Both the position numbers and the translations under genes were made by a program. A DNA stretch of 56,806 nucleotides, taken from a virus. The DNA lies in the IMG/VR virus record IMGVR_UViG_3300010373_000054, positions 1 to 56,806 of that record; one strand, given 5' to 3'. Below the pieces are notes generated by a model that saw nothing but the letters and a program-made list of their open reading frames with translations, was not told where the DNA came from and did no database searches. Below are positions 1 to 56,806 of the stretch, one piece after another. Within the stretch, counting starts at the first letter, position 1. Each line of letters opens with the position of its first letter.

Positions 1-1
1 C

Positions 2-1165
2 AACAAGGCGTGGTTGTGGAAAAAGTCTAAAGCTGCTGAAGCCGCTTATGAACATATGATTTCTTATGATGGTCTACAGACTGTTGTAATGAACATTGAC
101 GCTGCGAAGACTCCTTCAGGCAAAGCATTGCTTGAAAAGTTTATCAAGAGGCATAAAGGCCGAATAAATTTTGGTATTGATGAAGCTCATCTGATTGGAA
201 ATCCATCCAGCCAAAGACACAAGGTTTGTGTTAAGTTGGCTTCAATGTGTCGGTGGAAAGCTGTTTTGACAGGTACGCCGATCACAAAGGATTTGATTAG
301 TGTGTTTGGAATTTTCCAATTCCTTAATCCATCAATCATAGGCTATAAGTTCATTACAGGCTTCAAACGTCAATATTGTGAAACGCGTTGGAATGGCTTT
401 GCCGATCAAATCGTAGGTCACAAAAACATTGAAGATTTGTATAAGAAAATTGAAGCATATTCTTCTCGTGTTTCACAGGAAGAAATGGGCCTTGAGAAAG
501 TTCGTGATGAATTTGTTTTCGACATGTCGGCTGAACAAAAGAAGCATTACGATCTTGTCAAAAACGAATGGCTTACAAAGCTTGACAATGGCGAATTTGC
601 TACTGTTTCAATTGCATTGTCTGCGGCTCTTAAAATGCAGCAGATTAGCAATGGCTTCCTTGTCGGTGATGATGGAACTTATCAGTTCCTTGATAACGCA
701 AGAATGCACGCTTTGAATGCTTGGCTTGAGACTATGCCAGAAGATGAAAAGATTGTTATTTGGTGCCGTTTTAAAATGGACGCTGAATTGTTGATGAAGA
801 ACTTTGGCAACAAAGCCGTTGATTTGTCTGGTAATGTTACCAGTGATCAAAAGGTTGCAAACAAAGATGCATTCATTGCTGATCCGTCAATTCGTTTCTG
901 TGTGGCAACACCAGATTCAGCAGGAACAGGAACGGACGGCCTACAACATGTTTGTACTCGTGCAATCTATTATTCTTCTTCTGAACATTACGTAAACCGT
1001 AAGCAGTCTGAAGATAGAACATTGCGTGTTGGTGGTAGCAGTGTCGCTTACTATACTGATTTGATTTGCCGTGGCGCTCCAGACAGAAAGATTCTGAAGA
1101 ATCTTAAAGGTAAGCGCGACTTGTCAACTTATACACTTGATGACATTAGGGAGATGTTTGCATGA
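2..1165 (+). CDS. SNF2/DEAD-like helicase, 5' end outside window
   Basis: The reading frame is open from the first bases, so this is the C-terminal ~388 residues of a longer protein. A DEAH box (motif II, near residue 60) and LTGTPI (motif III) complete the end of the first RecA-like domain; the second domain holds ATPDSAGTGTDGLQ (motif V-like) and a closing Q/R-rich helix ending in SEDRTLR (motif VI-like). This is the layout of phage SNF2-type ATPases that act on duplex DNA during replication or recombination. Walker A must lie upstream of the window. The next gene starts inside its stop (ATGA). The TTG at 14 is not a believable start. Confidence 0.85.
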   Translation, partial: NKAWLWKKSKAAEAAYEHMISYDGLQTVVMNIDAAKTPSGKALLEKFIKRHKGRINFGIDEAHLIGNPSSQRHKVCVKLASMCRWKAVLTGTPITKDLISVFGIFQFLNPSIIGYKFITGFKRQYCETRWNGFADQIVGHKNIEDLYKKIEAYSSRVSQEEMGLEKVRDEFVFDMSAEQKKHYDLVKNEWLTKLDNGEFATVSIALSAALKMQQISNGFLVGDDGTYQFLDNARMHALNAWLETMPEDEKIVIWCRFKMDAELLMKNFGNKAVDLSGNVTSDQKVANKDAFIADPSIRFCVATPDSAGTGTDGLQHVCTRAIYYSSSEHYVNRKQSEDRTLRVGGSSVAYYTDLICRGAPDRKILKNLKGKRDLSTYTLDDIREMFA

Positions 1166-1437
1166 TAACAGAAGATTGGAGAATAAAGAATAATGGTGGT
1201 AAGTGGTGGCATACAAGTGACCACCATTCACCAAACCTAACTAAATCTTCATTGGGAGAGTTCTTTCACCACGTAATAAGAGTTGGAGCGCAAATAGGCT
1301 CTGTGTGGTGTATGGATAAAAATTATAATAGAAGCACAGTTCTTGTAACTGTTTTTATGACTGATGAAATGAAAAATGAACTTGAAGATAGTTTTAAATA
1401 TAGATTTAAGCCGCCAACTGAAGTTTGCTTAAATTAA
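1162..1437 (+). CDS. hypothetical protein, coupled to helicase
   Basis: 91 residues starting in an ATGA overlap with the helicase, so it is translationally coupled and probably serves the same early process. It opens with a W/H-rich stretch (DWRIKNNGGKWWHTSDHHS) and has no membrane segment or motif I recognise. A terminator hairpin follows directly. Confidence 0.7.
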   Translation: MITEDWRIKNNGGKWWHTSDHHSPNLTKSSLGEFFHHVIRVGAQIGSVWCMDKNYNRSTVLVTVFMTDEMKNELEDSFKYRFKPPTEVCLN

Positions 1438-1443
1438 GAGACT

Positions 1444-1472
1444 AAAAAAGGGGCTTAAAAGCCCCTTTTATT
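1444..1472. terminator. bidirectional intrinsic terminator
   Basis: GGGGCTT-AA-AAGCCCC stem flanked by an A run on the left and a T run on the right, between converging genes that end at 1437 (+) and 1510 (-). It can stop transcription from both sides. Confidence 0.85.
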
Positions 1473-1509
1473 TTATTCAGATTTCTATAGGATCAGGCAT
1501 GTAATCACC

Positions 1510-2616
1510 TCAAATCAGATTAACAAAACTGCGTGAATCTTCGCCTTTTTCAAAGTCGTATGTTATTGAAGTCAATCTTCGCTTAGATACATACCCACCA
1601 TTCGCAGAGTAAGCATCTCTAGTTGCGATAGTATTGAATCCTTCAACATCAACCCCTCCAAACTCTTTGTTTTGTTTGCTATGGAAGTGACCATGCAACA
1701 AGTGTCGAAATTTTGTTTGCCCCCACCATTCGCTATATTCAGAAGCCAATGCCATTGCAGCACGTTCCTCTTTCATGGTATGACCATGGAACATACCAAT
1801 AAGGTTTACACCATATTTATACGCTTTAAGCTGTCGCGGACTATCATCGATAACAATTCGATCATCGTCTTTAGAGAACATCTTCAAAGCAATATTCAAT
1901 GCAACTGTAGCATCAGGATCATGATTACCGGCAACGTTGCGGAACACAACACGCTTATGCTTACTCAAAGCAATGTCAATGATATTAACAAAAACTTCAA
2001 CAGCCGTATAAATTATCTTCTGATATCGCGAATCAACATCAAGGATATGTCCCGAAGCTGGAGTCATGTTCTTTGAATCGTTGATATGAATTGCATCACC
2101 AAGATTGACAATCAAACATTCATTTGTTGGTTCTGACTTTTCGACAAGCTTCGCGAACGTTTCAATAGCTGTTTGTTTAGCAATCTTCAAATCATAATCA
2201 TCGCCGCATTCTTCGCCCCAAGCCTGCATACCAAAATGCAAATCAGCAAGAGGATAAACAGTCATCTTGTAATCATTAACTACGTCTGGCGACTTCTGAA
2301 AATCAGAATAATATTCAATATCCTTGAAAGCTTCAGTGAAGTATTCGGCAAGCTGTTCTACATCAGGACCATCAACACGAGTTTTAACCCACTGTGCGCG
2401 AACGTTTCCGTTCTCGTCATATAGAGTGCTTACACCTTTAACATTGTGACCATATGGAACAGACTTCAATGATAGGCCGTCATTTCCTGTTAGCGCTGCT
2501 TTTTCCAGATAGCGACCAACGGTCCTATGAGATACGCCAAGTTCACGAGCAACCTTAGCCTTATTTCCGTATTCTGCGTATAGACGCGCTGCATTTTTAA
2601 TAATATCGAAATCCAA
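1510..2616 (-). CDS. calcineurin-like metallophosphoesterase with N-terminal HTH
   Basis: 368 residues. Residues 20-38 (ARELGVSHRTVGRYLEKA) form a helix-turn-helix like those of small terminases or resolvases; residues 120-312 carry all metallophosphatase metal ligands: D125-x-H127, GD174..H177, GNH232D233, H277-G-H279 and GHxH at 309-312. The family cleaves phosphoesters with two metal ions and includes phage nucleases and nucleotide phosphatases; substrate cannot be read here. The start is TTG (GGAAGGG ten bases upstream); no in-frame ATG fits. Its own promoter lies just upstream and it ends at the shared terminator, so it looks monocistronic. Confidence 0.85.
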   Translation of the reverse strand: MDFDIIKNAARLYAEYGNKAKVARELGVSHRTVGRYLEKAALTGNDGLSLKSVPYGHNVKGVSTLYDENGNVRAQWVKTRVDGPDVEQLAEYFTEAFKDIEYYSDFQKSPDVVNDYKMTVYPLADLHFGMQAWGEECGDDYDLKIAKQTAIETFAKLVEKSEPTNECLIVNLGDAIHINDSKNMTPASGHILDVDSRYQKIIYTAVEVFVNIIDIALSKHKRVVFRNVAGNHDPDATVALNIALKMFSKDDDRIVIDDSPRQLKAYKYGVNLIGMFHGHTMKEERAAMALASEYSEWWGQTKFRHLLHGHFHSKQNKEFGGVDVEGFNTIATRDAYSANGGYVSKRRLTSITYDFEKGEDSRSFVNLI

Positions 2617-2654
2617 AACAATAAAACCCTTCCACTGTGTTAAAAGATGTTAAT

Positions 2655-2683
2655 CTCTTAGCATAATGAAAGGGTTATGTCAA
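2655..2683 (-). promoter_or_regulatory. promoter of the metallophosphoesterase gene
   Basis: Read leftward: TTGACA, 17 bp, TAAGAG, with TATGC just before the -10. The -35 and spacing match the repeated phage promoter seen at 30-47 kb; the -10 is a poorer match. Confidence 0.55.
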
Positions 2684-3009
2684 CGTTCCATAAGGATTTT
2701 TCTAACCTCACGAAATTCGTCTGTGAGGTTTTTAATGTTCTCAGCAAGCTGCCTGTTTTGCTCTGTCATGCGATCAAGAATTCTACTCTCAACATCAGCA
2801 ATCATGGTCTTTGGTGCATATTCTTTTGCGATAGCAAGCTGCATCTCAACCATTGTATTTTCTAAGTGTGTGATTTTTTCTGTGTTAGATTGAATCTTAG
2901 AAGCGTTAGTTTCGGATCGGCTTTTCAAACTAACCCACTGAACGATGAAGCCAACAACAATAGAACCAAGGGCAATGATTGTGCTGATAGAGATATTTAA
3001 ATCAAACAT
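2680..3009 (-). CDS. single-TM coiled-coil protein of lysis cassette (holin-like?)
   Basis: 109 residues from ATG 3009, which overlaps the upstream stop (TGATG). One N-terminal membrane segment (about residues 8-27, ISTIIALGSIVVGFIVQWV) is followed by a long heptad coiled coil to the end. It is the last gene of the lysis cassette. A holin, antiholin or an extra spanin-like protein are all possible; topology alone does not decide. GTG 3021 would add four residues. Confidence 0.7.
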   Translation of the reverse strand: MFDLNISISTIIALGSIVVGFIVQWVSLKSRSETNASKIQSNTEKITHLENTMVEMQLAIAKEYAPKTMIADVESRILDRMTEQNRQLAENIKNLTDEFREVRKILMER

Positions 3010-3218
3010 CAATCCCACCACCCTTTAGCCTTGCCATAAGCATTGTTTTTGGCTATCGTCTTTGCCGCACCAATATCATTTTCAACAAGATATTTGGCAG
3101 TAGGGGAAAGCATTTCAACCTTTTTGAATTCTGTATGCTGATCACTTACGGCAATCGTCTGGCAACCCACCAAGGACGATGCACAAATCAGAGCCAGACA
3201 TAGCATCAATTTCCGCAT
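3009..3218 (-). CDS. outer-membrane spanin lipoprotein (Rz1-like)
   Basis: 69 residues. A signal peptide ends in the lipobox SLVGC, so Cys19 should be lipidated and the protein anchored in the outer membrane. The first 77 bases lie in another frame inside the preceding spanin gene, the nested arrangement typical of Rz/Rz1 pairs that fuse inner and outer membranes in the last step of lysis. Shine-Dalgarno AGGAAAG. Not proline-rich like lambda Rz1, but its neighbours leave little doubt. Confidence 0.8.
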   Translation of the reverse strand: MRKLMLCLALICASSLVGCQTIAVSDQHTEFKKVEMLSPTAKYLVENDIGAAKTIAKNNAYGKAKGWWD

Positions 3219-3381
3219 CAGTCTTTCCTTTTAATTTTGAGTTGTCTTCTTTGCTCTTTGCCAGAGCAACAGCGATAGCGGCTTTACCGGCTTCATATCC
3301 ATTAGAATATTGCTTAGGGCCAATATACATCAGCCCCGCAACAATACCCAATGCAACACCGATGATTACAAGGTATTTCAT
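3142..3381 (-). CDS. inner-membrane spanin (Rz-like)
   Basis: 79 residues: N-terminal membrane anchor (residues 4-21), then a short charged helix and the C-terminal tail DLCIVLGGLPDDCRK. Tails of the type DLCxxLGGLPDEC occur in i-spanins of phages of Gram-negative hosts. The Rz1-like lipoprotein gene begins inside it in another frame. Shorter than lambda Rz (153), but it pairs with a short partner. Confidence 0.75.
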   Translation of the reverse strand: MKYLVIIGVALGIVAGLMYIGPKQYSNGYEAGKAAIAVALAKSKEDNSKLKGKTDAEIDAMSGSDLCIVLGGLPDDCRK

Positions 3382-3392
3382 TTTCCCAACCT

Positions 3393-4280
3393 TTATTCGA
3401 AAAGTTTTTCAATCCCTTTCTTTACAGCCGGGATCGTGATAAGAGCGTAAATAGCAACACCCATGACGCCAAGAACAAGAGCAAGTTGCGCGCCCCAATG
3501 AAGGCCACCAAAACCAAGCATAGGAGCGGCGGCTAGAACACTGCCCCAAGTCCAAGTTCTTGTTTTCTTAAGGACTGGTTTATCAGCTTCTTTACCAGCA
3601 TCAGAAATTTCATGTTTAACCTCTTCAGGTGTTTCTTCAGGAACCAAAATAGGTGTAGATTCTACCACACTTTCTTGTTTTTGTCCAACGTTTTCTACTC
3701 CATAACCTTCGGCAATAAGTAGCTTTTCGAAAGATCGTGCATATTCTGCAATACGATCACCCATCTTCTTGCCGTTATCAACCTTGTTTTTGTCGCCATT
3801 AATAATAGCACGAGCATTGAAATAATCGCTCTTGGAAAGTGTGATGTAATCTGACAACTTCTTGCCAGTAAACCAACCTTCTTTCATGCCACGTAGCATA
3901 ATCAAAGTTGCATATTCAAGTTCCATTACTTTCGAAGGACTTTTTACAAAGTCAACGCCAAGCTCTTTCTTTGCTTTTGCATAATTATCTTCATGCGTAA
4001 GCTGAACATAACCCCGACCAAAGAATCCAGAAGTCCAGTAATCTTTTTTAACCCAAGAAAGTTGACCTTTCTTGAAAGCATTAGTCAAACGCGATTTAAC
4101 CGTTGCATCTGAAACCGTTGTTTCTGTTGGCTTCTGTGTCTCTTTAATTGGCTTGATAGTATGCCAAGTCTCGTGATATGCTGTGGATAAAACATAAGCT
4201 AACTCGTTTCGAAGAAAGCCCATCTCTTTTGCGATTTTAATGATATATCTTGAATCGCCTAAATCTAAATTTATTGTCAT
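3393..4280 (-). CDS. endolysin, GH19-like, with C-terminal membrane anchor
   Basis: 295 residues. Residues 30-150 match the GH19 lysozyme/chitinase-like endolysin fold: AYHETWH (E37) and KE47 supply the catalytic glutamates, and FGRGYVQLTHEDNY is the substrate-groove signature. A charged linker (about 190-240, rich in E, P and K) leads to two hydrophobic segments (about 244-258 and 263-283). It would cut peptidoglycan while tethered to the inner membrane, or carry a holin-like part. The Shine-Dalgarno (GAAAG) is weak. A divergent copy of its first 21 codons lies 565 bp upstream beyond an HNH gene. Confidence 0.85.
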   Translation of the reverse strand: MTINLDLGDSRYIIKIAKEMGFLRNELAYVLSTAYHETWHTIKPIKETQKPTETTVSDATVKSRLTNAFKKGQLSWVKKDYWTSGFFGRGYVQLTHEDNYAKAKKELGVDFVKSPSKVMELEYATLIMLRGMKEGWFTGKKLSDYITLSKSDYFNARAIINGDKNKVDNGKKMGDRIAEYARSFEKLLIAEGYGVENVGQKQESVVESTPILVPEETPEEVKHEISDAGKEADKPVLKKTRTWTWGSVLAAAPMLGFGGLHWGAQLALVLGVMGVAIYALITIPAVKKGIEKLFE

Positions 4281-4314
4281 TGACTTTTCTTTCTTTTAAT
4301 TTTATCAAACGTTT

Positions 4315-4782
4315 ATGAAAACGCTAGAAGATAGATTTTGGAATAAGGTTGATAAACGTTCTGTTGATGAATGTTGGTATTGGAATGGATATCGTGACAA
4401 ATTTGGTCACGGTCAAATAGGATTAGGGAGGAGAAATGAAGGCTTGATATATACTCATAGACTTTCATACGAACTTCACAACGAAGTTAAAATTGACGCA
4501 AATTTGTGCGTATGTCATAAATGCGATATCCCTTATTGTGTAAATCCAAAACATCTTTTCTTAGGTTCTAAGAAAGACAATTCTAATGATATGGTTTCAA
4601 AGGGTAGGCATACTTATGGAGAAAAACAGCCAAATTCTAAATTGAAAGAGGTTGATGTCATTAATATAAGAAAAATGTATTCATATGGTGGATATTCTCA
4701 AGCAGATATATCTAAAATTTATGGAGTGACCAGAACTTTAATTGGTTTAATAATTAACAAAAAGAGGTGGGGCCATGTTTAG
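4315..4782 (+). CDS. HNH homing endonuclease
   Basis: 155 residues, opposite strand to all neighbours. HRLSYEL then VCHKCDIPYCVNPKHLFLGS is the HNH core with zinc-binding cysteines; GSKKDNSNDM follows as in many phage free-standing endonucleases. The C-terminus (ISKIYGVTRTLIGLIINKKRW) is a helix-turn-helix for target recognition. Such genes spread by cutting an allele that lacks them and being copied in by repair. It sits exactly between the endolysin start and an endolysin 5' remnant. Confidence 0.9.
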   Translation: MKTLEDRFWNKVDKRSVDECWYWNGYRDKFGHGQIGLGRRNEGLIYTHRLSYELHNEVKIDANLCVCHKCDIPYCVNPKHLFLGSKKDNSNDMVSKGRHTYGEKQPNSKLKEVDVINIRKMYSYGGYSQADISKIYGVTRTLIGLIINKKRWGHV

Positions 4783-4845
4783 CCCCATTTCTTTTGCGAT
4801 TTTGATAATATGGCGGCTGTCGCCAATATCAAGACTAATGGTCAT
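4747..4845 (-). pseudogene. remnant of an endolysin 5' end
   Basis: ATG 4845, with Shine-Dalgarno CAGGAG, opens a 32-codon frame whose first 21 residues (MTISLDIGDSRHIIKIAKEM-G) match the endolysin N-terminus (MTINLDLGDSRYIIKIAKEM-G) at all but three. Codons differ at most synonymous positions, so it is not a recent copy of the present gene. The frame then runs antisense through the end of the HNH gene and stops. It may still be translated as a short peptide. Confidence 0.8.
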
Positions 4846-4849
4846 TTAT

Positions 4850-5272
4850 TTATTCTCCTGATAATATTTCTGAAGCTCTTGCTTCACCGAATAGCTGATT
4901 TGCTATCTGCTCAAGCAGCGGCCAAAGCTCATGATCAGAGCGGAATGTTGCAGCAGTTTCGAATATCTTACGAGTACGAAAAGGCTGCGTTGCCATAGCT
5001 TCATTCACCTGATCAGCCTCGGCTTCTGTCAATCTTTCCCACAATGTGACAGCTGGCAGGATAGTGACAACCGGCTGAGGTTCGGGAGTTGGCGGCTCGT
5101 ATTCAACCACACGCCCGTTTTCCCATTTCCTAAAGCCAGTATTGTCAATAAATTCCAGCCATTGTTCGTCGGTTATTTCAATAGCACCAACCGGCACTTC
5201 CGGAGTGTGATTGTCCTGCCAATAAAAAGCGGTTGGGAAGCCGCTTTCGTCAAACATTGCAAATTTTGACAT
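4850..5272 (-). CDS. tail fibre assembly chaperone (Tfa-like)
   Basis: 140 residues. The N-terminus (FAMFDESGFPTAFYWQD.. then AIEITDEQWLEF) is the classic Tfa/phage tail protein pattern, followed by a P/Q linker and a helical C-terminus. Tfa proteins help fibre trimers fold and may stay at the fibre tip. Coupled to the fibre gene by TAATG. By eye its base composition is GC-richer than the head genes, as is the fibre gene, which fits joint exchange. Confidence 0.75.
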   Translation of the reverse strand: MSKFAMFDESGFPTAFYWQDNHTPEVPVGAIEITDEQWLEFIDNTGFRKWENGRVVEYEPPTPEPQPVVTILPAVTLWERLTEAEADQVNEAMATQPFRTRKIFETAATFRSDHELWPLLEQIANQLFGEARASEILSGE

Positions 5273-6267
5273 TAGGCCTTACCTCTCGCATACCAACGGA
5301 TATTGCCAACTGTTAGCGGTCCTGATCCGCTCGTACCATTAATGAGACGGCACCAAACAACTTGACCCGTTCTTCGGTCTACTCCCCAATCCCATGATTG
5401 GTAGATTACTGGTGTAAAATTGACTGAGTTCCAATCCGTTAGGAGGGTTGGAATAAAAACAGAAATGCTCCCGAAAGCACGCGGATAAGTAATATTGGCT
5501 CCTCCACCGCTATCCAGTGTCGTTACCTCTCCCCATTGCTCCATTTCACCATTCGGCCAAATAACACCACCATTGGTCACTGTTCCGAACACTTCACCGC
5601 CCATAGCTGTCATCATCGCGGCACCTGTTGATGCGGCCATGAATGTGCGGGCGCGCAAGGTTAAAGGCGTAAGGGCAGCTGCTGTATCGCTGTAGAAAAA
5701 CGGCATACTGTTTTCCACGGGCGATCCAGCTAGATTAAGCAGTGCAATTGCAGCTGTTGTAATATCGCTCAACGCAAGGTCGCCGTTGGCATCCGTATTC
5801 AGAAGCTTATTTGCAGCCAACGTAAGCGCCGCCAGCTTCGCCAGACTGCTGTTTGGGTCTTGGATACCAAAGGTTGATGGGTCTGCTAACGTCATAGCAC
5901 CCGGACCTGTAAAAATAGGAACTCTATTAGGAGCACCGACAAGAGCCGCCAAAGCCTCAACATTGCCGCTTGTCATAGTCTGCAAAAGCTGTCTTACTGC
6001 TGGATAATAGCCAGTGTCGTAAGGAGTAAACTGAATCTCATAAGCTGCCGCCGTTTGTGCATCTCCCTGCCAAGGATAAGCAAGTGTAAGGCTAGTGTTG
6101 CTTTCAACAGAAAGAATTCTTACACCATCACCTTTATGTGTTCCAAATATATCGTTAGCTCTAATTGAGCTAGTCCATTGTGTGCCTTGACCTGTTACAA
6201 CGGTTCCACCATTCGCAACTGTTGCTGTTCCAGTATTATAATAACTCTGATCAATATCAATTGCCAT
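5272..6267 (-). CDS. tail fibre / receptor-binding protein
   Basis: 331 residues from ATG 6267 (AGAGG nine bases upstream; TTG 6273 is the alternative). The N-terminus (TGTATVANGGTVVTGQGTQW) is a beta-sandwich seen in phage baseplate and fibre proteins and should attach the fibre. The middle is Ala/Leu-rich. The C-terminus (GEMEQWGEVTTLDSGGGANITYPRAF, then NGTSGSG..IRWYARGKA) matches the gp53-like fibre tip domain that binds the host surface. Followed by its Tfa-like chaperone. Confidence 0.8.
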   Translation of the reverse strand: MAIDIDQSYYNTGTATVANGGTVVTGQGTQWTSSIRANDIFGTHKGDGVRILSVESNTSLTLAYPWQGDAQTAAAYEIQFTPYDTGYYPAVRQLLQTMTSGNVEALAALVGAPNRVPIFTGPGAMTLADPSTFGIQDPNSSLAKLAALTLAANKLLNTDANGDLALSDITTAAIALLNLAGSPVENSMPFFYSDTAAALTPLTLRARTFMAASTGAAMMTAMGGEVFGTVTNGGVIWPNGEMEQWGEVTTLDSGGGANITYPRAFGSISVFIPTLLTDWNSVNFTPVIYQSWDWGVDRRTGQVVWCRLINGTSGSGPLTVGNIRWYARGKA

Positions 6268-6460
6268 TGTCAATTACCTCTGATTTCACTACTGGCACTC
6301 CTTCATTCTCATCTTGAGAAATAATGTCTTCCAGTTCTTGAATTTTTGCTTGCTGAACATAAGCCATTTGGGAATGACCAAGGGCGCGATTACGCCAAAA
6401 TTCAGCTAACGCTTCCGCCTCTCTTATGGCAACTTCAGGCGATATATTAATTTGTTTCAT
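6257..6460 (-). CDS. small helical protein of the tail region
   Basis: 67 residues, predicted mostly helical with many alanines and charged residues (AIREAEALAEFWRNRALGH). Its 3' end overlaps the fibre start by 11 bp. Function not recognised; position suggests a fibre or tip accessory. Confidence 0.65.
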   Translation of the reverse strand: MKQINISPEVAIREAEALAEFWRNRALGHSQMAYVQQAKIQELEDIISQDENEGVPVVKSEVIDNGN

Positions 6461-6469
6461 CGTCTTCCT

Positions 6470-6832
6470 TTAAATAAATAGATTGTCAACCAAAACGGCA
6501 TATGTTATTTGTCTTGTCGGCGCTCCAGATTGAACATCGTTTCTTATATACATATAATTGAATGGTGGCGATGTTTCCGCACAAAACGTTTCTCTATCCG
6601 GGGCTGTTCCATCAGTTGCACCTAAAATAACATATGGTAGTCTTTGACTAGGGTTATTGAAATTAACAGTTATTCTCTGTCCACCCGGAATAGTAACTGT
6701 GTCTTGTGCTGCAAGAGACATAGAAGACATTCCGGGGTATAGTGTAAGCTGCGATTCGTTTGCAACATTAACATCGATCCCCGGTTTTGATATTCTAGCT
6801 CCACTTGCATCAAATCTAATTCTGTCTGTCAT
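6470..6832 (-). CDS. tail-tip beta protein, paralogue 3
   Basis: 120 residues, beta-rich. Its N-terminus MTDRIRFDASGARISKPGID has the same plan as the next two upstream proteins: M-x-D/E-R-I/L, then ARI, then PGxN/D. Coupled by ATGA to its upstream neighbour. Probably a small structural protein at the tail tip; no named family recognised. Confidence 0.65.
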   Translation of the reverse strand: MTDRIRFDASGARISKPGIDVNVANESQLTLYPGMSSMSLAAQDTVTIPGGQRITVNFNNPSQRLPYVILGATDGTAPDRETFCAETSPPFNYMYIRNDVQSGAPTRQITYAVLVDNLFI

Positions 6833-7257
6833 GCGCCTATAAACTCATCTGCTCTATTTTTGAAAATAAGTACCCGCGCTCTATAATTACCTCCGAAAGT
6901 GGAAGCGGCTGTTGTGTAAATCCACACATGACCATCTTGCAGTTGCCAATCCCAAAAATTATTCATTTCTGTTGTAGCAGGGTTTCTATCATTCGGATAA
7001 AAAACGCGATTTAGAGATGTGTGTGTAATACTCAAGAAAGCCATAGGCAAATAACCAAGAGCCGGAAAGCTATAATCACCCCAATGATAGTTATTGGTTC
7101 TGTTCAATTGCTGATCAACTACAGCATGAACCCGTAAATAATCGCCATCTGAAGAAAACGAGCTTCTTGAAGTAAGATTGCTTGCATTAACACCGGGAGG
7201 TGTAATTCTTAGAAGTTGCCTTCCTTGTGTTTGGCCTAGAAAAAGTCTTTCACTCAT
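6829..7257 (-). CDS. tail-tip beta protein, paralogue 2
   Basis: 142 residues: MSERLFLGQTQGRQLLRITPPGVNAS opener shared in outline with its neighbours, then aromatic-rich beta strands and a closing RARVLIFKN. ATGA overlaps on both sides put the three paralogues on one coupled message downstream of the gpJ-like gene. Likely a minor tail or fibre-adaptor protein (inference from place only). Confidence 0.65.
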   Translation of the reverse strand: MSERLFLGQTQGRQLLRITPPGVNASNLTSRSSFSSDGDYLRVHAVVDQQLNRTNNYHWGDYSFPALGYLPMAFLSITHTSLNRVFYPNDRNPATTEMNNFWDWQLQDGHVWIYTTAASTFGGNYRARVLIFKNRADEFIGA

Positions 7258-7724
7258 GATTGATACACTATTAAAGTTCCAAATTTATCTACGCCAGCAA
7301 CAAGAGTATCTATGATTTCACATCTATCATTATAAACCCTGAAGCTGTTATTCGGTGTTTGAGAACTACCACCACCGGGAGCAGTCTGCCAAGCTGAATT
7401 AAACATGGGTAGATTCTTATTCGGTTGTTGTGAGAAATTAGAAAAAGGTGCTGTTGCGTCTTTAGCATTTGTATTATATCCACCCCAAAACCAAGAATAT
7501 TTTGGAACATGATCTAAAGCATATGGAAACATTACAGTTCTATTTTGCCTTGTAACACCTCCGTAGCTAAAATAAACTCTAAACATCCAACGAATTCCAG
7601 CACCATTAAACCAATCACTGTCAAACGTCTTGTAAATATAATCCAGTGAAGGTGATGCATTATACCCCGGCTTAGAGGTAATAAGCCGGGGTGGATTATC
7701 TTTCATATATAGTCTATCTGCCAT
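7254..7724 (-). CDS. tail-tip beta protein, paralogue 1
   Basis: 156 residues with the opener MADRLYMKDNPPRLITSKPG, then a W/Y/F-rich beta body ending GTLIVYQS. The N-terminal ~25 residues match its two downstream neighbours, while bodies differ. That pattern fits a common docking segment with variable outward parts. Confidence 0.65.
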   Translation of the reverse strand: MADRLYMKDNPPRLITSKPGYNASPSLDYIYKTFDSDWFNGAGIRWMFRVYFSYGGVTRQNRTVMFPYALDHVPKYSWFWGGYNTNAKDATAPFSNFSQQPNKNLPMFNSAWQTAPGGGSSQTPNNSFRVYNDRCEIIDTLVAGVDKFGTLIVYQS

Positions 7725-7734
7725 AATTTATCCT

Positions 7735-10395
7735 TTAAGTGTTGTCACTGAAAATCAAAGTTCCGGCATCAAGGTCAAATCTTACGGCACCACTTGCACT
7801 ACGAATAAGGCCAGCACGCAATTCTTTTACACGAGCGGCATTTAGTGAAAGAACACCAGATTGATAAATGAATGCATTTTCAATGTTTCCGTTAGCATCA
7901 CCAACGACAAATTGATCAGCCAAGAAAACTACACGGCTTGTTCCGCCAGCTTGAGCATCCATAAAGAAAGATGCTTGCGACCAATTACCGCCGCCACCAC
8001 TTCTAACTTGAATACCATAACGCGCCCAACCGCCACCGGGGCTTGCTTGAGCTTCACCCCGTATTGTAACATTACTTTCTACATTGTCAACCTTAGCATT
8101 AAGATTTGTAATAGCTGTTGCGTTTGCGTTAGCCTTTCCATCAACAGTTTGAATCTGTGCGCTCAAAACAGTAATTGCGTTAGCAATATCATTATCAACC
8201 TTAGCAGTAAGATCAATAAGCGCTTGAGAAATAGCCGATCCTGGGCCGGTTGCAACAGTAATTGCAACGTCAGCATATGCAGCAGCATTCTGGTAAGTGC
8301 TTGCCATTTCTATTCGGACTTGCTGTTTGTCCTTATAGTTTGAAACGTCTTGGTCAATGTCAAGAAGCATAAGCTTTCTTGCTTGTTCAATACTCTCACG
8401 AGTATTCCAACCAATCCATTCATCAGCAACACCAATGAAATCTTCAAGAGCTTCAGTGTCAATATCAAGATAAGGATCAAGACGAATATTTGGCGTCAAA
8501 ACTTCGATATAATCAGACCAATTTTGATTTGGGTTTAGCTCTGATATATAACGGCCTCTTACCATGTATCTTTGATCATGCAATATGTTTGGACTATCAA
8601 GTAGCCAACTAAAAGGAGACGCATAAACAATTTGATCAGAATCGAAAACAATTTGTCCAGTTGACAAGTGAACAGCTTGAACCCAAACATGGGTTACACC
8701 TTCAACATCTGGAGCGCAAGAAACTCTAATAGCTGCTCGCCTGTTTCTATTATTAGAATCCCTAATCTCTGTACCTTCAGCAGACCAACCTTTAACCACC
8801 TGTGAAGGGGGAGTGATAACGCCAATCCAACCAAAATCCATAGGCAATCTATCATCAGAAGACCAATCATAATCAGAAGGGTCTACTTCTTTGATAGTAA
8901 CCAACTGTGCCATAGATTGAGAGCCCTCAACATCAAGCACAACAAATTGTTTGTTTGTGTAGCCATTCCTTGCAGAAGTCCAAGATACAACATCGTTAGG
9001 CTCAAGAACATATGCTACAGGTGGCAACCAAATTCTATGAATTCTGAACCTTCTGTATTCCTTAATCATCGCCAGCATAAGGCGCTGAACCTGATTAGGA
9101 TAAGGTACGGTAGGGAAAGAAACTCCAGAAGCTAGACGTCTACCACCATCTGCAAGTTCAAGATCAGCCATGTATCTAGGAGGAGCATCTTTCGTTTGCC
9201 ATCTTTCTTGAGGCTCAGGATATTGCGCCGTAACACCGTTGAAAGTTTCACCTAGATTTGGGAATGGTTCAAGCTCTTGCGATTTTGTGACAATAACTTC
9301 ATTATCGGTAAAACCAAAAACAGAAGCGCCCGGAACACCAACGGTGACTTTAAAGAATCCACCTACTTCGGCAGGACGAGCGGAACAGCCAGAAAACAAA
9401 TCTTGAAGAACGTCAAGCGGCTCAATATCAAGAGTGATGTTTGCACCGGCTCTATATGCAGGCTCACCATCAACAATTTGATCACAAGCATTCATTGCAG
9501 CAAATGCATTAGAAAGAGGCCATCTATGAACTCCTACATTTTGACCCCCAAACATCCATTGATTGCCGTATCTAATACCACGAATAATATTATATGCAAT
9601 AACCATAGGATTGTTTGAAGGTTCCCATGTAGAAGGATCAGAATACCTATGTGTTCCGTTGCCACCAACTGTGGAATCTTTTCTAGGGTCATATAGCCTA
9701 ATAGACTTAGGCTCAATAAGCCATTGTGGAAGACCAGATGTGTAAACTTCACTATCATAAAGGCAAGTGAAGATTGCATATGAATTACCTATGCCAATAA
9801 AGTTGGCGTCAATTCCACGTTCGTTGTTTCTAAACTTATTGAACAAGTAAGGATCGACGGCAGTTTGATCACCCAAATGCCATTTAATCCACATATAATC
9901 CTTACCATCCTTACGGAATTCAAGGACAGGATAACCACGACCATCAGAGTGAGGCTGATTCATGAGAAGAGTTAGCTTTTGTTCTGAAGCCCAAAAAGTA
10001 GGATCGCCAGAAGTTGGCAAGCTTGAAAATTCGATTACGTCAGTCAAATAAGCATTTGGCGTGTCGCCATCGTTACCCCAAACACCAATATATTTTCGCC
10101 TCCCGCCTAAAGCCGTATCACCTACAGGGAAACTTGCAGGCTGATCATCACCCATCTGAATTTCAAGGTTTGAGCCTCCAGATTCAATAGATGGTTTCTT
10201 TGCAAGTGCTTTCTGCAAAAGGCTTGCACCAATTGACAAAGCTACATATAATACACCTTTAAGAAGCGTACCAGCTAGACCACCAGCCGCAAAAATACTT
10301 CCTACGAAAGTAAATGCAGCAGCTACAAATCCAGCATTAGCAACTACTGTTAGGCAGAAGAAGGCTATGAGAGTGTGAATAAAAAGCCAAAGCAT
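7735..10395 (-). CDS. tail tip / host specificity protein, gpJ-like
   Basis: 886 residues. Residues 1-70 are hydrophobic (AAAFTFVGSIFAAGGLAGTLLKGVLYV) like the assembly part of gpI/gpJ-type proteins, then SNLEIQMGDDQPASFPVG opens the tip body. The middle (DVIEFSSLPTSGDPTFW, GIRYGNQWMFGGQNVGVHRWP, LFSGCSARPAEVGGFFKVTVG) is the beta-rich hub domain III-like region. The C-terminal third is helical and then DUF1983-like (SNVTIRGEAQASPG..FLADQFVVGDANG). It closes the tail tube and contacts fibres. Follows the NlpC-like gene, as K-I-J follow each other in lambda. Confidence 0.85.
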   Translation of the reverse strand: MLWLFIHTLIAFFCLTVVANAGFVAAAFTFVGSIFAAGGLAGTLLKGVLYVALSIGASLLQKALAKKPSIESGGSNLEIQMGDDQPASFPVGDTALGGRRKYIGVWGNDGDTPNAYLTDVIEFSSLPTSGDPTFWASEQKLTLLMNQPHSDGRGYPVLEFRKDGKDYMWIKWHLGDQTAVDPYLFNKFRNNERGIDANFIGIGNSYAIFTCLYDSEVYTSGLPQWLIEPKSIRLYDPRKDSTVGGNGTHRYSDPSTWEPSNNPMVIAYNIIRGIRYGNQWMFGGQNVGVHRWPLSNAFAAMNACDQIVDGEPAYRAGANITLDIEPLDVLQDLFSGCSARPAEVGGFFKVTVGVPGASVFGFTDNEVIVTKSQELEPFPNLGETFNGVTAQYPEPQERWQTKDAPPRYMADLELADGGRRLASGVSFPTVPYPNQVQRLMLAMIKEYRRFRIHRIWLPPVAYVLEPNDVVSWTSARNGYTNKQFVVLDVEGSQSMAQLVTIKEVDPSDYDWSSDDRLPMDFGWIGVITPPSQVVKGWSAEGTEIRDSNNRNRRAAIRVSCAPDVEGVTHVWVQAVHLSTGQIVFDSDQIVYASPFSWLLDSPNILHDQRYMVRGRYISELNPNQNWSDYIEVLTPNIRLDPYLDIDTEALEDFIGVADEWIGWNTRESIEQARKLMLLDIDQDVSNYKDKQQVRIEMASTYQNAAAYADVAITVATGPGSAISQALIDLTAKVDNDIANAITVLSAQIQTVDGKANANATAITNLNAKVDNVESNVTIRGEAQASPGGGWARYGIQVRSGGGGNWSQASFFMDAQAGGTSRVVFLADQFVVGDANGNIENAFIYQSGVLSLNAARVKELRAGLIRSASGAVRFDLDAGTLIFSDNT

Positions 10396-10396
10396 A

Positions 10397-10831
10397 TCAA
10401 CCTACCTTAAAAAATCTGGAGGCTGAAAACAAATCAACACTTCCAACTCCATTTTCAGAGAGAACGATAATTCTCTCTCCATTAACTACGCCCAAAGCAT
10501 AACCAAATCCGTCATCAGTTTTGATTGCTGCAATGTCGCCAATTTTTGCTTCCGACAAATGAATTTCAGGAAGAATAGAAGAAGCCAGTTCAGCAACATC
10601 GTTAAAACCATTCGACTTCATAACTTTGAATGCTGTCTTAGCATCCCAATACTGACCTTCGTATTCCTTTGCTAAGTCTTTTCCTGTCATAGCAAGAACC
10701 AATTTTCTAACAAGACCTATAGCACAATCATTTTCGCCCCATTTGAAAGGCTTATGATAAAGATCATCTACAGCTTTGCTAAAAGGCTCGCGCCATTTTT
10801 CTATTCGCTTTATTTCTGTTTTCTTCCCCAT
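10397..10831 (-). CDS. DUF6950/NlpC-like tail peptidase-fold protein (gpK-like)
   Basis: 144 residues from ATG 10831; TTG 10873 would add 14 residues but sits deep in the upstream gene. KPFKWGENDCAIGLV carries the cysteine in the place of the NlpC/P60 catalytic Cys, and AKIGDIAAIKTDDGFGYALGVVNG is the second half of the fold, where the usual catalytic His is Tyr. Proteins like this sit before the tail tip gene in siphoviruses and may trim peptidoglycan or only be structural. Confidence 0.7.
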   Translation of the reverse strand: MGKKTEIKRIEKWREPFSKAVDDLYHKPFKWGENDCAIGLVRKLVLAMTGKDLAKEYEGQYWDAKTAFKVMKSNGFNDVAELASSILPEIHLSEAKIGDIAAIKTDDGFGYALGVVNGERIIVLSENGVGSVDLFSASRFFKVG

Positions 10832-11433
10832 GGAACATCCCACTTTGCTACTGTTGAAGCGAACTTGCCCCAATTGTCATTAATATCTCTAAGCTTCTGT
10901 CCTTCATTAGAAGACAACAAAGGGTTAACAATACTCAACATTGAAATGGCATCACTAACCATAGTAATTGAGATATTGCCTTCTGATACAACTTCAGGAG
11001 TGTTTAGAGGAGCAGCATCAATCTCACCAAGAAAAACACATTCTGGAGGAGATACAGGATCGCGACCATTCATCAAGCATTCATGTATTTCTGCTTTAGA
11101 AAGCCTCAAGTCATAGCCGCGAACGGCTGTTTGAGCTTGAACAGAAATTTGGTTCAGAGTTGCTGTTACTTCCTCAATCTCAAGTTTTGAGTTCCTTGGA
11201 ATTGGTGATATCTTTAAATTTTGAGCGCCGTAATATTGTCTAGCTTCTTCCAAGCCGGTTGTAGGAGAAATTACCGTGATGTTAATATCTTCATCACCAT
11301 TCCAAAAACCAATTCGAACAATAGCGCCAGTTGAGATTTCTTTTGTTTCTATAAAAAGAAACTGCCTAGGCACAATCCCGCTATCGCGAGACTGCGACAA
11401 GGCAGCAAGAAAATTTGGATTAATGTTTCTCAT
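10810..11433 (-). CDS. minor tail protein (lambda gpL-like position)
   Basis: 207 residues, beta-rich, beginning MRNINPNFLAALSQ. Segments such as FIETKEISTGAIVRIGFWNGDEDI and GEIDAAPLNTPEV resemble the DUF2163-type tail proteins that precede the NlpC gene in gene-transfer-agent-like tails. ATGA-coupled to the preceding gene. It should form part of the tip hub. Confidence 0.65.
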   Translation of the reverse strand: MRNINPNFLAALSQSRDSGIVPRQFLFIETKEISTGAIVRIGFWNGDEDINITVISPTTGLEEARQYYGAQNLKISPIPRNSKLEIEEVTATLNQISVQAQTAVRGYDLRLSKAEIHECLMNGRDPVSPPECVFLGEIDAAPLNTPEVVSEGNISITMVSDAISMLSIVNPLLSSNEGQKLRDINDNWGKFASTVAKWDVPWGRKQK

Positions 11434-12065
11434 TTCTTTTGAATTGCCCTAAATGTAAGACCTGTGGTAAACAACCCTGAAGCGCTACCGGGATTAAATG
11501 AGTCTGGAAAAATTATCATTTGACAAGCTGGATTGTAGAATTTAGCTACTTGACCAACAGCAACACCGGCTGGAATGTTAGGGAAAATATTTACATTTCC
11601 AAATTCGCCAGTTGAGAGAGATGTATAATCTTCACTAACTTCATGGAAAGACATTCGTCCAGTTCCATAATTTAGTTCAAATTTATCTCCGGCCTTCAAT
11701 TGAAATGAAGGAGAAAAACCATTCAAACCAATCGTATAACCACCATTTGTGATTGACGATATCGTTATAGTGTTTGTTCCGGCTAGAGCGCCGTTTTTAT
11801 CAAATTGTGGATTCTTTGAAATAGGATCATTTAAAAGCAGAGGCTCTTGCGAACCTCTCAAAGCTCTTATCCTCGCGGCTAGTCTTTTAATTTCATCGTG
11901 ATAATTCACATTGACATTAAATGTTGCCGTCCAAAGAGGCGGGGCAAGCTCTGCCTGCCACACCCTTCCGTCACCAGTTCCAGAAAGTTCATCGTTTCTC
12001 TGAATATCCCAAACGACACTTTCAATACACAAAAGATCATTAAGATATGAAAGTGGCTTCGTCAT
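11430..12065 (-). CDS. distal tail-like protein
   Basis: 211 residues. SVVWDIQRNDELSGTGDGRVWQAELAPPLWTATF is typical of small tail proteins directly after the tape measure (distal tail type): residues mark a beta fold, with LAARIRALRGSQEPLLLNDP in the middle. Coupled by ATGA to the tape measure gene. Likely the ring between tube and tip. Confidence 0.65.
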   Translation of the reverse strand: MTKPLSYLNDLLCIESVVWDIQRNDELSGTGDGRVWQAELAPPLWTATFNVNVNYHDEIKRLAARIRALRGSQEPLLLNDPISKNPQFDKNGALAGTNTITISSITNGGYTIGLNGFSPSFQLKAGDKFELNYGTGRMSFHEVSEDYTSLSTGEFGNVNIFPNIPAGVAVGQVAKFYNPACQMIIFPDSFNPGSASGLFTTGLTFRAIQKK

Positions 12066-15000
12066 ACTCTACTTCTCCTTCTAGGATTCATTTGGATTTC
12101 TTGCATTCTATCAGGGAGAAGGCTGTTATATTCAGCCATGCCTTGTTGCGTAACATCACGGCTAACACTGTAAGAAATTTCTTGAACAGCGGCACGCCAA
12201 TTACCATCTTCGTCAACGTAATTCCTTACACCAACGTCAACACCTACACGTTGAGAACCACCGCCAATAGAGCCAGCACGACGAGACAAAGAAGAATTGT
12301 TTACAGCAACGCCACTTGGAACATAACCGCCACTTGCATAACCCCTCTTACCCATTCTATGAAGGGCTTCAAGGTTTCCAAGACCAATATTCTTAGTTGC
12401 CTGTTTAGACATGACGTATTCGCCGCCATGAACAACACCTTTTGGCTCATACTTGCCACCATCACCAGTGTAACCACCGTCAGCAAAACCAAAGATTTTA
12501 CCAATAGCGCCAAAGCCACCAGAACCAGAAGCACCAAATAGAATGTCAAGACCAATCTTGAGGAAAGCGTCAGCAAGTTTACCAAGGGCATTTTGCAATG
12601 CTTCTACGGCTGATTTACCCTTGACAAGATCAGAAACAATTCCAGCACCAGCAGACCTAGAAGCTTCACGGATTGTATTCCATTGTTCTTCTAATTCTTT
12701 GTTTCCTTCTTTAAGTTGGTTTTGGTTTGCAACAGCAGCACCATAAGAATCGGCAAGGAAGTAAATGTCTTCGGCCTGCTTTCGAGCTTTTGGAGAAAGT
12801 CTATCGAAGTCACCAGCAAGCAATTCTTGCAATGTTAGTTCTTCTTTTGATACTTCCATATTAGCACGTTTTGCGTCAGAAAGCAACTTTTGCGCCGTTT
12901 CTGCTTTAGCAAGTGCAAGGCCATAATCATTTACTACAGGGTTGAATTGCTGAAGAATTTCTTGTTCTGCTTGCAGCAAGGCAATTCGTTCTTGAGTAGA
13001 GCGAACTTCCTTCTGGTAGTCGTCAAGCTTTTCTTTCTTTTCTTTTGGCTTCTTCTTTGATTCGCGTTCCGCTTTACGTTCGTTCTGACGGTCAATATCA
13101 CCCTGCAAACGAGCAAGTGCAATCTGGTTGATTTGCTCTTCTGTTAGGTCTTTTTCGTCTTTTTTAGCTTCTTTACGAACTTGCTCACGAAGCTTGGAAA
13201 GCTTATAGTCTCTATCGTTAAGAGCAGCGGACTTCTTTTGCTCTTCAACGTATGCCTTAGCGTCACGATCTTTATAGAATGGAGCAGCATCCGGCCCTAA
13301 TTGACCATTATCAACACCATCAACATTTACTGCTTTAAGTTCACGAGAACGGGCGATAGCAAGATTAAGCTTGCCGACCAAAGTATCAAGGCTTTGGAAG
13401 AATCCACCCAAGTTAGGGCTAATACCACTAAGACTTTCAATTGTCTTTCTAGTTTCTTCCGTAACTTCTCCAGTTTCAATAATCTTTTTGATTGCAGTAT
13501 CAAGAGAATCGGCTTGCTCCTGACTCAAGAAACCTTGATCTTGGAAACCCTGAACACTATTTCTCAAGCTTTCAAATTGAGAATTGATTTCAAGAAGGCC
13601 GGGAACTTCACCCAAAGAAATAAGATATGTGTTAAGATTGTTAACCTGTTCTACTAGTTCTTCTGCCCTATCAGCAGCATCAGCCACAGGCTTTGTAATA
13701 TCAGTGTTTCTGATTTCTTCAAGTCTGATCTTTGCAGTAGCAGCAGAGATTTCAAAGTTCTTAAAATCATTAAGGACTTTCTCAATTCCCGCAGCGCCTT
13801 GCTTATCGTTCACACTAGCCCAAAAAGTGATTGCAGAATTTCTAGCCTGATCAATTACAGCAGCAAAGTTATTCTCATTACCAAGAAGCGCCCAACCTTC
13901 ACGAACATTATCAATTTCGTCACGAATCTGTTGAATCTTTCGGCGTCTTGATGCATCAGAGAGATTATCTGTTGCTTTGGAAGCCTTATCAATTTCTTCA
14001 GCGGTTTTAAGCGAGACGATACCAAGCTTAACCATTTCCGCTTGAAGGGTAGCAGTTTGAGCTTCGGCATTAGCAGCGGAAGAAATATAAGAATAAAGAG
14101 CAACGCTTGCAAGACCACCAATGATAGCAGTCAAAGGACCAAGGGCCGCGCCAAGAGCGCCAAATGCAATAGAAGAAGAACCGGCTGTAGCCGAAGCCAC
14201 TCTAAGAGAACGTGTAAACGTCAACAATTGAGAACCCATATGGCCAATGTTGTTAATCGCTGTTCCTATCTGCCTTCCAATAAACACGCCAGCCAAAACA
14301 GCAGCAAATTTAAATGCAACGTCAGCAGCAGTGTCAATATTGTTTGCAAGTTTTGTTAGAGCCGAAGTAATAACAGCACTTGCGCCTTGAGCTTTATCAG
14401 CCTGACCAATGTATTGAGTCAGTGCATTGCTAACTCTTGTTATGCTTTCTCCGATGGTTGCTGTAGTCGTATTAAAGATAGCGTTGATATTCTGTTCAGC
14501 ATTTAGAATGCCACGGAAAACACGATCCGTTGTAAGCTTACCTTCAGCGCCCAAATCTTTAAGCTTGGCAATAGTTACACCAAATTCATTAGCGATTGCT
14601 TGAGCTACGAGAGGAGCGTTTTCACGCAAGGAGCGAAGTTCGTCACCCTGAAGGAAGCCGGAACCCAAAGCCTGACCAAGCTGGAGAATACCCGCCGCTT
14701 GTTCCGATGCAGCAGCGCCACCAGCCTTAAATGCTTTGTTGACAGTATCAGTTGCCCTTGCTACTTCTTCTTCGCTCTTAGCAACATCTTTTGTTGATCG
14801 AAGAATACGAGCATAAAGGTTTACCGTTTCACTGATTCCAGAACGTGACTGATTAGCCAAATCGTTAAGCTGTTCGAGTGATCTTGCTTGCCTGCCAGCT
14901 ACTTGAGAAGCGGCGGCGATTTCGTTTCCTAGTCGCGTCCAAGTATCAGCATAATTGATAAGCTCTTTTGTTCCAAGATAAGCGCCTACGGTTGCGAACA

Positions 15001-15358
15001 CCTTATTGAAGGTAGAATCAAACGCAGAAACCGCACTACGAGCGCGGTTCACTTGATCTGGAAGATTATTAAAAAAGCTTAGGCTAGGAGCATCTACTTG
15101 CGGCCTAATCTTCGTCGCATTGATCTTTTCAATTCTTCGTTGAGCAGCATCAAAGCTTTGATTCATTTTCGTTACAGCAGAATAATCAATCTTGACACGC
15201 TGATTTTGAAGCTTTGAGAAAAGCTTAGTCGCTGTAGAGCTTGTTTGTTTTAGAGAATTATCGAATTGCGCAACTGTTGATTTAGCCTTTGCCAAAGCAT
15301 CGACAAGGGGCTTTAGATCGCCAGTGATTTTTACGCTTGCCTCACCTACAACGGCCAT
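12062..15358 (-). CDS. tail tape measure protein
   Basis: 1098 residues, the longest gene of the window. N-terminal tape-measure domain (about 90-330, with YADTWTRLGNEIAAASQVAG), a hydrophobic stretch near 395-425 (GALGAALGPLTAIIGGLASVALY) for membrane passage, long coiled coils (about 700-850), and the C-terminal Gly-rich signature FADGGYTGDGGKY...HGGEYVMSKQAT found in lambdoid tape measures. It sets tail length (about 1.5 angstrom per residue in the family, so roughly 160 nm) and helps DNA entry. Confidence 0.92.
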   Translation of the reverse strand: MAVVGEASVKITGDLKPLVDALAKAKSTVAQFDNSLKQTSSTATKLFSKLQNQRVKIDYSAVTKMNQSFDAAQRRIEKINATKIRPQVDAPSLSFFNNLPDQVNRARSAVSAFDSTFNKVFATVGAYLGTKELINYADTWTRLGNEIAAASQVAGRQARSLEQLNDLANQSRSGISETVNLYARILRSTKDVAKSEEEVARATDTVNKAFKAGGAAASEQAAGILQLGQALGSGFLQGDELRSLRENAPLVAQAIANEFGVTIAKLKDLGAEGKLTTDRVFRGILNAEQNINAIFNTTTATIGESITRVSNALTQYIGQADKAQGASAVITSALTKLANNIDTAADVAFKFAAVLAGVFIGRQIGTAINNIGHMGSQLLTFTRSLRVASATAGSSSIAFGALGAALGPLTAIIGGLASVALYSYISSAANAEAQTATLQAEMVKLGIVSLKTAEEIDKASKATDNLSDASRRRKIQQIRDEIDNVREGWALLGNENNFAAVIDQARNSAITFWASVNDKQGAAGIEKVLNDFKNFEISAATAKIRLEEIRNTDITKPVADAADRAEELVEQVNNLNTYLISLGEVPGLLEINSQFESLRNSVQGFQDQGFLSQEQADSLDTAIKKIIETGEVTEETRKTIESLSGISPNLGGFFQSLDTLVGKLNLAIARSRELKAVNVDGVDNGQLGPDAAPFYKDRDAKAYVEEQKKSAALNDRDYKLSKLREQVRKEAKKDEKDLTEEQINQIALARLQGDIDRQNERKAERESKKKPKEKKEKLDDYQKEVRSTQERIALLQAEQEILQQFNPVVNDYGLALAKAETAQKLLSDAKRANMEVSKEELTLQELLAGDFDRLSPKARKQAEDIYFLADSYGAAVANQNQLKEGNKELEEQWNTIREASRSAGAGIVSDLVKGKSAVEALQNALGKLADAFLKIGLDILFGASGSGGFGAIGKIFGFADGGYTGDGGKYEPKGVVHGGEYVMSKQATKNIGLGNLEALHRMGKRGYASGGYVPSGVAVNNSSLSRRAGSIGGGSQRVGVDVGVRNYVDEDGNWRAAVQEISYSVSRDVTQQGMAEYNSLLPDRMQEIQMNPRRRSRV

Positions 15359-15370
15359 GATATAAACCTC

Positions 15371-15625
15371 TTATTCTGTGGTTCCAAAAATGGAATTTAA
15401 ATTTTCCCAACTTACAGCCTTTTTAGGTGTAGGCTCATTAGATGATTTCTTGCTGTTAGATTTCTTCTTTTCGCCGGAACCATGGATTGCTTGAAGCTTT
15501 TCAACGTGACCATCATAAGCCAAGATGATTTCTTGCATATGAGCCGCACGAGTTTCTTTAGCACTCCAGCCAATCCAGCCAGTTCCAACTTTAAAGAGCC
15601 ATTTCAAGAAATCTTCATAAGTCAT
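15371..15625 (-). CDS. tail assembly chaperone, frameshift part (gpT-like)
   Basis: 84 residues if started at its own ATG 15625, but that ATG overlaps the stop of the gene before it and the two frames are joined by a -1 slip. MTYEDFLKWLFKVGTGWIGWSAKETRAA is the typical second chaperone segment; the C-terminus is Lys/Ser-rich. The full fusion would be about 199 residues. It recruits tail tube subunits to the tape measure during assembly and is absent from virions in lambda. Confidence 0.8.
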   Translation of the reverse strand: MTYEDFLKWLFKVGTGWIGWSAKETRAAHMQEIILAYDGHVEKLQAIHGSGEKKKSNSKKSSNEPTPKKAVSWENLNSIFGTTE

Positions 15626-15969
15626 TCGGTCTTTTTTTTAGAGCCGTCATCTTCTTCAGTTGGCTTTTTACCGCCATTAGCGCAAAGCATAATGAATTCG
15701 ATTGCATCAGGCATTACTTCCATGAAGCCTTTTGCATAAATTGATTCTTTGAGTCCTGCCTTTGAATAACCCTTTGCAGAATTCTTAATCTTCTTTTCAA
15801 GTCCAGCATCAACAACGTCAACAATTGCATTGAAGTTCAAAGAACCTACAGCCTCAATTGCGCGGTTGAAATCCCCAAACGTTTCGTTAATCAGTTCCAC
15901 CGCATCAAGCGATGGAACCAATTCAAAAACGCCTTCACCGGGAAATTCAATTTTCACGGTTTCAAACAT
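15622..15969 (-). CDS. tail assembly chaperone (gpG-like)
   Basis: 115 residues: KIEFPGEGVFELVPSLDAVELINETFG is the gpG/GTA tail-chaperone pattern, with a helical body and an acidic/basic tail EEDDGSKKKTE. Codons for KK in that tail are the slippery site. It lies between the tail tube and tape measure genes, as chaperones do. Confidence 0.82.
   Translation of the reverse strand: MFETVKIEFPGEGVFELVPSLDAVELINETFGDFNRAIEAVGSLNFNAIVDVVDAGLEKKIKNSAKGYSKAGLKESIYAKGFMEVMPDAIEFIMLCANGGKKPTEEDDGSKKKTE
15631..15637 (-). other. programmed -1 frameshift site A AAA AAG
   Basis: Leftward reading TCT AAA AAA AAG ACC GAA TGA: the last A of one Lys codon plus AAA AAG makes the canonical heptamer A-AAA-AAG in the correct frame, eight A in a row, seven bases before the stop. 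After a -1 slip the frame reads GAC CGA ATG ACT TAT and enters the downstream chaperone without a stop. Confidence 0.85.
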
Positions 15970-15979
15970 TTATATTTCC

Positions 15980-16462
15980 TTATGTGCCAGCCGTAGAATC
16001 TACACGAACAGGCTTAGTGTTAATCGTAACAGTCGTGGTAGTCGTAACAACGTCATCAGCACCAGCAACGTTAACAGCGTTAGCAGTCACCTTACCACCA
16101 AAATACCAAATAGCGTTCGTGCCAGTTGCATTCTGCTTATTTGGAAGTTCGATCTTGAAGTAGTAAGTAAGACCGCTATCAACGGCATCAGCGAGAAGTG
16201 GGAAAGCCGTAGTAGTGTCATCATATGCAATGGTCATTTCAAGCTGTCCATTGTCAACTGCACCCGGAAGACGCTGAAGAATTCCATCGCCGAGACAGGT
16301 GAATTCAGTCTGATTTCGCGTAGGTCCAAAAGAACCAAGAGATTCAACACAACCCACTTCAACATATGTCAGAGCGGCATAACCAGCTTCATCATTAGTT
16401 GCTGGTGGAGTCGTGGTAGGGGTCATAGATACAATAGTACCGGCACCAGTAAAGATAGCCAT
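15980..16462 (-). CDS. major tail tube protein
   Basis: 160 residues. Opens MAIFTGAGTIVSMT, then YVEVGCVESLGSFGPTRNQTEFTCLGDG and GQLEMTIAYD...Y.FKIELPN, the gpV/gp10-like tube pattern with a long beta hairpin. Thr-rich C-terminus. Stands between terminator protein and chaperones. Strong expression is expected; its promoter is not visible locally. Confidence 0.8.
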   Translation of the reverse strand: MAIFTGAGTIVSMTPTTTPPATNDEAGYAALTYVEVGCVESLGSFGPTRNQTEFTCLGDGILQRLPGAVDNGQLEMTIAYDDTTTAFPLLADAVDSGLTYYFKIELPNKQNATGTNAIWYFGGKVTANAVNVAGADDVVTTTTTVTINTKPVRVDSTAGT

Positions 16463-16476
16463 TATTTATATTCCTC

Positions 16477-16908
16477 TTAATAATTAACTTCGAAGTTGAG
16501 AGTTATAGCCCTAGCTATAGTTTCATTGTCATCAGTTGGAGCGGGGAACGGATTAGAAGCCGTAACAGAAACAACTCTGACGCCTTGGATATCCAAAGAA
16601 GTTGGATTCATTCGATGAAAAGAACGTGCCACAGAATTAGCAGCACGTTCTATATTTACATATTGATTTGGAGTTAAGTTTTTATCGTAAACTATTACGT
16701 TATATAAAATGTTTCTTTTGAAGCAATTAATGTAATCGCTATCATTGCCGCCTAAAGTTGTTGAAATGATGCACATAGGATATGGCGCATCTTGAGGAAC
16801 CGGCCTATAAGTGAATATAGATTCACTGTTATTATAATTAGCGATTATATCAACGAAGTCCTGAATAGTCAATAGATGCTTACGAATAGCAACGCTTAAA
16901 TCAATCAT
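16477..16908 (-). CDS. tail terminator (DUF3168-like)
   Basis: 143 residues; IFTYRPVPQDAPYPMCIIS, then YNVIVYDKN and FHRMNPTSLDIQGVRVV. This small alpha/beta pattern before the tube gene is that of tail terminator proteins (lambda gpU/DUF3168), a hexamer that caps the tail and joins it to the head. ATGA overlap with the gene before it. Confidence 0.7.
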   Translation of the reverse strand: MIDLSVAIRKHLLTIQDFVDIIANYNNSESIFTYRPVPQDAPYPMCIISTTLGGNDSDYINCFKRNILYNVIVYDKNLTPNQYVNIERAANSVARSFHRMNPTSLDIQGVRVVSVTASNPFPAPTDDNETIARAITLNFEVNY

Positions 16909-17312
16909 CTTTCTAACACTTTCTTCAACGGCCTTGATATTATATTAGCCAAGTCTTTTCTTTTATAAAGCAACGCTCTAGTTAAAGTAGGTCTAGGGGC
17001 CATTTTTACGGTTCCCAATTCCAGCGCTAGGGCATATTCGTAATCAGCAGAAATTACACCTTCATATTTTTTAAATTCAGTCTTGGTGTTTTTTAATGCA
17101 TTTCCTGTTTCGTTTGCAAAAGATTCATTAGGTGCAGATGCTTGATGTGTTGCATTTTTATGCAATCTATTTCTATAGATGTTGCCAGTTTTAGGAGTAT
17201 CTAAAACAAGTCTTAAAGTCTCATCATAAACTTCTTGCGTTGCATCAACAACGCCATCATCTACAGCCTCAAACATCCTTGATACTAATTTATCATTCCA
17301 AACCAAAACCAT
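16905..17312 (-). CDS. HK97 gp10-like tail completion protein
   Basis: 135 residues: helical start, then TPKTGNIYRNR...HQASAPNESFANETGNALKN and YEYALALELGTVKMAPRPTLTRAL. The TG-x-x-Y/R-R..HQAS-P-G and ELGT..MAPRPxLxxA signatures mark the HK97 gp10 family (neck/tail completion). Position fits. Confidence 0.85.
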   Translation of the reverse strand: MVLVWNDKLVSRMFEAVDDGVVDATQEVYDETLRLVLDTPKTGNIYRNRLHKNATHQASAPNESFANETGNALKNTKTEFKKYEGVISADYEYALALELGTVKMAPRPTLTRALLYKRKDLANIISRPLKKVLER

Positions 17313-17313
17313 A

Positions 17314-17688
17314 TCAAATTACCGAATAAGATTGACAATTAAAATGAGCTAAAGCAGGATCAGTTTCCACCGCTCGAATTTGATATTGCGGAAAATTGGC
17401 AAATTTAATCCTGTCATCTTTAATAGGATCAGTATCGCAATTTCCAGCAATAAATACAATTTTAACGTCATTGTCAGGAATGCCAGCATTCCGACGATAA
17501 AATGCAGAGTAGTTATCAACAAACCCTTCCATTCTATATGACGTTTCAATCGTTTGAGGAATTCCCCTTTCATCTACATCACCATTTGTCTTACGTGTTA
17601 AAACACCTACCAACAAACGGCCTTTAAATCCTTTTGCGAGTTGGCTTCTTAGGCCAGTGTTTGAATTAGGGTCTAGGAAGCTTACCAT
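17314..17688 (-). CDS. head closure protein-like
   Basis: 124 residues, beta-rich, with RMEGFVDNYSAFYRRNAGIPDNDVKIVFIAG and KFANFPQYQIRAVETDPALAHFNCQS. Reads like head-tail joining or stopper proteins (gp16/DUF-type) that lie before HK97 gp10. One base overlap (TAATG-like) with the upstream gene. Confidence 0.65.
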   Translation of the reverse strand: MVSFLDPNSNTGLRSQLAKGFKGRLLVGVLTRKTNGDVDERGIPQTIETSYRMEGFVDNYSAFYRRNAGIPDNDVKIVFIAGNCDTDPIKDDRIKFANFPQYQIRAVETDPALAHFNCQSYSVI

Positions 17689-17918
17689 TAATGAACCCTA
17701 CAACTAAAACAAATAGATTGATCGATAGAATCCCATTCAGATTGCGTAACGATTAGTTTTTGTGCAAGTAGCTTTTCATAGTTGACAAGCAAAAGATCAT
17801 TGGGGAATTCCTCACCGCGACGAATTACAGTGTCAAGTTCGGCAACGGTAATTCTAGTCATAGCGATATATTTAGGAGTTCTTGTAATCTTCTGCGATCT
17901 TGTTTGCTTCTTCCTCAT
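17688..17918 (-). CDS. small neck-region protein
   Basis: 76 residues from ATG 17918 (GGAAAGG upstream); ATG 17861 would give 57 residues starting MTRITVAEL, which looks like the conserved part. Ends CFSCRVH, with a C-x-x-C that could bind metal. Function not recognised. Confidence 0.55.
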   Translation of the reverse strand: MRKKQTRSQKITRTPKYIAMTRITVAELDTVIRRGEEFPNDLLLVNYEKLLAQKLIVTQSEWDSIDQSICFSCRVH

Positions 17919-18198
17919 TACGAGTTGCCTTTCCTACTAGTTCGCCATTGGCATCCAAAACTTTATACCAAATGCCAGCCTTAACTACGGAAACTTCTTT
18001 ATCTGTAAAAACCTTTTCAGGGGTCTTAGTTTCCGGCTCTTTCTTTTCAACCTTTGGTGATTTGAATTCAACAGCTTCAATTGCTTTGTTGTGAATTGCC
18101 TGATCCCAAGGGTAGCCATCAAAATGCTTTACAATATCACCAAGAGAATAAGTCTTGTCACCAATAAGAGTGTTGTAACGTAATACGCGATATTCCAT
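17872..18198 (-). CDS. small head-region protein
   Basis: 108 residues from ATG 18198, chosen over 18222 because AGGAAAGG lies right before it. MEYRVLRYNTLIGDKTYSLGDIV resembles the short beta-hairpin start of small head or neck proteins; the centre is a Lys/Glu linker; the C-terminus IWYKVLDANGELVGKATRNEEEA could be a second small beta unit. First gene after the capsid terminator. Confidence 0.6.
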   Translation of the reverse strand: MEYRVLRYNTLIGDKTYSLGDIVKHFDGYPWDQAIHNKAIEAVEFKSPKVEKKEPETKTPEKVFTDKEVSVVKAGIWYKVLDANGELVGKATRNEEEANKIAEDYKNS

Positions 18199-18220
18199 AG
18201 TTTTTCCTTTCCTAGAAAAC

Positions 18221-18247
18221 AAAAAAAAGGGTGGCTTGCGCCACCCT
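18221..18247 (-). terminator. terminator after the capsid gene
   Basis: Leftward reading: GGGTGGC-GCAA-GCCACCC followed by T8. A strong intrinsic terminator between the capsid gene and the neck/tail genes, without a visible promoter after it. Read-through or antitermination would be needed for tail genes, and it would raise the capsid-to-tail ratio. Confidence 0.85.
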
Positions 18248-18260
18248 AAATTAAGCGCTA

Positions 18261-19292
18261 TTAAGCAACAGCGTTGTTGAAGAAAACACCAAGATCAGGA
18301 GATACAGCGGCGAATTCAGTTGCGTCAACGATCTGGAACCAATCCGAACGAGCGCGATCATCACGGCCACGGCGGATGATACCACCCTGAGAGTTAACCA
18401 AGCCCGGCTCATAGCCAGTCCAAGCAAACATTGCAACAGCAGTTGGCGCATCCATTGCGGCGGTACGTTCTACGTAACCAAGCCAAGCACCATTCGCATT
18501 GACGATGTACTGAAGATCAAGAGTATCGCCATTTGGATTGGTAGGAGTACCCGGAAGCGAAGTTTCATCAGCAGCATTGTAAACCGAACGGGCAACAACA
18601 ACACGCTCAACACCAAAGAGAGATGCAAGCAGTTCCACGGTAAGAACGCCGCGCTGCGTGTACTTGATCAGTTCAACCAGTGCTGGAGAAAGCAGAAGGC
18701 GGGTAATAACATTAGCGCCAAGAACGATAGTGTTAGGAACCTTGCCAGTCAGTGCCGAAACTTCATCCTTAGCCAGAAGGATGTCCGAGAGAGGATTTGC
18801 GCCTGCCTGATTCCACTGAATGAACTGGCTTGCCGAAGGAGTACCAGAAGCAATACCTGTCTTGTCGTTAGACCAAACACCCGGACGGAAGAAAGCAGCG
18901 GCCCAACGGCGATCACGGCTAACAAGAGCCTTAGTCGTCAGAAGTCGAACAGCGTTCTGATCAAGAGAGTTTGCAGGAAGTGCGTTCTGTGCACGCTGAC
19001 GGTCATCAATGTAGTGTTCTGCTGCGAGTTCGTCAACGAAGTACGAAGCGCGTTCAACACCATAACGAACCTGAACAGGGGTGCCGCCATGTGGACGAGG
19101 TGCAAGCTCATCACGGAGGTAGTACGAGCGATTAATCTTCTGATAAACGCCGCTCTGCTTGTCAACGGGGATTACCGTTGCAACAGCATTAGAAATGTAA
19201 GTCGATTCATCCTGAATGAAGCTTTCCGAATAGTTCGTTAGGAAAGAGTCAATATGGATATCACCAACGATGTTATCAGTACCAGTAGCCAT
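18261..19292 (-). CDS. major capsid protein
   Basis: 343 residues, GC-richer and with few rare codons. DSFLTNYSESFIQDESTYISN and VIPVDKQSGVYQKINRSYYLRDE open it; DDRQRAQNA..LDQNAVRLLTTKALVSRDRRWAAAFF and the WFQIVDATEFAAVSPDLGVFF close match capsid proteins of the HK97 fold found with DUF2190 decoration genes. Lies between decoration and neck genes. No long N-terminal delta domain, in line with a separate scaffold gene. Confidence 0.88.
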   Translation of the reverse strand: MATGTDNIVGDIHIDSFLTNYSESFIQDESTYISNAVATVIPVDKQSGVYQKINRSYYLRDELAPRPHGGTPVQVRYGVERASYFVDELAAEHYIDDRQRAQNALPANSLDQNAVRLLTTKALVSRDRRWAAAFFRPGVWSNDKTGIASGTPSASQFIQWNQAGANPLSDILLAKDEVSALTGKVPNTIVLGANVITRLLLSPALVELIKYTQRGVLTVELLASLFGVERVVVARSVYNAADETSLPGTPTNPNGDTLDLQYIVNANGAWLGYVERTAAMDAPTAVAMFAWTGYEPGLVNSQGGIIRRGRDDRARSDWFQIVDATEFAAVSPDLGVFFNNAVA

Positions 19293-19313
19293 TTATAAAA
19301 TTCCTTTTAATTA

Positions 19314-19670
19314 TTACTTGAAGTAAACTTCAACAACATCATCTTCAGCAGCAGCGGCACTACGTGCATAACCGAAGCCTTCACCAGCAGTTGCAGCAAC
19401 AACCACCTTACCGCCAGCAGCAACCGAAAGTTCTGCACCAGCAGCAATTACGCCACCGGCCTTAGCGTTGATAATACCACCCGTAGCAATGGAAGCAGGG
19501 CGACCAGCAGGAGCGGTTTCAATGATGAAGCCCGTTGGATTCGAATCAGCAGCAGCAATAACAATCTGCTTGCTTGAGTTTACAGTTGCGGCAAGAAAAA
19601 GAGCATCAGTAAGATCAGCACCGGCAACCAGTGCATCACGATGTTCGCCAAGAATACGCTGAACAGCCAT
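19314..19670 (-). CDS. capsid decoration protein (DUF2190-like)
   Basis: 118 residues, Ala/Gly/Val-rich. Pattern GGIINAKAGGVIAAGAELSVAAGGKVVVA and GYARSAAAAEDDVVEVYF is that of DUF2190 (RecA/RadA-like decoration) proteins that stabilise capsids. Directly before the capsid gene in the transcript. Confidence 0.8.
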   Translation of the reverse strand: MAVQRILGEHRDALVAGADLTDALFLAATVNSSKQIVIAAADSNPTGFIIETAPAGRPASIATGGIINAKAGGVIAAGAELSVAAGGKVVVAATAGEGFGYARSAAAAEDDVVEVYFK

Positions 19671-19688
19671 TAAATTAATTCCTTATAA

Positions 19689-20513
19689 TTAGATAAGTTC
19701 TGGATTTTCTACAGCGACAATTTCAAAAGCCTTAGTCTTTGTGACATCACGCGCCTTCATAATTTCGCTAACTTTTGAATCAAGAGCGGCCTTCTTAACT
19801 GCAATATCATCAAGATCGATTGCTTTGTCGGAACCCTTCTTTACGAATGCTTCTTTGTGGCCTTCGTTTGCAGCCTTAAGAATTGCTTCAAGATTCTTCT
19901 TGACTTCAGCGTCAAGCGAGTTTACAGCTTTGAGGATGGAAGCCTTTTCAACATCAGTTCCCGGCAGATTAGCAAATTCTTCAGAAGCGCGCTTTTCAAG
20001 CTTTGCAAATTCTTCAGCTTCCTTAGCCTTAGCAACTTCAACGTCCATTGCTTCAAGACGCTTATAAAGTGCAAAAGTTGCATCGCCTACAGCAGACTTA
20101 GCAATTTCCTTACCTTCGAACTTAACAACTTCGTCAGTTGCCTTTTCGTCCTTGAGCTTCTTCTTGCGCTCTTCTGGAGTAAGCTTCATAAGCTCATCCT
20201 GATCTTCTTTCGACTTAGCCTTGAAAAGTTCAAGTTCATCGCCATCAAAAGCAAACATTGTTTCGAATGCTTCATTTACAGCTTTAGCAAGGTCTTCGCC
20301 AAAAGACTTTGTTAGCTCCGCTTCTTTAGCCGTTACAGCTTCAGAAATTTTCTTTTCAATTTCTTCCGGGGTCATGCTTTCCTCTTCCGGGTTGGTGTTT
20401 TCGCCGGAAGTACCGGCACGTTTAAAAATGGTTGCCTTTGCAGTTGGTTGAGCGGGATCATCAACAGCAGAGATTTCATTCAAATTGATATCATCAAGAA
20501 TATATCGTTCCAT
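19689..20513 (-). CDS. capsid scaffolding protein
   Basis: 274 residues, highly charged and helical from residue 40 on (EEIEKKISEAVTAKEAELTKSF..), the hallmark of scaffolds. The first 25 residues (LNEISAVDDPAQPTAKATIF) are not scaffold-like but look like the conserved C-terminal segment of XkdF-type prohead proteases. TAATG junction with the protease gene. Confidence 0.8.
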   Translation of the reverse strand: MERYILDDINLNEISAVDDPAQPTAKATIFKRAGTSGENTNPEEESMTPEEIEKKISEAVTAKEAELTKSFGEDLAKAVNEAFETMFAFDGDELELFKAKSKEDQDELMKLTPEERKKKLKDEKATDEVVKFEGKEIAKSAVGDATFALYKRLEAMDVEVAKAKEAEEFAKLEKRASEEFANLPGTDVEKASILKAVNSLDAEVKKNLEAILKAANEGHKEAFVKKGSDKAIDLDDIAVKKAALDSKVSEIMKARDVTKTKAFEIVAVENPELI

Positions 20514-20908
20514 TAATCTACTTTCCGCATTGTGGCAGTTCCACCAATAGAGAAACCAGTGTATTCGCCAGAAACGAATTTCTGAACTACTTCTTTACTA
20601 TCTGGTTTCATTGCCACCAAAGCGCCATATTGCTTTGCAGTAATATCAAGCGATTTTGCAATTTCTTCAGTAAGGGGGAACATGAAAACAAATTCGCCAA
20701 TTTGTTCTCCAGTATGCATTTCTTTTGCTACTGGCTTTTGAGCGAATTTGAAAAGGCTTTTGAGGATAGTTGAATCTGGAATGTGGTGGCCGTGAAGGTC
20801 ATAATGATCTTCGCCATCAATCTTTGATACCATTGCGTAACCAAAGACTAGACCAAGAGATTCATCCACTTTAGCAATATTTGATGTAGTAATGACATTT
20901 TCTGTCAT
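20513..20908 (-). CDS. XkdF-like prohead protease
   Basis: 131 residues. VFGYAMVSKIDGEDHYDLHGHHIP, then VAKEMHTGEQIGEFVF (His65, candidate catalytic) and EYTGFSIGG (Ser120, candidate nucleophile) follow the XkdF/prohead serine protease family. It would cut scaffold and itself during head maturation. It ends just after the serine motif, where the family normally continues into an EISLVD-type segment now found in the scaffold. Confidence 0.8.
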   Translation of the reverse strand: MTENVITTSNIAKVDESLGLVFGYAMVSKIDGEDHYDLHGHHIPDSTILKSLFKFAQKPVAKEMHTGEQIGEFVFMFPLTEEIAKSLDITAKQYGALVAMKPDSKEVVQKFVSGEYTGFSIGGTATMRKVD

Positions 20909-20942
20909 TTTGTATCCTTTATATACTATGTTGAAACAAATG

Positions 20943-21926
20943 TCAATAGCTTCTTTCTAAAGCAGATACATATCTCAACAAAAAACAACGACAATTAATA
21001 GTTTCACGTCTTGGCGCTCTGCTATCACCGGGATAAGCAAGCCTTGCTCCAGAAGGAGAAACAAAGAAATCTTTTTCAGGTATTACCTGACCATCAAGGT
21101 TTCCATGCTTGTGAGTATATCTAACCTTACCATCTCGTCTTGAACGCCATTCTTTTACAAGACCAAGGCCAAATCTATTCAAAGAAAGTTCAGCCTGCAA
21201 AGCGGCTTGCGATCTTCCAGATTCTAATGCAGTCTTTGTTGTAGTTCTGGCTATTGTAAGCATTCTTGATTCGATAGTCTTTCGCCTGTAAGCGGCAACC
21301 ATCTTATCAATCTCGCTTCTAGAAAAAGGTTTGTTGTTCTCTATTGCAGCTTTGACATATTTGTCATATTTTACATCACGCAATTCTCGCTGAAGTGCAT
21401 TTGATGAAAGATTAGTAAGAGCCAATCTATAGGATTGAACAGCATCGTATTGTTTAGGAGTCAATCCATAGTTTTCAACTATCAGCCTAACAGCCTCATC
21501 AACTGAATATCCAACGCCAATCATATCACGAGATATTTTAGCAAACAATTCCGAAGAGGAAGCATTAAAATCACGAATAAACTGTGATTGAATTCTTGCA
21601 AGTTCTGAAATAGATTGATAATAAGTTATGTCGAAAGAAACACTGATAGTCTTGTCGAGGATTTTAGAGGCTATAGCTCTTGTTTCCCAATTAGCTCCAG
21701 CAAGGAAAGCGGCTAGAATCGCCTCATTGAAATTATCAGAATTGTTATTTATATATTCAATGACAAGATCAGTTCTTCCTTGATCAAGATAACCACGAAT
21801 GATTTCTTGTGATTCTGGAGATTTAATATCTTGGATGAACTTCTTAACAAACTTCCTAAATTCATCAGTCTGGTTAGTAAGAAGAGCCTCCAAAGACTTC
21901 CTATCTTCTAAAGACTCTTCTGCCAT
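20943..21926 (-). CDS. MuF-like minor head protein
   Basis: 327 residues from ATG 21926 (TAATG coupling); ATG 21941 adds five. Helical N-terminal two thirds; ARTTTKTALESGRSQAALQ and KEWRSRRDGKVRYTHKHGNLDGQ..RRETINCRCFL is the MuF (gp7) signature with its conserved Cys pair. The protein sits inside the head near the portal and may be injected. Confidence 0.88.
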   Translation of the reverse strand: MAEESLEDRKSLEALLTNQTDEFRKFVKKFIQDIKSPESQEIIRGYLDQGRTDLVIEYINNNSDNFNEAILAAFLAGANWETRAIASKILDKTISVSFDITYYQSISELARIQSQFIRDFNASSSELFAKISRDMIGVGYSVDEAVRLIVENYGLTPKQYDAVQSYRLALTNLSSNALQRELRDVKYDKYVKAAIENNKPFSRSEIDKMVAAYRRKTIESRMLTIARTTTKTALESGRSQAALQAELSLNRFGLGLVKEWRSRRDGKVRYTHKHGNLDGQVIPEKDFFVSPSGARLAYPGDSRAPRRETINCRCFLLRYVSALERSY

Positions 21927-22453
21927 TATGATAAATCCCAAGATTTGTTTAGTGTTGATTTATAACAGGTTCCAAATGATTTTGCCCTTCCTACACCAGT
22001 AGGATTAGGCGCATCTATACATTCAATAATAAGAGAAGCTACAGCGGAAGGAAGTCCAGTAATCAAAGCTCCTACAGCACCAATTCCAAACTTCCAGCTT
22101 CTACGCTGGAAATAAGAAATTTGAGCCGATCCAGCTTTAAGAGTTTGAACGCCACCTTCAGCACTTCCACCATTGATAATATCGGTTTCACCGTTTGCAA
22201 GACGTGCTGCAATTTCCATGCAAGCTTGAACAATATTTGGATTAAGAAGTCTTAGTTCTTGAGTAGAACCGCATTCTTCTTTCCAAGGTAGAGAATCCAA
22301 GAACCTTGTAGCCTGAATAAGATAACCGGCCTTTTGGTCGCTTGTTAGAATGTTCCAAACGGCCCCATATTCAGTAGGGCCGATATAAGTGTCAGCTTCT
22401 TCAATTGAAGCGTATGAGAAATATTCATTTCCGTTAAAAGTGATCATAGCCAT
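21926..22453 (-). CDS. head-tail adaptor (DnaT-like family)
   Basis: 175 residues. YFSYASIEEADTYIG..., LIQATRFLDSLPWKEE and NIVQACMEIAARLANG are the pattern of the helical adaptor often annotated as DnaT-like ssDNA-binding protein, which forms the first ring under the portal. TAATG couplings on both sides. Confidence 0.75.
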   Translation of the reverse strand: MAMITFNGNEYFSYASIEEADTYIGPTEYGAVWNILTSDQKAGYLIQATRFLDSLPWKEECGSTQELRLLNPNIVQACMEIAARLANGETDIINGGSAEGGVQTLKAGSAQISYFQRRSWKFGIGAVGALITGLPSAVASLIIECIDAPNPTGVGRAKSFGTCYKSTLNKSWDLS

Positions 22454-23799
22454 TAAAACAAATCCTCCTCTTTAATGCTTTCATCCAAAGGAGTCAAATC
22501 CAAAGCTCTGAAAACTTCCTTGACAGATTCATCACGCCTATCCAAAGTGATACCAGCACTTGCAAGATCACGAAGCGAAGAAACTATTTCTTCAATGGAA
22601 CGTTGAGAAACTTCAGAAGGTGTAAGAATAGGCATAGAGTCCAAATCCCAACCGTTAAGCTTTGCTAGGAATGGAAGAAGATCTTTGTTAAACTGATCAG
22701 CAATTTCCTTAAGCAATGAATTGATTGCAATTAGAAGGTTGCTAGATTTGTCTTTCGAAAGAGCGAGAGAGCCAGAACCACCATCGCCAAGAAGAAGAAC
22801 TTCACTGCCAAGAGAGCGAGCAATTTCCATATTCAAACGACGAATGATCGTATCGACATCAGAAAGGCCGGTTGTTCCAGAGCTTAGAAGTTCAAGATCA
22901 TATTGTTTATTGCCTGTTACAGATTGAGATTCGCCTGTTTGCGTACTAGAACCAGAAACGTAATTTGCAGAGTCAAGAACAAGGCCAGTTGTTTCACCAA
23001 CCTGAACCATTCTAACAAATTCTTCTACAGCAGAAGCGGCTTCTTCAATTTGCTCTTTACTCATACCAGATTCAGAAAGAGCCGCATAGGGAACGCGACC
23101 GACAGGAATTCCACGCATATCGCGGTTAATACCCATCTTTTCAGATTTTTGAATTTCTTGCAAACGGCTTGCTGTTTCAGCAACGGCGCGAAGCATCCCA
23201 AAACCTTCAGGAGAATCAGTCAGAAGGTTTTCAACCAAGTAAATTGATTTCCAGCGAGGAATATATGCAGTCGCATTTGTCAACGGTAAAGTTTGACCAA
23301 CAGCAATAATATTGCCATTGTCATCAACATCCCATTTTTGAACCGTTCTACATGGACGCTGTTCAATTGACTTTAGGCCAATAGTTCCATCATCGCGCTT
23401 CTTAGCCGTCATTTCAAGCCAAGAGAATCCGTTGAACTTATAAAGAGAAGCAGCTTTAACCGCATCAACAAAAGGCTGTTCCATATCGTTAAGGATATCC
23501 ATAACGGTTTCAGCCATTTGTTTAGATTCTGAACTGTCGTCTTTTGGTTGTGCAGACCAAGCAGAAGAAGCAACAAGTGTTGTGTATAACCTAACGCTTG
23601 CGAAGATGATTGTCACGTTGGAAATCATATCTTCGTAGGTTCTGAATTTGTTTTCACCAATAAGGCGGCGGTTGCGTTCTTTCGTTACAACGGTACCGCC
23701 TTGAATAGCAGTTGAAGACTTACCAGCTTCCTTATAGGCGGAAGTAGTTCGCTTGGAAGCGCCGCCTAGCCACTTTCCAAAATAATCTTTAATTGCCAT
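22453..23799 (-). CDS. portal protein (DUF935, Mu gp29-like)
   Basis: 448 residues, usual length for DUF935. KFRTYEDMISNVTIIFASVRLYTTLV, NGFSWLEMTAKKR, and ESPEGFG-type loop LLTDSPEGFGMLRAVAETASRLQEI are diagnostic; SRDKSSN/LALSKDKSSNLLIAINSLLKEI closes the crown region. The dodecameric portal is the DNA gate at the head vertex. AAAGGGTGT precedes the ATG. Two tRNA genes lie between it and terL. Confidence 0.88.
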   Translation of the reverse strand: MAIKDYFGKWLGGASKRTTSAYKEAGKSSTAIQGGTVVTKERNRRLIGENKFRTYEDMISNVTIIFASVRLYTTLVASSAWSAQPKDDSSESKQMAETVMDILNDMEQPFVDAVKAASLYKFNGFSWLEMTAKKRDDGTIGLKSIEQRPCRTVQKWDVDDNGNIIAVGQTLPLTNATAYIPRWKSIYLVENLLTDSPEGFGMLRAVAETASRLQEIQKSEKMGINRDMRGIPVGRVPYAALSESGMSKEQIEEAASAVEEFVRMVQVGETTGLVLDSANYVSGSSTQTGESQSVTGNKQYDLELLSSGTTGLSDVDTIIRRLNMEIARSLGSEVLLLGDGGSGSLALSKDKSSNLLIAINSLLKEIADQFNKDLLPFLAKLNGWDLDSMPILTPSEVSQRSIEEIVSSLRDLASAGITLDRRDESVKEVFRALDLTPLDESIKEEDLF

Positions 23800-23927
23800 T
23801 AATACACCCTTTTAAAATTGTTAGTACCTCATCTAGCCGCACGAAAGGAAGAAAAACACGACCGCGCTGAAGGAAGGAGACAGGAGAAAGCGCATTTAAT
23901 TAATCGCGGACAAGGTGACGCGATATC

Positions 23928-24001
23928 TGGTTTCCAGTCATGGATTCGAACCATAGTTAGCGCATTCAAAGTGCGCTGTCCTACCGCTAGACGAACTGGA
24001 A
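23928..24001 (-). tRNA. tRNA-Gln (UUG)
   Basis: Cloverleaf on the minus strand: acceptor TTCCAGT/ACTGGAA, D stem GTC/GAC, anticodon stem GCGCA-CTTTGAA-TGCGC with anticodon TTG, T arm with GGTTCGAATCC, discriminator A and encoded CCA. 74 nt. It reads CAA, a favoured Gln codon in an AT-rich phage. Confidence 0.9.
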
Positions 24002-24007
24002 TGAATT

Positions 24008-24085
24008 TGGTCAAGGTGGCTGGATTTGAACCAACGATACCGGCTCCCAAGGCCGGGGCTTTAGACCAGACTAAGCTACACCGAG
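24008..24085 (-). tRNA. tRNA-Pro (UGG), mismatched acceptor stem
   Basis: Minus strand, 78 nt: anticodon stem CCGGC-CTTGGGA-GCCGG (anticodon TGG), D stem GCTT/AAGC, T arm GTTGG-TTCAAAT-CCAGC, discriminator A and encoded CCA. The acceptor CTCGGTG against CACCTTG leaves pairs 2-71 (T/T) and 3-70 (C/T) unpaired, which may mean decay. Reads CCA. Confidence 0.8.
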
Positions 24086-24389
24086 ATTTTGTTTATCATT
24101 TATACACTAAACACTTTTAAAAGTCAATAGCGGTGCGAAAAATTAAAATCCATCAAAAATGTCCAAAATCCATCAATTTATCAGGCCAAAAGGTTTTAAG
24201 TCTTAGAGGGCCGTTTTTCTATATTATAATTTTTATTATATTTTATATATAAAAAGGTAGAAGAAAGTGATAAATTGATTAGCGTACCGTGTAGTACCAT
24301 TTAAAATCAATGTGTTATATTCAAACGCTTAGTCATCACTTTAAACAAAACTGATGGATTTCTGCTATTTTTGATGGAAAACTGATGGA
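24086..24389. repeat. non-coding control region A with AAAATCCATCAA/TGATGGA repeats
   Basis: No gene seen. Two exact AAAATCCATCAA copies (24145 and 24165, 20 bp apart), then an AT-only stretch (24219-24252), TGATAAATTGATTA (24268-24281), and on the far side three inverted versions: CTGATGGATT (24351), TTTTTGATGGAAA (24367) and CTGATGGATT (24382). The same elements in similar order occur at 39.2-39.45 kb. It lies between terL and the tRNA/portal genes on one strand, so could hold a promoter, an origin part or a protein-binding site. Confidence 0.7.
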
Positions 24390-25868
24390 TTATCGAACGA
24401 TCCTACCACCAAACGTACTAATTTTAGGCTTTGGTTTGCGAACCATCTGCAAAACTTCAGAGAAAGCTCGGCTTGCGGCGTCAACCATGTCATCATGTTT
24501 GGCATTTGGAAAGTTACAAATCTGATCAAGAAATTCTGCATTCCAATCACCTTTGACCAAATAAACGCCACCTGCTTCAGCTTGAGCCGCTAATGGTGTA
24601 GCTCTCATAGCCTTATCGCCAGTTTCAGGAGAAAACCTTACATCATATCCAATCAAGTCTTGCCTGTATTGTTCAACCTGTGTAAACGATGCTTGCCCCG
24701 GATCACGAGGAATGGAGATTCGAACATGAGTTCCATCTGATTCAGCATTTTGTTTCACAAGCGCACGAACAGCATTTGGGGAAAGTCGTTCGTTGTTTAC
24801 ATGAGCGATAATAACGCGATTATCAGTTGTCAGACCAATTTTAACACTTGCTGTAGGATCGTTTGTTTTCTTTGTGCCAGCCGCCAAATCGTAACCACGC
24901 GCCCAAACAACATCGTTTGGCATAGCGCCAATAAATTTATCTTCAAACCATTCACGTTTGAACATACCACCATCACGAGGAATAGGGCGCTGTTGAAGCT
25001 GTCCAGCAGTACCAAATTCACGAAGAGATTTTTCAAGTGTGTTCACGCGCTCTTCACTAAAGAATTCAGGGAACAACAATTCACCATCATTCTTTCTAGG
25101 GTCTACAAATCCAATATCAGTGTAACATCTACGTTCAGCCTCAAAACGCATAGGAAGCATAAGGTGCGTATATTCTAGTTCTTCCTCAAGAATGATCCCT
25201 GTAACATCCCGCTCGTGCAAGCGCTGCATAATTACAATTATTGCAGAGTCTTCATCGTTAACACGAGTTGGAAGAGTTTCCATGAACGCACGTTCAGCGC
25301 TCAAAAGCTCGGCTGGAGAGTTTGCATCATGTGCGCCAATAGGATCGTCAAGTATAACTCTATCGCCACGCTTACCAGTCATCTTAGTGAATGCAGCAGC
25401 TTCACGAAAACCCTCATGCTTGTTTGCAAAGTTAGACTTAGCGTTTTGATCGTCCTTAAGATTGAGAGGCCATCTCTCTTGATACCAATCTGATTCAATC
25501 AGTGTTCTTGTTTTTGTGGCGTCACGAATTGCAAGGTCTTTAACATGCGAAGTTCCAATATATCGCATATGAGGTTTATTTGCCGGTCCCCATTCCCAAG
25601 CAGGCCAGAAAACAGACGTGAGCAAAGACTTCATGAAACCGGGAGGAACGTTGATGCAAAGCCGTTTAATACGTCCATCAGTTACGGCTTCAAGGTGTTC
25701 GCAAATAGCGTCCATCGCCCATCCCCAACGCAATTGCGTTGATGGTTCCAAAATGTGCCATGAGCGTTTAACGAATTCTGCCAAAGATTCACGACATTCG
25801 GCGCGATCAAGCGCAATCTGAAGCTCCTTAAAACTTGGCAAATTAATTTGCGAAAGATCGATTGACAT
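24390..25868 (-). CDS. terminase large subunit
   Basis: 492 residues. ATPase: CINVPPGFMKSLL (Walker A type, 72-83), RVILDDPIG (Walker B, 170-178). Nuclease: ARGYDLAAGTKKTNDPTA (first Asp), KHDDMVDAASRAF near the end (last acidic cluster). It pumps DNA into the prohead and cuts the concatemer. The stop codon lies inside the control region A repeats. Small subunit gene sits 1.1 kb upstream, separated by small rightward genes. Confidence 0.92.
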   Translation of the reverse strand: MSIDLSQINLPSFKELQIALDRAECRESLAEFVKRSWHILEPSTQLRWGWAMDAICEHLEAVTDGRIKRLCINVPPGFMKSLLTSVFWPAWEWGPANKPHMRYIGTSHVKDLAIRDATKTRTLIESDWYQERWPLNLKDDQNAKSNFANKHEGFREAAAFTKMTGKRGDRVILDDPIGAHDANSPAELLSAERAFMETLPTRVNDEDSAIIVIMQRLHERDVTGIILEEELEYTHLMLPMRFEAERRCYTDIGFVDPRKNDGELLFPEFFSEERVNTLEKSLREFGTAGQLQQRPIPRDGGMFKREWFEDKFIGAMPNDVVWARGYDLAAGTKKTNDPTASVKIGLTTDNRVIIAHVNNERLSPNAVRALVKQNAESDGTHVRISIPRDPGQASFTQVEQYRQDLIGYDVRFSPETGDKAMRATPLAAQAEAGGVYLVKGDWNAEFLDQICNFPNAKHDDMVDAASRAFSEVLQMVRKPKPKISTFGGRIVR

Positions 25869-25924
25869 TGTTTTCCTTTTTGTGTATGCGTAGATGGTTA
25901 TTAACTTTTAACAGGAGAAATAGA

Positions 25925-26212
25925 ATGCAGAAAATTTTCCGATATTATGAAGACTTTGGTCGTATGGGTGATTTGGAAGGAATCTTTGTAGCGACAGAAG
26001 AAGAAATTTCTAACGCTCCAGAAACCGTTTACTTCGGTGAAGTTCTTGGTAAACACTCAGATGTTTATTCCGATGAATGGAAGAAACACATTACCGTTCT
26101 AACAGATGATCAGGAATTCATTGCAAGGGCTTTGTTCTATGGTCTTTGCGGCACTGGTTATAATCCGCTTGAATATTTCGATGATCTTGATGAAGGTAGT
26201 TTTTATGACTAA
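25925..26212 (+). CDS. small acidic hypothetical protein
   Basis: 95 residues from ATG 25925 with AGGAG nine bases upstream; an upstream in-frame start at 25862 lacks such a site. MQKIFRYYEDFGRMGDLEGIFVATEEEI and GEVLGKHSDV: a compact, acidic protein of a type carried by several phages, function unknown. Divergent from terL. Confidence 0.7.
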   Translation: MQKIFRYYEDFGRMGDLEGIFVATEEEISNAPETVYFGEVLGKHSDVYSDEWKKHITVLTDDQEFIARALFYGLCGTGYNPLEYFDDLDEGSFYD

Positions 26213-26363
26213 AGAAGAAATGGTTACAATAACAAAGAAAGAATACGATTCGCTAGTCGATTCATCATTCAAGCTTAATTGTCTTGAAAATGGAGGAGTA
26301 GATAATTGGGAATGGTATTATGAATCTTTGAAAGACGGCGGTTATTTTAACGACGAAGACTAA
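26205..26363 (+). CDS. small phage protein (EYDxL..GVDNWEWY)
   Basis: 52 residues from ATG 26205, overlapping the previous stop by eight bases. KKEYDSLVDSSFKLNCLENGGVDNWEWYYESL is a motif shared by many tiny phage proteins of unknown role. GAAGGTAG serves as ribosome site. Confidence 0.7.
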   Translation: MTKEEMVTITKKEYDSLVDSSFKLNCLENGGVDNWEWYYESLKDGGYFNDED

Positions 26364-26530
26364 CAAATTCCATAGTCATCATAATCGTCTTCAACTACAG
26401 CATAAGCGGATTTCTCGCGGTCAATTACTTCTCCCAAAGGAGTCCGCTTTTGTGTTTTCTTGTGTCCGCAATAGGTTGCAGGAGTAGCGGGAACACCGCC
26501 ATGTGGTCTATTATCATCGCAACTTGACAT
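26360..26530 (-). CDS. small Cys/His protein on the opposite strand
   Basis: 56 residues: begins MSSCDDNRPHGGVPATPATY and continues CGHKKTQKRTPLGEVIDREK. C4, H10, C21 and H23 could bind a metal ion. AAGGA seven bases before the ATG supports translation. It lies between terminase small and large subunit genes on their strand, among rightward genes, so may belong to the packaging transcript. Family not recognised. Confidence 0.65.
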   Translation of the reverse strand: MSSCDDNRPHGGVPATPATYCGHKKTQKRTPLGEVIDREKSAYAVVEDDYDDYGIC

Positions 26531-26543
26531 GAAAGGATTCCTT

Positions 26544-26765
26544 ATTAATAGAGTAAAATTTCACATTAACGAAAAAGTAAGGATCAAGGACTTTCCAGAT
26601 TACTCGTATGACGAAAAATTCCCGTCACTTGCGCCGGGATCAGTTGGGCGCGTAATTGATACATGGTCTAAGAATAACTTTAACCGTCAGGAAACACATA
26701 TTCATGTTAAATTTGATTGTGGAAATGTATTTCCGTTTTATTTGGAAGAATTGGAGAAAATATGA
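26544..26765 (+). CDS. SH3-like small protein
   Basis: About 73 residues. The only in-frame ATG (26529) has no ribosome site; an ATT at 26544 has AAAGGA six bases upstream, so I place the start there with caution. VKFHINEKVRIKDFP...GSVGRVIDTW...HVKFDCGNVFPFYLEELEKI reads as an SH3-like barrel, one of the recurrent small folds of this genome. Ends in ATGA overlap with the next gene. Confidence 0.6.
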   Translation: MNRVKFHINEKVRIKDFPDYSYDEKFPSLAPGSVGRVIDTWSKNNFNRQETHIHVKFDCGNVFPFYLEELEKI

Positions 26766-26941
26766 AAATCAGCGAGCTTGTCGATAAGCTAAACAAGGTA
26801 AAAGAAACATTTGGAGATCTTCGGGTTGAGACAGAAACAGGTTTTAACTATACGGTAACTTCAATATCAGTTATAGACGAAGATGGACATCTTTGTTCTG
26901 AAAGGCGCAAAGAAGAAGCTTATTCGGTTTGGATTGAGTAG
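26762..26941 (+). CDS. MKxxEL family small protein
   Basis: 59 residues from ATG 26762 (ATGA overlap). MKISELVDKLNKVKETFGDLRVETET..YTVTSISVIDEDGH: an N-terminal helix MKxxELxxxL, then a GD-x-x-V strand and beta hairpins. Four more genes here share that plan (29932, 30137, 31988, 35113). Role unknown. Confidence 0.7.
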   Translation: MKISELVDKLNKVKETFGDLRVETETGFNYTVTSISVIDEDGHLCSERRKEEAYSVWIE

Positions 26942-26958
26942 GGGATTATTCCCCTACT
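26937..26958. terminator. hairpin shared by convergent genes
   Basis: AGTAGGGG-ATTATT-CCCCTACT. The rightward TAG lies in the left arm and the leftward TAA in the loop, so one hairpin closes both genes. The flanking T/A runs are short, so termination may be partial. Confidence 0.65.
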
Positions 26959-27413
26959 TCCTCATATTCAGCTTCAATAGCCAAAGTCTCTTGTTTTTGA
27001 ACAATATTCATCAGAGCCTTGATTTCTTCAGGCGACATTGTTTCAAGATTGATCTTGTGGTTAGTTTCAACGCTAACATCAATCTGCTTTTTATCCTGCC
27101 ATTGACCAAGACCAGAACCACGAAGCGCAAGACTTGCGGCCTGAACCGATGGACCGCTTTCCGCTTTAATCATCTTTGTTTCCCAAGCAAACAAACGCTT
27201 GTCAGATGCAATCTCACAAAGTTCAGCAAATTCAGGATATTTCTTTACCCAATTATAAATTGTTCGCCTGCTGACGCCTAGTTGACCAGCAATAGCTTCA
27301 AGGGAATATCCTTGTTCTGATAGTTCAGTTACCGTCTTACCAACAGATATGTCGAATTTGCTTTCAAAGACGCCAGTCTGTTCATTCTGAATTCTTTTTG
27401 TAGCTCGCGCCAT
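26946..27413 (-). CDS. terminase small subunit
   Basis: 155 residues. N-terminal helix-turn-helix (GYSLEAIAGQLGVSRRTIYNWVKKYPEF, about 36-61), central helices (LFAWETKMIKAESGPSVQAASLALR) and an acidic tail. This is the DNA-recognition plan of small terminases; pac/cos selection is the expected task. 1.1 kb upstream of terL on the same strand. Another HTH role cannot be excluded. Confidence 0.75.
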   Translation of the reverse strand: MARATKRIQNEQTGVFESKFDISVGKTVTELSEQGYSLEAIAGQLGVSRRTIYNWVKKYPEFAELCEIASDKRLFAWETKMIKAESGPSVQAASLALRGSGLGQWQDKKQIDVSVETNHKINLETMSPEEIKALMNIVQKQETLAIEAEYEEVGE

Positions 27414-27431
27414 TTATTTTCCTTTTACCGC

Positions 27432-27461
27432 TTGCATTGTAAATAAAACTATGTTTATATA
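27432..27461 (+). promoter_or_regulatory. rightward promoter of accessory operon
   Basis: TTGCAT, 18 bp, TATATA. The TATATA hexamer is also the -10 of the leftward promoter. Drives 27500 onward. Confidence 0.55.
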
Positions 27462-27484
27462 CCATTATAAACGTAAAAAGTCAA
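27456..27484 (-). promoter_or_regulatory. leftward promoter of terminase small subunit
   Basis: TTGACT, 17 bp, TATATA read leftward. It overlaps the inverted repeat GTTTATA-TACCAT-TATAAAC (27453-27472), which could be an operator that decides between the two directions. Confidence 0.65.
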
Positions 27485-27499
27485 GATTGGAGATAGATT

Positions 27500-28063
27500 A
27501 TGAATTCGAAAGAAGGGCATCATAGTTGGATGATATGGACTGCAAGAGAGAAAGCTAAACTTTTACACGTACATCAAAAAAGAAAATACACGGAAGAGCC
27601 TTATATTAATCATGTTGAAGCTGTAGCTACCAAGTTGGTTTCTTGGGGTTTTGATGATACACATATGATCTGTGCCGCATTATTGCATGATATTGTAGAG
27701 GATTGTAATTATTCGTTTGATCTAATAAAAGATGGTTGGGGATTTACAACAGCTCAATACGTATGGCATTTGACAAATGTTCCTCATATGGCTGGCAATC
27801 GTGCAAAGCGTCATACAATGGACGTTCAACGACTTTCGCAAGCTCCTTGGCAGGCGAAAGTTATCAAGTGTGCAGATTTGATCGATAACACATCTACAAT
27901 CGTCAAATATGATCCAAACTTTGCAAAGATTTATCTTGACGAGAAGAAAGATATCGTATCTAAGTTTGTTGAGGATTTTGATATCCCAAACCACGTTATC
28001 AAAGAATTAGTAGAGGTTTTAGAGAATGCCATTAAAGAGCTTGAAGAAGTACAAAATCGTTAA
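27500..28063 (+). CDS. HD-domain (p)ppGpp hydrolase-like protein (SpoT/MESH1 type)
   Basis: 187 residues, the size of small alarmone hydrolases. H38 (EPYINHVEAV), H63-D64 and E67-D68 (ALLHDIVED), and D126..DN130 (VIKCADLIDNTSTI) are the metal and substrate residues of the RelA/SpoT hydrolase domain; there is no synthetase domain. It would remove 3'-pyrophosphate from (p)ppGpp, keeping transcription and growth up during infection. First gene of the rightward operon. A related nucleotide substrate is possible. Confidence 0.8.
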   Translation: MNSKEGHHSWMIWTAREKAKLLHVHQKRKYTEEPYINHVEAVATKLVSWGFDDTHMICAALLHDIVEDCNYSFDLIKDGWGFTTAQYVWHLTNVPHMAGNRAKRHTMDVQRLSQAPWQAKVIKCADLIDNTSTIVKYDPNFAKIYLDEKKDIVSKFVEDFDIPNHVIKELVEVLENAIKELEEVQNR

Positions 28064-28199
28064 CTCATATACGGGTGAATTTTTTAAATCATACCGTTCG
28101 TTCAAAACAGCATATGATACCGTTCTTGCGCTAAATTATATGGAACGCTCGAATGGTCAATTTAATAACCCATGGGAGATTAAATATCTTGATTCGTAG
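28026..28199 (+). CDS. small basic/aromatic protein
   Basis: 57 residues, starting inside the end of the HD gene in another frame. MPLKSLKKYKIVNSYTGEFF.. continues with SYRSFKTAYDTVLALNYMER. Short alpha/beta look; resembles small phage proteins with a YxI..xTGE start, role unknown. Confidence 0.6.
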   Translation: MPLKSLKKYKIVNSYTGEFFKSYRSFKTAYDTVLALNYMERSNGQFNNPWEIKYLDS

Positions 28200-28311
28200 T
28201 AGAGAAGAAGCTGTAGCTTTCATAAAATATAAACTAGAAAATGATTATTATTTTCTACCATTTGAAGCTGAAGAAAAATGGATAAAGCAACTTATGGAGG
28301 AAAACAAATGA
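28189..28311 (+). CDS. 40-residue protein, TTG start
   Basis: TTG at 28189 follows GGGAGAT at good distance and overlaps the previous stop. The product is charged and helical (SREEAVAFIKYKLEND). Stop overlaps the next start (ATGA), which argues for translation. Confidence 0.5.
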   Translation: MIRSREEAVAFIKYKLENDYYFLPFEAEEKWIKQLMEENK

Positions 28312-28430
28312 TTGATCCTTTCACGCTTATGATCGTGGTTGCTGTAGGATCGTTCCTAGGTCATGTAATTTATGATCTAGTCCTTTACTTCTTTTATGGA
28401 GATGATGACGATGAAGGTTCTTTTTCTTGA
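28308..28430 (+). CDS. small membrane protein
   Basis: 40 residues: a single membrane helix (TLMIVVAVGSFLGHVIYDLV) and an acidic tail GDDDDEGS. Preceded by GGAGG; overlaps both neighbours. Unknown role. Confidence 0.6.
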   Translation: MIDPFTLMIVVAVGSFLGHVIYDLVLYFFYGDDDDEGSFS

Positions 28431-28908
28431 TTGCGATGGAGTATTGAACGATACTAATGATCTTTCTGTTCGTTCTGGAAGGTTCGAGCATGATGATTCA
28501 GGGTTTATCATCAATACGCAAAAAGTTCGTTTGTTGCAGGATATTGTAGAGCAGACTGATTGTAGGATTGTTTTGTCTTCTGCTTGGCGACTTTGGGATG
28601 AAGCCATTAAGACGCTTGAATATTATGGAATTGAGATTTATGATGTAACGCCTTCATTCAGCGGACCTCGTGGAGGTGAAATTCAATTTTGGCTCAACAA
28701 TAGTAAAGTTGAAATTGAACGATACGCAATTGTTGATGATGATAGTGATATGTTGGATCACCAATGGAAGTTTTTCTTTCAAACTGATCATGATTATGGA
28801 TTGACAAAAACAATTGCGTATAGGATAACTCATTATCTCAACAAAGGAAGGAAGGAAATAGTTGATTATGGAGAATTATGGGCCAAGCTTGATGGAAGCT
28901 CTATTTGA
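28411..28908 (+). CDS. HAD-superfamily phosphatase
   Basis: 165 residues from ATG 28411 (GGAG nine bases before). D7-C-D9-G-V (motif I), VLSSAWR (motif II), and AIVDDDSDM (motif IV) define a HAD fold of the type found in RNA/DNA end-repair proteins (HAD of Swiss-army-knife family). It probably removes a phosphate from nucleotides or nucleic acid ends. Confidence 0.8.
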   Translation: MKVLFLDCDGVLNDTNDLSVRSGRFEHDDSGFIINTQKVRLLQDIVEQTDCRIVLSSAWRLWDEAIKTLEYYGIEIYDVTPSFSGPRGGEIQFWLNNSKVEIERYAIVDDDSDMLDHQWKFFFQTDHDYGLTKTIAYRITHYLNKGRKEIVDYGELWAKLDGSSI

Positions 28909-29002
28909 AAATCGCCGCCCTTGGCAAGAGACAGCAGAGCTTGTAATTGCTTTTGCATCCGGGGCAATCCTTAGTTACTGTTTTGTGGTGTATGGACTAT
29001 GA
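28868..29002 (+). CDS. small membrane protein
   Basis: 44 residues, one membrane helix near the C-terminus (TAELVIAFASGAILSYCFVV). Lies in another frame across the end of the HAD gene and ends in ATGA overlap with the next gene. Confidence 0.55.
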   Translation: MENYGPSLMEALFENRRPWQETAELVIAFASGAILSYCFVVYGL

Positions 29003-29217
29003 GTGAATTAATTAGAGAAGAATTTGAAATCGAAGTTGCAAAAGCTTTTGCCGGTTACTGTCAAGAGCCATTCGAAGAATGGATTGAATATGCACAAAAG
29101 CTTGTTGCTAACGACCTTGAATGGCAGAAGATCGAATATGGCGATCCTGAGTATGCTTGGGATGCTGAAGCAGCTAAGGAGCTTTCTGATATTGATATCA
29201 GCTATTGGGAAGTTTAA
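28999..29217 (+). CDS. small acidic protein
   Basis: 72 residues, acidic and helical with many aromatic residues (FAGYCQEPFEEWIEYAQKLV). No family recognised. ATGA-coupled. Confidence 0.65.
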   Translation: MSELIREEFEIEVAKAFAGYCQEPFEEWIEYAQKLVANDLEWQKIEYGDPEYAWDAEAAKELSDIDISYWEV

Positions 29218-29231
29218 GAGAGGATTGACAA

Positions 29232-29405
29232 ATGCTTTCTATCTTCACTAACACAATTGAAGGTTTGGTTGAAGCAACAGTTAACACGATCAAGGCACCT
29301 ATTGGAGCGGCACTATTGCCTCTCGACAATGGCAAAACATTGAATGATGCTGTAGAAGGTGTTACCGAGGGTCTTGAAAAGGTTGGAAAGAGTGATGAAA
29401 TCTAA
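29232..29405 (+). CDS. small amphipathic protein
   Basis: 57 residues after a clear GAGAGG site. LSIFTNTIEGLVEATVNTIKAPIGAALLPLDNGKTL looks like an amphipathic membrane-active helix followed by a soluble tail; similar phage proteins exist, function unknown. Confidence 0.6.
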   Translation: MLSIFTNTIEGLVEATVNTIKAPIGAALLPLDNGKTLNDAVEGVTEGLEKVGKSDEI

Positions 29406-29550
29406 TTTCGTGCTTCTAGTCATTAGTCTATTGGTTGTGGCTGTATGCATTTATCTCAGCTGGTTGACTCCTGCCTTCTTTTGGGGCATAGTCTCTATCA
29501 TGACAACGATTAACATTTTGATGAAAAGGAAAGATGATGACGCAGAATAA
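29395..29550 (+). CDS. two-helix membrane protein
   Basis: 51 residues from ATG 29395. Two membrane helices (VLLVISLLVVAVCIYLSW and FFWGIVSIMTTINILM) with a charged tail KRKDDDAE. Overlaps both neighbours. Confidence 0.6.
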   Translation: MKSNFVLLVISLLVVAVCIYLSWLTPAFFWGIVSIMTTINILMKRKDDDAE

Positions 29551-29932
29551 ATATGTAGTCGGTAAGAAGTATAAGATTGGTTTTGATTGGTGGGGGTATT
29601 CGGATGCGATTGTAAAGGTAATTTCTATCAGAGGAAATGACTATAGCACGCACAATACAATTAAAGTTGAATATGAAGATGGAAGTACAAAAGAATTTCA
29701 TACATCAAGCATTGTAGATCAGTACACAACTCCATACGAAGAAGAAAAGACTATTGTCACTGAAAAAGTGACTAGGGTTATTGAGGCTGGTGAATATGGT
29801 CATGTTTGGGTAGATAATTTTGAAGTTGGTGTTGATAAGCACATCACTATTGAAGTGAATAGCAATGTCTTCACAAAACAAACATTGGGTGACCTTATCA
29901 AAACCCTAAACGAAATTCATGAGGTTATGTGA
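29537..29932 (+). CDS. SH3-like plus GxYG module protein
   Basis: 131 residues. N-terminal SH3-like barrel (YVVGKKYKIGF..DAIVKVISIRG..IKVEYEDGS) and C-terminal module VTEKVTRVIEAGEYGHVWVD..TIEVNS..TLGDLIKTLNEI. The second module recurs in proteins at 30414, 35385, 44246 and 45843. Probably a protein- or nucleic-acid-binding accessory; no catalytic residues seen. Confidence 0.7.
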   Translation: MTQNKYVVGKKYKIGFDWWGYSDAIVKVISIRGNDYSTHNTIKVEYEDGSTKEFHTSSIVDQYTTPYEEEKTIVTEKVTRVIEAGEYGHVWVDNFEVGVDKHITIEVNSNVFTKQTLGDLIKTLNEIHEVM

Positions 29933-30132
29933 TGAAAGTAATTGAACTTATTGAAAAGATGACATCGCATCTAAAGGAAAATCCTGATATTGCAGATCAC
30001 GAAGTTTTCCTTTGCTTTGAAGAAACGGATGATGGAGGTGAAGAAAGAATGTATCGAGATATTGAAATTCTTGACGCTTTGCCAAACATTATTGACTCAA
30101 CGCCTAAGTATTGGCTTTATAATTGGGAATAG
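29932..30132 (+). CDS. MKxxEL family small protein
   Basis: 66 residues from ATG 29932 (TGATG overlap). MKVIELIEKMTSHLKENPDIADHEVFLCFEE; same plan as 26762 and others: helix, then D-H-E-V strand, acidic loop. Confidence 0.7.
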   Translation: MKVIELIEKMTSHLKENPDIADHEVFLCFEETDDGGEERMYRDIEILDALPNIIDSTPKYWLYNWE

Positions 30133-30136
30133 TGTG

Positions 30137-30316
30137 ATGAAAGTTAAAGAACTACTACAAATACTGAATAACTTTATTGATAACGATCCATCAGCTATGG
30201 AATATGAAATCAATATGAATAATGAACGCGAATATTACGATGAAGATGTAGAAACCCCTATCGTGGATGTTGTCATATTCCCCGAATATAAGCATGTAAC
30301 CCTATACAAATATTAA
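30137..30316 (+). CDS. MKxxEL family small protein
   Basis: 59 residues. MKVKELLQILNNFIDNDPSA-MEYEINMN..., then PIVDVVIFPEYKHVTLYKY. Tandem paralogue of its upstream neighbour. Last gene before a strong terminator. Confidence 0.7.
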   Translation: MKVKELLQILNNFIDNDPSAMEYEINMNNEREYYDEDVETPIVDVVIFPEYKHVTLYKY

Positions 30317-30322
30317 TAACAA

Positions 30323-30348
30323 AGAGCGCTTCGGCGCTCTTTTTTTTT
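30323..30348 (+). terminator. intrinsic terminator
   Basis: AGAGCGC-TTCG-GCGCTCT followed by T8; the UUCG tetraloop makes it very stable. Three bases later a new promoter starts. Confidence 0.92.
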
Positions 30349-30350
30349 GT

Positions 30351-30379
30351 TTGACATGAGATTGTGAATAGCCTATGGT
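30351..30379 (+). promoter_or_regulatory. phage promoter
   Basis: TTGACA, 17 bp, TATGGT, directly after the terminator and before the operon 30414-32149. Confidence 0.7.
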
Positions 30380-30413
30380 TTATTATCTTAAAACACAAAA
30401 AGGAGAAATTAGG

Positions 30414-30800
30414 ATGAAATTTGAACTTCAGAAAGGAAAATACTATCGCACTCGTGACGGACGTAAAGTAGGTCCGATGGAAAAACGAGTTGATCAGTTT
30501 TATGATCCTTCGGATACATTGACAGGTTATGGTTGGTATAAGAATGGAAAATATTTGAATGGTGAATCTGAATGTCAACTTGATCTTGTAAGAGAGTGGT
30601 GCGAAGAGAAGGGTATTTTTACAACTGTCAAAAAGCTAAATATCGGTGATTTTGGAAATTTCAAGATCAATGAAAACACTTATGGAGTTAGTGTCGATTT
30701 GTTTCCTTCCAGCTTCTGGAAGTGTAATTCAGAAGAGTTGAAACAGCTTGCAAACCAACTTCTAGAAATCGTTGATCATTGGGAGAATGATGGAGAATGA
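30414..30800 (+). CDS. YxTRDG plus GxYG-like module protein
   Basis: 128 residues from ATG 30414 (AAGGAG). N-terminus KGKYYRTRDGRKVGPMEK...YGWYKNGKYLNGESECQLDLV matches a small phage beta domain (Y-x-T/R-R-D/C-G) also present in 44246 and 37034. C-terminus VKKLNIGDFGNFKIN..ELKQLANQLLEI is a variant of the GxYG module. Confidence 0.7.
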   Translation: MKFELQKGKYYRTRDGRKVGPMEKRVDQFYDPSDTLTGYGWYKNGKYLNGESECQLDLVREWCEEKGIFTTVKKLNIGDFGNFKINENTYGVSVDLFPSSFWKCNSEELKQLANQLLEIVDHWENDGE

Positions 30801-31057
30801 AAACGTACAAAGTAATTGAACCAAATACAGGTGAAATTTTTCACGATGCTGTTGAATATGAGATTCATATTCTCCCTTGTCCTGATGCAGCTTTAGAGAA
30901 TTATCTACTTGATGGTGATCGAAATGGCTGGTTCTACGATGGATATCCACAAGGCCGAGAATACCACGTTCTTTGTGTGGAAACTGGAGTCGTGACAAAA
31001 CATATCGTAAATACTGAATTTGAACCAAGCTTTGTTATTTCAGATAAGAGGGATTGA
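30797..31057 (+). CDS. hypothetical protein
   Basis: 86 residues, ATGA-coupled. MKTYKVIEPNTGEIFHDAVEYEIHIL...GWFYDGYPQGREYHVLCVETG; a mixed beta protein. The start YKVxEPNTGE recalls 28026 (YKIVNSYTGE). Not recognised. Confidence 0.65.
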   Translation: MKTYKVIEPNTGEIFHDAVEYEIHILPCPDAALENYLLDGDRNGWFYDGYPQGREYHVLCVETGVVTKHIVNTEFEPSFVISDKRD

Positions 31058-31059
31058 GT

Positions 31060-31302
31060 ATGGAAGAAACAATCAAAACTCTTAGAAAAATGCTTGAAAT
31101 TTATGAGCAGCGATTAGAAAATTGCGAAAGGGTTGTTGAACGTCTTGCGACTGAAATGGGACTATTTGAAAGTAGAGAAGGGTATAACACTTACGTTGTT
31201 CGTTTGGCAGTAGATCACGAGTCAGAAGCAAGGACACTTAGGAAAGAAATATTGGCTTTGCGTCTTGCAATTGAATATATTGAAGGGGATGTTTTGAAAT
31301 GA
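31060..31302 (+). CDS. coiled-coil protein
   Basis: 80 residues from ATG 31060 (AGAGGG). Almost entirely helical with heptads (KTLRKMLEIYEQRLENCERV ... LRKEILALRLAIEYIE). Probably a dimer; role unknown. Confidence 0.65.
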   Translation: MEETIKTLRKMLEIYEQRLENCERVVERLATEMGLFESREGYNTYVVRLAVDHESEARTLRKEILALRLAIEYIEGDVLK

Positions 31303-31484
31303 AATACCTAAAATTGTGCAAATGTTATGAAGCGCCTATCATCATTCCTTTTTCTGAAGAAGATGAGAGCAGATTAGAAGAAATTTGCGATCACCTAATT
31401 CGTATTGGAAAGCTAGATTGGTTTGAGATAACAGAATTCTTTGCAGAAGAAGATATTCTAGATATTATCGAAAGAACATGGTAG
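31299..31484 (+). CDS. small acidic protein
   Basis: 61 residues, ATGA-coupled, acidic and helical (SEEDESRLEEICDHLIRIGKL). Not recognised. Confidence 0.6.
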   Translation: MKYLKLCKCYEAPIIIPFSEEDESRLEEICDHLIRIGKLDWFEITEFFAEEDILDIIERTW

Positions 31485-31492
31485 AGGTTATA

Positions 31493-31663
31493 ATGCTGAT
31501 TAAAATTAATGAAAACACATGGATTAACCCTGATCATGTGCAACAGGTAGTAATTATAGGTGTTGACAAAACACGAATCATTACAACAAATGATTATTTT
31601 GATTTAAACAAAAGCGCACAAGAAGTTGTCAACATTTTAAACGGAAAAGGAAAGAGTCTATGA
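31493..31663 (+). CDS. small beta protein
   Basis: 56 residues from ATG 31493 (AGAGG five bases before). MLIKINENTWINPDHVQQVVIIGVD..RIITTNDYFDLNKSAQEVVNIL resembles the small LytTR-like or flagellar FlbD-type beta fold common in phages; function unknown. Confidence 0.6.
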   Translation: MLIKINENTWINPDHVQQVVIIGVDKTRIITTNDYFDLNKSAQEVVNILNGKGKSL

Positions 31664-31815
31664 ATATTGTTCTACACGTTGTTAGCACTATTGCAGCGGC
31701 ATTGCTTACATGGAGTTTCTTTTTGCCTGCCGTAAATTTTATTTTGGTTGTGGCTGGTGTTTCTTTGTTGGCAATTATCTCAACATTCATTGCTCAATTT
31801 TATTATTCGTGGTGA
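31660..31815 (+). CDS. two-helix membrane protein
   Basis: 51 residues, nearly all hydrophobic, two membrane helices (STIAAALLTWSFFLPAVNF and LVVAGVSLLAIISTFIAQF). ATGA-coupled. Confidence 0.6.
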   Translation: MNIVLHVVSTIAAALLTWSFFLPAVNFILVVAGVSLLAIISTFIAQFYYSW

Positions 31816-31820
31816 TTTAG

Positions 31821-31991
31821 ATGAAAGTAAATTTAACTAATGGTGAAACAGAAACACAGTCGATATATAGTTTAAAAAGCCTGAAAGCGAATAGCGTTGA
31901 ATTATTCTATGAAGATTTTGAAGCTATTCTTAGACATCCAGAACTATTGCATATGATATTTATGAGATTGGTGCCGGGAGTGAAGAAATGA
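31821..31991 (+). CDS. small hypothetical protein
   Basis: 56 residues. MKVNLTNGETETQSIYSLKS.. then ELFYEDFEAILRHPELLHMI. No family recognised. Overlaps the next start (ATGA). Confidence 0.6.
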   Translation: MKVNLTNGETETQSIYSLKSLKANSVELFYEDFEAILRHPELLHMIFMRLVPGVKK

Positions 31992-32149
31992 AAGTCAATG
32001 AACTAATTAAACTGCTACAGGAAAGCGTTGAAGAGAATTTTGAGGTTGGGGAGTATGATGTTTATATGAATGTTGATTATGATGAAGCTTATGCAGGAGT
32101 CACATCAATGTACATCCATAAAGGTTTTGTAGACCTTGAATCAGAATAA
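31988..32149 (+). CDS. MKxxEL family small protein
   Basis: 53 residues. MKVNELIKLLQESVEENFEV then GEYDVYMNVDYDEAYAGVTSMYI. Fourth member of the family; the last base of its stop is the first base of the terminator stem. Confidence 0.65.
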   Translation: MKVNELIKLLQESVEENFEVGEYDVYMNVDYDEAYAGVTSMYIHKGFVDLESE

Positions 32150-32173
32150 GAGCGCTTAGGCGCTCTTTTTTTT
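32149..32173 (+). terminator. intrinsic terminator
   Basis: AGAGCGC-TTAG-GCGCTCT then a T run; near copy of the terminator at 30323, again followed at once by a promoter. Confidence 0.9.
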
Positions 32174-32175
32174 GT

Positions 32176-32204
32176 TTGACATGGTGCATAGATTATGAGA
32201 TTGT
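32176..32204 (+). promoter_or_regulatory. phage promoter
   Basis: TTGACA, 17 bp, GATTGT, preceded by TTATGA. Drives the operon 32241-35289. Confidence 0.65.
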
Positions 32205-32240
32205 GATTTTAGAGAATCAAACACAAAAGGAGAGAAATAA

Positions 32241-32591
32241 ATGACAAAGTTTAAAATTGGTGATAGGGTTAAGGATGTTAGTTATTCAGCACCAGTTAAT
32301 CCCTATGGTGTTGTTCATGCAATTGATAATATCAATGATGATTTTATACAAATTTGTTGGGATCATAATTCCAATAATGGATCAGCAAATTATGTCGGCG
32401 GATTTCACCACTCTTCAGACTTCATCCTAGTAGAAAGTGCGCAAAAAGCAATTGAACCATGGAACCTGATGCAAGTCTCTATTCACAACAAAGAGAAGTT
32501 CAAGGAAACGCTACTAAACATCTTGAATGAAGGGCGAAAGCTAACGCCTATAGAAGTTGTTAAGGTTGAAGATTTCTTGGGGGTTGTGTGA
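32241..32591 (+). CDS. SH3-like protein
   Basis: 116 residues after AAAGGAG. KFKIGDRVKDVSYS..YGVVHAIDNINDDFIQICWD is an SH3/KOW-like barrel; the C-terminal 60 residues are helical (NKEKFKETLLNILNEGRKLTPIEVVKVEDFL). Likely a small binding protein of the early set. Confidence 0.7.
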   Translation: MTKFKIGDRVKDVSYSAPVNPYGVVHAIDNINDDFIQICWDHNSNNGSANYVGGFHHSSDFILVESAQKAIEPWNLMQVSIHNKEKFKETLLNILNEGRKLTPIEVVKVEDFLGVV

Positions 32592-32875
32592 TGGTTGATG
32601 TTAAACACACGCCTACGCCTTGGGACACGATGGGAAGCCTTGTGATACGTGTAGAGGGTCCGACCTCTTACATGGTTGCTAGAGCTTCATCTTCAGAAGA
32701 TGCCGACCATATCGTCAAGTGCGTTAAAATGCATGATGAGTTGGTGGAGGTGCTATCTAAATTCATGGATTTCAAAGATAGTGACTACGTGCCTAATAAT
32801 ATGTTTAAACGCGCAGAAAAAACCCTCGCCAAAGCACGAGGAGAACAAACAAAGGAGATTCTAAATGAAGGTTAA
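32591..32875 (+). CDS. HTPTPW-type phage protein
   Basis: 94 residues from ATG 32591 (TGATG). The N-terminal KHTPTPWDTMGSLVIR and DADHIVKCVKMHDELVEVL are hallmarks of a very widespread small phage protein family of unknown role. Confidence 0.75.
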   Translation: MVDVKHTPTPWDTMGSLVIRVEGPTSYMVARASSSEDADHIVKCVKMHDELVEVLSKFMDFKDSDYVPNNMFKRAEKTLAKARGEQTKEILNEG

Positions 32876-33050
32876 AATTATTCGTGAAAAGGTAGGCGGT
32901 TTTGATTTTGACGCTGGATGGGTGACTGAAGGTAAGGCTTATACAGTTATCAAAAGGCATACTATTTGGGATGACGGATATTACATTAGCGATAACGATG
33001 GTGATGCACTATTGTTTTGGGAACATGAGCTGGAGTTTGTGGAGGATTGA
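32865..33050 (+). CDS. SH3-like MKVxI protein
   Basis: 61 residues: MKVKIIREKV then W-V-T-E-G-K-A-Y-T-V, DGYYISDNDGD and ELEFVED. Same plan as the following gene and as the N-termini of 33652 and 34258: MKVRI, GxxY, a DxDGD turn, closing E-x-V-E. Confidence 0.7.
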   Translation: MKVKIIREKVGGFDFDAGWVTEGKAYTVIKRHTIWDDGYYISDNDGDALLFWEHELEFVED

Positions 33051-33052
33051 TT

Positions 33053-33244
33053 ATGAAAGTTCGAATTAAAGAGATTGACGACAGGCACGATTATTCGTAT
33101 GTAACAAACAAAGGCTTTGTTATTGGACATGTGTATGAAATCCATGAAGATGGTTTTGATGAAGAAGATAAAGGTGTAGTGATCATTGACGGTGATAAGC
33201 GCTGTTTCCTTTATGAATGGGAATATGAGGTTGTTGAAGTATGA
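33053..33244 (+). CDS. SH3-like MKVxI protein
   Basis: 63 residues from ATG 33053. MKVRIKEIDDRHDYSYVTNK, IGHVYEIHEDG, VVIIDGDKRC, EYEVVEV. Tandem paralogue of its upstream neighbour. Confidence 0.7.
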   Translation: MKVRIKEIDDRHDYSYVTNKGFVIGHVYEIHEDGFDEEDKGVVIIDGDKRCFLYEWEYEVVEV

Positions 33245-33486
33245 TTGAAGTTGGCAAAAAATATTATGTAGTGTCCGATATTTATGATTGGATTGATCCT
33301 ATGGAAAAAGTAGAGGTGCATACCCATGAAGATGGGGAAATGCCCTTTGTAGTCCACAGGCATGAAGATGGTTCTTGGCTTACTTCAGGTTATATAGATG
33401 AATATGACTTGCTTAGTGCTGATGAAATCATTAAGGTATGGCAGTATCACAGGATGATGGTTGATTCGTTTGAAAGGCATGGATGA
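33241..33486 (+). CDS. SH3-like acidic protein
   Basis: 81 residues, ATGA-coupled. Opens IEVGKKYYVVSDIYDWIDP, then two H-E-DG turns, and a helical C-terminus. Member of the GxxY barrel group. Confidence 0.65.
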   Translation: MIEVGKKYYVVSDIYDWIDPMEKVEVHTHEDGEMPFVVHRHEDGSWLTSGYIDEYDLLSADEIIKVWQYHRMMVDSFERHG

Positions 33487-33650
33487 TGGAGTACACGACT
33501 ATTGTCAGTGAATTGAATGATTTGCTTGAGCGAATGGGACTAACGCTAAGTAATGAAGAAGGTGATGATTGGTGGGTGTACGAATCAGAGCGAAAAGCGC
33601 TGGTTCATGCAATTGGGATTATTAACGATTTGATTGATGAAAGGAAATAA
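33486..33650 (+). CDS. small helical protein
   Basis: 54 residues, helical, overlapping the previous stop by one base (TGATG). TIVSELNDLLERMGLTLSNE then DDWWVYESERKALVHAIGII. Role unknown. Confidence 0.6.
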   Translation: MEYTTIVSELNDLLERMGLTLSNEEGDDWWVYESERKALVHAIGIINDLIDERK

Positions 33651-33651
33651 A

Positions 33652-34080
33652 ATGAAAGTTAGAGCTATTGAAGGCTGTCACCGAAACCTTACCGCTGGAA
33701 AGATTTATGATGTAGTGAGCATTTCAGAGGGTGGAGAATATTGGCGTGTTGTTGATGATAATGGTAACACAGACGGTTACATTCCTGACTTTCACTTCGA
33801 AGTCGTAGAAAAAGAACCAAAGATTGAAGTCGGTAGTCTGTGGATTCATGACAATGGTCTTGAGTATGAAGTTACTGCTGTCGGTGAGAAGGTTGCTTTG
33901 GCAAAACACGACGATGTCGAATACCAAGTGCGAATTAGTAATTTTGGTAAATCGTATAAACCAAAGCCTAAAACAGTGACGATGTATTTTTACAAAATGA
34001 ACAATGGCGAATATGAGTCATATTCATGGAAGATTCACGATGTTCCATTTTCATTTAAGCGTGAGATTGAACTACCATGA
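33652..34080 (+). CDS. double SH3-like protein
   Basis: 142 residues from ATG 33652 (AAAGGAAATAA). Two barrels: MKVRAIEGCHRNLTAGKIYDVV..YWRVVDDNGN..FHFEVVEKE and IEVGSLWIHDNGLEYEVTAVGEKVALAKHDD. The same ribosome site and start context occur before 44932, which suggests copying between the two early regions. Confidence 0.7.
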   Translation: MKVRAIEGCHRNLTAGKIYDVVSISEGGEYWRVVDDNGNTDGYIPDFHFEVVEKEPKIEVGSLWIHDNGLEYEVTAVGEKVALAKHDDVEYQVRISNFGKSYKPKPKTVTMYFYKMNNGEYESYSWKIHDVPFSFKREIELP

Positions 34081-34268
34081 TTGATATTGAAAAACGTTGG
34101 CAGATTGGTAAAACAATCGTTGATCCGCCTAGTGGTTGGAGGTATGGTTTTCCTGCACCATTGCAGGAAGACTATACAAAACAGCTTAAGGATGCTGGAT
34201 ATCCTGAAAAGGATATTGATATGGCGTTGAAACACTCTAGATATTGGGAAAGAGATTATGAAGATTAG
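34077..34268 (+). CDS. GWRYGFP-type phage protein
   Basis: 63 residues. SGWRYGFPAPL and DAGYPEKDIDMAL..RYWERDY are conserved in a known tiny phage family of unknown function. ATGA-coupled. Confidence 0.7.
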   Translation: MIDIEKRWQIGKTIVDPPSGWRYGFPAPLQEDYTKQLKDAGYPEKDIDMALKHSRYWERDYED

Positions 34269-34581
34269 AGCATTAGTTGATGATTCACCTTGGAGTGGTT
34301 TCAAAAAGGGTGACGTTTTTGAAGCTACATTGAATTATAATGAAGAAGCATATATCTTTATTGATAAAGACGGAAATAAAAGGCTTAGGTTTAGGTTTAT
34401 TGGTGATTTCGAAGTCGTCAATGAAGTAGTAAACAAAGAGCGAGAAAGCATTATCAAAGAGTTAGAGGGTTTGAATTTTCGTGCATGGAGTTATGGAACT
34501 TATGAGGATATCCATGTCCATGTAAGCGAGATGAATGCACTTGACAAGGCTATTGAGATTTTGAAAGGGATGAGGCGATGA
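34258..34581 (+). CDS. SH3-like protein with helical tail
   Basis: 107 residues. MKIRALVDDSPWSGFKKGDVFEATLNY...IFIDKDGN..RFIGDFEVVNE (barrel), then a helical half RESIIKELEGLNFRAWS...NALDKAIEILKGM. Confidence 0.7.
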   Translation: MKIRALVDDSPWSGFKKGDVFEATLNYNEEAYIFIDKDGNKRLRFRFIGDFEVVNEVVNKERESIIKELEGLNFRAWSYGTYEDIHVHVSEMNALDKAIEILKGMRR

Positions 34582-34745
34582 AAGAAACAAACATGGATAG
34601 GTTGATTTCAATCTATGAAAGATTGACTTACGAACATGTAAAGTCAGTAAATAAGCATGAATTCAGATCGGCAGAAGAGTATAGAAAGTGTTTTGAACTT
34701 TTGTCTACTGTTATCATTTATTGCTCGCAGAAGGAAGGGTTTTGA
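34578..34745 (+). CDS. small helical protein
   Basis: 55 residues, ATGA-coupled, helical (MDRLISIYERLTYEHVKSVN). No family recognised. Confidence 0.6.
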   Translation: MKETNMDRLISIYERLTYEHVKSVNKHEFRSAEEYRKCFELLSTVIIYCSQKEGF

Positions 34746-34747
34746 TT

Positions 34748-34951
34748 ATGACAGACAACATTAACGGAATGAGTAAGACAAGACTTTCAATGTTTGCTGA
34801 TAGTCTCAAGGATTTGACTTATAAGGAGATGAGCTACATATCACAGTGTATAGTTGATGAAATTGCTACTTATAATCAAACTCCTTGGACTCCGGCTGAC
34901 GTTCTAGTGACTGTGGCTGATAATCTATTGGAGGAATTGAATGAAACGTGA
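34748..34951 (+). CDS. small helical protein
   Basis: 67 residues from ATG 34748 (AAGGG). SKTRLSMFADSLKDLTYKEM.. and TPADVLVTVADNLLEELNE. Not recognised. Confidence 0.6.
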   Translation: MTDNINGMSKTRLSMFADSLKDLTYKEMSYISQCIVDEIATYNQTPWTPADVLVTVADNLLEELNET

Positions 34952-35126
34952 CTTGGATGATATCATTCTATGGCCTGACGAAACATGGTGCTTTTATTCT
35001 GAACTTTGGGAATTTCATTGGATGAGTGATGATTACGAAGTCATAAGTTATGGAACTGACAGATGGACAGAATTCCTTAATTCAAACGAAAGTAGTAAAG
35101 GGTTGCCACAATATGAAAGCAAGTGA
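34941..35126 (+). CDS. DDIILWPDxTWCFxSEL-type phage protein
   Basis: 61 residues. LDDIILWPDETWCFYSELWEF and SDDYEVISYGTDRWTEFL form a motif found in many unrelated phages; role unknown. Overlaps both neighbours. Confidence 0.7.
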   Translation: MKRDLDDIILWPDETWCFYSELWEFHWMSDDYEVISYGTDRWTEFLNSNESSKGLPQYESK

Positions 35127-35289
35127 ACTAATCAAGTTGCTAGAATCGGAGATTGAGAAGTATGGTGATTTGGTGGTAAAATACTATCATAAGGCAGGAG
35201 ATACAACACCATATGATGTTTGCTCTTACGACTTCTTTGGTAACTATACTAAAGAACGAAACAAAGCTGTAGAAATCTTTATCCATTAA
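35113..35289 (+). CDS. MKxxEL family small protein
   Basis: 58 residues from ATG 35113. MKASELIKLLESEIEKYGDL then VVKYYHKAGDTTPYDV. Fifth member of the family; again the last gene before a terminator. Confidence 0.65.
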   Translation: MKASELIKLLESEIEKYGDLVVKYYHKAGDTTPYDVCSYDFFGNYTKERNKAVEIFIH

Positions 35290-35293
35290 ACAT

Positions 35294-35319
35294 AAAGGTC
35301 GCATTTAGCGGCCTTTTTT
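35294..35319 (+). terminator. intrinsic terminator
   Basis: AAAGGTCGC-ATTTA-GCGGCCTTT and T run, with one G-T pair. The next promoter begins two bases later. Confidence 0.85.
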
Positions 35320-35320
35320 A

Positions 35321-35349
35321 TTGACATATGGTTGCAGATGTGAGAGTTT
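35321..35349 (+). promoter_or_regulatory. phage promoter
   Basis: TTGACA, 17 bp including TATGGTTGCAGATGTGA, then GAGTTT: good -35 and upstream part, weak -10. Confidence 0.55.
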
Positions 35350-35384
35350 AAGGAAACGAAACACGAGATAAGGAGTTATTGATT

Positions 35385-35792
35385 ATGGTTGATATTAAAG
35401 TTGGTGATTGGGTGAAGGCTAATGGTTGGAGTAAGTTTTACGAGGTTGTTGAGTCTGAAGGTAACAACATTACAGTTTTGAATTCTTGGGGGAAAAGATA
35501 CTCGTACTCATTAGAAGACTATGACTTCATCATCCGCGAAAATCCTACACCTTCGCCAGTGCGTGAAGTAGTGACTAAGGAATTGGTTGATGGCGTTTAT
35601 GGGCGGGTGTTGGTTGACGGCGTTTATGGGCGGGTGATGATTAAAGAAATTCAAGGAGAACCAACGTTTAATATTGTCAATCGCTTTGGTGAGTGCGATC
35701 CACTTGCTAATATGCAAGTTCTAAACGCCAAAGAACTTAGAGAGCTGGCACAAACATTGAATGAAGTTGCAGAGTTTTTGGAGAGTGAGTGA
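35385..35792 (+). CDS. SH3-like plus GxYG module protein with internal duplication
   Basis: 135 residues from ATG 35385 (AAGGAG). Barrel KVGDWVKANGWSKFYEVVES..., linker, then the module VTKELVDGVYGRVLV..NAKELRELAQTLNEVAEFL. The segment LVDGVYGRV is present twice in a row from a 27-bp tandem duplication with one base changed. Confidence 0.7.
   Translation: MVDIKVGDWVKANGWSKFYEVVESEGNNITVLNSWGKRYSYSLEDYDFIIRENPTPSPVREVVTKELVDGVYGRVLVDGVYGRVMIKEIQGEPTFNIVNRFGECDPLANMQVLNAKELRELAQTLNEVAEFLESE
35583..35636 (+). repeat. 27-bp in-frame tandem duplication
   Basis: Copies 35583-35609 and 35610-35636 differ at a single base and keep the frame, repeating nine residues in the core of the GxYG module. 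Confidence 0.9.
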
Positions 35793-35862
35793 CATATATG
35801 ACCTATTACCACTAAAACAAGCATTAAGGGGTAATGTAAGGCTCTTTAATCAGAAATAGCCA

Positions 35863-35891
35863 TTGACTATGACCTATGGTTGTGAGATTAT
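35863..35891 (+). promoter_or_regulatory. phage promoter
   Basis: TTGACT, 17 bp, GATTAT with TGTGA before the -10. Upstream (35793-35862) I see no gene, only a possible weak stem ATTACC/GGTAAT. Confidence 0.7.
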
Positions 35892-35918
35892 GGGTTATTG
35901 AAACAAGGAGATAATGAA

Positions 35919-36086
35919 ATGAAGACGTATCGGATTGATGGTGTTTACCAACACGGATATGAAGAATGGTTGACTATTGGATGTCCTGAAGATGAGGTCG
36001 GCAGACATATTGAAGATTATCTTGAAGAGAGAACCCCTAACGGGGAAAAGCGATTCAAAAGTATTATCGTTACAATTGAAGACTAA
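35919..36086 (+). CDS. YxIDGVY family small protein
   Basis: 55 residues after AAGGAG. YRIDGVYQHGYEEWLTIGCP-EDEV..YLEE..KRFKSIIVTIE. Paralogue of 36768 (same IDGVY, WL, CPxDEV, FKxI landmarks). Single-gene transcription unit. Confidence 0.7.
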   Translation: MKTYRIDGVYQHGYEEWLTIGCPEDEVGRHIEDYLEERTPNGEKRFKSIIVTIED

Positions 36087-36108
36087 GGCGCTCTAAGCGC
36101 CTTTTCTT
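36085..36108 (+). terminator. intrinsic terminator
   Basis: AAGGCGCT-CTA-AGCGCCTT then TTCTTTT; starts inside the stop codon of the gene before it. Confidence 0.88.
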
Positions 36109-36222
36109 TTGTCCTTTAGGATCGCGTAACATGCATTATGGAACTGTTTCGGATGCGGAATGATCACTAAAAACAGGCATTTTTATGATCCAAAAAATAT
36201 TTGTCATGGTTCATTTTTCCTA

Positions 36223-36251
36223 TTGTAAACTGTGAAGAATCGTGAGATAAA
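36223..36251 (+). promoter_or_regulatory. phage promoter
   Basis: TTGTAA, 17 bp, GATAAA with CGTGA before the -10. The stretch 36109-36222 before it holds no gene that I can see; it contains a second possible -35 (TTGTCA, 36201). Confidence 0.7.
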
Positions 36252-36279
36252 GAATGCAACGAAGCAAGGAGATACGGAA

Positions 36280-36510
36280 ATGAACGTTACGGTAGTTTCA
36301 AAGGAAGAAGGCAGAATTCAAGTTGAAATCGAAATGAAGAATACGATGCTGGAAGATGAGAAATATTGCGTAGTATTTGTAGAATTCAATGGCCGTATGA
36401 TTGAAACTGTTTACGTTCAACGCAAAAATGGAAAGTATGCAGAACTAAACCCACAAAAACATCGTTATCAGTTTAACAGGGTTGCTGAAATTGCAAGAAA
36501 GGCGCTCTAA
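36280..36510 (+). CDS. small beta protein, stop inside terminator
   Basis: 76 residues from ATG 36280 (AAGGAGAT). NVTVVSKEEGRIQVEIEMKN...YVQRKNGKYAELN..VAEIARKAL. Last four codons and stop are the left arm and loop of the terminator. Not recognised. Confidence 0.65.
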   Translation: MNVTVVSKEEGRIQVEIEMKNTMLEDEKYCVVFVEFNGRMIETVYVQRKNGKYAELNPQKHRYQFNRVAEIARKAL

Positions 36511-36524
36511 GCGCCTTTTTCTTT
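36498..36524 (+). terminator. terminator overlapping CDS end
   Basis: AAAGGCGCT-CTA-AGCGCCTTT plus TTC-TTT. The TAA stop spans the loop and right arm. Confidence 0.88.
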
Positions 36525-36544
36525 GTCTAAATGTAATTTAGTTG

Positions 36545-36573
36545 TTGACTTATGGTTCATGGTATGGGAATGT
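36545..36573 (+). promoter_or_regulatory. phage promoter
   Basis: TTGACT, 17 bp (TATGGTTCATGGTATGG), GAATGT. Follows the repeated CTTTGTCTAAATGTAATTT leader. Confidence 0.6.
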
Positions 36574-36600
36574 AAGTCATCGAAACAAGGAGATAAGCAG

Positions 36601-36771
36601 ATGCCTAAATACATGATTCAGGTTCTTGGAACATATCTTGAATGCGTTGGTGAAACTGTAGAAGAGCTTCGCATTAATGGTATGAAGCTTAAGAACAAAC
36701 ATAACCTATCTGGCATGACTTATCGCATATTCAAAGATTATAAGTTTGTGAAAGATTGTGTGTTCTCATGA
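36601..36771 (+). CDS. small hypothetical protein
   Basis: 56 residues after AAGGAGATAAGCAG. KYMIQVLGTYLECVGETVEE then INGMKLKNKHNLSGMTYRIF; alpha/beta. Coupled (ATGA) to the next gene. Confidence 0.65.
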   Translation: MPKYMIQVLGTYLECVGETVEELRINGMKLKNKHNLSGMTYRIFKDYKFVKDCVFS

Positions 36772-36941
36772 GTTCAACATACGGAATAGATGGCGTCTAT
36801 TCATGTGGAATGAAAAGATGGCTTATGCTTAATTGTCCTGCTGATGAAGTAGTAGAATGTGTTCAAATGTATTTAAACGAAAAAATTGACGGTAAGCCGA
36901 AATTCAAAGAAATTAGGATTTATATTGAAAGGCGTTATTAA
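36768..36941 (+). CDS. YxIDGVY family small protein
   Basis: 57 residues. YGIDGVYSCGMKRWLMLNCP-ADEV..YLNE..KFKEIRIYIERRY, paralogue of 35919. Its last codons and stop fall in the terminator hairpin. Confidence 0.68.
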   Translation: MSSTYGIDGVYSCGMKRWLMLNCPADEVVECVQMYLNEKIDGKPKFKEIRIYIERRY

Positions 36942-36953
36942 CGCCTTTTTCTT
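36928..36953 (+). terminator. terminator overlapping CDS end
   Basis: AAAGGCGTT-ATT-AACGCCTTT plus TTCTTT. Stem differs from the GCGCT type by compensating changes, which supports selection on the hairpin. Confidence 0.88.
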
Positions 36954-36973
36954 TGCCTAAATGTAATTTCCTG

Positions 36974-37002
36974 TTGCAATGGTCTATGGATTGTGCGATA
37001 AA
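36974..37002 (+). promoter_or_regulatory. phage promoter
   Basis: TTGCAA, 17 bp (TGGTCTATGGATTGTGC), GATAAA: close to the consensus. Confidence 0.72.
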
Positions 37003-37033
37003 GAATTCAGAGAAAAACAAAGGAAACATACGA

Positions 37034-37267
37034 ATGGCTAAAGCTTACTTCCTTCCACTGGTTTCACTCCCTGTAATTATTGATGAGCCGGGTGAATACG
37101 TAACACGTTGTGGTGATGTTGTTACAGTAACCATCGTTAGCACAAGACATGATTTGAATTGCCATGGCTTCTATAATGATGGTCATGTCAACGAAAGCTG
37201 GCACAAGTCAGGTCGTCTATATGCAACAACTGAAAGCTTCAATGATATTGTTTCTAAGGCGCTCTAA
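37034..37267 (+). CDS. YxTRxG family small protein, stop inside terminator
   Basis: 77 residues from ATG 37034. PGEYVTRCGDVVTVTIVS..CHGFYNDGHVNESWHKSGRLY..FNDIVSKAL: a phage family with Y-x-T-R-x-G and W-x-x-SGR landmarks, widespread and uncharacterised. Stop lies in the terminator loop. Confidence 0.72.
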   Translation: MAKAYFLPLVSLPVIIDEPGEYVTRCGDVVTVTIVSTRHDLNCHGFYNDGHVNESWHKSGRLYATTESFNDIVSKAL

Positions 37268-37281
37268 GCGCCTTTTTCTTT
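37256..37281 (+). terminator. terminator overlapping CDS end
   Basis: AAGGCGCT-CTA-AGCGCCTT plus TTTCTTT; same sequence as at 36498, followed by the same CTAAATG leader. Confidence 0.88.
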
Positions 37282-37301
37282 GCCTAAATGCATTTTTCCT
37301 G

Positions 37302-37330
37302 TTGCAATGCATTTTAATCTATGCGATAAA
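37302..37330 (+). promoter_or_regulatory. phage promoter
   Basis: TTGCAA, 17 bp (TGCATTTTAATCTATGC), GATAAA. Confidence 0.72.
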
Positions 37331-37357
37331 TGATTATCGAACCAAGGAGAGATAACA

Positions 37358-37558
37358 ATGTCAGACAAGGTTTTTGGTTATGATCTTCAAGATATCCTTG
37401 ATGGTCAACAGCGAAAAGGAAAGCTAGTCTCTAACCCAATTGATTTATCCAAGACTGGAGATTATGGGGCTGATCCTATTGGCGATGGTACTTTTCGTAT
37501 GATCCCTAGTGGTGACATTGTTGACTTTGAAGAAAGAAATAAAAGGCTTAAAAGATAA
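37358..37558 (+). CDS. IPSGDIVDFEERNKRL-type small protein
   Basis: 66 residues after AAGGAGAG. GDGTFRMIPSGDIVDFEERNKRL is a motif of a tiny phage protein family of unknown role. TAATG overlap with the next mini-gene. Confidence 0.7.
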   Translation: MSDKVFGYDLQDILDGQQRKGKLVSNPIDLSKTGDYGADPIGDGTFRMIPSGDIVDFEERNKRLKR

Positions 37559-37644
37559 TGTTGATAGCACATGGCATAGTGATCGTATTTCTGGTAGCAA
37601 TATTCATGGTTTATGTGTGGATAGTAAAGGAGAACTTGAGATGA
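37558..37644 (+). CDS. 28-residue membrane peptide
   Basis: Starts in a TAATG overlap and ends in ATGA overlap with the next gene. One membrane helix (IVIVFLVAIFMVYVWIV) with a basic end. The double coupling argues that it is translated. Confidence 0.5.
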   Translation: MLIAHGIVIVFLVAIFMVYVWIVKENLR

Positions 37645-37802
37645 TATCTTACTGGCTAGGAATAAATGCCTATCGTCAAGGGAATTTTAAGAATCCTTTC
37701 ACATATGCAAGCCAAGATTGGCGGGATTGGAATGAAGGATGGTATGCAGCTCTTTATCAGGAGAAAGGCTATAAGCCTAAGTATATTGGTGAGAGAAGAT
37801 GA
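37641..37802 (+). CDS. RMF-like small protein
   Basis: 53 residues after AAAGGAG. GINAYRQGNFKNPFTYASQDWRDWNEGWYAAL has the G-x-x-A/NP-Y/F ... W-x-x-GW plan of ribosome modulation factor/CrpP-like small proteins. RMF itself silences ribosomes; here only the resemblance is claimed. Confidence 0.6.
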   Translation: MISYWLGINAYRQGNFKNPFTYASQDWRDWNEGWYAALYQEKGYKPKYIGERR

Positions 37803-37873
37803 CTATTTTTGATTTTCTTATAATACTTGCCGCCTTTGCTTTGTTCTTTTTTATTGAATGGTTATGTAGTTAG
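37799..37873 (+). CDS. 24-residue membrane peptide
   Basis: ATGA overlap with the RMF-like gene; almost purely hydrophobic (FDFLIILAAFALFFFIEWLC). Could be a real mini-protein. Confidence 0.45.
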   Translation: MTIFDFLIILAAFALFFFIEWLCS

Positions 37874-37899
37874 CATCCTAATCATTCCATTTGAAATGA

Positions 37900-37929
37900 T
37901 TGACCTTGTATATCATTAGCATGGATAAT
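37900..37929 (+). promoter_or_regulatory. possible promoter
   Basis: TTGACC, 18 bp, GATAAT. The 37874-38045 stretch has no credible gene, so its transcript may be non-coding or merge with the next unit. Just upstream is an AATCATT/AAATGATT dyad (37880-37901). Confidence 0.45.
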
Positions 37930-38045
37930 GGTTCATGTGCGCGAGATTGAGGGCAATGGATGATGGAGAGGGGTTTGTTTGCTTGATATAATTCCTATAA
38001 CTAAAGCTAAGTCTGTCATAGGTTTAGTAACTTATTAGGCTGGAT

Positions 38046-38080
38046 AAAGTGGAATTATTTTCACTTTTCCGGTCTTTTTG
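38046..38080 (+). terminator. intrinsic terminator
   Basis: AAAGTGGAA-TTA-TTTTCACTTT stem with T-rich tail (TTTTCCGGTCTTTTT). Would end any transcript from 37900, leaving an RNA of about 130 nt. Confidence 0.6.
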
Positions 38081-38082
38081 TG

Positions 38083-38111
38083 TTGACGTGGCTTCAGAGA
38101 TATGCGATAAC
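38083..38111 (+). promoter_or_regulatory. phage promoter
   Basis: TTGACG, 17 bp (TGGCTTCAGAGATATGC), GATAAC, directly after the terminator. Confidence 0.72.
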
Positions 38112-38141
38112 AAAATCACAGAGAAACAAGGAGTTACGGAA

Positions 38142-38354
38142 ATGAATGCAACTTACTTTGTAAAGAACGAAAACACTCTTGGTTATGTTTATCCTGCACA
38201 GCCTGAATTCTTCAACATCATTGCAGGGAAGCCACAGATTGGCGGCGATAATTGGGTGGATGGATTCGTTGCAATTGGAGAGTCAGATAAGTTAAGGGTT
38301 GCAACTAAAGAAGATTTTGATCATTTCAGAGTTTGTAGCAAAAACCACATCTAG
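38142..38354 (+). CDS. DFDHFRV-type phage protein
   Basis: 70 residues after AAGGAG. NTLGYVYPAQPEFFNIIAGKPQ..GGDNW..KLRVATKEDFDHFRV matches a common tiny phage protein whose C-terminus is conserved as R-x-AT-x-x-DF-x-x-FR. Role unknown. Single-gene unit. Confidence 0.72.
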   Translation: MNATYFVKNENTLGYVYPAQPEFFNIIAGKPQIGGDNWVDGFVAIGESDKLRVATKEDFDHFRVCSKNHI

Positions 38355-38360
38355 CTAATT

Positions 38361-38387
38361 AAGGAGCCGAAAGGCTCCTTTTTTTAT
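38361..38387. terminator. bidirectional terminator
   Basis: AAGGAGCC-GAAA-GGCTCCTT with T7 to the right; A-rich to the left. Separates converging genes at 38354 and 38384. Confidence 0.9.
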
Positions 38388-38656
38388 TTCTCAAAACCTT
38401 CGAACTCAACAAACTGTTTGCGTCTAGGTCCATATCTGTCATCTTCGATATAGTCATATTCAGCCCAATATGAAGCAGGCAGGATGTTGAATACCTCCTT
38501 ACCGTCACGAGTGACAAGGATAGGGTCTTCAGGCTTGATTGTGCCGTCAGCAATCAAATCTCTCACCAAAGGGCAGATAGGTGACTTTTTCATTTTAGCC
38601 ATGCTTCGCTCTTTGTATCGAGCAGTAAAAGAGCCTTCAAGTTGAATTTCGATCAT
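38384..38656 (-). CDS. hypothetical protein
   Basis: 90 residues; GAAAGGAG five bases before ATG. Basic N-terminus (ARYKERSMAKMKKSPICPLV), then VRDLIADGTIKPEDPILVTRDG. Could be a small DNA- or protein-binding factor, but I recognise no family. Confidence 0.6.
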   Translation of the reverse strand: MIEIQLEGSFTARYKERSMAKMKKSPICPLVRDLIADGTIKPEDPILVTRDGKEVFNILPASYWAEYDYIEDDRYGPRRKQFVEFEGFEK

Positions 38657-38772
38657 GATACTCCTTTCATTAGTTGTTATTTACATCAGCGGTAAGCCGC
38701 TCACGCGATTTTAACCCCTGTCAGGTAAAATCCTACCCGACAAGAGTTATCGTTGTTCTTTGGTGTTAATGC

Positions 38773-39195
38773 TCACAAATGTCTTTTTGTGGCCCTTTCT
38801 ACTCTATATGTGAAGTCATTATCAAAAGACTTAACCAAAAAACATTTCGATGTCGGAATTCCGACATCGTAACCACATATATCTTCAGGCTTCAAAAAGA
38901 AAGCCTTCCAGCTATCTCCATCCTCAACACCAACACAAATAAAGGATTTGCCTCCAGCTTCATTAAACGACCTATGCCAACCAATTTGCGCCGGTCGAAC
39001 CTTCCTTGGATAAAGTAGGCCGTTTCTGAACTCCCCAACTTTCAATTCAATGAAAAAAGGGTAGTCGCAAAGCAAAGCAGTCAAATCGGGAATCCCCGGC
39101 TTCATTCCTCTCGCTGGCTCAATTCTTGACCACCATACGCCATCACGATCAAAAATGTTTGTCATGTCTTTTCGAAAATCGTCTTCAGTTCTCAT
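38773..39195 (-). CDS. VRR-type / Holliday-junction resolvase-like nuclease
   Basis: 140 residues from ATG 39195 (GGAG six bases before); ATG 39210 adds five. PGIPDLTALL (D37), FFIELKVGE (E50, K52) and RPAQIGWHRSF form the PD-(D/E)xK core of VRR-NUC/phage resolvase-like nucleases. It would process branched DNA from replication. Sits next to control region B. Confidence 0.8.
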   Translation of the reverse strand: MRTEDDFRKDMTNIFDRDGVWWSRIEPARGMKPGIPDLTALLCDYPFFIELKVGEFRNGLLYPRKVRPAQIGWHRSFNEAGGKSFICVGVEDGDSWKAFFLKPEDICGYDVGIPTSKCFLVKSFDNDFTYRVERATKRHL

Positions 39196-39483
39196 GTTTT
39201 CTCCATTCATCAGTTTTTGCCAAAATCCATCAATTTTACAAGTGATTTGGTTAGTTTCTTAAAAGAGCGTGAAAAGTATATTGTGAAATTTGTATATAAT
39301 TTTATTTTTATTATTTATTTTTGATAAATTGATTAAAATAAAGAAAGAAAGAAAGAAATATCTCTCTAAACCTTTATTTTTATTGAGCTTTTAAAATCCA
39401 TCAATTTTGGCTTTTCAACACATTTTTGATGGAAATTTTGATGTTCTGTAGTGACAATATGTCGCATTGACGCATTTTTCAAC

Positions 39484-39525
39484 AATACACTTTCCATAAA
39501 CCATAATACACTTTCTATAAATCAT
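39484..39525 (+). repeat. tandem 21-bp repeat
   Basis: AATACACTTTCCATAAACCAT and AATACACTTTCTATAAATCAT lie head to tail with two base differences. Confidence 0.85.
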
Positions 39526-39530
39526 ATAAC

Positions 39531-39581
39531 ATGAAATCGGCCTTTTTAGCAAGAAAAACTATATGAAATAGCCTTTTTAGC
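39531..39581 (+). repeat. direct repeat ATGAAAT-n-GCCTTTTTAGC
   Basis: Copies at 39531-39550 and 39563-39581, start to start 32 bp. The GGCC/AGCC...TTTTTAGC part is not palindromic, so it is not a terminator pair. Confidence 0.75.
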
Positions 39582-39670
39582 CCTTTTTCTCACTTAATGA
39601 TTTCTAAATTCCAGTATATGATCCATAGTAAATGTCCATAGGATTCGCCATTTTCGATCTATATGATCTA

Positions 39671-39700
39671 TTGACATTCATATGCACAATGTGCTATAAG
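39671..39700 (+). promoter_or_regulatory. promoter of 39802 gene
   Basis: TTGACA, 18 bp ending TGTGC, TATAAG. Related to the other promoters, but with one more spacer base and a stronger -10. It leaves a leader of about 95 bases. Confidence 0.7.
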
Positions 39701-39801
39701 ACTATATGAAATTGATTTTGACTTCCATCAAATTTATCAGTTTTCATAACCTCACTAGACCATAATCCATGGTCAATGTCAACTAATTTTAAGGAAAATA
39801 C

Positions 39802-40140
39802 ATGGCAAAGCGTACTACAAAATACCTCGTCACTCCTATTCAGCGCTATAATGAACGCGCCCCATATGCTGATTATAACCAGCGAAATAACAATGAAAAG
39901 CGTGATCGCCGATCATTCCTTCCCCTTGATAAGATGAATGCAGGCGACAGCGTTAATGTAATTTTCGCCAACAATGAGGAAGACTTTAATAAGCAGTTCA
40001 ACACAATGATGACTTACCTGTCAATGACTGCGTTTATCACCGGCATCCGCCTGAAGAAGAAGAAATACTTTTTCCCCGGTCATGTTCATGAATATGGCAT
40101 TACAGTCACGCATGACGGCTATTATGAGTTGGAAGATTGA
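39802..40140 (+). CDS. basic hypothetical protein beside control region
   Basis: 112 residues. Basic, Arg/Asn/Tyr-rich N-terminus (RYNERAPYADYNQRNNNEKR) and a mixed C-terminal half with KKKKYFFPGHVHEYGITVTHDG. Alone between the control region and a terminator, facing away from it. A DNA-binding role is only a guess. Confidence 0.65.
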   Translation: MAKRTTKYLVTPIQRYNERAPYADYNQRNNNEKRDRRSFLPLDKMNAGDSVNVIFANNEEDFNKQFNTMMTYLSMTAFITGIRLKKKKYFFPGHVHEYGITVTHDGYYELED

Positions 40141-40146
40141 TAAAAG

Positions 40147-40172
40147 AAAAGGGCGCTTAGAGCGCCCTTATT
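40147..40172. terminator. bidirectional terminator
   Basis: AAAAGGGCGCT-TAG-AGCGCCCTTATTT between converging genes 39802 and 40168. Confidence 0.85.
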
Positions 40173-40683
40173 TCAAATAATCTTTCAAAACTTCTTCAAC
40201 CTCTTTGTTAGTCATATCTCCTAAGTCTTTGTTTATATTAGGCTTTATATAATAATTTGTGTATTTCTTTATTCTGTCTCCGCTTGCGCCCGGATCACAA
40301 ACAGCAACTGTTTTTCTTCCTAAAGTGTTAAGCCAGCTACTTATATGTTTTGGATCATTGGAAAGTGTTGCTATTGCAGCAAACCCTAAATTATGAATTC
40401 TTACGCAGTCAAATATTCCTTCAGTTACAAACAAAGGTCCATTTCTATTGAATACTTCAAGACCGAAAACAGCAACCTTTCCGCTTGTTCGATAGGTGAA
40501 ATACCTACCCTCTCTTGGATGGTTTTTCTTCTCTTTCCCTGCTGAAGGTCTATATTGTTGATAGCCGCATATCTGACCAGAAAGATTATAAAGAAGGAAT
40601 GTTGCCACTCCTTCCTCTTCATCTATAATTGGATTATATAGGAATAAATTCACAAACCTTTCATTTAGATGTTGTGATATCAC
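40168..40683 (-). CDS. TOPRIM-domain primase-like protein
   Basis: 171 residues, GTG start coupled to the stop before it. GQICGYQQYRPSAGKEKKN, GRYFTYRT, then the TOPRIM: LFVTEGIFDC (E88) and VAVCDPGASGDRIKKY (D130). Stand-alone TOPRIM proteins of this type are related to the primase part of phage replication proteins; zinc finger and helicase parts are absent. Confidence 0.78.
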   Translation of the reverse strand: MISQHLNERFVNLFLYNPIIDEEEGVATFLLYNLSGQICGYQQYRPSAGKEKKNHPREGRYFTYRTSGKVAVFGLEVFNRNGPLFVTEGIFDCVRIHNLGFAAIATLSNDPKHISSWLNTLGRKTVAVCDPGASGDRIKKYTNYYIKPNINKDLGDMTNKEVEEVLKDYLK

Positions 40684-40808
40684 TCCACACCCCTTTCAAT
40701 CCGATCCTGTTTATATAACTCACAAGCTTGTTCAAGAGCGTTCGGAAACGCTTGTGGATAGCTCTTGCCATATTTATAAAGAGCTTTGGCGCGTTCTTGT
40801 TTGGTCAT
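40680..40808 (-). CDS. 42-residue protein
   Basis: Helical, basic (TKQERAKALYKYGKSYPQAF). Overlaps the gene before it by four bases and the TOPRIM start. The Y-x-x-G/x-ALEQACELY style is seen in small phage proteins. Confidence 0.6.
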   Translation of the reverse strand: MTKQERAKALYKYGKSYPQAFPNALEQACELYKQDRIERGVE

Positions 40809-41074
40809 TTCTTAACCTCAAAACCAACTTGTTTGATAGCTTCTTGAAAAACATCTTCAGGGATATCGGGGCATTCTTTAATAGTAGAATTTCTTCTATC
40901 ACTGCCATCGTACTTCACTTCATAAACGAACTTATGTCGCTTTGTTTCCCTGATACCTTCACCGTAAAAATTAACTCTCATAGTCACGCGATCAGTGCTT
41001 GTGTTCATATATGTTGTGAACTTCCAAACAATTGTTGAAAGCTTATCTTCGCTCATGCGTTCTACAGTTATCAT
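40805..41074 (-). CDS. hypothetical protein
   Basis: 89 residues, beta-rich, ATGA overlaps on both sides. STIVWKFTTYMNTSTDRVTMRVNFYGEG.. I see no known motif. Confidence 0.62.
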   Translation of the reverse strand: MITVERMSEDKLSTIVWKFTTYMNTSTDRVTMRVNFYGEGIRETKRHKFVYEVKYDGSDRRNSTIKECPDIPEDVFQEAIKQVGFEVKK

Positions 41075-41340
41075 TTGTTTTCTCCTTCTCTAAACCTATT
41101 ATATACTTTTTTAGAAATCTCTCTTGCTATCACATCTCCTTTCCCTTCATTCGTAGAATGTGATCTTCCTCTTTCGTCATAAGTGGGGATAAAATAGCTA
41201 GTCTTTCTATCAAATAAAGCTTCAAAAATTCTTTCATCGTCTTCAATAACTGCTTTCGCGCAATCCTCTACGCTCTTACCTTCTATGAAATGATGAAGCA
41301 TTCTTTTTAAGAATACTATCTCCTCTTTAGAAAAATCCAT
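41071..41340 (-). CDS. hypothetical helical protein
   Basis: 89 residues from ATG 41340 (AAGGAG). FSKEEIVFLKRMLHHFIEGKSVEDCAKAVIEDD; first gene of the operon that ends with the TOPRIM gene. Confidence 0.62.
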   Translation of the reverse strand: MDFSKEEIVFLKRMLHHFIEGKSVEDCAKAVIEDDERIFEALFDRKTSYFIPTYDERGRSHSTNEGKGDVIAREISKKVYNRFREGENK

Positions 41341-41363
41341 CACTCATCTCCTTTTGATAACCC

Positions 41364-41392
41364 TTTATCCCACAAACCATAATCCATGTCAA
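41364..41392 (-). promoter_or_regulatory. phage promoter
   Basis: Leftward TTGACA, 17 bp (TGGATTATGGTTTGTGG), GATAAA: best copy of the consensus. Confidence 0.8.
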
Positions 41393-41396
41393 ACAG

Positions 41397-41424
41397 AAAA
41401 AGCGCCCGTAGGCGCTTTATTTTA
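41397..41424 (-). terminator. intrinsic terminator
   Basis: Leftward AAAGCGCC-TACG-GGCGCTTTTT, closing the GC-richer block, directly before the promoter at 41364. Confidence 0.88.
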
Positions 41425-41426
41425 CT

Positions 41427-41678
41427 TCATTCGCTCTGCTCCCCTAGTGGGCTGGCGTTGAGCATGGCGCGCACCCATGCACTCTCCGCAGTTCCGAAAT
41501 CGTGCATACAGCCTATACAGCGCTCACGCTCAATTGTCGCGCCGCAACCGCCGCATGGCTTTGATGTGTTGTGCCGCAATGGCGCGTTAATGATCGGCGT
41601 AGTATTCGCGCCAAGACGTTCATCGCTGCCGCCAAGTTCGGCCATAAGGTTGAACGTGTTTTCCATGTCCTTATTCAT
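41427..41678 (-). CDS. zinc-ribbon protein
   Basis: 83 residues from ATG 41678, which overlaps the stop of the gene before it; a TTG at 41738 would add 20. C42-GG-C45 and C54-IG-C57 form a zinc ribbon (KPCGGCGATIERERCIGCMH). N-terminus NTFNLMAELGGSDERLGAN. GC-richer by eye than its surroundings. Confidence 0.65.
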   Translation of the reverse strand: MNKDMENTFNLMAELGGSDERLGANTTPIINAPLRHNTSKPCGGCGATIERERCIGCMHDFGTAESAWVRAMLNASPLGEQSE

Positions 41679-41790
41679 CGGCTTCACCTGTATTTTTATA
41701 GGCCTGTCGTCTGCATAGATCATGGAAGGAATATCCAATGGCGACGCCCGACAGCCAGATCAGAAATGTAAATATTAATTCATTGACCAT
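41671..41790 (-). CDS. 39-residue membrane protein
   Basis: AAAGGAGG lies seven bases before the ATG. One membrane helix (LIFTFLIWLSGVAIGYSF) and a polar tail. Overlaps genes on both sides. Confidence 0.6.
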   Translation of the reverse strand: MVNELIFTFLIWLSGVAIGYSFHDLCRRQAYKNTGEADE

Positions 41791-42178
41791 GACTTGCCTC
41801 CTTTACGCGTAAGATGGTGGCGTGTCCTTTGAGCACAGCAATACAGAGAGCTATGGCGGGAGTTGCAGCTACGGCGCGCTGATCATTGTTCCGGTCCGGC
41901 GACAAAACAGCCGCGTGAACATTCCAGTTTCCAGCGTACCATTTCCACCCCGGCAACACCCTCTCTGCCAGCGCGATAGCCGCGTCTACAGAGGCGGTGT
42001 AGGAAGGAACCTTGTCGATCATGACATGATCAGGTGATGGCGACCATGAATATGATCCGAAATGGTTCCATTCCACGGTGTCTTTCTTGTCGTCTGCAAC
42101 AAAAAACAGAATATGAATTTCGTGGTCCAGTCTTCTGTTCGGCCCGTCCAGCTTGGATAGTCTGTCAATGAGGGTCAT
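41780..42178 (-). CDS. SxDAAxALxERVLPGW-type phage protein
   Basis: 132 residues from ATG 42178 (GGAG nine bases before). LIDRLSKLDGPNRRLDHEIHI, TASVDAAIALAERVLPGWKW and AATPAIALCIAVLKG are landmarks of a family widespread in phages and prophages of proteobacteria, function unknown. GC-richer. Confidence 0.75.
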   Translation of the reverse strand: MTLIDRLSKLDGPNRRLDHEIHILFFVADDKKDTVEWNHFGSYSWSPSPDHVMIDKVPSYTASVDAAIALAERVLPGWKWYAGNWNVHAAVLSPDRNNDQRAVAATPAIALCIAVLKGHATILRVKEASHGQ

Positions 42179-42378
42179 GTAATTAAGCTCCAAACCAGCC
42201 ATGATATGAGAGAAGCGACCAAAGCAAAAAGGTAGAGGAAGGCGTTCGACATTGCTTGCCCCAGAGCACTCAATCCATGGGCGTAACTCTTATCGCTACG
42301 CCAAAAGGCAATGATAAAAGATATGGCTGTAATGATAGCGGGGATTAGCCACCAACCGAATTCAATGTTAATTGTCAT
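42175..42378 (-). CDS. two-helix membrane protein
   Basis: 67 residues from ATG 42378 (GGAGG). Two membrane helices (WWLIPAIITAISFIIAFW and LYLFALVASLISWLVWSL) around a polar loop. ATGA-coupled to the next. Confidence 0.65.
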   Translation of the reverse strand: MTINIEFGWWLIPAIITAISFIIAFWRSDKSYAHGLSALGQAMSNAFLYLFALVASLISWLVWSLIT

Positions 42379-42416
42379 GGCTTGGCCTCCAATGCGGCGC
42401 GTTCTTTTTCGGGTTT

Positions 42417-43049
42417 TCAAAAGCCATCAGCATCCCACTTTACTGTTTGTTTTTTCTCGTTTTCGGCCTTTAAAGCTTCATACTGACCGCGCCAGTATAT
42501 AGAGTTTGATGATGCGTTCTTCGCATTACCTTTCGCGCCGTTAAGATCGTGCTCCAATTCCTTAAACCGCGCAGTCAGCGCCGCGTTGTCGGCTTTCAAT
42601 GATGTCTGTTCCTTGAAGCTGGAACGGAAACTGCTCAACTCGTTTTCGAGATCAGCAATCTTCGCATCCTTCGCCGCAATGATGGCCTCGGCCTGCGAGC
42701 AAAACCGAACAGCTTCGCGCATTTTTCGCGACAATTCGCAGAGATAATCATAGTCGGAATAAACATCGGGTTCGTCGCCAACATCACCGAATACCGCTTT
42801 GCGAATTTCCTCAAGGTCAAAGCCAACCGTCTTCAACCCCTCGACCGGAGCGGCGGGGCGGGTGTCCCAGCGCTTAGATGCGTCCTCGTATGCTTCTTCC
42901 TTGTTCTCGTATTTAAACTCGCTCATAGGCCCGATCATGTCGTCGCAATCATCGCATTTGATGTGAGCAATCCAGCCTTCAATATCGCAATAGTAGGTGT
43001 CGAGATTACTGCCGCCACAAAACGGACAAGGCTTCAATTCATTCGCCAT
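42417..43049 (-). CDS. Lar-like zinc protein with coiled coil (antirestriction?)
   Basis: 210 residues from ATG 43049 (AGGAGG). MANELKPCPFCGGSN with C8/C11 and C32/C35 is the Lar-type zinc ribbon (restriction alleviation family), W-D-T-R closing that part (KRWDTRPA). The C-terminal half is coiled coil (AIIAAKDAKIADLENELSSF). In Rac prophage, Lar helps modification outrun type I restriction; here the role is inferred from the N-terminal half only. Confidence 0.75.
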   Translation of the reverse strand: MANELKPCPFCGGSNLDTYYCDIEGWIAHIKCDDCDDMIGPMSEFKYENKEEAYEDASKRWDTRPAAPVEGLKTVGFDLEEIRKAVFGDVGDEPDVYSDYDYLCELSRKMREAVRFCSQAEAIIAAKDAKIADLENELSSFRSSFKEQTSLKADNAALTARFKELEHDLNGAKGNAKNASSNSIYWRGQYEALKAENEKKQTVKWDADGF

Positions 43050-43085
43050 GGTTGCTGCCTCCTGTCTTTGATTCTTCACTCATAA

Positions 43086-43268
43086 TCAATTTTCCTTATG
43101 AATAGCAATCGCGCCAATAGCCGCAACAGCATGTTTCTTAAAAACTTCAACAGCACCCGGAAGCTTTTCATTTAGCTTATCCCAAGACCTATCAGAAGCG
43201 TGAGGATAATTTTCCCAACTATAATAAATAGCTTTTGCTACTTCTTCAATTGTTTTGTCGTTTAACAC
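43086..43268 (-). CDS. small helical protein, GTG start
   Basis: 60 residues from GTG 43268 (AAGGAG six bases before). NDKTIEEVAKAIYYSWENYP..W-D-K-L...VFKKHAVAAIGAIAI: a family seen in phages of rhizobia and relatives, unknown role. Confidence 0.6.
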   Translation of the reverse strand: MLNDKTIEEVAKAIYYSWENYPHASDRSWDKLNEKLPGAVEVFKKHAVAAIGAIAIHKEN

Positions 43269-43270
43269 GT

Positions 43271-43489
43271 TCAACTCCTTTCACAATCGCTTGTGATCCA
43301 TCCCCATGAATTAGCTATTTCTCTAAAAGTATTAGAAGCTCTTTCATATGAATAAAAATTGATACTCGCGATTAATCCATTTTCTTTAACATGATAAATT
43401 ACTTCACCATATCGAAAAATGAATTCAGCAAACAATTCAATTTCTACTTCGTCACTCTTAAGGTGATGGATTTTTACTTGCTTTTTCAT
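43271..43489 (-). CDS. hypothetical protein
   Basis: 72 residues from ATG 43489 (AAGGAG). Basic start KKQVKIHHLKSDEVEIELFAEF, then a beta/alpha body ending SWGWITSDCE. Confidence 0.62.
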   Translation of the reverse strand: MKKQVKIHHLKSDEVEIELFAEFIFRYGEVIYHVKENGLIASINFYSYERASNTFREIANSWGWITSDCERS

Positions 43490-43550
43490 TTCTTTTTCTC
43501 CTTTTACCAAACATTCGGGAAACCGCCCCGTAAGGCGGAAACCGGAAGGT

Positions 43551-43739
43551 TTAGAATACCAACTCTCTAACAACAACGTGTTCCGGGAAGATTGCCTTGT
43601 TTTCATGCCAGTAATTGACCGCGTGTTCCAAAGATTCAAACTTGGTGGCGCGATCAACACTTACGAGGCGCTTCTTTTCTTTATTCCAAGCGCAAGTGCT
43701 GTCTGTTGCGGGTGTGATGTAGATTGCTTCGGTTTTCAT
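43551..43739 (-). CDS. small hypothetical protein
   Basis: 62 residues. KTEAIYITPATDSTCAWNKEK.. then FESLEHAVNYWHENKAIFPE. First gene after its promoter; a CCGCC/GGCGG stem without T run lies after it (43522-43540). Confidence 0.62.
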   Translation of the reverse strand: MKTEAIYITPATDSTCAWNKEKKRLVSVDRATKFESLEHAVNYWHENKAIFPEHVVVRELVF

Positions 43740-43778
43740 TCCCGTTTCTCCAACTCGTTTGTTTTATTCTCTGAACCC

Positions 43779-43807
43779 TTTATCTCACATCCATAAACCA
43801 TGTGCAA
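43779..43807 (-). promoter_or_regulatory. phage promoter
   Basis: Leftward TTGCAC, 17 bp (ATGGTTTATGGATGTGA), GATAAA. Confidence 0.75.
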
Positions 43808-43828
43808 CAACTATTTTACCCAAAACGC

Positions 43829-43862
43829 AAAAAAAAAGGGATGTGCCGATTAAGCACACCCT
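43829..43862 (-). terminator. intrinsic terminator
   Basis: Leftward GGGTGTGC-TTAATC-GGCACATCCC then T9. Ends the operon 44932-43869. Confidence 0.88.
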
Positions 43863-43868
43863 TCATTG

Positions 43869-43955
43869 TTAAATGAAATTGACTATTACAATTATTGCAA
43901 TAGCGGCTCCTACAAACATTCCCAAAATGCTTGAAAGCATGAACGAGTCACTCAC
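43869..43955 (-). CDS. 28-residue membrane peptide, GTG start
   Basis: GTG 43955 after AGGAAGG gives MSDSFMLSSILGMFVGAAIA... , one membrane helix. Near-duplicate of the peptide at 44166 and followed by the same 19 bases, so both are probably real. Confidence 0.55.
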   Translation of the reverse strand: MSDSFMLSSILGMFVGAAIAIIVIVNFI

Positions 43956-44148
43956 CAACCTTCCTCCATATAACTGTACGCCCTTCCCTACGAAACGAAA
44001 TCTTCCCTTCCTTGCGAAGCTTCTGCAATGTCCTGTCTGCAATCCTGTAAGCTGCATCAGGAAGACCAGAATGAAGGAAAGCGAAAGTAAATTCATCATT
44101 GTTTTTGATGCGAGCTAGAATCTCGTATTTAATTATTTCTTTTTCCAT
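43948..44148 (-). CDS. winged-helix-like DNA-binding protein
   Basis: 66 residues from ATG 44148. EIIKYEILARIKNNDEFTFA..AAYRIADRTLQKLRKEGKISFRREGRTVIW: three helices and a beta wing, fitting a small transcription regulator. Lies between the two duplicate membrane peptides. Confidence 0.68.
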   Translation of the reverse strand: MEKEIIKYEILARIKNNDEFTFAFLHSGLPDAAYRIADRTLQKLRKEGKISFRREGRTVIWRKVGE

Positions 44149-44165
44149 ATTAAACCCCTTCATTG

Positions 44166-44246
44166 TTAAATGAATATTCCAATTGTGCAAACTATTGCAG
44201 CACCTACAAGAATGCCACAAAACAAACCTTGAAAGTAATCACTCAT
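44166..44246 (-). CDS. 26-residue membrane peptide
   Basis: TGATG-coupled to the gene before it. MSDYFQGLFCGILVGAAIVC.., paralogue of 43869 (MSD-F..L, GI-x-VGAAI, FI end). Confidence 0.55.
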   Translation of the reverse strand: MSDYFQGLFCGILVGAAIVCTIGIFI

Positions 44247-44932
44247 CACCTAGCATCCTTAATCTTTGTCAAAGTTTCAATTGCCTGTTCAATATCATCC
44301 TTAGACCATGTGCGACCGCCATCAACAACTCTGATATTGATTGCATGATAACCGTCTGTTGACAGTTTCAACCGTCCATACGTTCCAGCCTTGAGCCGCT
44401 TAACGGTTACTTCTTCAACTGGATTGTGTTTACTTTCTTCCAAAGTTTCATAGAAAACCCTTACATATTCTTCAACACTTTTACCATCAATTTTTATTTC
44501 CAGAGCGCGAAATCCTTCTTCAATAGTATGGAATTCTTCAACATACTCACTCACAATATTTTCACAATCTTCTTCATCGCCATAGATGAATTTTCCGCTT
44601 CCTGAATAAACACAATCACGGTCATCTTCAAATTCGTCTTTGTTGCCAGATTGATCAACCCAACCTCTATCACTCTTGACCATCGGCCCTACAACAACGC
44701 CGCCCTTGGTTACGTACTTCTTGCCTACTTCCAGTTTAAGAACTTCTCGAACTTCTACATCGATATCTTGATAAATATTTAGAAACACTGGAAAGCCATG
44801 TTCACTATCCTCTCCTGAAATTGTGTAAGTTTCTCCATTCCAAAGTTCTTCAATTGGATACCACTTATTAGCCTTTAGATATCCATTAGTGACAGACCAA
44901 TGCTTATCATTCTTAATCTTAACTTCAACCAT
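44246..44932 (-). CDS. three-module SH3-like / YxTxGG / GxYG protein
   Basis: 228 residues from ATG 44932 (AAAGGA). Module 1 (1-70): MVEVKIKND..LKANKWYPIEEL..YTISGEDSEHG, SH3-like. Module 2 (73-135): LEVGKKYVTKGGVVVGPMVK...CVYSGSGKFIYGDEED, shared with 30414. Module 3 (175-228): VEEVTVKRLKAGTYGRLKLS..AINIRVVDGGRTWSKDDIEQAIETL. The fullest combination of the modules in the window. Confidence 0.72.
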   Translation of the reverse strand: MVEVKIKNDKHWSVTNGYLKANKWYPIEELWNGETYTISGEDSEHGFPVFLNIYQDIDVEVREVLKLEVGKKYVTKGGVVVGPMVKSDRGWVDQSGNKDEFEDDRDCVYSGSGKFIYGDEEDCENIVSEYVEEFHTIEEGFRALEIKIDGKSVEEYVRVFYETLEESKHNPVEEVTVKRLKAGTYGRLKLSTDGYHAINIRVVDGGRTWSKDDIEQAIETLTKIKDAR

Positions 44933-44933
44933 C

Positions 44934-45248
44934 TTATTTCCTTTCACATTTAACTTTTGCTGTCATCCACACTAAAGCTTGCTGCGGTGTTGTCTCATAT
45001 GGCCGCTGCAACGTTTTCTCTTTAAAGTGGTTCTCAATTCCTTTACCGACAAACTCACAATGTTGCAAGCTCCAAAATTCACCCAAACTCTCGACAGGAT
45101 TATCAACCATATACAATGTACCAATGTGTGTGTCTTTTGGTCCGAATACTGATTCACCAGCTTTTGATTCGTTCAGAGTGCAACATGCAACTGAAAACGC
45201 AATCAGAGAAGCCCAAATAAGGTGAATACTAACGTCCTTCCATGTCAT
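44934..45248 (-). CDS. exported small protein
   Basis: 104 residues from ATG 45248. A signal sequence (HLIWASLIAFSVACCTLNES) is followed by a soluble domain with further cysteines (LQHCEFVGKG..KVKCE). VACC could be a lipobox. Resembles periplasmic small phage proteins; role unknown. Confidence 0.65.
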   Translation of the reverse strand: MTWKDVSIHLIWASLIAFSVACCTLNESKAGESVFGPKDTHIGTLYMVDNPVESLGEFWSLQHCEFVGKGIENHFKEKTLQRPYETTPQQALVWMTAKVKCERK

Positions 45249-45249
45249 G

Positions 45250-45387
45250 TTAAACCAACCCTCCAATCAACTTGTTATAGTGTTCAAACAATTTCTCATC
45301 GTTAGTGACGTACCAGCCCGAATCAACCTTAATATGATAAAGCCAGTTTGACAACTGTTTTGTTTCTGCATCGAATAAGAATTTCAT
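45250..45387 (-). CDS. 45-residue protein
   Basis: ATGA overlap with the gene before it. KFLFDAETKQLSNWLYHIKV and EKLFEHYNKLIGG; no family seen. Confidence 0.55.
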   Translation of the reverse strand: MKFLFDAETKQLSNWLYHIKVDSGWYVTNDEKLFEHYNKLIGGLV

Positions 45388-45560
45388 GTTTCAGCCTTTT
45401 CAAAAGTTACCAACTTAACAATAGCTTCATCAAGCTGTTTCAACCTGTCTTTGTAATTGTTGGCGAAAGCCCATGCTCCATTTCCGGGGCTTGAATAAAA
45501 ATCAAGCTTATCCTGACAATGTTTATGCTGTTCGATAAGATATTCTAATGCTTTTTCCAT
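45384..45560 (-). CDS. small helical protein
   Basis: 58 residues from ATG 45560 (AAGGAGAT). EKALEYLIEQHKHCQDKLDF..KDRLKQLDEAIVKLV, a helical hairpin. First gene of its operon. Confidence 0.62.
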   Translation of the reverse strand: MEKALEYLIEQHKHCQDKLDFYSSPGNGAWAFANNYKDRLKQLDEAIVKLVTFEKAET

Positions 45561-45582
45561 CTTTCGATCTCCTTCATAAACC

Positions 45583-45611
45583 ACTTTAAACGATATCACA
45601 ACCATAAGCAA
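45583..45611 (-). promoter_or_regulatory. phage promoter, weaker match
   Basis: Leftward TTGCTT, 17 bp (ATGGTTGTGATATCGTT), TAAAGT. Confidence 0.5.
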
Positions 45612-45612
45612 C

Positions 45613-45640
45613 AAAAAAGAGCGCCGAAGCGCTCTTAATT
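45613..45640 (-). terminator. intrinsic terminator
   Basis: Leftward AAGAGCGC-TTCG-GCGCTCTT then T run: the same hairpin as at 30323, now on the other strand. Confidence 0.9.
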
Positions 45641-45850
45641 TTAGTCTTCAATCTTTTCTACGTATGTTCCGATATTTTCTTCAGTGAATCCTTGAGAATA
45701 AATGCTACCGTGATTATCAACCTTAAAATAATATTTTTCAAATCCGTAATCTTCAACTTCAGAAATCACATAATATTCTTCTCGAATATCAGGATGGATA
45801 GAGAACAAACCATAATCAATAATCTTGATCTTATCGCCAACTTTAAGCAT
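45641..45850 (-). CDS. SH3-like MLKVGDK protein
   Basis: 69 residues from ATG 45850 (GAGGAGAAGAATA). MLKVGDKIKIIDYGLFSIHP..YYVISEVEDYGF..YFKVDNHGSI. Ribosome site and first seven codons are nearly identical to the upstream gene at 46241. Confidence 0.7.
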   Translation of the reverse strand: MLKVGDKIKIIDYGLFSIHPDIREEYYVISEVEDYGFEKYYFKVDNHGSIYSQGFTEENIGTYVEKIED

Positions 45851-46241
45851 TATTCTTCTCCTCAAGATAATCAGCCAAGTTGTTGAAAAGTTTTGCTGCA
45901 TTTCGAAGTTCTTCAGCATTTAGAATGTGAATAGTTTTGTCATCATTTCCACCCCTATCAACAAGAGATATATTAATTCCTTCCTGATGGCTGTTTTCTT
46001 CTCTTACAAAAAACCTCCCATAAATGCCATGCTCAAGATACTTTTTTACTTCCTTTACGGGATTCATTTCGTCATAAAACAACTCAAGTTCTTCGTCATT
46101 ATACCACCACTCTTTTTCAAGCATGTAGGTGAGTCTTGGATCGTCACGATCTACTTTAACAATTCTAGAAATTGTACCAATGGAATCTTCTCCGCCATTG
46201 ATAATCTTCACAACACGAACTTTATCACCAACTTTAAGCAT
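45843..46241 (-). CDS. SH3-like plus GxYG module protein
   Basis: 132 residues. MLKVGDKVRVVKIINGGEDS..TISRIVKVDRDD barrel, then VKEVKKYLEHGIYGRFFVRE..NISLVDRGG..ILNAEELRNAAKLFNNLADYL. TAATG-coupled to the gene before it. Confidence 0.72.
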   Translation of the reverse strand: MLKVGDKVRVVKIINGGEDSIGTISRIVKVDRDDPRLTYMLEKEWWYNDEELELFYDEMNPVKEVKKYLEHGIYGRFFVREENSHQEGINISLVDRGGNDDKTIHILNAEELRNAAKLFNNLADYLEEKNNA

Positions 46242-46252
46242 TATTCTTCTCC
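46222..46252 (-). repeat. 31-bp direct repeat, copy 1 (copy 2 at 45831-45861)
   Basis: Covers ribosome site, start codon and first codons of two neighbouring SH3-like genes. One base differs between copies. Confidence 0.88.
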
Positions 46253-46405
46253 AACTGTTGCATACATTTCAACTTCATCCCAATCAATGAAGCTCGCCAT
46301 ATCATATTCAGTGTAGCCATCAAGCATTACCACCCGAACAAAGTCATTAGGGTCTACTCCTTCAGGCATTACACCATGAGCGATTTTGTAATTCAGCTTA
46401 TCCAT
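46241..46405 (-). CDS. small acidic protein
   Basis: 54 residues: MDKLNYKIAHGVMPEGVDPN then DFVRVVMLDGYTEYDMASFI. First gene after the promoter at 46439. Not recognised. Confidence 0.6.
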   Translation of the reverse strand: MDKLNYKIAHGVMPEGVDPNDFVRVVMLDGYTEYDMASFIDWDEVEMYATVGEE

Positions 46406-46438
46406 AATCAACAATCCCTTTCCTTCTTTCGATGATCA

Positions 46439-46467
46439 TTTATCGCACATGATAAAAAGTCCGTCAA
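46439..46467 (-). promoter_or_regulatory. phage promoter
   Basis: Leftward TTGACG, 17 bp ending CATGTGC, GATAAA. Confidence 0.75.
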
Positions 46468-46470
46468 CAA

Positions 46471-46755
46471 TTAAAATGCAGTTTCCTGAATTATTTTACG
46501 TGGATCGTCTAAGAACGATTTCAAAAGCTTCATCCCTGAACAATCTTTAACTGCAATGAAAACATGTGTTGGCATCTTTGGCGTATAAGCCTTAGCACCT
46601 GTCACATAAACAAAGTTCTCACTTTCTTCGAATGCAGTGTTACGAACGATGCAAATCTCATTAAGCTTAGGAACCTTGCTAACTTGAACCTTGTTTGTGG
46701 CTTTTGAGAAATCAACGATGCACTTGACAAATTGGGTAGGATAAAACACGTTCAA
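46471..46755 (-). CDS. hypothetical protein
   Basis: 94 residues, beta-rich with basic patches (ATNKVQVSKVPKLNEICIVR...HVFIAVKDCSGMKLL). Ends right at the promoter of the next operon, with no visible terminator between. Confidence 0.62.
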   Translation of the reverse strand: MNVFYPTQFVKCIVDFSKATNKVQVSKVPKLNEICIVRNTAFEESENFVYVTGAKAYTPKMPTHVFIAVKDCSGMKLLKSFLDDPRKIIQETAF

Positions 46756-46988
46756 TTCAACTCTCCCTTAACCTTAAAATTCCTCACGATTTTACCTTTA
46801 ACCCAACGATATTTTTCTGGCTCAAGCAAATCAGCCTTGATTGCAACGATCCTGCTAAAGTCTACAGTTTTCTTAGACTCGCCAACGTAGGCAAAACCAT
46901 CAATAACCCTAGACCATGATTGCTCAATCTTGTCGATATGATCTAGGAAATCGTCAGTATCTTTTGCGAAATGAATGAAGTCTGTCAT
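46752..46988 (-). CDS. hypothetical protein
   Basis: 78 residues, ATGA-coupled on both sides. HFAKDTDDFLDHIDKIEQSW then RVIDGFAYVGESKKTVDF. Not recognised. Confidence 0.62.
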   Translation of the reverse strand: MTDFIHFAKDTDDFLDHIDKIEQSWSRVIDGFAYVGESKKTVDFSRIVAIKADLLEPEKYRWVKGKIVRNFKVKGELN

Positions 46989-47248
46989 TTCAATCCATCC
47001 ATAAAGATATCAAAAACCTCCATACAAAGAACTGTCTCACGATGAGGATTTTTTATATATTCGGGGTTTTGTGAGTATGTAGGATCGTACAAAAATAAAC
47101 GGTTATCCCATTTGAAAATGAATTGCTGTTTTTCAGGGTGGCGAAATACAGTATAAATATCTTTTCCTAGATACTGCCGTTCATCACTCTTACGAACATA
47201 TTCAAGATAATGGATTGTATCTTTGTTAAACATTACAGTGCAAGTCAT
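46985..47248 (-). CDS. hypothetical protein
   Basis: 87 residues: CTVMFNKDTIHYLEYVRKSD..YTVFRHPEKQQFIFKWDNRLFLYD. Beta-rich, aromatic; coupled by TAATG to the gene before it. Confidence 0.62.
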   Translation of the reverse strand: MTCTVMFNKDTIHYLEYVRKSDERQYLGKDIYTVFRHPEKQQFIFKWDNRLFLYDPTYSQNPEYIKNPHRETVLCMEVFDIFMDGLK

Positions 47249-47475
47249 TATTCATCCCACTTCTTGATAATAGTTGTAAATTCAGACCATTCTGAAGGCG
47301 TTCCGATTGCTCCAAAACAAGCTTCTTCAGCATCATATTCCACAACGCCACGATTACTTACACTACATCCCCAAACAGTTGCATCATACATGATAGTATC
47401 TCCAACTTGGATTTCCCTTCCAAGGCTATCACGAATACCGATCCAGTTTCCTTTATCCCATACATTGCTAGGCAT
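47248..47475 (-). CDS. small barrel protein, YopX-like
   Basis: 75 residues from ATG 47475 (AAGGAG). RDSLGREIQVGDTIMYDATV..CSVSNRGVVEYDAEEACFGA has the G-D-x-V...RGxV-x-Y plan of YopX-like or SH3-like phage proteins. Confidence 0.62.
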   Translation of the reverse strand: MPSNVWDKGNWIGIRDSLGREIQVGDTIMYDATVWGCSVSNRGVVEYDAEEACFGAIGTPSEWSEFTTIIKKWDE

Positions 47476-47504
47476 TTCTAATTCTCCTTCGTTTGATTTA
47501 CCAC

Positions 47505-47533
47505 ACCTAACCATAATCAATAAGCCATGTCAA
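47505..47533 (-). promoter_or_regulatory. probable phage promoter, poor -10
   Basis: Leftward TTGACA then TGGCTTATTGATTATGG (17 bp) and TTAGGT; a GGTAAAT lies further down, so the true -10 is unclear. Confidence 0.45.
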
Positions 47534-47540
47534 ACGAAAA

Positions 47541-47574
47541 AAAGCGCCATCCGGTTAAGGACAGCGCTTTTAAT
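47541..47574 (-). terminator. intrinsic terminator after orphan fibre gene
   Basis: Leftward AAAAGCGCTGTCC-TTAACC-GGATGGCGCTTTTTTT, a 13-pair stem with two G-T pairs. Confidence 0.88.
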
Positions 47575-48921
47575 TTATTCTGGCAACTCTTCAAAAAATT
47601 CAACACTCAGAAAAGAAGGAAAGCTTGAATAAGCCGTTGTGTTAATTGCACTTCCATTATTATGATAAGCATCAATTGTAAAAGTTTGACCGCCAACAAC
47701 ACCATGGCAACCAGTAGAAAGGTTTAGCACTGGTCTGCTAAAAGTACCATATCCATTGTTAGAAACACTAGCAATATATGAGCCATTGTATTTAACACCC
47801 AACCAAGCGAGCTTATCTAAACCAATAGCATCAAATGTTAATTGAGCCGTGACTCGCATTCTCTTAGCCCATGAAGGAACTGTAAAGGTTGCGCCGTTCC
47901 TAATACTGAAATCATCAAAACCATTACCGCTAAAAATATTAAGCGTTGTATAGCTTCCATTAGCAAGGCTTTGCACCGATCCAGCAATACGATAAAAAGC
48001 TTGAACTGGTTGACTAATACGATTTCTTGAACTGTAAAGCCTTGGAGGCTTGTTATTCACTTCATCCCAATCTGGAGTATAGTTTTCAGGTTTTGCACCT
48101 ACGTCAGAAGCGTTAATTGAAACTGCGCCAACTTGACCATTAACAGATTGAACGGGAGAACTTGGCAATACAACAGCGCCCGTCATTCCATTTACAGAAG
48201 TAACAGATTCATGAACGCCGATTCTTTGCCATGTGCCACCGGCATACATAACCCAATCACCAACCTGAAAAACGTATTCACCGTTGCCGAAATTATAAGA
48301 GCCTGCAACGCTTACTTTGTAGAAATTTCCAACAACTCCAGAGCCATCAAGAAGCGCTGGAGTGTTAGTGTCAGCATTCCAAGCGCCTTTAAATTCTAGC
48401 CCTGAAACGTTAAGTTCGTTCATAGGAACAACGCCAGAAGCGTCAAGACTTGCGAGTCCATTAGGCTTTCCGCGAAGATCAGTAATTCTATTCCCAATAG
48501 TTGTGTTCAGCACGAGAGAACTAATAAGCTCTCCAGTAGTGCTAACTTTACCATCAGCAACAGATTGTAGCATATTGCTATAAGATTCACCTTCTTCAAC
48601 TTGAACCCATTCTACGCCTGTAGAAGTCTTCTTAAGAATTTGTCCTGCAGAACCCCCTGAAGGGATAAGTCTGTCTTCAGTTGGCAATTCAGGAATGTCA
48701 TCAGCCCCAATTGCCCCAATTGCTTCTCTAGCTTCAGCTTGAGTTTCGCCAAAAGAAATAACTGAAGGCTTGTTTTGAATATCATCCCAATCCATAGTAA
48801 TTGGGGAACCATCTCCATCAAACGGCATTCGTTCGTAAGTTCCATCGCTCTTTTTTAGCCAAAGTTCGTCAACAACTTGCGGATGGATTAATTTAGTATA
48901 AGTATGCGGCAACTCTGCCAT
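47575..48921 (-). CDS. orphan fibre protein with C1q/TNF-like tip
   Basis: 448 residues. N-terminus binds an anchor (MAELPHTYTKLIHPQVVDELW), then fibre repeats: MDWDDIQNKPSVI and PDWDEVNNKPPRL, SGGSAGQILKKTSTGVEWV, VTSVNGMTGAVVLP and VQSVNGQVGAVSI. The C-terminal ~140 residues (SLANGSYTTLNIF...SFPSFLSVEFFEEL) look like the jelly-roll tip of head or tail fibres. It lies far from the tail genes, with its own promoter and terminator, and so is regulated apart from the tail. Confidence 0.78.
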   Translation of the reverse strand: MAELPHTYTKLIHPQVVDELWLKKSDGTYERMPFDGDGSPITMDWDDIQNKPSVISFGETQAEAREAIGAIGADDIPELPTEDRLIPSGGSAGQILKKTSTGVEWVQVEEGESYSNMLQSVADGKVSTTGELISSLVLNTTIGNRITDLRGKPNGLASLDASGVVPMNELNVSGLEFKGAWNADTNTPALLDGSGVVGNFYKVSVAGSYNFGNGEYVFQVGDWVMYAGGTWQRIGVHESVTSVNGMTGAVVLPSSPVQSVNGQVGAVSINASDVGAKPENYTPDWDEVNNKPPRLYSSRNRISQPVQAFYRIAGSVQSLANGSYTTLNIFSGNGFDDFSIRNGATFTVPSWAKRMRVTAQLTFDAIGLDKLAWLGVKYNGSYIASVSNNGYGTFSRPVLNLSTGCHGVVGGQTFTIDAYHNNGSAINTTAYSSFPSFLSVEFFEELPE

Positions 48922-48950
48922 TAAAAACTCCCATTATTATTTGCGCAAAT

Positions 48951-48981
48951 AAAAGAAAACCCCGCACCAAAGATGCAGGGT
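48951..48981 (-). terminator. hairpin at the 5' end of the fibre transcript
   Basis: Leftward ACCCTGCA-TCTTTGG-TGCGGGGT then TTTTCTTTT. It closes the operon above (49078), but it also lies just downstream of the fibre promoter, so the fibre mRNA would begin with it. Confidence 0.75.
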
Positions 48982-48988
48982 CTTTTTA

Positions 48989-49017
48989 CTTATAACATAA
49001 TGAGTCTTAAAAGTCAA
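48989..49017 (-). promoter_or_regulatory. promoter of orphan fibre gene
   Basis: Leftward TTGACT, 17 bp (TTTAAGACTCATTATGT), TATAAG: a good sigma-70 type promoter. Confidence 0.68.
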
Positions 49018-49025
49018 TTAAATTT

Positions 49026-49068
49026 ATACGCATTAGCGTATTGATTTTAATTATACGTTGTTGCGTAT
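49026..49068. promoter_or_regulatory. two ATACG dyads, possible operator
   Basis: ATACGC-ATTA-GCGTAT (49026-49041) and ATACG-TTGTTG-CGTAT (49053-49068), 27 bp apart centre to centre, just upstream of the fibre promoter in an AT-rich stretch. Confidence 0.55.
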
Positions 49069-49077
49069 AAACAATGC

Positions 49078-49338
49078 TTAGTCGTTTTCAAAATCGAATT
49101 GTTCCTTGTAAGAAAGGTACGTAAGATATGCATTAATAACTGATTTATCGTAGCTATTCCATCGCGCTACATCTTCTTCGCCACCCTGTTCGGAAAGGCA
49201 ATAAATAGCGCCTTCTTCAAAGTCAACATTATCCAGAACAAGAACAACTTCTTCAAGGCTAAGGCTTTTCCACTCATCACGAGCTTCATAATCTTCATCA
49301 GCAGACCGGAAGATATCGATAAAATACTTCTTAGACAT
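49078..49338 (-). CDS. small acidic protein
   Basis: 86 residues, very acidic (DIFRSADEDYEARDEWKSLS, LVLDNVDFEEGAIYCLSEQG). No family recognised. Overlaps the HD gene by eight bases. Confidence 0.65.
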   Translation of the reverse strand: MSKKYFIDIFRSADEDYEARDEWKSLSLEEVVLVLDNVDFEEGAIYCLSEQGGEEDVARWNSYDKSVINAYLTYLSYKEQFDFEND

Positions 49339-49900
49339 TCTTTAGTTCCTTTTCCTTTTCAACAATTGCATTCCAAGTGACAATGAAACCCTGCTTCAAG
49401 ATTCTGAAATCAGACGGATCACCTTCAACCTTACGCCCAAATGGTTCAAAGTCAACATAACTTTCGCCCCAAAATGAAATCATTTCATCAGCTAGGATTC
49501 GGTTATCATATTCTTTGACAATATCAAGCTTCTCTCCCAAGCCAAAGAAATTGAAAATGTGAGCATCAACACACTTTTCAACTTCCATATATTCAGGCAT
49601 AAGGCGCTTGATAGGTCGCATAAGGTCAGTAAGATAAGCCTCACCAGCATCATGCATAAGAATTTGCTTCATTACTCGAATGTGATCAAGTGTAACAAGC
49701 TTTACATCGTATAGGCCATGATCAAGAACATATTGATCAAGCATACCTAAAGTATGATTTGCAACCGAATACATGACAGGAACATGACCACCATAACGAC
49801 ACTGAAGGCTTAGAGAATGAGCAATAGACTCAACATCTAAAACGTTTGATTCAATGTCGTCATAATTGAAGATTCCGTTTAGTGTTTTAATATAGTTCAA
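49331..49900 (-). CDS. HD-domain phosphohydrolase (YfbR-like nucleotidase?)
   Basis: 189 residues from TTG 49900 (AAAGGA six bases before), giving NYIKTLNGIFNYDDI; ATG 49924 is an alternative. RYGGHVPVMYSVANHTL (first His), LMHDAGEAYLTDLMRPIK (H-D..E) and RILADEMISFWG follow the HD-domain nucleotide phosphohydrolases of phages. It probably cleaves (deoxy)nucleoside phosphates. Confidence 0.78.
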   Translation of the reverse strand: MNYIKTLNGIFNYDDIESNVLDVESIAHSLSLQCRYGGHVPVMYSVANHTLGMLDQYVLDHGLYDVKLVTLDHIRVMKQILMHDAGEAYLTDLMRPIKRLMPEYMEVEKCVDAHIFNFFGLGEKLDIVKEYDNRILADEMISFWGESYVDFEPFGRKVEGDPSDFRILKQGFIVTWNAIVEKEKELKNV

Positions 49901-50105
49901 TTGTAATCCTTTCCACTTGTTCATTAATTTCGTCACGCTTGATGCATTGCAACATCCAAAAATCATCAACCTTGATATAGAAGTGATAAAAATCAGGATC
50001 GCCAAGATATTCAAGCGTATAAATAGTGTCGCTGTTTACATTTTCGTGAAACAAATCAAGCGCTTCAGGACGAATCCTAAACTTATCTCCGAATTCCCAT
50101 TCCAT
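49887..50105 (-). CDS. SH3-like small protein
   Basis: 72 residues: EWEFGDKFRIRPEALDLFHE..SDTIYTLEYLGDP..YIKVDDFWML. Same barrel group as 45641. Overlaps the HD gene. Confidence 0.66.
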   Translation of the reverse strand: MEWEFGDKFRIRPEALDLFHENVNSDTIYTLEYLGDPDFYHFYIKVDDFWMLQCIKRDEINEQVERITIELY

Positions 50106-50106
50106 A

Positions 50107-50358
50107 TTAAACCCTTACCATCCAGTATGATTTTCCAATTGCTTTTGTCGCCTCCTGTAGCGTCTCATAAAAATCGCTAAGATAATCAAGAACATCTTCA
50201 GGCTTCTTTATCCAACATTGCCATGTTTTAATCATTGTTCCTTTTCTGTCTCTTTGTTCATAGACGGCTGAATATGCACCATCATGCTCAATCAATCCGA
50301 AATGCTCGCTGTTGACTTTATTGAATTCATAATTTTCAGACTTGTAAGTTATACGCAT
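50107..50358 (-). CDS. hypothetical protein
   Basis: 83 residues, beta start (RITYKSENYEFNKVNSEHFG) and helical end (DVLDYLSDFYETLQEATKAI). A 13-codon frame (50398-50357) with GGGAG lies just before and overlaps its start (TAATG), perhaps a coupling peptide. Confidence 0.62.
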   Translation of the reverse strand: MRITYKSENYEFNKVNSEHFGLIEHDGAYSAVYEQRDRKGTMIKTWQCWIKKPEDVLDYLSDFYETLQEATKAIGKSYWMVRV

Positions 50359-50400
50359 TAGCCAATCACCTTATAATTCCATTCAATCCAATCGATCATA

Positions 50401-50628
50401 TCAAACTCCCCTTCCATTAATGACAAAAAATGTATCTCGAATGTCGTTAACCTGAATCCGAAACTTCTCTTCGTTCTTCTGAACGTTTAGCGCAAGATCG
50501 TAAGGCGAGTATCCGGCAGCTTTTTCTTTAAGTTTCTTAGCATTGTCTTCCTTAGCATTACGGTATTCATCTAGCAAGTCTAAATGCTCATCGAATTCAC
50601 TTTTGCTAACTATTTTATTTAAACCCAT
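50401..50628 (-). CDS. small helical protein
   Basis: 75 residues, charged and helical (FDEHLDLLDEYRNAKEDNAKKL). Start overlaps the end of the HNH gene. Confidence 0.62.
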   Translation of the reverse strand: MGLNKIVSKSEFDEHLDLLDEYRNAKEDNAKKLKEKAAGYSPYDLALNVQKNEEKFRIQVNDIRDTFFVINGRGV

Positions 50629-51103
50629 ATTTTATTTCTCCTTCCTCTCTAGCTTTAATAGCTTCTTCTTTGGCATTGAATCTGCCTAAATGTATCATTT
50701 TTCTATTTACTGTTATAGTGGCGACCCACTTCTTTCTTTTTGTATCAAAATGAACGCCCGTAAATCCACTTTTGTTATTAGTGCTAATGTTACAATTTCT
50801 ACCATTTACGATAGCAGAAACGTCCCTTAGATTTTCGATTCTGTTATCATCCCTCTTTCTATTAATATGGTCTACATATTTAGGAATGTAACCAAATTCA
50901 TATAAGAAGGCCCATCTGTGCGCAAAATCAACAATATTATTTATTTTTATAGAAATATAGCCACTTGTTTTAGACAAGTGTCCAGCTTCCTTCCCTACGA
51001 ACTTTGATATAAATTCTTTGCGCCTTGATTTATTATATATCCAGAAGAATTTTCCCGTATCTTTATCGTAAAGAATCCAAGTTTTCAATTCTTCTCTTGT
51101 CAT
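50615..51103 (-). CDS. HNH endonuclease with AP2 domain
   Basis: 162 residues. AHRWAFLYEFGYIP..VDHINRKRDDNRIENLR is the HNH core; NKSGFTGVHFDTKRKKWVA..IHLGRF is the AP2 DNA-binding domain. A free-standing homing endonuclease in the early region. Unlike the one at 4.3 kb it is on the strand of its neighbours and coupled to them (ATGA). Confidence 0.88.
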   Translation of the reverse strand: MTREELKTWILYDKDTGKFFWIYNKSRRKEFISKFVGKEAGHLSKTSGYISIKINNIVDFAHRWAFLYEFGYIPKYVDHINRKRDDNRIENLRDVSAIVNGRNCNISTNNKSGFTGVHFDTKRKKWVATITVNRKMIHLGRFNAKEEAIKAREEGEIKYGFK

Positions 51104-51303
51104 TTTCCTACCAACTCCTTAAAAGTCTTCTTAATTTCTGTGGTAATTTCTCCAAACACTTTAGAAACTTCTTCCCAAATATCGCTACGAAGTACATCAA
51201 TTACGATTTGAATAATTGCAACTCCAACCATAACAATGTAAATGAAAGGAAGCCATAAAAGCTTAATCAATGGCTTTCGCATAAATTTCTTAAAGTTCGT
51301 CAT
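51100..51303 (-). CDS. small membrane protein
   Basis: 67 residues from ATG 51303. One membrane helix (LLWLPFIYIVMVGVAIIQIVI) and an amphipathic helical tail. Overlaps the glutaredoxin end by 14 bases. Confidence 0.62.
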   Translation of the reverse strand: MTNFKKFMRKPLIKLLWLPFIYIVMVGVAIIQIVIDVLRSDIWEEVSKVFGEITTEIKKTFKELVGK

Positions 51304-51556
51304 CAAGATAATCCTTCAAATCACTAAAGCCACCAATCAAAAGCGCTTGTTTGTTTGGCAATACACCAATTTCAAAAATCAATGGAAAAGATTTCCATCC
51401 ATGATCAAAAAATAATTCTATAATTCTTTGATCGTTGGGATCATCAGGGTTGTAGTTGAGCTCTTCTATATAGAACCCATAAGACTTAAGCAAAGCCTTG
51501 GCGTTGACGCAATGCGGACAACCGTCCTTTGTGTAGATTCTAAAATGTCTCATCAT
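51290..51556 (-). CDS. glutaredoxin-like protein
   Basis: 88 residues from ATG 51556 (GAAGG); an upstream ATG 51598 would add 14, including C-x-x-x-C, without a ribosome site. IYTKDGCPHCVNAKALLKSY holds the CPHC redox site, and KSFPLIF the cis-Pro. Likely gives electrons to the host or phage ribonucleotide reductase, in keeping with ThyX and the HD protein nearby. Confidence 0.85.
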   Translation of the reverse strand: MMRHFRIYTKDGCPHCVNAKALLKSYGFYIEELNYNPDDPNDQRIIELFFDHGWKSFPLIFEIGVLPNKQALLIGGFSDLKDYLDDEL

Positions 51557-51628
51557 ACAACCTTCAAAACAAGGATCAAAGTTAGGAGTGTCAGCCATGA
51601 GGCAAGCAATCCATCGAATTTATAAGAA

Positions 51629-51811
51629 TTACTCTTTATTACATGTGTAAACTTTTTTATCAATTAGAACCACTCCTACCTTATCGCACATATTTTTAAA
51701 TGAATCGTTCGCCTCCACCTTGCCAGTGACATAACCACCACCAGAAAGAATTATTGTAACCAAAGCAGTTGTAACGATCAACCAAATTTTATTAGACGTT
51801 GTCTTATTCAA
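51629..51811 (-). CDS. small membrane-anchored protein, TTG start
   Basis: About 60 residues from TTG 51811 just after the stop of the lipoprotein gene (AGAAG upstream); TTG 51841 is the alternative. N-terminal membrane helix (IWLIVTTALVTIILSGGGYV), then a short exported part with two Cys (NMCDKVGVVLIDKKVYTCN). Confidence 0.58.
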   Translation of the reverse strand: MNKTTSNKIWLIVTTALVTIILSGGGYVTGKVEANDSFKNMCDKVGVVLIDKKVYTCNKE

Positions 51812-51812
51812 T

Positions 51813-52121
51813 TTACTTCTTCTTATTGCAGAATTTTTCAAGCCCCGAATTCTTCAATTTGATCAACTGAAGATCGTTGTTAAAGTCAACCCAAAAGTGC
51901 AGTTCATTCATATCGAAACCATCTTTGGATTTTAGGTAAGCAACACGCGCCTTAGCTACATCGCCAGCGCCAGCATCATAACCACTAACACCGCGACACA
52001 TTACATTATGCGTCATGTTCTTAGAAATAATCTCTCCTTCAGCCTTGTAGTCGATCTTGCCGGACAAATTACATCCGGCAAGAATTGGAAGGGAAATAAG
52101 AGCGATTAGAAGATTTTTCAT
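51813..52121 (-). CDS. small lipoprotein
   Basis: 102 residues. Signal peptide MKNLLIALISLPILAGC with a lipobox (LAGC, Cys17). Mature part is mixed with two more Cys (NVMCRGVSG, EKFCNKKK). Could alter the cell surface, for example superinfection exclusion, but nothing shows this directly. Confidence 0.7.
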   Translation of the reverse strand: MKNLLIALISLPILAGCNLSGKIDYKAEGEIISKNMTHNVMCRGVSGYDAGAGDVAKARVAYLKSKDGFDMNELHFWVDFNNDLQLIKLKNSGLEKFCNKKK

Positions 52122-52274
52122 TTAGATTGCTCCTGCAAACGCTGCAACGATTAGAACCATTGAAACCAAGATAACACCAAGAGAAACCATTTTCAAGAAG
52201 TCTTTTGCGATATCCCCAATCATTGAAGTCTTTTCACCTTCTTCAATGTACTGTTCCCAATATTTCCTATCCAT
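52122..52274 (-). CDS. 50-residue membrane protein
   Basis: TGATG-coupled to the primase-helicase. Polar N-terminus (DRKYWEQYIEEGEKTS) and a C-terminal membrane helix (VSLGVILVSMVLIVAAFAG). Confidence 0.62.
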   Translation of the reverse strand: MDRKYWEQYIEEGEKTSMIGDIAKDFLKMVSLGVILVSMVLIVAAFAGAI

Positions 52275-54523
52275 CACACTACGCTTTCATCTTCGTTCAA
52301 AATTTGATTTGGCTGTTTAACAAACTCTTTTAGCTTGTTCGTTAATTCCTTATCGCACAATCCGCTTGTCATTTCAACAGCTTTTTTGTTCAAAAGGAAA
52401 TAAGTTAGATGTGATTTGTAACTGATACGAGACTTCAATCCCAAATCCTTAGCATCAACCAAACCAGACTCACCAAACAGCTTCCTAATCTGCAATGGCG
52501 TTTCATAAACCTTGCTCTTAGTAGACTGTTCAATCCACTCAATCACATGTGTCAAACTCAACACAATAGGATTCTTATCATCGCGAACCATTCCCGAAAG
52601 TTCTTCAATCCTCTGATGAGCCTTAGACTGAGAAGCTTCAATAATTTCATACTTGCGTTCTGTTTCAGGCGCTCGCTCACCGCGCTTAACATAATCCCCA
52701 TAGTCAAGGCACCATTGAGCAATGATAGAATAACCTCCCGAAGAAAGCCAGTTATGAAACTCGTGCCATTTATCATCAGGCCAACGTTCTTCAGTGACAG
52801 TAGGTGCAAAGATACGTCTGTCTTGTGCGTCAATTCTCAAGGCCGCTAACGAATTAGAAAACATGAGGAAGTGCGCCCAATTAGAAATGTCAATAGGGTC
52901 ACGGTGCATCTTACGAAGCGTAATCAAAGGCTCTGAAATCAAATCCTTTAGCTTCGTAAACATTTTCCATGACTGCCCCTGATAAATTTCATTGACTACA
53001 ACCAAACGTTTTTGCGCAATCCAGCTATTGAATTCACCAGCAATAACTTGCTCACTAGGGAAAGAAGCATTGTGGCGTCCTGCCAGTTCTGCGACAATTT
53101 GACCTAGTGTAGATTTGCCCGTTCCTGTTTGTGTAGAAATCAACAAAGGCGACCAAATCATACGAATTTCAGGGTGAGCATAGAGAGTTGCAACCCAACG
53201 CAACAAATGTTCACGTTCTTCCTGTTTTGGAATCAACTGTTCAACGAATTCAAGCCACGGCTTGGGATCACCATATTGTGGTTTGATAGATGATGGATTG
53301 TAAAGATTGATCACCGCCTTACCATTAACAATAATCCTTCGCTTCTTTGTTGCTGGAGAATAATCAAAGGACGTAATACGACCGTTGAAGTTCTGTAAAA
53401 TAAGTTCGCTAACCTTTCTTGTGTCAGAAAATGGACGCAAAACATTATCAATAGTCTCTGCACTATAAGACAAGTGCGGCATATCCAAGTAACAGAATGA
53501 TCCTGTTTCTTCAACCCACTGATAAAGGTTCTTGGCATGTGAACGAAGAACGGGAACAGTCTTTTCCTTCTTTCCGTCTGGCACCACGATCAAATCAGTC
53601 ATGTAAGTTGCTGGATATGTGCAATCATCAAAGCTAGGGCCAATATAATATTTACGGCTGTCAATCTCCTTAAAGAATACAGGAGGGAAAGGGTCAAACA
53701 AATCAGCGCTTGCAGGCCATTCCTGACTAAATTCAATAGCATGTGTCACACAACGCAAAGCTTTTGCGATCTGTGGCAATGCAGCACGCCCCGGTTCATC
53801 ATTATCTAGAGCAACATAAGCCTTAACAATACCGTTATTCTTAATAGCGCTCCAGTCAGTTCTTGCAGGAGACAATGCACCAGAAGCCCAACCTACAACA
53901 GTAAAAGCTTTTAGTTTGTCGCCCCAAGGATGATTTTCCAAGGCTTGACGAGCTTCAGCAGTTTCACCATCAATCATCCATTGAACGAAACGTGCCGTCT
54001 TTGCACCTTCAACGATCAAGACATATGGGCTTTTCTTGATATGCTCTAGTCCGAAAAGAGGTAGCTTTTCCCCCGGCTCTGCAAATCGGTACTTGCCATC
54101 AGACCATTTGGAAATAGGTACGTATTTCTTTCCCTTTCTGTCATCAATGCGCAACTGAAGCATAACGACATTCTTGTTTTCGTCACGATAAACGAATTTG
54201 TTTTCATCTGTGGCGTTCAACCACATACTAGGCAAAGACTTATCGTTAACATCTTCAATGAAGACGGCTTCAGGCCATTGAATGCCACCGAATTCATTCT
54301 TGATTAGTGTTGCTTCTTCTCCAGTTGGATTGATAAGCGGGTTATTTTCAGGAGTGACGGTAATGTCACCCTCTTTCGTGAACTTAATAACATGAGTATC
54401 GCGCCAATATCCGGCTGATCCTTCTTCCTTGATAACCGCGACAAGCAGAGAACGACTTTCGGCTCCAATGCGGTCAAGATACTTCTTTACTGATGGAATT
54501 GATTCCAAATTTTCAAACTGCAT
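52274..54523 (-). CDS. primase-helicase (TOPRIM-like plus D5/SF3-type ATPase)
   Basis: 749 residues. N-terminal part with PYVLIVEGAKTA and VALDNDEPGRAALP is TOPRIM-like; C-terminal ATPase has LLISTQTGTGKSTLG (Walker A), LVVVNEIYQG (Walker B), and HFLMFSNSLAALRID..DRRIF (sensor/Arg region) as in D5/P4-type helicases with DUF5906. A winged-helix-like end follows. It should open the origin and prime replication. The main replication enzyme in this window. Confidence 0.87.
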   Translation of the reverse strand: MQFENLESIPSVKKYLDRIGAESRSLLVAVIKEEGSAGYWRDTHVIKFTKEGDITVTPENNPLINPTGEEATLIKNEFGGIQWPEAVFIEDVNDKSLPSMWLNATDENKFVYRDENKNVVMLQLRIDDRKGKKYVPISKWSDGKYRFAEPGEKLPLFGLEHIKKSPYVLIVEGAKTARFVQWMIDGETAEARQALENHPWGDKLKAFTVVGWASGALSPARTDWSAIKNNGIVKAYVALDNDEPGRAALPQIAKALRCVTHAIEFSQEWPASADLFDPFPPVFFKEIDSRKYYIGPSFDDCTYPATYMTDLIVVPDGKKEKTVPVLRSHAKNLYQWVEETGSFCYLDMPHLSYSAETIDNVLRPFSDTRKVSELILQNFNGRITSFDYSPATKKRRIIVNGKAVINLYNPSSIKPQYGDPKPWLEFVEQLIPKQEEREHLLRWVATLYAHPEIRMIWSPLLISTQTGTGKSTLGQIVAELAGRHNASFPSEQVIAGEFNSWIAQKRLVVVNEIYQGQSWKMFTKLKDLISEPLITLRKMHRDPIDISNWAHFLMFSNSLAALRIDAQDRRIFAPTVTEERWPDDKWHEFHNWLSSGGYSIIAQWCLDYGDYVKRGERAPETERKYEIIEASQSKAHQRIEELSGMVRDDKNPIVLSLTHVIEWIEQSTKSKVYETPLQIRKLFGESGLVDAKDLGLKSRISYKSHLTYFLLNKKAVEMTSGLCDKELTNKLKEFVKQPNQILNEDESVV

Positions 54524-54544
54524 TTAATTCCCTTTACATGCAAA

Positions 54545-54597
54545 TAAGCAGGCCATTTTTCAACGACCTGCTTACACGGTTAATTGTTACAAGTCAA
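54545..54597 (-). promoter_or_regulatory. promoter and hairpin before primase-helicase
   Basis: Leftward TTGACT, 17 bp (TGTAACAATTAACCGTG), TAAGCA (54569-54597). The -10 starts an inverted repeat TAAGCAGG...CCTGCTTA (54545-54574), a possible operator or weak terminator of the gene above. Confidence 0.5.
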
Positions 54598-54893
54598 GAG
54601 TTGAATTCTACCAAGGCTCTTTTAAGAGATTGGACAAGATTAAGACCATGACAGTCAATTATCGTTTCTCCTTCACCAGAAACGCTGTTGAATTCAGACC
54701 AAAATTCAAGCGCAGTCGCATCAGGAGAAGCATAAAATTTCTTTGACATTACTATTTCATTTATTTCACAACATAACTCAATTGTGTAAACTTCTTCAAA
54801 CTGATTCTTATCATACTCGCAGTCTACCTTGAATAGAACCTTGATTCCTTCATATTCTCGAACTTCGAAAATTCCACTATCTTTAAAATCCAT
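54594..54893 (-). CDS. hypothetical protein
   Basis: 99 residues from ATG 54893 (GAAAGGGG). Beta-rich acidic N-terminus (GIFEVREYEGIKVLFKVDCE) and helical end (VQSLKRALVEFN). Not recognised. Confidence 0.62.
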   Translation of the reverse strand: MDFKDSGIFEVREYEGIKVLFKVDCEYDKNQFEEVYTIELCCEINEIVMSKKFYASPDATALEFWSEFNSVSGEGETIIDCHGLNLVQSLKRALVEFNS

Positions 54894-54894
54894 C

Positions 54895-55500
54895 TCAATT
54901 ACCCCTTTCTTCAACCATAGCCTTAAACAAGATGAGATATACAATCATATCATCGGCACGACCTGAAATGCTTTCAAGTCGCTCACGCTTCTTACCTGAA
55001 CGAACGTCTTTGACGTATTGCTGAATTGCATCCCAATGCTTGCCAGCATATACAGACCAAATATCTTCCATCGTAAGTTCAAGATTTTTTGCATTGCGGC
55101 GGAAGTTGGCAAGACGATCTACATCACCGGCATATTCTCCTCCCTTCTTTTCAGAAAGTTCATTAATCTGTTCGACCGTTTGGTTGACGATTTCCTGATA
55201 GCGTTCATGAGAGAATTTCTTTTGTTCTACCAATTCACCGCCAATTTTAATATGATCACTAACAGAAGGGAGAGAGTTTAGATCGATCTTTACTTTTGAC
55301 CAAGTATCTTCTCGTGGATCGTAAACGGGAACTGAATCTACCTTTTCAACATCAGTAAAGAAAAGAAGTCCAGAACTTTCATCAATAACGTAAACACCAT
55401 CATAATCATCGGAAAGCGATTTTACTTCCTGAATTGACCCTTTTGGAAAGCGGTCATCATCGTCATTCAGCACACGAACTTTATCACCAACATTAAACAT
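54895..55500 (-). CDS. SH3-like domain fused to DUF1599-like domain
   Basis: 201 residues. Residues 1-55 (MFNVGDKVRVLNDDDDRFPK..VKSLSDDYDGVYVID) are one of the SH3-like barrels; residues 95-200 (ERYQEIVNQTVEQI, KKGGEYAGDVDRLANFRRNA, WSVYAGKHWDAIQQYVKDV, GRADDMIVYLILFKAMVEE) match DUF1599, tied to all-alpha nucleotide pyrophosphatase-like folds. Links the barrel family to nucleotide metabolism. One-base overlap with thyX. Confidence 0.78.
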   Translation of the reverse strand: MFNVGDKVRVLNDDDDRFPKGSIQEVKSLSDDYDGVYVIDESSGLLFFTDVEKVDSVPVYDPREDTWSKVKIDLNSLPSVSDHIKIGGELVEQKKFSHERYQEIVNQTVEQINELSEKKGGEYAGDVDRLANFRRNAKNLELTMEDIWSVYAGKHWDAIQQYVKDVRSGKKRERLESISGRADDMIVYLILFKAMVEERGN

Positions 55501-56294
55501 TAAAACTTCCTTTCAACTAGAGAATCATAACTTACAGGGAACAAAGGCTTAATGATATCACCACAAAGCTTTGCAACGTATTGTGTTTCTTTTTGAGCAT
55601 CGCTTGCCAATCTATGACGCAATACCTTAGCCCATGCTCCAAACGTACCAGACCACCGCCATTCAGTCAATAGATTGAGAGGCAATAGCCCACGCGCTTG
55701 TTCTTCACAAAGACCAGCAGACAAGGCATTCTGATAATCATAAAAAGCTTGTTTTGAATTCGTATCAAAGATTGTTTCAAGAACAAGCTTCATGTCACCT
55801 TCAATTGGATCACCGCTGCCTTGCTTCTTATCACGAACTTTAGAGCGGAATTCTTCAGGCTTAAAGAATGAATCTTCCTTGAATTCGATATAGCGTCCGC
55901 TCATTTCATTCCATGGCATGTATTCATGCTTCACAAGCTGACGTGCAACAAAGATAGGGGCTTTGACATGCAAAGAGATAAAGCTATGATTGAATGGCGA
56001 ACGATGTTCTGCAATATCGCGCCACTGCCATAGAACATTGCTAATGCTTTCTGCGTCACAATGTTCCAATTCGTGAAGAAATGTTTCCCAATCATCGGAC
56101 GTAATTCCTCGTGCAAGGAATTGGAGCAATCGCTTATCGGAATCCTTTAGAGACTTTACCATATCTCGTGTAATCTTATTTGGATTTGGAATCCACTGCC
56201 AATCACTTTCACGACCAAATGAGACACGCGCTGCATTTACGTGTTCCAAATCAGAACCGAAATGACCTTTGTATGTTACTTCAATTCCCTGCAT
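55500..56294 (-). CDS. thyX: flavin-dependent thymidylate synthase
   Basis: 264 residues. EHRSPFNHSFISLHVKAPIF and ARQLVKHEYMPWNEMSGRYI follow ThyX; the RHR..S..S-R-Y signature reads K122-H-E124...S132-x-R134-Y135, so both arginines of RHR differ. C-terminal WSGTFGAWAKVLRHRLASDAQKE is also typical. It methylates dUMP with folate, FAD and NADPH. Coupled to the MazG gene. Confidence 0.88.
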   Translation of the reverse strand: MQGIEVTYKGHFGSDLEHVNAARVSFGRESDWQWIPNPNKITRDMVKSLKDSDKRLLQFLARGITSDDWETFLHELEHCDAESISNVLWQWRDIAEHRSPFNHSFISLHVKAPIFVARQLVKHEYMPWNEMSGRYIEFKEDSFFKPEEFRSKVRDKKQGSGDPIEGDMKLVLETIFDTNSKQAFYDYQNALSAGLCEEQARGLLPLNLLTEWRWSGTFGAWAKVLRHRLASDAQKETQYVAKLCGDIIKPLFPVSYDSLVERKF

Positions 56295-56806
56295 CAGAAC
56301 TTCTTTCCACCTTCCTTCAAACGGTTCTCGATCTTATGATCAGCGCGCTTTTGATTATATTCAAGCTTCTCTTCTAGAGCGCCCCAAACATCATAGCCGA
56401 ATTTTTCAGCGTATGCTATGATAAATGAAATAGCAAATTCGATGTCGTAAGATGCGGGGTCTTCTTGTGTGTGTGCATTATAAATGTCAAACACATAATG
56501 AGTTGCGTAAAGGAGGATTTCTGATTCGTTTTCTTCTTCAAGAATTACAGGTGTTTTACCGAAAAGCTCATAACCAAAACCAGCAGCAAAATCAAAAAGC
56601 CGGATCATAGCATCAGCAAGTTCAACTTCAATCATCTTGCGATGTGGCAAATGATCATCCATAAGATTCTTTCGAAGACCTTCAACACCTTCTGCAAGTT
56701 CAGTAACCACGAGCATTAGAAGCTCACCCGGATTACGATCCAGACGATTGCCGAATTGATCATGCCACCACTGATGATTAAGCTTGTGAATTCGTTGTGC
56801 GTATTC
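56294..56806 (-). CDS. MazG-like nucleotide pyrophosphohydrolase, 5' end outside window
   Basis: The frame stays open to the right edge (at least 170 residues). HKLNHQWWHDQFGNRLDRNPG, LLMLVVTELAEGVEGLRKN and EVELADAMIRLFDFAAG are the MazG helices with their E-x-x-E and E-x-x-D metal sites. It would hydrolyse (d)NTPs or alarmone-type nucleotides. ATG 56716 is internal and not the true start. Confidence 0.82.
   Translation of the reverse strand, partial: EYAQRIHKLNHQWWHDQFGNRLDRNPGELLMLVVTELAEGVEGLRKNLMDDHLPHRKMIEVELADAMIRLFDFAAGFGYELFGKTPVILEEENESEILLYATHYVFDIYNAHTQEDPASYDIEFAISFIIAYAEKFGYDVWGALEEKLEYNQKRADHKIENRLKEGGKKF

Follow-up and report, generated by a model that had tools for sequence, protein, structure and literature searches.

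In a viral genome from the IMG/VR collection (record IMGVR_UViG_3300010373_000054, whose full stretch of 56,806 nucleotides is called the window below), an HNH endonuclease gene separates an intact endolysin gene from a 21-codon copy of the endolysin's own 5′ end (Table 1). How did one gene come to have two starts, and which of them did the phage possess before the endonuclease gene arrived? The endolysin itself is recognizable by an endolysin match to phrog_181 (E = 1.5e-24) and by a match to PF00182 that falls under the gathering cut-off (E = 8.7e-5).

Table 1. Parts of the endolysin–HNH locus, in window positions.
Feature	Position	Strand	Remarks
Intact GH19-like endolysin gene	3393-4280	-	
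Endolysin, codon 22 to stop	3393..4217	-	GH19-like catalytic part and C-terminal region; GC 40.5%
Working 5′ end, codons 1-21	4218..4280	-	GC 30.2%; candidate substitute start, presumably imported with the HNH gene
Gap between the divergent endolysin and HNH starts	4281..4314	.	34 bp; holds the weak A/G-rich endolysin ribosome site
HNH_3 endonuclease gene	4315..4782	+	155 aa; antisense to the endolysin; PF13392
Hairpin TGGGGC..GCCCCA	4768..4787	-	near-symmetrical, terminator-like; at the junction of HNH 3′ end and remnant
Remnant, displaced endolysin 5′ end, codons 1-21	4783..4845	-	GC 41.3%
AGGAG Shine-Dalgarno of the displaced start	4855..4859	-	9 nt from the ATG, within the end of the upstream gene

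The remnant, MTISLDIGDSRHIIKIAKEMG (4845-4783, minus strand), and the working start, MTINLDLGDSRYIIKIAKEMG (4280-4218, minus strand), agree at 18 of 21 residues and at 45 of 63 nucleotides, confirming the second start that the preliminary description had placed beyond the HNH gene. The codon positions that differ are 11 of the 21 third positions, five first and two second positions. The same codon is used in only 8 of the 18 codons that encode an identical residue. The earlier proposal that the starts come from two distinct alleles of a single gene is supported. The earlier contrast in ribosome sites also stands, as AGGAG (4855-4859) serves the remnant, whereas the working start at 4280 is preceded by a mere A/G-rich stretch, AAAGAAAG, which makes a weak site. 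When the endolysin protein was searched against its own genome, the remnant was retrieved at E = 5e-6, and the working gene and the remnant were the only two places matched in the virus record. Compared with each other, the two flanks of the HNH gene scored 92, more than every one of 1500 mismatched pairs (maximum 62). The remnant frame enters the HNH 3′ end and terminates after 32 aa, which excludes a complete gene at the second copy. An independent conserved small gene at this place, considered in the preliminary description, was dropped, as the sole similarity found for the remnant was to endolysin starts. Because the two copies do not differ in codons 15-18, codon 14 and codon 21 are both possible breakpoints. 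The hairpin at 4768-4787 (one found against 0.4 expected in shuffles) faces fibre-gene transcripts heading to the endolysin, which it might separate from the operon upstream.

The HNH protein matches PF13392 (HNH_3) with E = 2.5e-6 and 27.5 bits, the curated cut-off being 24.8. In 38 aligned relatives, H68, C70, D71, C75 and H80 are invariant, and H48 and N77 are kept in at least 90%. The match and the conserved H, C and N residues together place the protein in the HNH_3 endonuclease family. An HNH/zinc part is followed by C-terminal helices of the helix-turn-helix type, and the structure was predicted with a pLDDT of 95.7. No PDB chain matched the protein by sequence up to E = 1; the top solved-structure match of the model was a weak one to I-HmuI (1u3e; Foldseek E = 0.012, prob 0.98, 19% identity). 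I-HmuI, a phage HNH homing endonuclease, resides in a group I intron. Such an intron around the window HNH gene was rejected, since no self-splicing RNA or intron family was detected at E ≤ 1 within 3900-5300 and the HNH gene runs antisense to an endolysin that is itself whole.

Relatives that lack the HNH gene can tell which of two starts is native. Vibrio phage 1.079.O, which carries an HNH gene, was compared with the HNH-free phages 1.067.O and 1.003.O; its order is upstream flank, remnant, HNH gene, new start and SSB body. The upstream flank (194/200 nt), the remnant ATGGCATCACGCGG (14/14 nt) and the SSB body (246/250 nt, with zero mismatches in the first 44 nt) are as in the relatives, while the new SSB start, ATGAGTAGTAGAGGGATA, agrees with them at only 7 of 18 nt, its six codons encoding MSSRGI for MASRGV. 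A second comparison was provided by the family of locus L115, in which the upstream sequence is identical at 40/40 positions to that of L219; against the HNH-free relatives, the remnant matches at 40-44 of 48 nt, the new copy at 28-31 of 48 and the body at 327-376 of 400. In both cases, these alignments identify the remnant with its upstream flank as the recipient's own start, and they confine the foreign segment to the first 6 or 16 codons of the working gene, adjoining the HNH gene. The HNH gene and the substitute start therefore form one block between two native segments. The preliminary description had taken the remnant for the foreign allele and the fibre side for the recombination side; these two loci, where the remnant and upstream flank are native, speak for the reverse.

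A terminase locus (L039) fits that earlier history better. There, L221, a phage without the HNH gene, has the working allele over its whole length (98% aa), and the remnant resembles a different allele, as would result either from a long copied tract or from two alleles brought together. A search of the phage collection, and searches of IMG/VR with the endolysin, HNH and tail-tip proteins as queries, gave no close HNH-free relative of the window phage; searches for an HNH-free site likewise returned no close copy for the SSB locus L169 or for L154, and the relatives of L043, a second endolysin locus, and of L095 are too distant to tell the native start. By its composition and by analogy with the other loci, we infer that the window remnant is native and that the start at 4218-4280 was imported.

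In terms of base composition, the preliminary description had noted a GC-richer fibre side extending up to the remnant. The fibre-side genes are indeed richer (46.8-47.7%), but the remnant itself (41.3%) lies near the endolysin body (40.5%). The AT-rich block at odds with the endolysin is made up of the working start, with 25.6% GC in codons 1-13, and the HNH gene, with 32.7%. None of the in-frame 36-nt windows of the endolysin body is as low in GC as codons 2-13, but such a low value is reached at 2 of 25 gene starts in the window. AT-rich starts are common in this phage, and composition alone is a hint rather than decisive. Across 11 loci, GC was lower in the new copy than in the remnant in eight, equal in one and higher in two. 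Separately, the 3′ part of the tail-fibre gene and the gene next upstream from the remnant make up a GC-rich island at 4850-6100 (45-54%, with the genome at 40%), possibly a swapped fibre module.

The arrangement recurs elsewhere. A screen in which the translated left flank of each HNH locus was compared with the right covered 80 IMG/VR loci around related HNH genes, 65 loci from bacterial and archaeal genomes and a few others. Its top match was L043, which has the antisense layout of the window and in which the endolysin copies share 25 of 31 residues with 19 of 31 third positions changed. In a plain six-frame version, scores of at least 50 were obtained for 13/150 HNH and 31/567 control flanks (p = 0.11); this version was noisy, with many low-complexity matches in control genes, and reliance was therefore placed on a test tied to start codons and run in either orientation. 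Of the 147 HNH loci, 13 have start-anchored duplications, as do 3 of the 545 control genes (Fisher p = 4e-7); at a stricter cut, the figures are 9/147 and 0/545. Two of the 13 (L183 and L188) are tandem HNH genes and not targets, leaving about 11 target-gene duplications; two extra cases, L148 and L124, were recognized via gene identity or relatives and not by score. Tandem or repeated HNH genes, at L063 as well as at L183 and L188, score in such screens without a target-gene duplication.

Duplicated targets include endolysin, an SU10-type adaptor (L095), SSB (L169, L124), terminase (L039), DUF5131 genes (L148, L167) and genes without a name (L084, L115, L154); at L070, the 3′ end is duplicated instead. 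At several same-strand loci, the displaced native start continues into the HNH frame as a fusion; among the loci other than the window, displaced starts are HNH-fused or stop-ended, with no peptide in common. In five same-strand loci (L148, L167, L084, L124 and L039), the last HNH codons, around a conserved W-K/H motif, contain the ribosome site of the displaced gene, so that the HNH 3′ end also serves as the leader of the new gene. The majority of HNH_3 loci examined have no detectable duplication. For example, the T7 HNH genes 2.8, 3.8 and 7.7 are plain intergenic insertions, and no duplication was found at the intergenic HNH genes of T7 and T3. In the Xanthomonas phages SAC, Olaya and CP2, insertions lie before SSB and a remnant is not recognizable; the SAC HNH gene upstream of SSB (L123, 1441-1900) is broken by two in-frame stops, and CP2 has an HNH gene at the corresponding place. 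Another endolysin locus, L023, has an HNH gene downstream of the endolysin (5926-6414).

The closest relative found for the window HNH protein is that of L043 (50% identity), likewise sited in an endolysin. In a quick tree, these two are sisters (support 95), as are the proteins of L148 and L167 (support 97), which lie in DUF5131 genes in different bacterial phyla; such pairing by target is as expected if the protein determines the target. The duplication label is scattered over the tree, with 13 changes among 15 rows, and the arrangement is thus not limited to a single clade.

On this evidence, the unit is probably a homing element built on a free-standing HNH gene and equipped with a replacement for the displaced gene end, and the HNH homing gene is the likely agent behind the two window starts. 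The HNH protein would cut endolysin alleles close to their 5′ end, and repair off an element-bearing phage would copy in the HNH gene together with divergent, cut-resistant first codons. These substitute codons would join the recipient's gene body in frame, and the recipient's own start would end up beyond the HNH gene as the remnant, presumably so in the window and demonstrably so at the Vibrio SSB and L115 loci. The substitute end is probably resistant to cutting; it would keep the target gene whole and make an intron or intein unnecessary, and the remnant could act as a second homology arm in the next round. In the window, the HNH gene runs divergently from the endolysin on the antisense strand; at other loci the two run in the same direction, often with an in-frame fusion of the HNH gene to the displaced native start.

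Three other explanations were weighed. In the history given by the preliminary description, a related phage had its endolysin interrupted by the HNH gene past codon 21; a later, separate recombination then set the fibre side, remnant and HNH gene beside an intact endolysin with its own 4280 start. The GC-richer fibre-side genes (47%, above the rest) are in keeping with it, as is L039, where the working terminase allele exists intact without an HNH gene and the remnant resembles another allele. However, both decisive comparisons place a few foreign codons by the HNH gene and leave remnant and body native, and the window remnant fits the endolysin body in GC, not the fibre genes. The history also requires a split, non-functional intermediate plus an additional event, whereas a single homing event copying the HNH gene and substitute end leaves the same footprint without a separate recombination step; we regard it as improbable.

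That the 32-aa remnant frame is retained as a leader peptide or decoy start tuning endolysin expression would suit its strong ribosome site, its intact frame and the terminator-like hairpin directly behind it. This is very unlikely, given that the final residues of the frame are antisense HNH sequence and that displaced starts elsewhere are HNH-fused or stop-ended and share no peptide. Scarcely any credence is given to an ordinary intergenic homing gene lying next to a chance or unrelated partial duplication: plain intergenic HNH_3 genes such as those of T7 do exist, but the copies abut the HNH gene, the layout is found at 9/147 HNH loci and 0/545 controls at the strict cut, and a gene of the same type is affected at the locus of the nearest HNH relative.

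A homing gene that lands in a conserved gene must spare that gene's function, which introns and inteins manage by splicing. Bringing along a replacement gene end is a third solution, known already from the nuclei of yeasts and the mitochondria of fungi. In the yeasts Torulaspora and Lachancea, WHO elements replace the 3′ end of FBA1, with cleavage shown experimentally (PMC7282813). Like the phage loci, they place an endonuclease gene, in either orientation and without splicing, between a full-length gene with a substituted end and a displaced fragment (PMC7282813), and the window has this layout, with its HNH gene flanked by the intact endolysin on one side and the displaced endolysin 5′ end on the other. 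In WHO elements, the substituted end is cut-resistant (PMC7282813), a property that the phage ends would share by inference. WHO elements are yeast nuclear and encode an intein-derived endonuclease with a zinc finger (PMC7282813), whereas the phage elements encode HNH_3 proteins and affect mostly 5′ ends of many target genes. Assignment of the window protein to the WHO family proper was rejected, HNH_3 being the sole Pfam family found and PDB sequence matches being absent up to E = 1. Similarly, fungal mitochondrial mORFs replace carboxy-termini, namely of atp6 in Allomyces and of atp6, atp9, cox2 and nad3 in Glomus (PMC3630166). As in the phage loci, an endonuclease ORF is inserted along with a foreign version of the gene end, the native end stays, and the protein is kept while the nucleotides diverge; unlike them, mORFs are mitochondrial, of the LAGLIDADG or GIY-YIG type, and act at 3′ ends (PMC3630166).

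Free-standing phage homing endonucleases also lie near or in conserved genes and spread via break repair, but the relevant passages describe them as intergenic or gene-splitting (T4 seg/mob, PMC2988022; PMC10448857), the T4 review speaking there of split genes (PMC2988022). The passages of these two sources on duplication, remnants and recoding, the latter source dealing with phage homing endonuclease genes near essential genes, contain no substitute gene end (PMC2988022; PMC10448857). In ShiLan, an HNH insertion likewise sits in a phage gene (methylase) without an intron or intein; according to the sections concerned, it differs in being read through in frame within the host protein, and a substitute gene end is not described there (PMC11855218). 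No earlier phage example of gene-end-replacing homing was found in the full-text literature searched, which covers subscription journals thinly and leaves priority unproven.

Taken more broadly, we lean towards the view that phage HNH_3 genes include a recurrent, splicing-free homing class, in which a nuclease is paired with a cut-resistant 5′ (rarely 3′) substitute for a specific conserved gene. This would be a WHO-like mobility, evolved independently of the fungal systems, that repeatedly swaps the starts of conserved phage genes. The footprint in phages with HNH-free relatives would make the substitute-end strategy general and would offer a small system testable by crosses. For annotation, homing scars may underlie displaced starts, odd N-terminal fusions on HNH proteins and 5′ ends that are short and divergent.

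Two further features of the window were noted. Between positions 1 and 25000, nothing matches the phage collection except 12414-12488, 75 bases within the tape-measure gene that share 91% identity with two Klebsiella phages. The window has another HNH endonuclease gene (phrog_99) at 50615-51103 on the minus strand; its flank comparison scored 32, with no duplication beside the gene.

Follow-up and report, generated by a model that had tools for sequence, protein, structure and literature searches.

Paired iteron and AT-rich elements in a phage genome as candidate replication origins

Two non-coding elements of about 250 bases, R1 and R2, lie 15 kb apart in the genome of the phage recorded as IMGVR_UViG_3300010373_000054 and share the same short repeats. 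What might a phage do with such a pair? The window analysed is the full-length record of 56,806 bp. The first-pass annotation, which pointed to the repeats, listed paired origins, a packaging- or partition-type site, and binding sites for one regulator as candidate functions. In our analysis, paired origins are the best supported of these, the packaging site is unsupported, and binding sites for one regulator are the main rival. In our estimate, a single replication-origin-type element, consisting of iterons and a DNA unwinding element (DUE), is probably present in two copies as R1 and R2.

Layout and repeat statistics of R1 and R2

R1 (24143-24393) is located between the stop codon of the terminase large subunit gene terL (minus strand, 24390-25868) and tRNA-Pro; the tRNA-Gln and tRNA-Pro genes (minus strand, 23928-24085) flank it on the side opposite to terL. 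It consists of two plus-strand sites, an AT-rich core, a purine tract, a 14-mer and three minus-strand sites. The plus-strand sites, AAAATCCATCAAAAA (24145-24159) and AAAATCCATCAATTT (24165-24179), are 20 bp apart and are followed by the AT-rich core (24214-24256) and by the plus-strand copy of the shared 14-mer TGATAAATTGATTA (24268-24281). The minus-strand sites are GAAATCCATCAGTTT (24348-24362), GTTTTCCATCAAAAA (24368-24382), 20 bp from the preceding one, and ATAATCCATCAGTTT (24379-24393), which is 11 bp from its neighbour and overlaps the terL stop. The plus-strand sequence AATCAATGTGTTA (24305-24317) is a perfect match to the IHF consensus, and to the consensus only; the complement of the 14-mer matches the same consensus with one mismatch.

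R2 (39205-39440) is collinear with R1 and lies directly upstream of a leftward gene (minus strand, 38773-39210) for a predicted VRR-NUC/Holliday-junction-resolvase-like nuclease. A weak plus-strand site, ATTCATCAGTTT (39205-39216), overlaps the nuclease start codon and is separated by 20 bp from the next site, AAAATCCATCAATTT (39222-39236, plus strand). The AT-rich core (39286-39345), the 14-mer (39322-39335, plus strand) and a plus-strand polypurine tract (AAAG)n (39340-39358) come next, followed by another plus-strand AAAATCCATCAATTT (39393-39407) and by the minus-strand site AATTTCCATCAAAAA (39423-39437), which has a degenerate copy 11 bp further on. An outlying plus-strand site, GACTTCCATCAAATT (39720-39734), is found near a rightward promoter-like sequence. 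This site, the minus-strand sites at 24348 and 24379 and the weak sites at about 39205 and 39438 are additional to those annotated at first. The iterons, WTCCATCARWTT, are spaced mainly by 20 or 11 bp, which places the sites on the same helical face.

As had been noticed, the word AAAATCCATCAA occurs at 24145, 24165, 39222 and 39393, and these four exact copies are the only ones in the 56,806-bp record; TGATAAATTGATTA likewise has exactly two copies, at 24268 and 39322. The inverted word TTTTTGATGGAAA was placed correctly at 39423, while its partner, claimed at 24367, begins one base later, at 24368; it is the full shared word ATTTTTGATGGAAA that starts at 24367 and 39422. In total, one 17-mer and two 14-mers are common to both elements. 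Their order is the same in R1 and R2, as claimed, and their spacing is also kept, the two elements being collinear to within 3 bp: the R2-minus-R1 offset is 15,057 for CCAAAATCCATCAATTT, 15,054 for the 14-mer TGATAAATTGATTA and 15,055 for ATTTTTGATGGAAA. Given that the words exist, the chance of offsets agreeing that well is about 0.0009. The bins containing R1 and R2 have 52 8-mers in common (mean 12.6 and maximum 31 in 2,000 shuffles), the top score among all pairs of 400-bp bins genome-wide, with 37 in the next pair. Eight of the 27 genome copies of the core word TCCATCA fall inside R1 and R2, where 0.25 would be expected (binomial P = 9e-11). Between the shared words, R1 and R2 show almost no alignment.

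DNA stability and paired elements in related phages

When all 60-bp windows of the genome (ca. 946) were ranked by stability, the centre of R2 was the least stable and the centre of R1 the second (window beginning at 24215). Pairs of this type recur, with lineage-specific repeat words, in distant relatives: the metagenomic phage G002, the cultured Pseudomonas phages Ab18 and Lydia (both Mesyanzhinovviridae, Lydia being YuA-like) and Rhizobium phage I65. The paired regions of these four phages also rank 1 and 2 in their own genomes; those of G017 rank 1 and 8. In a pairing test, only the two loci that melt most easily were selected in every genome and then compared with each other. The resulting z was 9.6 for the phage studied here, 6.5 for G002, 37.7 for Ab18, 9.9 for Lydia and 24.7 for I65. 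In the relative G008, which has the word CTACTCGACCT in the shared architecture, the value of 11.4 came from its other repeat pair. G017 failed the test (z = -1.3), and six control phages showed no such pairing (z from -1.6 to 1.1).

All seven copies of the G002 word, AAAAGTGTA, are confined to two gaps. One element lies directly 3′ of the primase gene and 5′ of the same nuclease gene that is found beside R2, the other is upstream of the helicase gene, and neither adjoins terminase. Between G002 and its sister G018, 135 bp of the core are identical, compared with ca. 87% identity in the surroundings. The two copies are similar over ca. 300 bp in Ab18 (86% identity), ca. 200 bp in I65 (76%) and 55 bp in Lydia (85%), and in all three phages one copy is upstream of the terminase small subunit gene and the other just upstream of an SNF2-type helicase gene. 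The SNF2-type helicase gene of our phage (plus strand, 14-1165) is truncated by the contig start. The Ab18 copies, candidate origins at 84-408 and 31,260-31,600, are mutually inverted, whereas the annotated genes of this phage all have the same direction; this is an argument against a simple promoter.

A single iteron/AT element is present beside a similar primase gene in Salmonella phage iEPS5, where it contains 8 of 11 GTTACAA copies with the lowest-stability window in the middle, and in Vibrio phage 1.111.A. An apparent pair in the latter was dropped since its words are of low complexity. The iEPS5 repeats in intergenic gaps B, C and D consist of a GC-rich word, CACGCCGCGTATATC, lack an AT core and were set aside as promoter-like. 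A search of viral contigs with the exact 17-mer retrieved nine single matches, and paired sites were not clearly clustered at any of them; the 17-mer is thus lineage-specific. No report of such paired elements was found in the open-access papers searched, and the paper on Ab18 says nothing of a replication origin.

The origin reading and its alternatives

Four points favour paired origins: no windows of the genome are less stable than the two in these elements, the windows have iterons on both sides, relatives have kept the pair with words of their own, and in relatives it is close to replication genes. In this reading, two sets of the iteron WTCCATCARWTT flank an AT-rich unwinding element in each copy; a purine tract and possibly an IHF-type bend accompany it. 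The initiator, most likely the SF3 primase-helicase, would bind the iterons, melt the AT core and load the helicase. Theta replication would begin at R2, which is in the early/replication region. R1, in the late region beside terminase, may be another origin, a site where bound protein blocks the fork and prompts the change to concatemer synthesis, or both; such a scheme has been proposed for SPP1 oriL/oriR. Origin activity, the division of labour between the copies and any theta-to-sigma switch at R1/R2 are what we infer from the DNA sequence. Against the origin reading, the GC-skew check suggested in the first-pass annotation gave no origin signal, skew following gene orientation only; codon-3 skew likewise follows gene direction, and DnaA boxes are not enriched.

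The initiator is probably the phage's own P4/NrS-1-type enzyme, a Toprim/SF3 (DUF5906) primase-helicase encoded 13 kb from R2 (minus strand, 52274-54523). The protein scores 73.8 bits against DUF5906 (cut-off 27.6) and matches the NrS-1 helicase region with E = 2.9e-8. The model of its C-terminal domain (pLDDT 70.6) retrieved only weak matches in a fold search (best Z 4.4), with winged-helix domains frequent among them; there was no match at E <= 0.001, and P4 alpha was absent among the matches listed. The full-length fold, predicted from one sequence, has a pLDDT of 32, too low to be interpreted. Searches of viral_contigs found no relatives of the gene at 39802-40137, of the primase alone or of the helicase alone.

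AT-rich intergenic DNA with repeats is a description that fits operators as well, and protein binding at the sites, taken alone, would not tell an origin from an operator. R1 and R2 could then be clusters of sites for one phage transcription factor around two promoters, with the AT-rich core as the promoter, coordinating the replication-gene operon with the late/packaging operon. Each element is upstream of transcription units of the same, leftward direction, the copies of Ab18, Lydia and I65 precede helicase and terminase genes, where early and late promoters are expected, and iEPS5 is an example of a phage that repeats promoter-like words in several intergenic gaps. We nevertheless regard this explanation as unlikely, if the strongest of the rivals. 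A search for σ70-type promoters found none in R1 (1.7 in shuffles) and chance-level counts in R2, R1 is between terL and a tRNA gene rather than ahead of an operon start, and the 305-bp copy of Ab18 is inverted relative to neighbouring genes. That the paired regions of five phages coincide with the two windows of lowest stability in their genomes also goes beyond ordinary promoter needs.

It is improbable that only one copy fires and the other is a cis-acting partner looped to it through the same initiator, as in P4 ori and crr. The SF3 helicase domain of the candidate initiator, which weakly matches the P4-family primase model, and the site layout kept in both copies agree with such an arrangement, but the score against that model (TIGR01613, 33.6) is far under the cut-off of 108.7, and the full AT-rich core in each copy makes both look origin-competent. 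A packaging (cos/pac) or partition site is very improbable. Though R1 adjoins terL, and Ab18, Lydia and I65 have a copy immediately ahead of the terminase small subunit gene, the linkage to terminase does not extend to R2 or to either copy in G002; the second copy is by a helicase or nuclease gene in each phage, and no ParA/ParB-type gene was found among the proteins scanned, which were part of the set. We give just as little credence to the idea that the pair is left over from a past duplication or recombination event and now functionless. The copies have diverged until hardly alignable between words, as a remnant would, yet words and spacing were kept while the rest diverged, the core of G002 and G018 is unchanged, and distant phages have the pair again with new words.

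If R1 and R2 are origins, a broader statement can be put forward tentatively, and we hold it to be rather doubtful: a group of tailed phages (this phage, G002, Mesyanzhinovviridae and rhizobial relatives) may replicate from two duplicated iteron/DUE origins served by one primase-helicase. One origin would be tied to replication genes and the other usually to the late region, the word would vary by lineage with the copies staying matched, and the late copy would act as a programmed switch to concatemer synthesis, an SPP1 counterpart with a different initiator. To our knowledge, most phages have no mapped origin; if the origin reading is right, those of a group with the easily grown Pseudomonas phages Ab18 and YuA-like Lydia among its members could be located by sequence alone, from the two most meltable loci and their common words. 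There would also be a second, independently built case of the two-origin arrangement of SPP1, and the reason for maintaining two matched origins in one phage could be tested directly.

Comparison with known systems

Like the pairs of Ab18, Lydia and I65, the pair described here is a duplicated element with repeat words that contains the two genomic windows of lowest stability, but its words and flanking genes are different. In satellite phage P4, the distant ori and crr carry the same short repeats and are served by the primase-helicase alpha. Here, unlike in P4, an AT-rich core is present in both copies, and the similarity to the P4-family primase model is weak.

Origins of the SaPI Rep/SCCmec Cch2 type contain non-coding iterons, which in SaPIs are recognised by the C-terminal domain of the Rep helicase (PMC7581432). 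As in SaPIs, iterons in non-coding DNA flank an AT-rich core in our phage, a P4/SF3-type primase-helicase is encoded, and the G002 element is directly downstream of the primase-helicase gene. Unlike in SaPIs, there are two copies, tens of kb apart, and neither is beside the primase gene (52274-54523, with R2 at 39.2 kb).

In Bacillus phage SPP1, oriL and oriR are separated by ca. 12-13 kb, and both contain repeats and an AT-rich DUE; one is in the replication region and the other interrupts the late region, the origin-binding protein is gp38, acting alongside a DnaB-type helicase with a loader, and bound protein at an origin is proposed to trigger the theta-to-sigma switch (PMC6316719, PMC3485210). 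The two-origin arrangement itself is therefore known; the form seen here was not found described in the open-access papers searched. In both phages the repeats of one region recur in a distant second one, there is an AT-rich unwinding element in each, and a Holliday-junction resolvase, predicted in ours, is encoded. In contrast to SPP1, our phage has sites of opposite orientation around its AT core, and the replication protein identified in it is a Toprim/SF3 primase-helicase rather than a DnaB-type helicase with a loader. The organisation of R1 and R2 is best explained, by analogy, as a pair like SPP1 oriL/oriR in which each unit resembles a SaPI-type ori.

R1 and R2 in the window

The repeat words that the first-pass annotation had reported in two distant non-coding regions, R1 (24,143-24,393) and R2 (39,205-39,440), were confirmed in both, with a single coordinate 1 base off. 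The likeness extends past these words: a common 17-mer and two 14-mers lie at R2-minus-R1 offsets of 15,057, 15,054 and 15,055 bp, so that the regions are collinear within 3 bp, with almost no alignment between the shared words. Among pairs of 400-bp bins genome-wide, R1/R2 scored best (52 shared 8-mers; runner-up, 37), above every one of 2,000 dinucleotide shuffles. The TCCATCA word, the core of short iteron-like repeats in + or - orientation, has 8 of its 27 genome copies inside R1/R2 (0.25 expected).

In R1, two + sites 20 bp apart are followed by an AT-rich core, a purine tract, a 14-mer and three - sites spaced 20 and 11 bp. In R2, the order is two + sites 20 bp apart, the first weak and the second strong, then the AT core, the 14-mer, an (AAAG)n tract, another + site and - sites 11 bp apart. 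The 14-mer present in both regions matches the IHF consensus with one mismatch, which is suggestive only. The genome-wide lowest-stability 60-bp window is located in R2, and the second lowest in R1. R1 is flanked by the terminase large-subunit gene and, on the other side, by two tRNA genes; R2 is immediately upstream of a predicted nuclease/resolvase gene.

To the right of R2 (39484-39526 and 39555-39719) there are two 21-bp repeats in tandem (AATACACTTTCCATAAACCAT) and recurrent CTATATGAAAT words, possibly a second, different cluster of binding sites. A promoter-like TTGACA-18-TATAAG sequence (39671-39700) precedes an orphan gene (39802-40140, +) with zero relatives found in viral_contigs. 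Small proteins from both early blocks (29534-29932, 35379-35792, 44246-44947 and 45843-46241) share a motif like G-x-YGR/H, then a helix ending LNEI/LTKI, and apparently form a paralogous family.

The leftmost gene (1-1165) encodes an SNF2 helicase that is ~167 N-terminal residues short compared with its 550-aa relative in the metagenomic virus G002. Since the record is linear and its end cuts this gene, the window genome is incomplete (record ends, 1-1165 and 56716-56806); an additional element copy is predicted upstream of the helicase, beyond the record end. The scanned genes of the window revealed no DNA polymerase.

Paired elements in related phages

G002 (IMG/VR 3300017682_000022) is the closest relative by terminase (52%) and primase (about 32-33% along its length) taken together. 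Its repeat word, AAAAGTGTA, is unlike that of the window; all 7 copies are confined to two gaps 21 kb apart, one between the primase and nuclease genes and one upstream of the helicase, which are its two lowest-stability loci. In its sister G018, 135 bp of the first-element core are identical, versus ~87% in the surrounding block. Two further relatives, G008 and G017, carry paired collinear elements, one near terminase and one near helicase. G008 (IMG/VR 3300023283_000146) also carries a second set of dense repeats, AGTCTTACGTAAGACT, which is separate from its CTACTCGACCT pair and occupies two gaps (6538-6684 and 9424-9651) at a distance of 3 kb.

By following the G017 primase, we reached Pseudomonas phages Ab18 and Lydia (Mesyanzhinovviridae) and Rhizobium phage I65, and compared their long gaps upstream of terminase and of SNF2 helicase. 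A duplicated element is present in Ab18 (305 bp, 86%, inverted copies), I65 (about 200 bp, 76%) and Lydia (55 bp, 85%), and the two lowest-stability windows of each genome fall inside its two elements. The pair may already have been noted in the YuA genome paper.

For an unbiased test, only the two most meltable loci >2 kb apart in each genome were checked for common words. In this small, non-random sample, z was 6.5 to 37.7 in the window, G002, Ab18, Lydia and I65; in G008, the second repeat pair gave 11.4. G017 failed the test (z = -1.3), and six control phages (G001, X3_2, P106B, iEPS5, RDJL3 and Vibrio 1.111.A) gave z of -1.6 to 1.1.

Origins, operators or packaging sites

Our leading reading is that R1 and R2 are paired replication origins. 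The main rival, a pair of operators, would fit the location of elements upstream of transcription units, but R1 has no promoter by consensus and sits between terL and a tRNA, the Ab18 copy is inverted, and both cores are extremely unstable. A packaging-type site, proposed in the first-pass annotation, is unlikely because neither G002 copy adjoins terminase. Skew analysis of the window, which the annotation had suggested as a check for origins, favoured neither origins nor their rivals.

Candidate initiator and comparison with known origins

Initiator-dependent origins, in their standard layout, have iterons on either side of an AT-rich unwinding element. If R1 and R2 are such origins, the natural candidate for their initiator would be the Toprim/SF3 primase-helicase of the window (52274-54523, -), which contains DUF5906 and matches the helicase region of NrS-1 (E = 2.9e-8; structure identified via PMC7102993). 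A C-terminal winged helix in this protein is suggested, not established. Primase-helicase genes are labelled "integrase" in several records, namely Ab18 ORF22 (L122, 18393-20768), I65 EVC13_017 (L126, 10695-13055) and RDJL3 UFK26616 (L102, 7017-9353); on the strength of this name for ORF22, lysogeny was suggested in the Ab18 paper.

Single iteron/AT elements adjoin related primases in two phages. In Salmonella phage iEPS5 (L100 and L101; record positions 58750-59023), GTTACAA occurs 11 times in the genome, with 8 copies around the lowest-stability window; this element is a candidate origin of Chi-like phages. In Vibrio phage 1.111.A (L104, 39842-40180), an AT-rich core adjoining a Toprim gene has TTCCCTTA-type repeats on its two sides, oppositely oriented, and is likewise a candidate origin. 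A short contig, L008, has a non-coding cluster of palindromic GTGTACA repeats (7690-7985) ~2 kb upstream of terminase.

In SaPI Rep helicases, the C-terminal domain recognises iterons, and the origin lies directly downstream of the rep gene (PMC7581432); the first G002 element is placed in the same way, directly downstream of its primase-helicase gene. In phage SPP1, oriL and oriR, 12-13 kb apart, consist of repeats and a DUE, and oriR interrupts late genes; a fork block at oriR has been proposed to switch the replication mode, with a Holliday junction resolvase helping (PMC6316719, PMC3485210). We infer that R1 and R2 may have separate roles. The proposed two-origin arrangement of R1/R2 in the window, sequence-based like all findings here, matches that of oriL/oriR.

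Follow-up and report, generated by a model that had tools for sequence, protein, structure and literature searches.

Phage proteins of the kind described here are already known, as unnamed PHROGs families (phrog_23578 and phrog_4317) and as genes in the published genomes of Rhizobium, Sinorhizobium and Paracoccus phages. They are assembled from three modules: B, predicted to be an SH3-like barrel; T, a YxTRDGRKVGPM module; and Y, a putative GxYG hairpin followed by a C-terminal helix. Members of phrog_23578, such as gp37 of Paracoccus phage KLEP18-1 (UNY40268.1), have the layout T-Y, and all ten T-Y proteins that we tested match this family. Proteins of the type of phrog_4317 and p074 of Rhizobium phage 16-3 are built as barrel-barrel-YxTRDG: a single polypeptide holds more than one barrel, and the YG module is missing. 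All 26 aligned proteins of this type match phrog_4317.

Phage proteins shuffle domains, and unseen mosaicism is expected in accessory proteins and in proteins of unknown function (Nat Commun 2023;14:7460, PMC10684548). The B/T/Y family resembles such mosaicism in that domains are shuffled between phage proteins, but the cases in the part of that paper considered here concern receptor-binding proteins, endolysins and replication proteins, and the B/T/Y family is not among them. The open-access papers searched describe neither the module system nor its early-operon placement, the exchange of single barrels or a dispersed expansion.

The stretch of DNA analyzed here (the window) comprises a complete virus record of IMG/VR, 56,806 bases long. 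Its gene 30414 (genes are named by the first coordinate in Table 1) has the same T-Y architecture as phrog_23578, with a match of 6.3e-10 over residues 5-120 and a blastp match of 2e-11 to gp37 of KLEP18-1. Gene 44246 matches the same family at 1.9e-4, in its T part only. The B and T modules of the window are those of the p074-type proteins, but here they are found in short separate genes. The window also differs from records of the phrog_23578 type: it holds five YG genes, against at most two in each of 50 other records searched, and it joins YG to barrels too. B genes lie at about nine separate places, against three matches or fewer in other records, mostly inside one gene; this count favors the window, because the profile used includes window sequences. 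We tentatively regard the window as carrying a three-module family of alphaproteobacterial phages in an expanded and dispersed form. It has an unusually large set of small proteins made from the three modules, and in related phages one of these, the SH3-like barrel, is swapped as a unit; this suggests a binding toolkit.

The host of the window phage is probably an alphaproteobacterium, because the loci that a YxTRDG+YG alignment found among 84,980 prokaryote species all belong to Hyphomicrobiales, except for one metagenome assembly. The large terminase is nearest to those of Rhizobium phages (53% to RHph_X3_2), and RHph_X3_2 has terminase, tail and tape-measure genes in common with the window. 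A megablast search of the window from 30 to 52 kb against 50,697 phage records gave no match.

Several other genes in the window can be assigned to domain families. An HD_4 domain protein (27500-28063, +; Pfam 4e-9) is of a type that occurs in (p)ppGpp hydrolases, which makes a phage alarmone hydrolase possible. A HAD_SAK_2 domain protein (28408-28908, +; Pfam 1e-24) has a HAD domain known from RNA-repair proteins. A ThyX thymidylate synthase (55500-56294, -; Pfam 7e-32) lies directly upstream of barrel gene 54895. Two ORFs (4315-4782, +; 50615-51103, -) resemble HNH or homing endonucleases, as judged by eye from their translations.

Barrel, YxTRDG and GxYG modules in the window

The original prediction named 14 barrel genes, and nine of them stand. 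These nine (32241, 54895, 33652, 33053, 35385, 34258, 45843, 32865 and 45641) take the top nine ranks among 382 window ORFs, with E values of 1.5e-5 to 1.8e-3, in a search with a profile that contains no window sequence. The profile was built from 16 barrels of multi-module proteins in phages and prophages of Rhizobium, Sinorhizobium and the Brucella group, cut by eye at VGD-type motifs. The tenth-ranked ORF is an unclaimed one with an E of 0.2, and the best reversed-sequence control reached 0.13. A second, larger external profile recovered the same nine genes. For all nine top ranks to go to members of the claimed set of 14 by chance, the probability is about 5e-15 if all ORFs are considered and 1e-9 if only 100 of them are real genes. 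Three of the nine (33053, 34258 and 32865) have no VGD-type motif, yet they were recovered; hence, the match does not rest on the motif alone. PHROGs links the two sets independently: phrog_10201 and phrog_15694 match window barrels (45843 and 33652) as well as external barrel proteins.

The remaining five claims did not fare as well. The profile gives no support to 26544, 49887, 33241 or the N-terminus of 29537, and the N-terminus of 44246 is borderline. Gene 33241 and the N-terminus of 29537 match each other at about 1e-5 in blastp. Two further details of the prediction are likewise unsupported. The second of two tandem barrels proposed for 33652 has no profile support and is modeled with low confidence (pLDDT about 57-77), and the DUF1599 domain proposed for the C-terminal part of 54895 has no Pfam match up to an E of 1; phrog_6802 matches there instead (Table 1).

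Table 1. Module genes and predicted regulatory elements of the window, with E values from the external module profiles (B, T, YG)
Feature	Coordinates	Strand	Evidence
Claimed barrel, unsupported	26544..26765	+	B 26
YG gene, N-terminus not a barrel by profile	29537..29932	+	YG 4.2e-7; N-terminal B 12
Terminator hairpin, then promoter-like TTGACA-17-TATGGT	30321..30379	+	Upstream of 30414; consensus match only
YxTRDG + YG gene	30414..30800	+	T 3.6e-19; YG 0.004
Terminator hairpin near-identical to the 30321 copy, then TTGACA	32148..32185	+	Upstream of 32241; consensus match only
Barrel gene, B at residues ~4-62, then C-terminal extension	32241..32591	+	B 1.5e-5, rank 1 of 382
Single-barrel gene	32865..33050	+	B 1.8e-3; larger profile 1.1e-4
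Single-barrel gene	33053..33244	+	B 1.8e-4
Claimed barrel, unsupported; akin to 29537 N-terminus	33241..33486	+	B 1.3; T 0.64
Barrel at residues 1-55 + second half	33652..34080	+	B 4.7e-5
Barrel gene + C-terminal extension	34258..34581	+	B 4.3e-4; larger profile 2.9e-5
Barrel + YG gene	35385..35792	+	B 4.1e-4; YG 3.6e-17
Extra YxTRDG-like gene, missed by the original prediction	37034..37267	+	T 0.0013, third of window ORFs
Possible barrel + YxTRDG + YG gene	44246..44932	-	T 3.2e-10; YG 2.4e-10; B borderline, 0.11
Single-barrel gene	45641..45850	-	B 1.8e-3; larger profile 3.8e-5
Barrel + YG gene	45843..46241	-	B 7.3e-4; YG 1.2e-11
Claimed barrel, unsupported	49887..50105	-	B 1.1
N-terminal barrel fused to phrog_6802 domain	54895..55500	-	B 1.7e-5; phrog_6802 3e-15, residues 98-199

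That the B module has an SH3-like fold is supported by two kinds of prediction, profile matches to PDB sequences and one structural model. The PDB matches of the B profile are mostly SH3-like folds (uL24, Spt5 KOW, CPH, PsaE and Drk SH3), with individual E values of 0.002 to 0.9 and ribosomal uL24 as the best match at the sequence level. The one barrel modeled is that of 33652, and the fold of the other eight is assigned by homology. AlphaFold2 predicts residues 1-50 of 33652 with a pLDDT of 87-92 and in SH3 strand order. Over residues 1-55, the strands (2-5, 18-24, 30-34, about 44-45 and 49-53) follow the order of a five-strand barrel, with a short helix (46-48) preceding the last strand. Foldseek matches this model to the SH3 domains of Abl and CIP4 at a probability of 1.00, with an E of only about 0.05 to 0.09; the same list also holds beta-propeller chains at lower probability. 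By profile and model, the window barrels resemble SH3, KOW/uL24, CPH and PsaE, but they fall below every Pfam cut-off and belong to no specific family. Gene 33652 is just below the curated cut-off of DUF6501 (22.6 bits against 23.8; E 9.6e-5).

The GxYG module was predicted in five genes, and a profile of 12 sequences from other phages matches all five and no other ORF (next window ORF 0.69). A leave-one-out test, seeded with window sequences and one Paracoccus phage row, recovered all of them except 30414 (0.16), and in an all-against-all BLAST 45843 and 35385 are linked at 2e-8. The consensus reads GPVRTVTRKEIVPGxYGxVxV ... ELRAAAxTLxEIAxALE. The YG alignment by itself is too variable to serve in a pattern search, and a direct scan with 45843 as query gave no match. 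The AlphaFold2 model of 44246 (pLDDT near 90 in this part) predicts YG as three strands with a single helix at the C-terminal end. Two assignments of YG to known folds were rejected. First, an SH2 domain was indicated by a single sub-threshold match (45843, 20.9 bits against a Pfam cut-off of 21.0); ten T-Y relatives gave no SH2 match, and the 44246 model has no leading SH2 helix. Second, the PDB profile matches to kinase N-lobes and the proteasome, which could have indicated a kinase glycine loop, have E values of 0.05 to 10 and were taken as chance matches.

The external T profile confirms YxTRDG in 30414 and 44246; it also finds 37034, and the next window ORF is at 0.57. Gene 44246 may carry all three modules. 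Its T and YG modules hold, but its N-terminal barrel is borderline. The AlphaFold2 model of 44246 is confident over much of T and YG and poor at the N-terminus, and a PDB fold search with it gave no usable match. In a viral fold search, the best matches were uncharacterized phage proteins, one of them from Brucella phage EF4, with probabilities of 0.87-1.00 and none with an E of 0.001 or less. The possibility that B, T and Y are homologous to each other was rejected, the profile-profile probability being near zero for all three pairs.

Layouts, exchange and duplication of modules

The combinatorial reuse of modules, as originally proposed, is strongly supported both within the window and beyond it. 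Across 190 loci, 115 proteins carry B, T or Y, arranged in 17 layouts. The most frequent layouts are B-B-T (24), T alone (19), B-T (15), T-Y (14), B-T-B (11) and B-B-T-B (10), with others rarer. Because these relatives were collected via the T motif, both the layout counts and the synteny lean toward T-bearing, mostly 16-3-like phages. Additional modules occur at the ends of the multi-module proteins in 16-3-like loci such as L085 and L086, namely a domain resembling the C-terminal part of ribosomal L7/L12 and a PAIVALIENGQPKP...FGVYVL module.

Phages and prophages of Hyphomicrobiales carry the modules in their early operons, usually joined in a single gene with cro on one side and the Sak4/DUF669 recombination genes on the other. 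A cro homologue is found about 1.5-2 kb upstream of 62 of the 115 T modules; Sak4 is near 61 and DUF669 near 84. Most T modules are followed by genes for a Sak4-type ATPase, DUF669 and a beta-clamp, and Cas4 also occurs downstream in relatives. In phage 16-3, the module gene lies downstream of the annotated PR promoter, and RecE and RecT follow the T-Y gene of Paracoccus phage KLEP18-1. From this position in relatives, we infer that the module genes are expressed early.

Single barrels are exchanged between otherwise similar genes. Among the 595 pairs formed by 35 B-B-T proteins, 25 have one module with at least 80% identity and another below 45%. The clearest case is a pair of prophages, L126 and L183, whose DNA is identical in two stretches, -119 to +180 and about +396 to +815; the second barrel, between these identical flanks, is only 40-45% identical. 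A second pair (L098 and L104) shows the same pattern. Identical flanks around a divergent barrel indicate that barrels are swapped as units by recombination. The idea of a constant T and a variable B was dropped: T seems better conserved than B (44% against 29%), but its value is 28% outside the search motif.

In the window, the claimed genes are dispersed over both strands, and no recombinase gene adjoining the module genes was identified. The starts of 45843 and 45641 carry a 31-bp DNA repeat at 97%, and the starts of 54895 and 45843 have 37 bp in common at 89%. Gene 35385 contains a 27-bp in-frame tandem duplication in the YG turn, so that VDGVYGRV occurs twice, at 35592 and 35619. These repeats look like traces of recent duplication.

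A scan for terminators found 15 in the window against 6.9 in shuffled sequence, which is above expectation; a scan for promoters (39 against 42.8) was not. Gene 32241 sits after a terminator hairpin and TTGACA. Near-identical hairpins recur in two groups, one at 30321, 32148 and 45630(-), the other at 36085, 36496 and 37256. The GC skew flips sign at about 26 kb and about 38 kb, matching the switch of the coding strand.

Possible functions of the B/T/Y proteins

An exchangeable SH3-like barrel on fixed parts looks like an adaptor with a changing binding face. We tentatively propose that the B/T/Y proteins are early, accessory adaptors whose barrels would set specificity by binding other proteins at their surfaces, with host or defense factors as the likeliest partners. 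T and Y would probably be docking or self-association parts, and the target would be altered by swapping or duplicating barrels. What is a single multi-module gene in relatives may have become many short genes in the window, with one or two modules each. That the modules are accessory is suggested by related phages: RHph_X3_2 has no B/T/Y module in the 35.7 kb read of its 55.6 kb genome, and a contig with a related TerL (G001) has a single weak barrel match (0.0099). A further-reaching reading, which seems rather unlikely, is that alphaproteobacterial phages exchange single SH3-like barrels as cassettes in an early adaptor gene, redirecting it against host or defense proteins as these change, and that the window phage has extended this by multiplying the modules to about thirteen dispersed genes.

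The main rival to the adaptor reading is nucleic-acid binding. The barrels could be KOW/uL24-like binders that aid the phage's own recombination, replication or transcription, with T and Y as their link to Sak4, the DUF669 protein or the polymerase clamp. SH3-like barrels bind nucleic acids too, uL24 and Spt5 KOW are among the best PDB profile matches, and the genes of relatives directly precede Sak4, DUF669, beta-clamp and Cas4 (RecE/RecT in KLEP18-1). We nevertheless consider it fairly unlikely, for the following reasons. First, the window members are acidic. Of the 15 proteins claimed, 14 have a negative net charge (-0.03 to -0.14 per residue) and one is neutral; the mean per residue is -0.073, compared with -0.042 for the other small genes (uncorrected p 0.03). 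This favors protein over nucleic-acid partners without deciding it. Second, a fixed replication factor would not be expected to have single barrels swapped among genes that are identical elsewhere. Third, RHph_X3_2 has homologous virion genes and, in the part read, none of the modules.

One could also argue that the acidic barrels are not general adaptors but decoys, for example DNA mimics, by which restriction, nucleoid or repair proteins are blocked. Small early accessory phage genes commonly encode such inhibitors (anti-restriction proteins, e.g., Ocr), and the net charge of 14 of the 15 window proteins is negative. However, the charge is moderate in most members and mild in relatives (-0.035 per residue in external barrels), and Pfam and NCBIfam contain no described mimic that matches. 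We regard decoys as improbable.

Similarly improbable is a generic pattern, in which unrelated small SH3-like genes converge on VGDKV, GxxY and DxDG and the window holds ordinary accessory ORFs. In its favor are the modest B scores, the failure of five claimed barrels and the existence of similar generic families (DUF1918, DUF6501 and SH3_12). Yet the top nine ranks are all claimed genes, separated from the next ORF by a 100-fold gap in E value; DNA is common to the starts of 45843, 45641 and 54895; and YG and T homology is unambiguous. For the nine B genes, the five Y genes and the three T genes, this reading is refuted, unless deeper profiles split them into unrelated families. It is very improbable that the proteins are small virion-associated or ejected proteins. 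Gene 33652 matches phrog_14592, annotated as a virion structural protein (7.5e-7), and 45641 weakly matches another virion structural family (0.1), but this PHROGs annotation derives from other phages, and the genes of relatives lie in the early recombination operon, not in the late operon.

Few parts of phage genomes are as poorly understood as the early accessory genes. If, as the adaptor reading holds, the binding part is exchanged as a unit, then partner, host range and sensitivity to defense can be compared between members that differ in one barrel, and the clean L126/L183 pair makes such a comparison possible. If the barrels bind host proteins, then prophage variants would indicate candidate host targets in relatives of Rhizobium, Brucella and Paracoccus.
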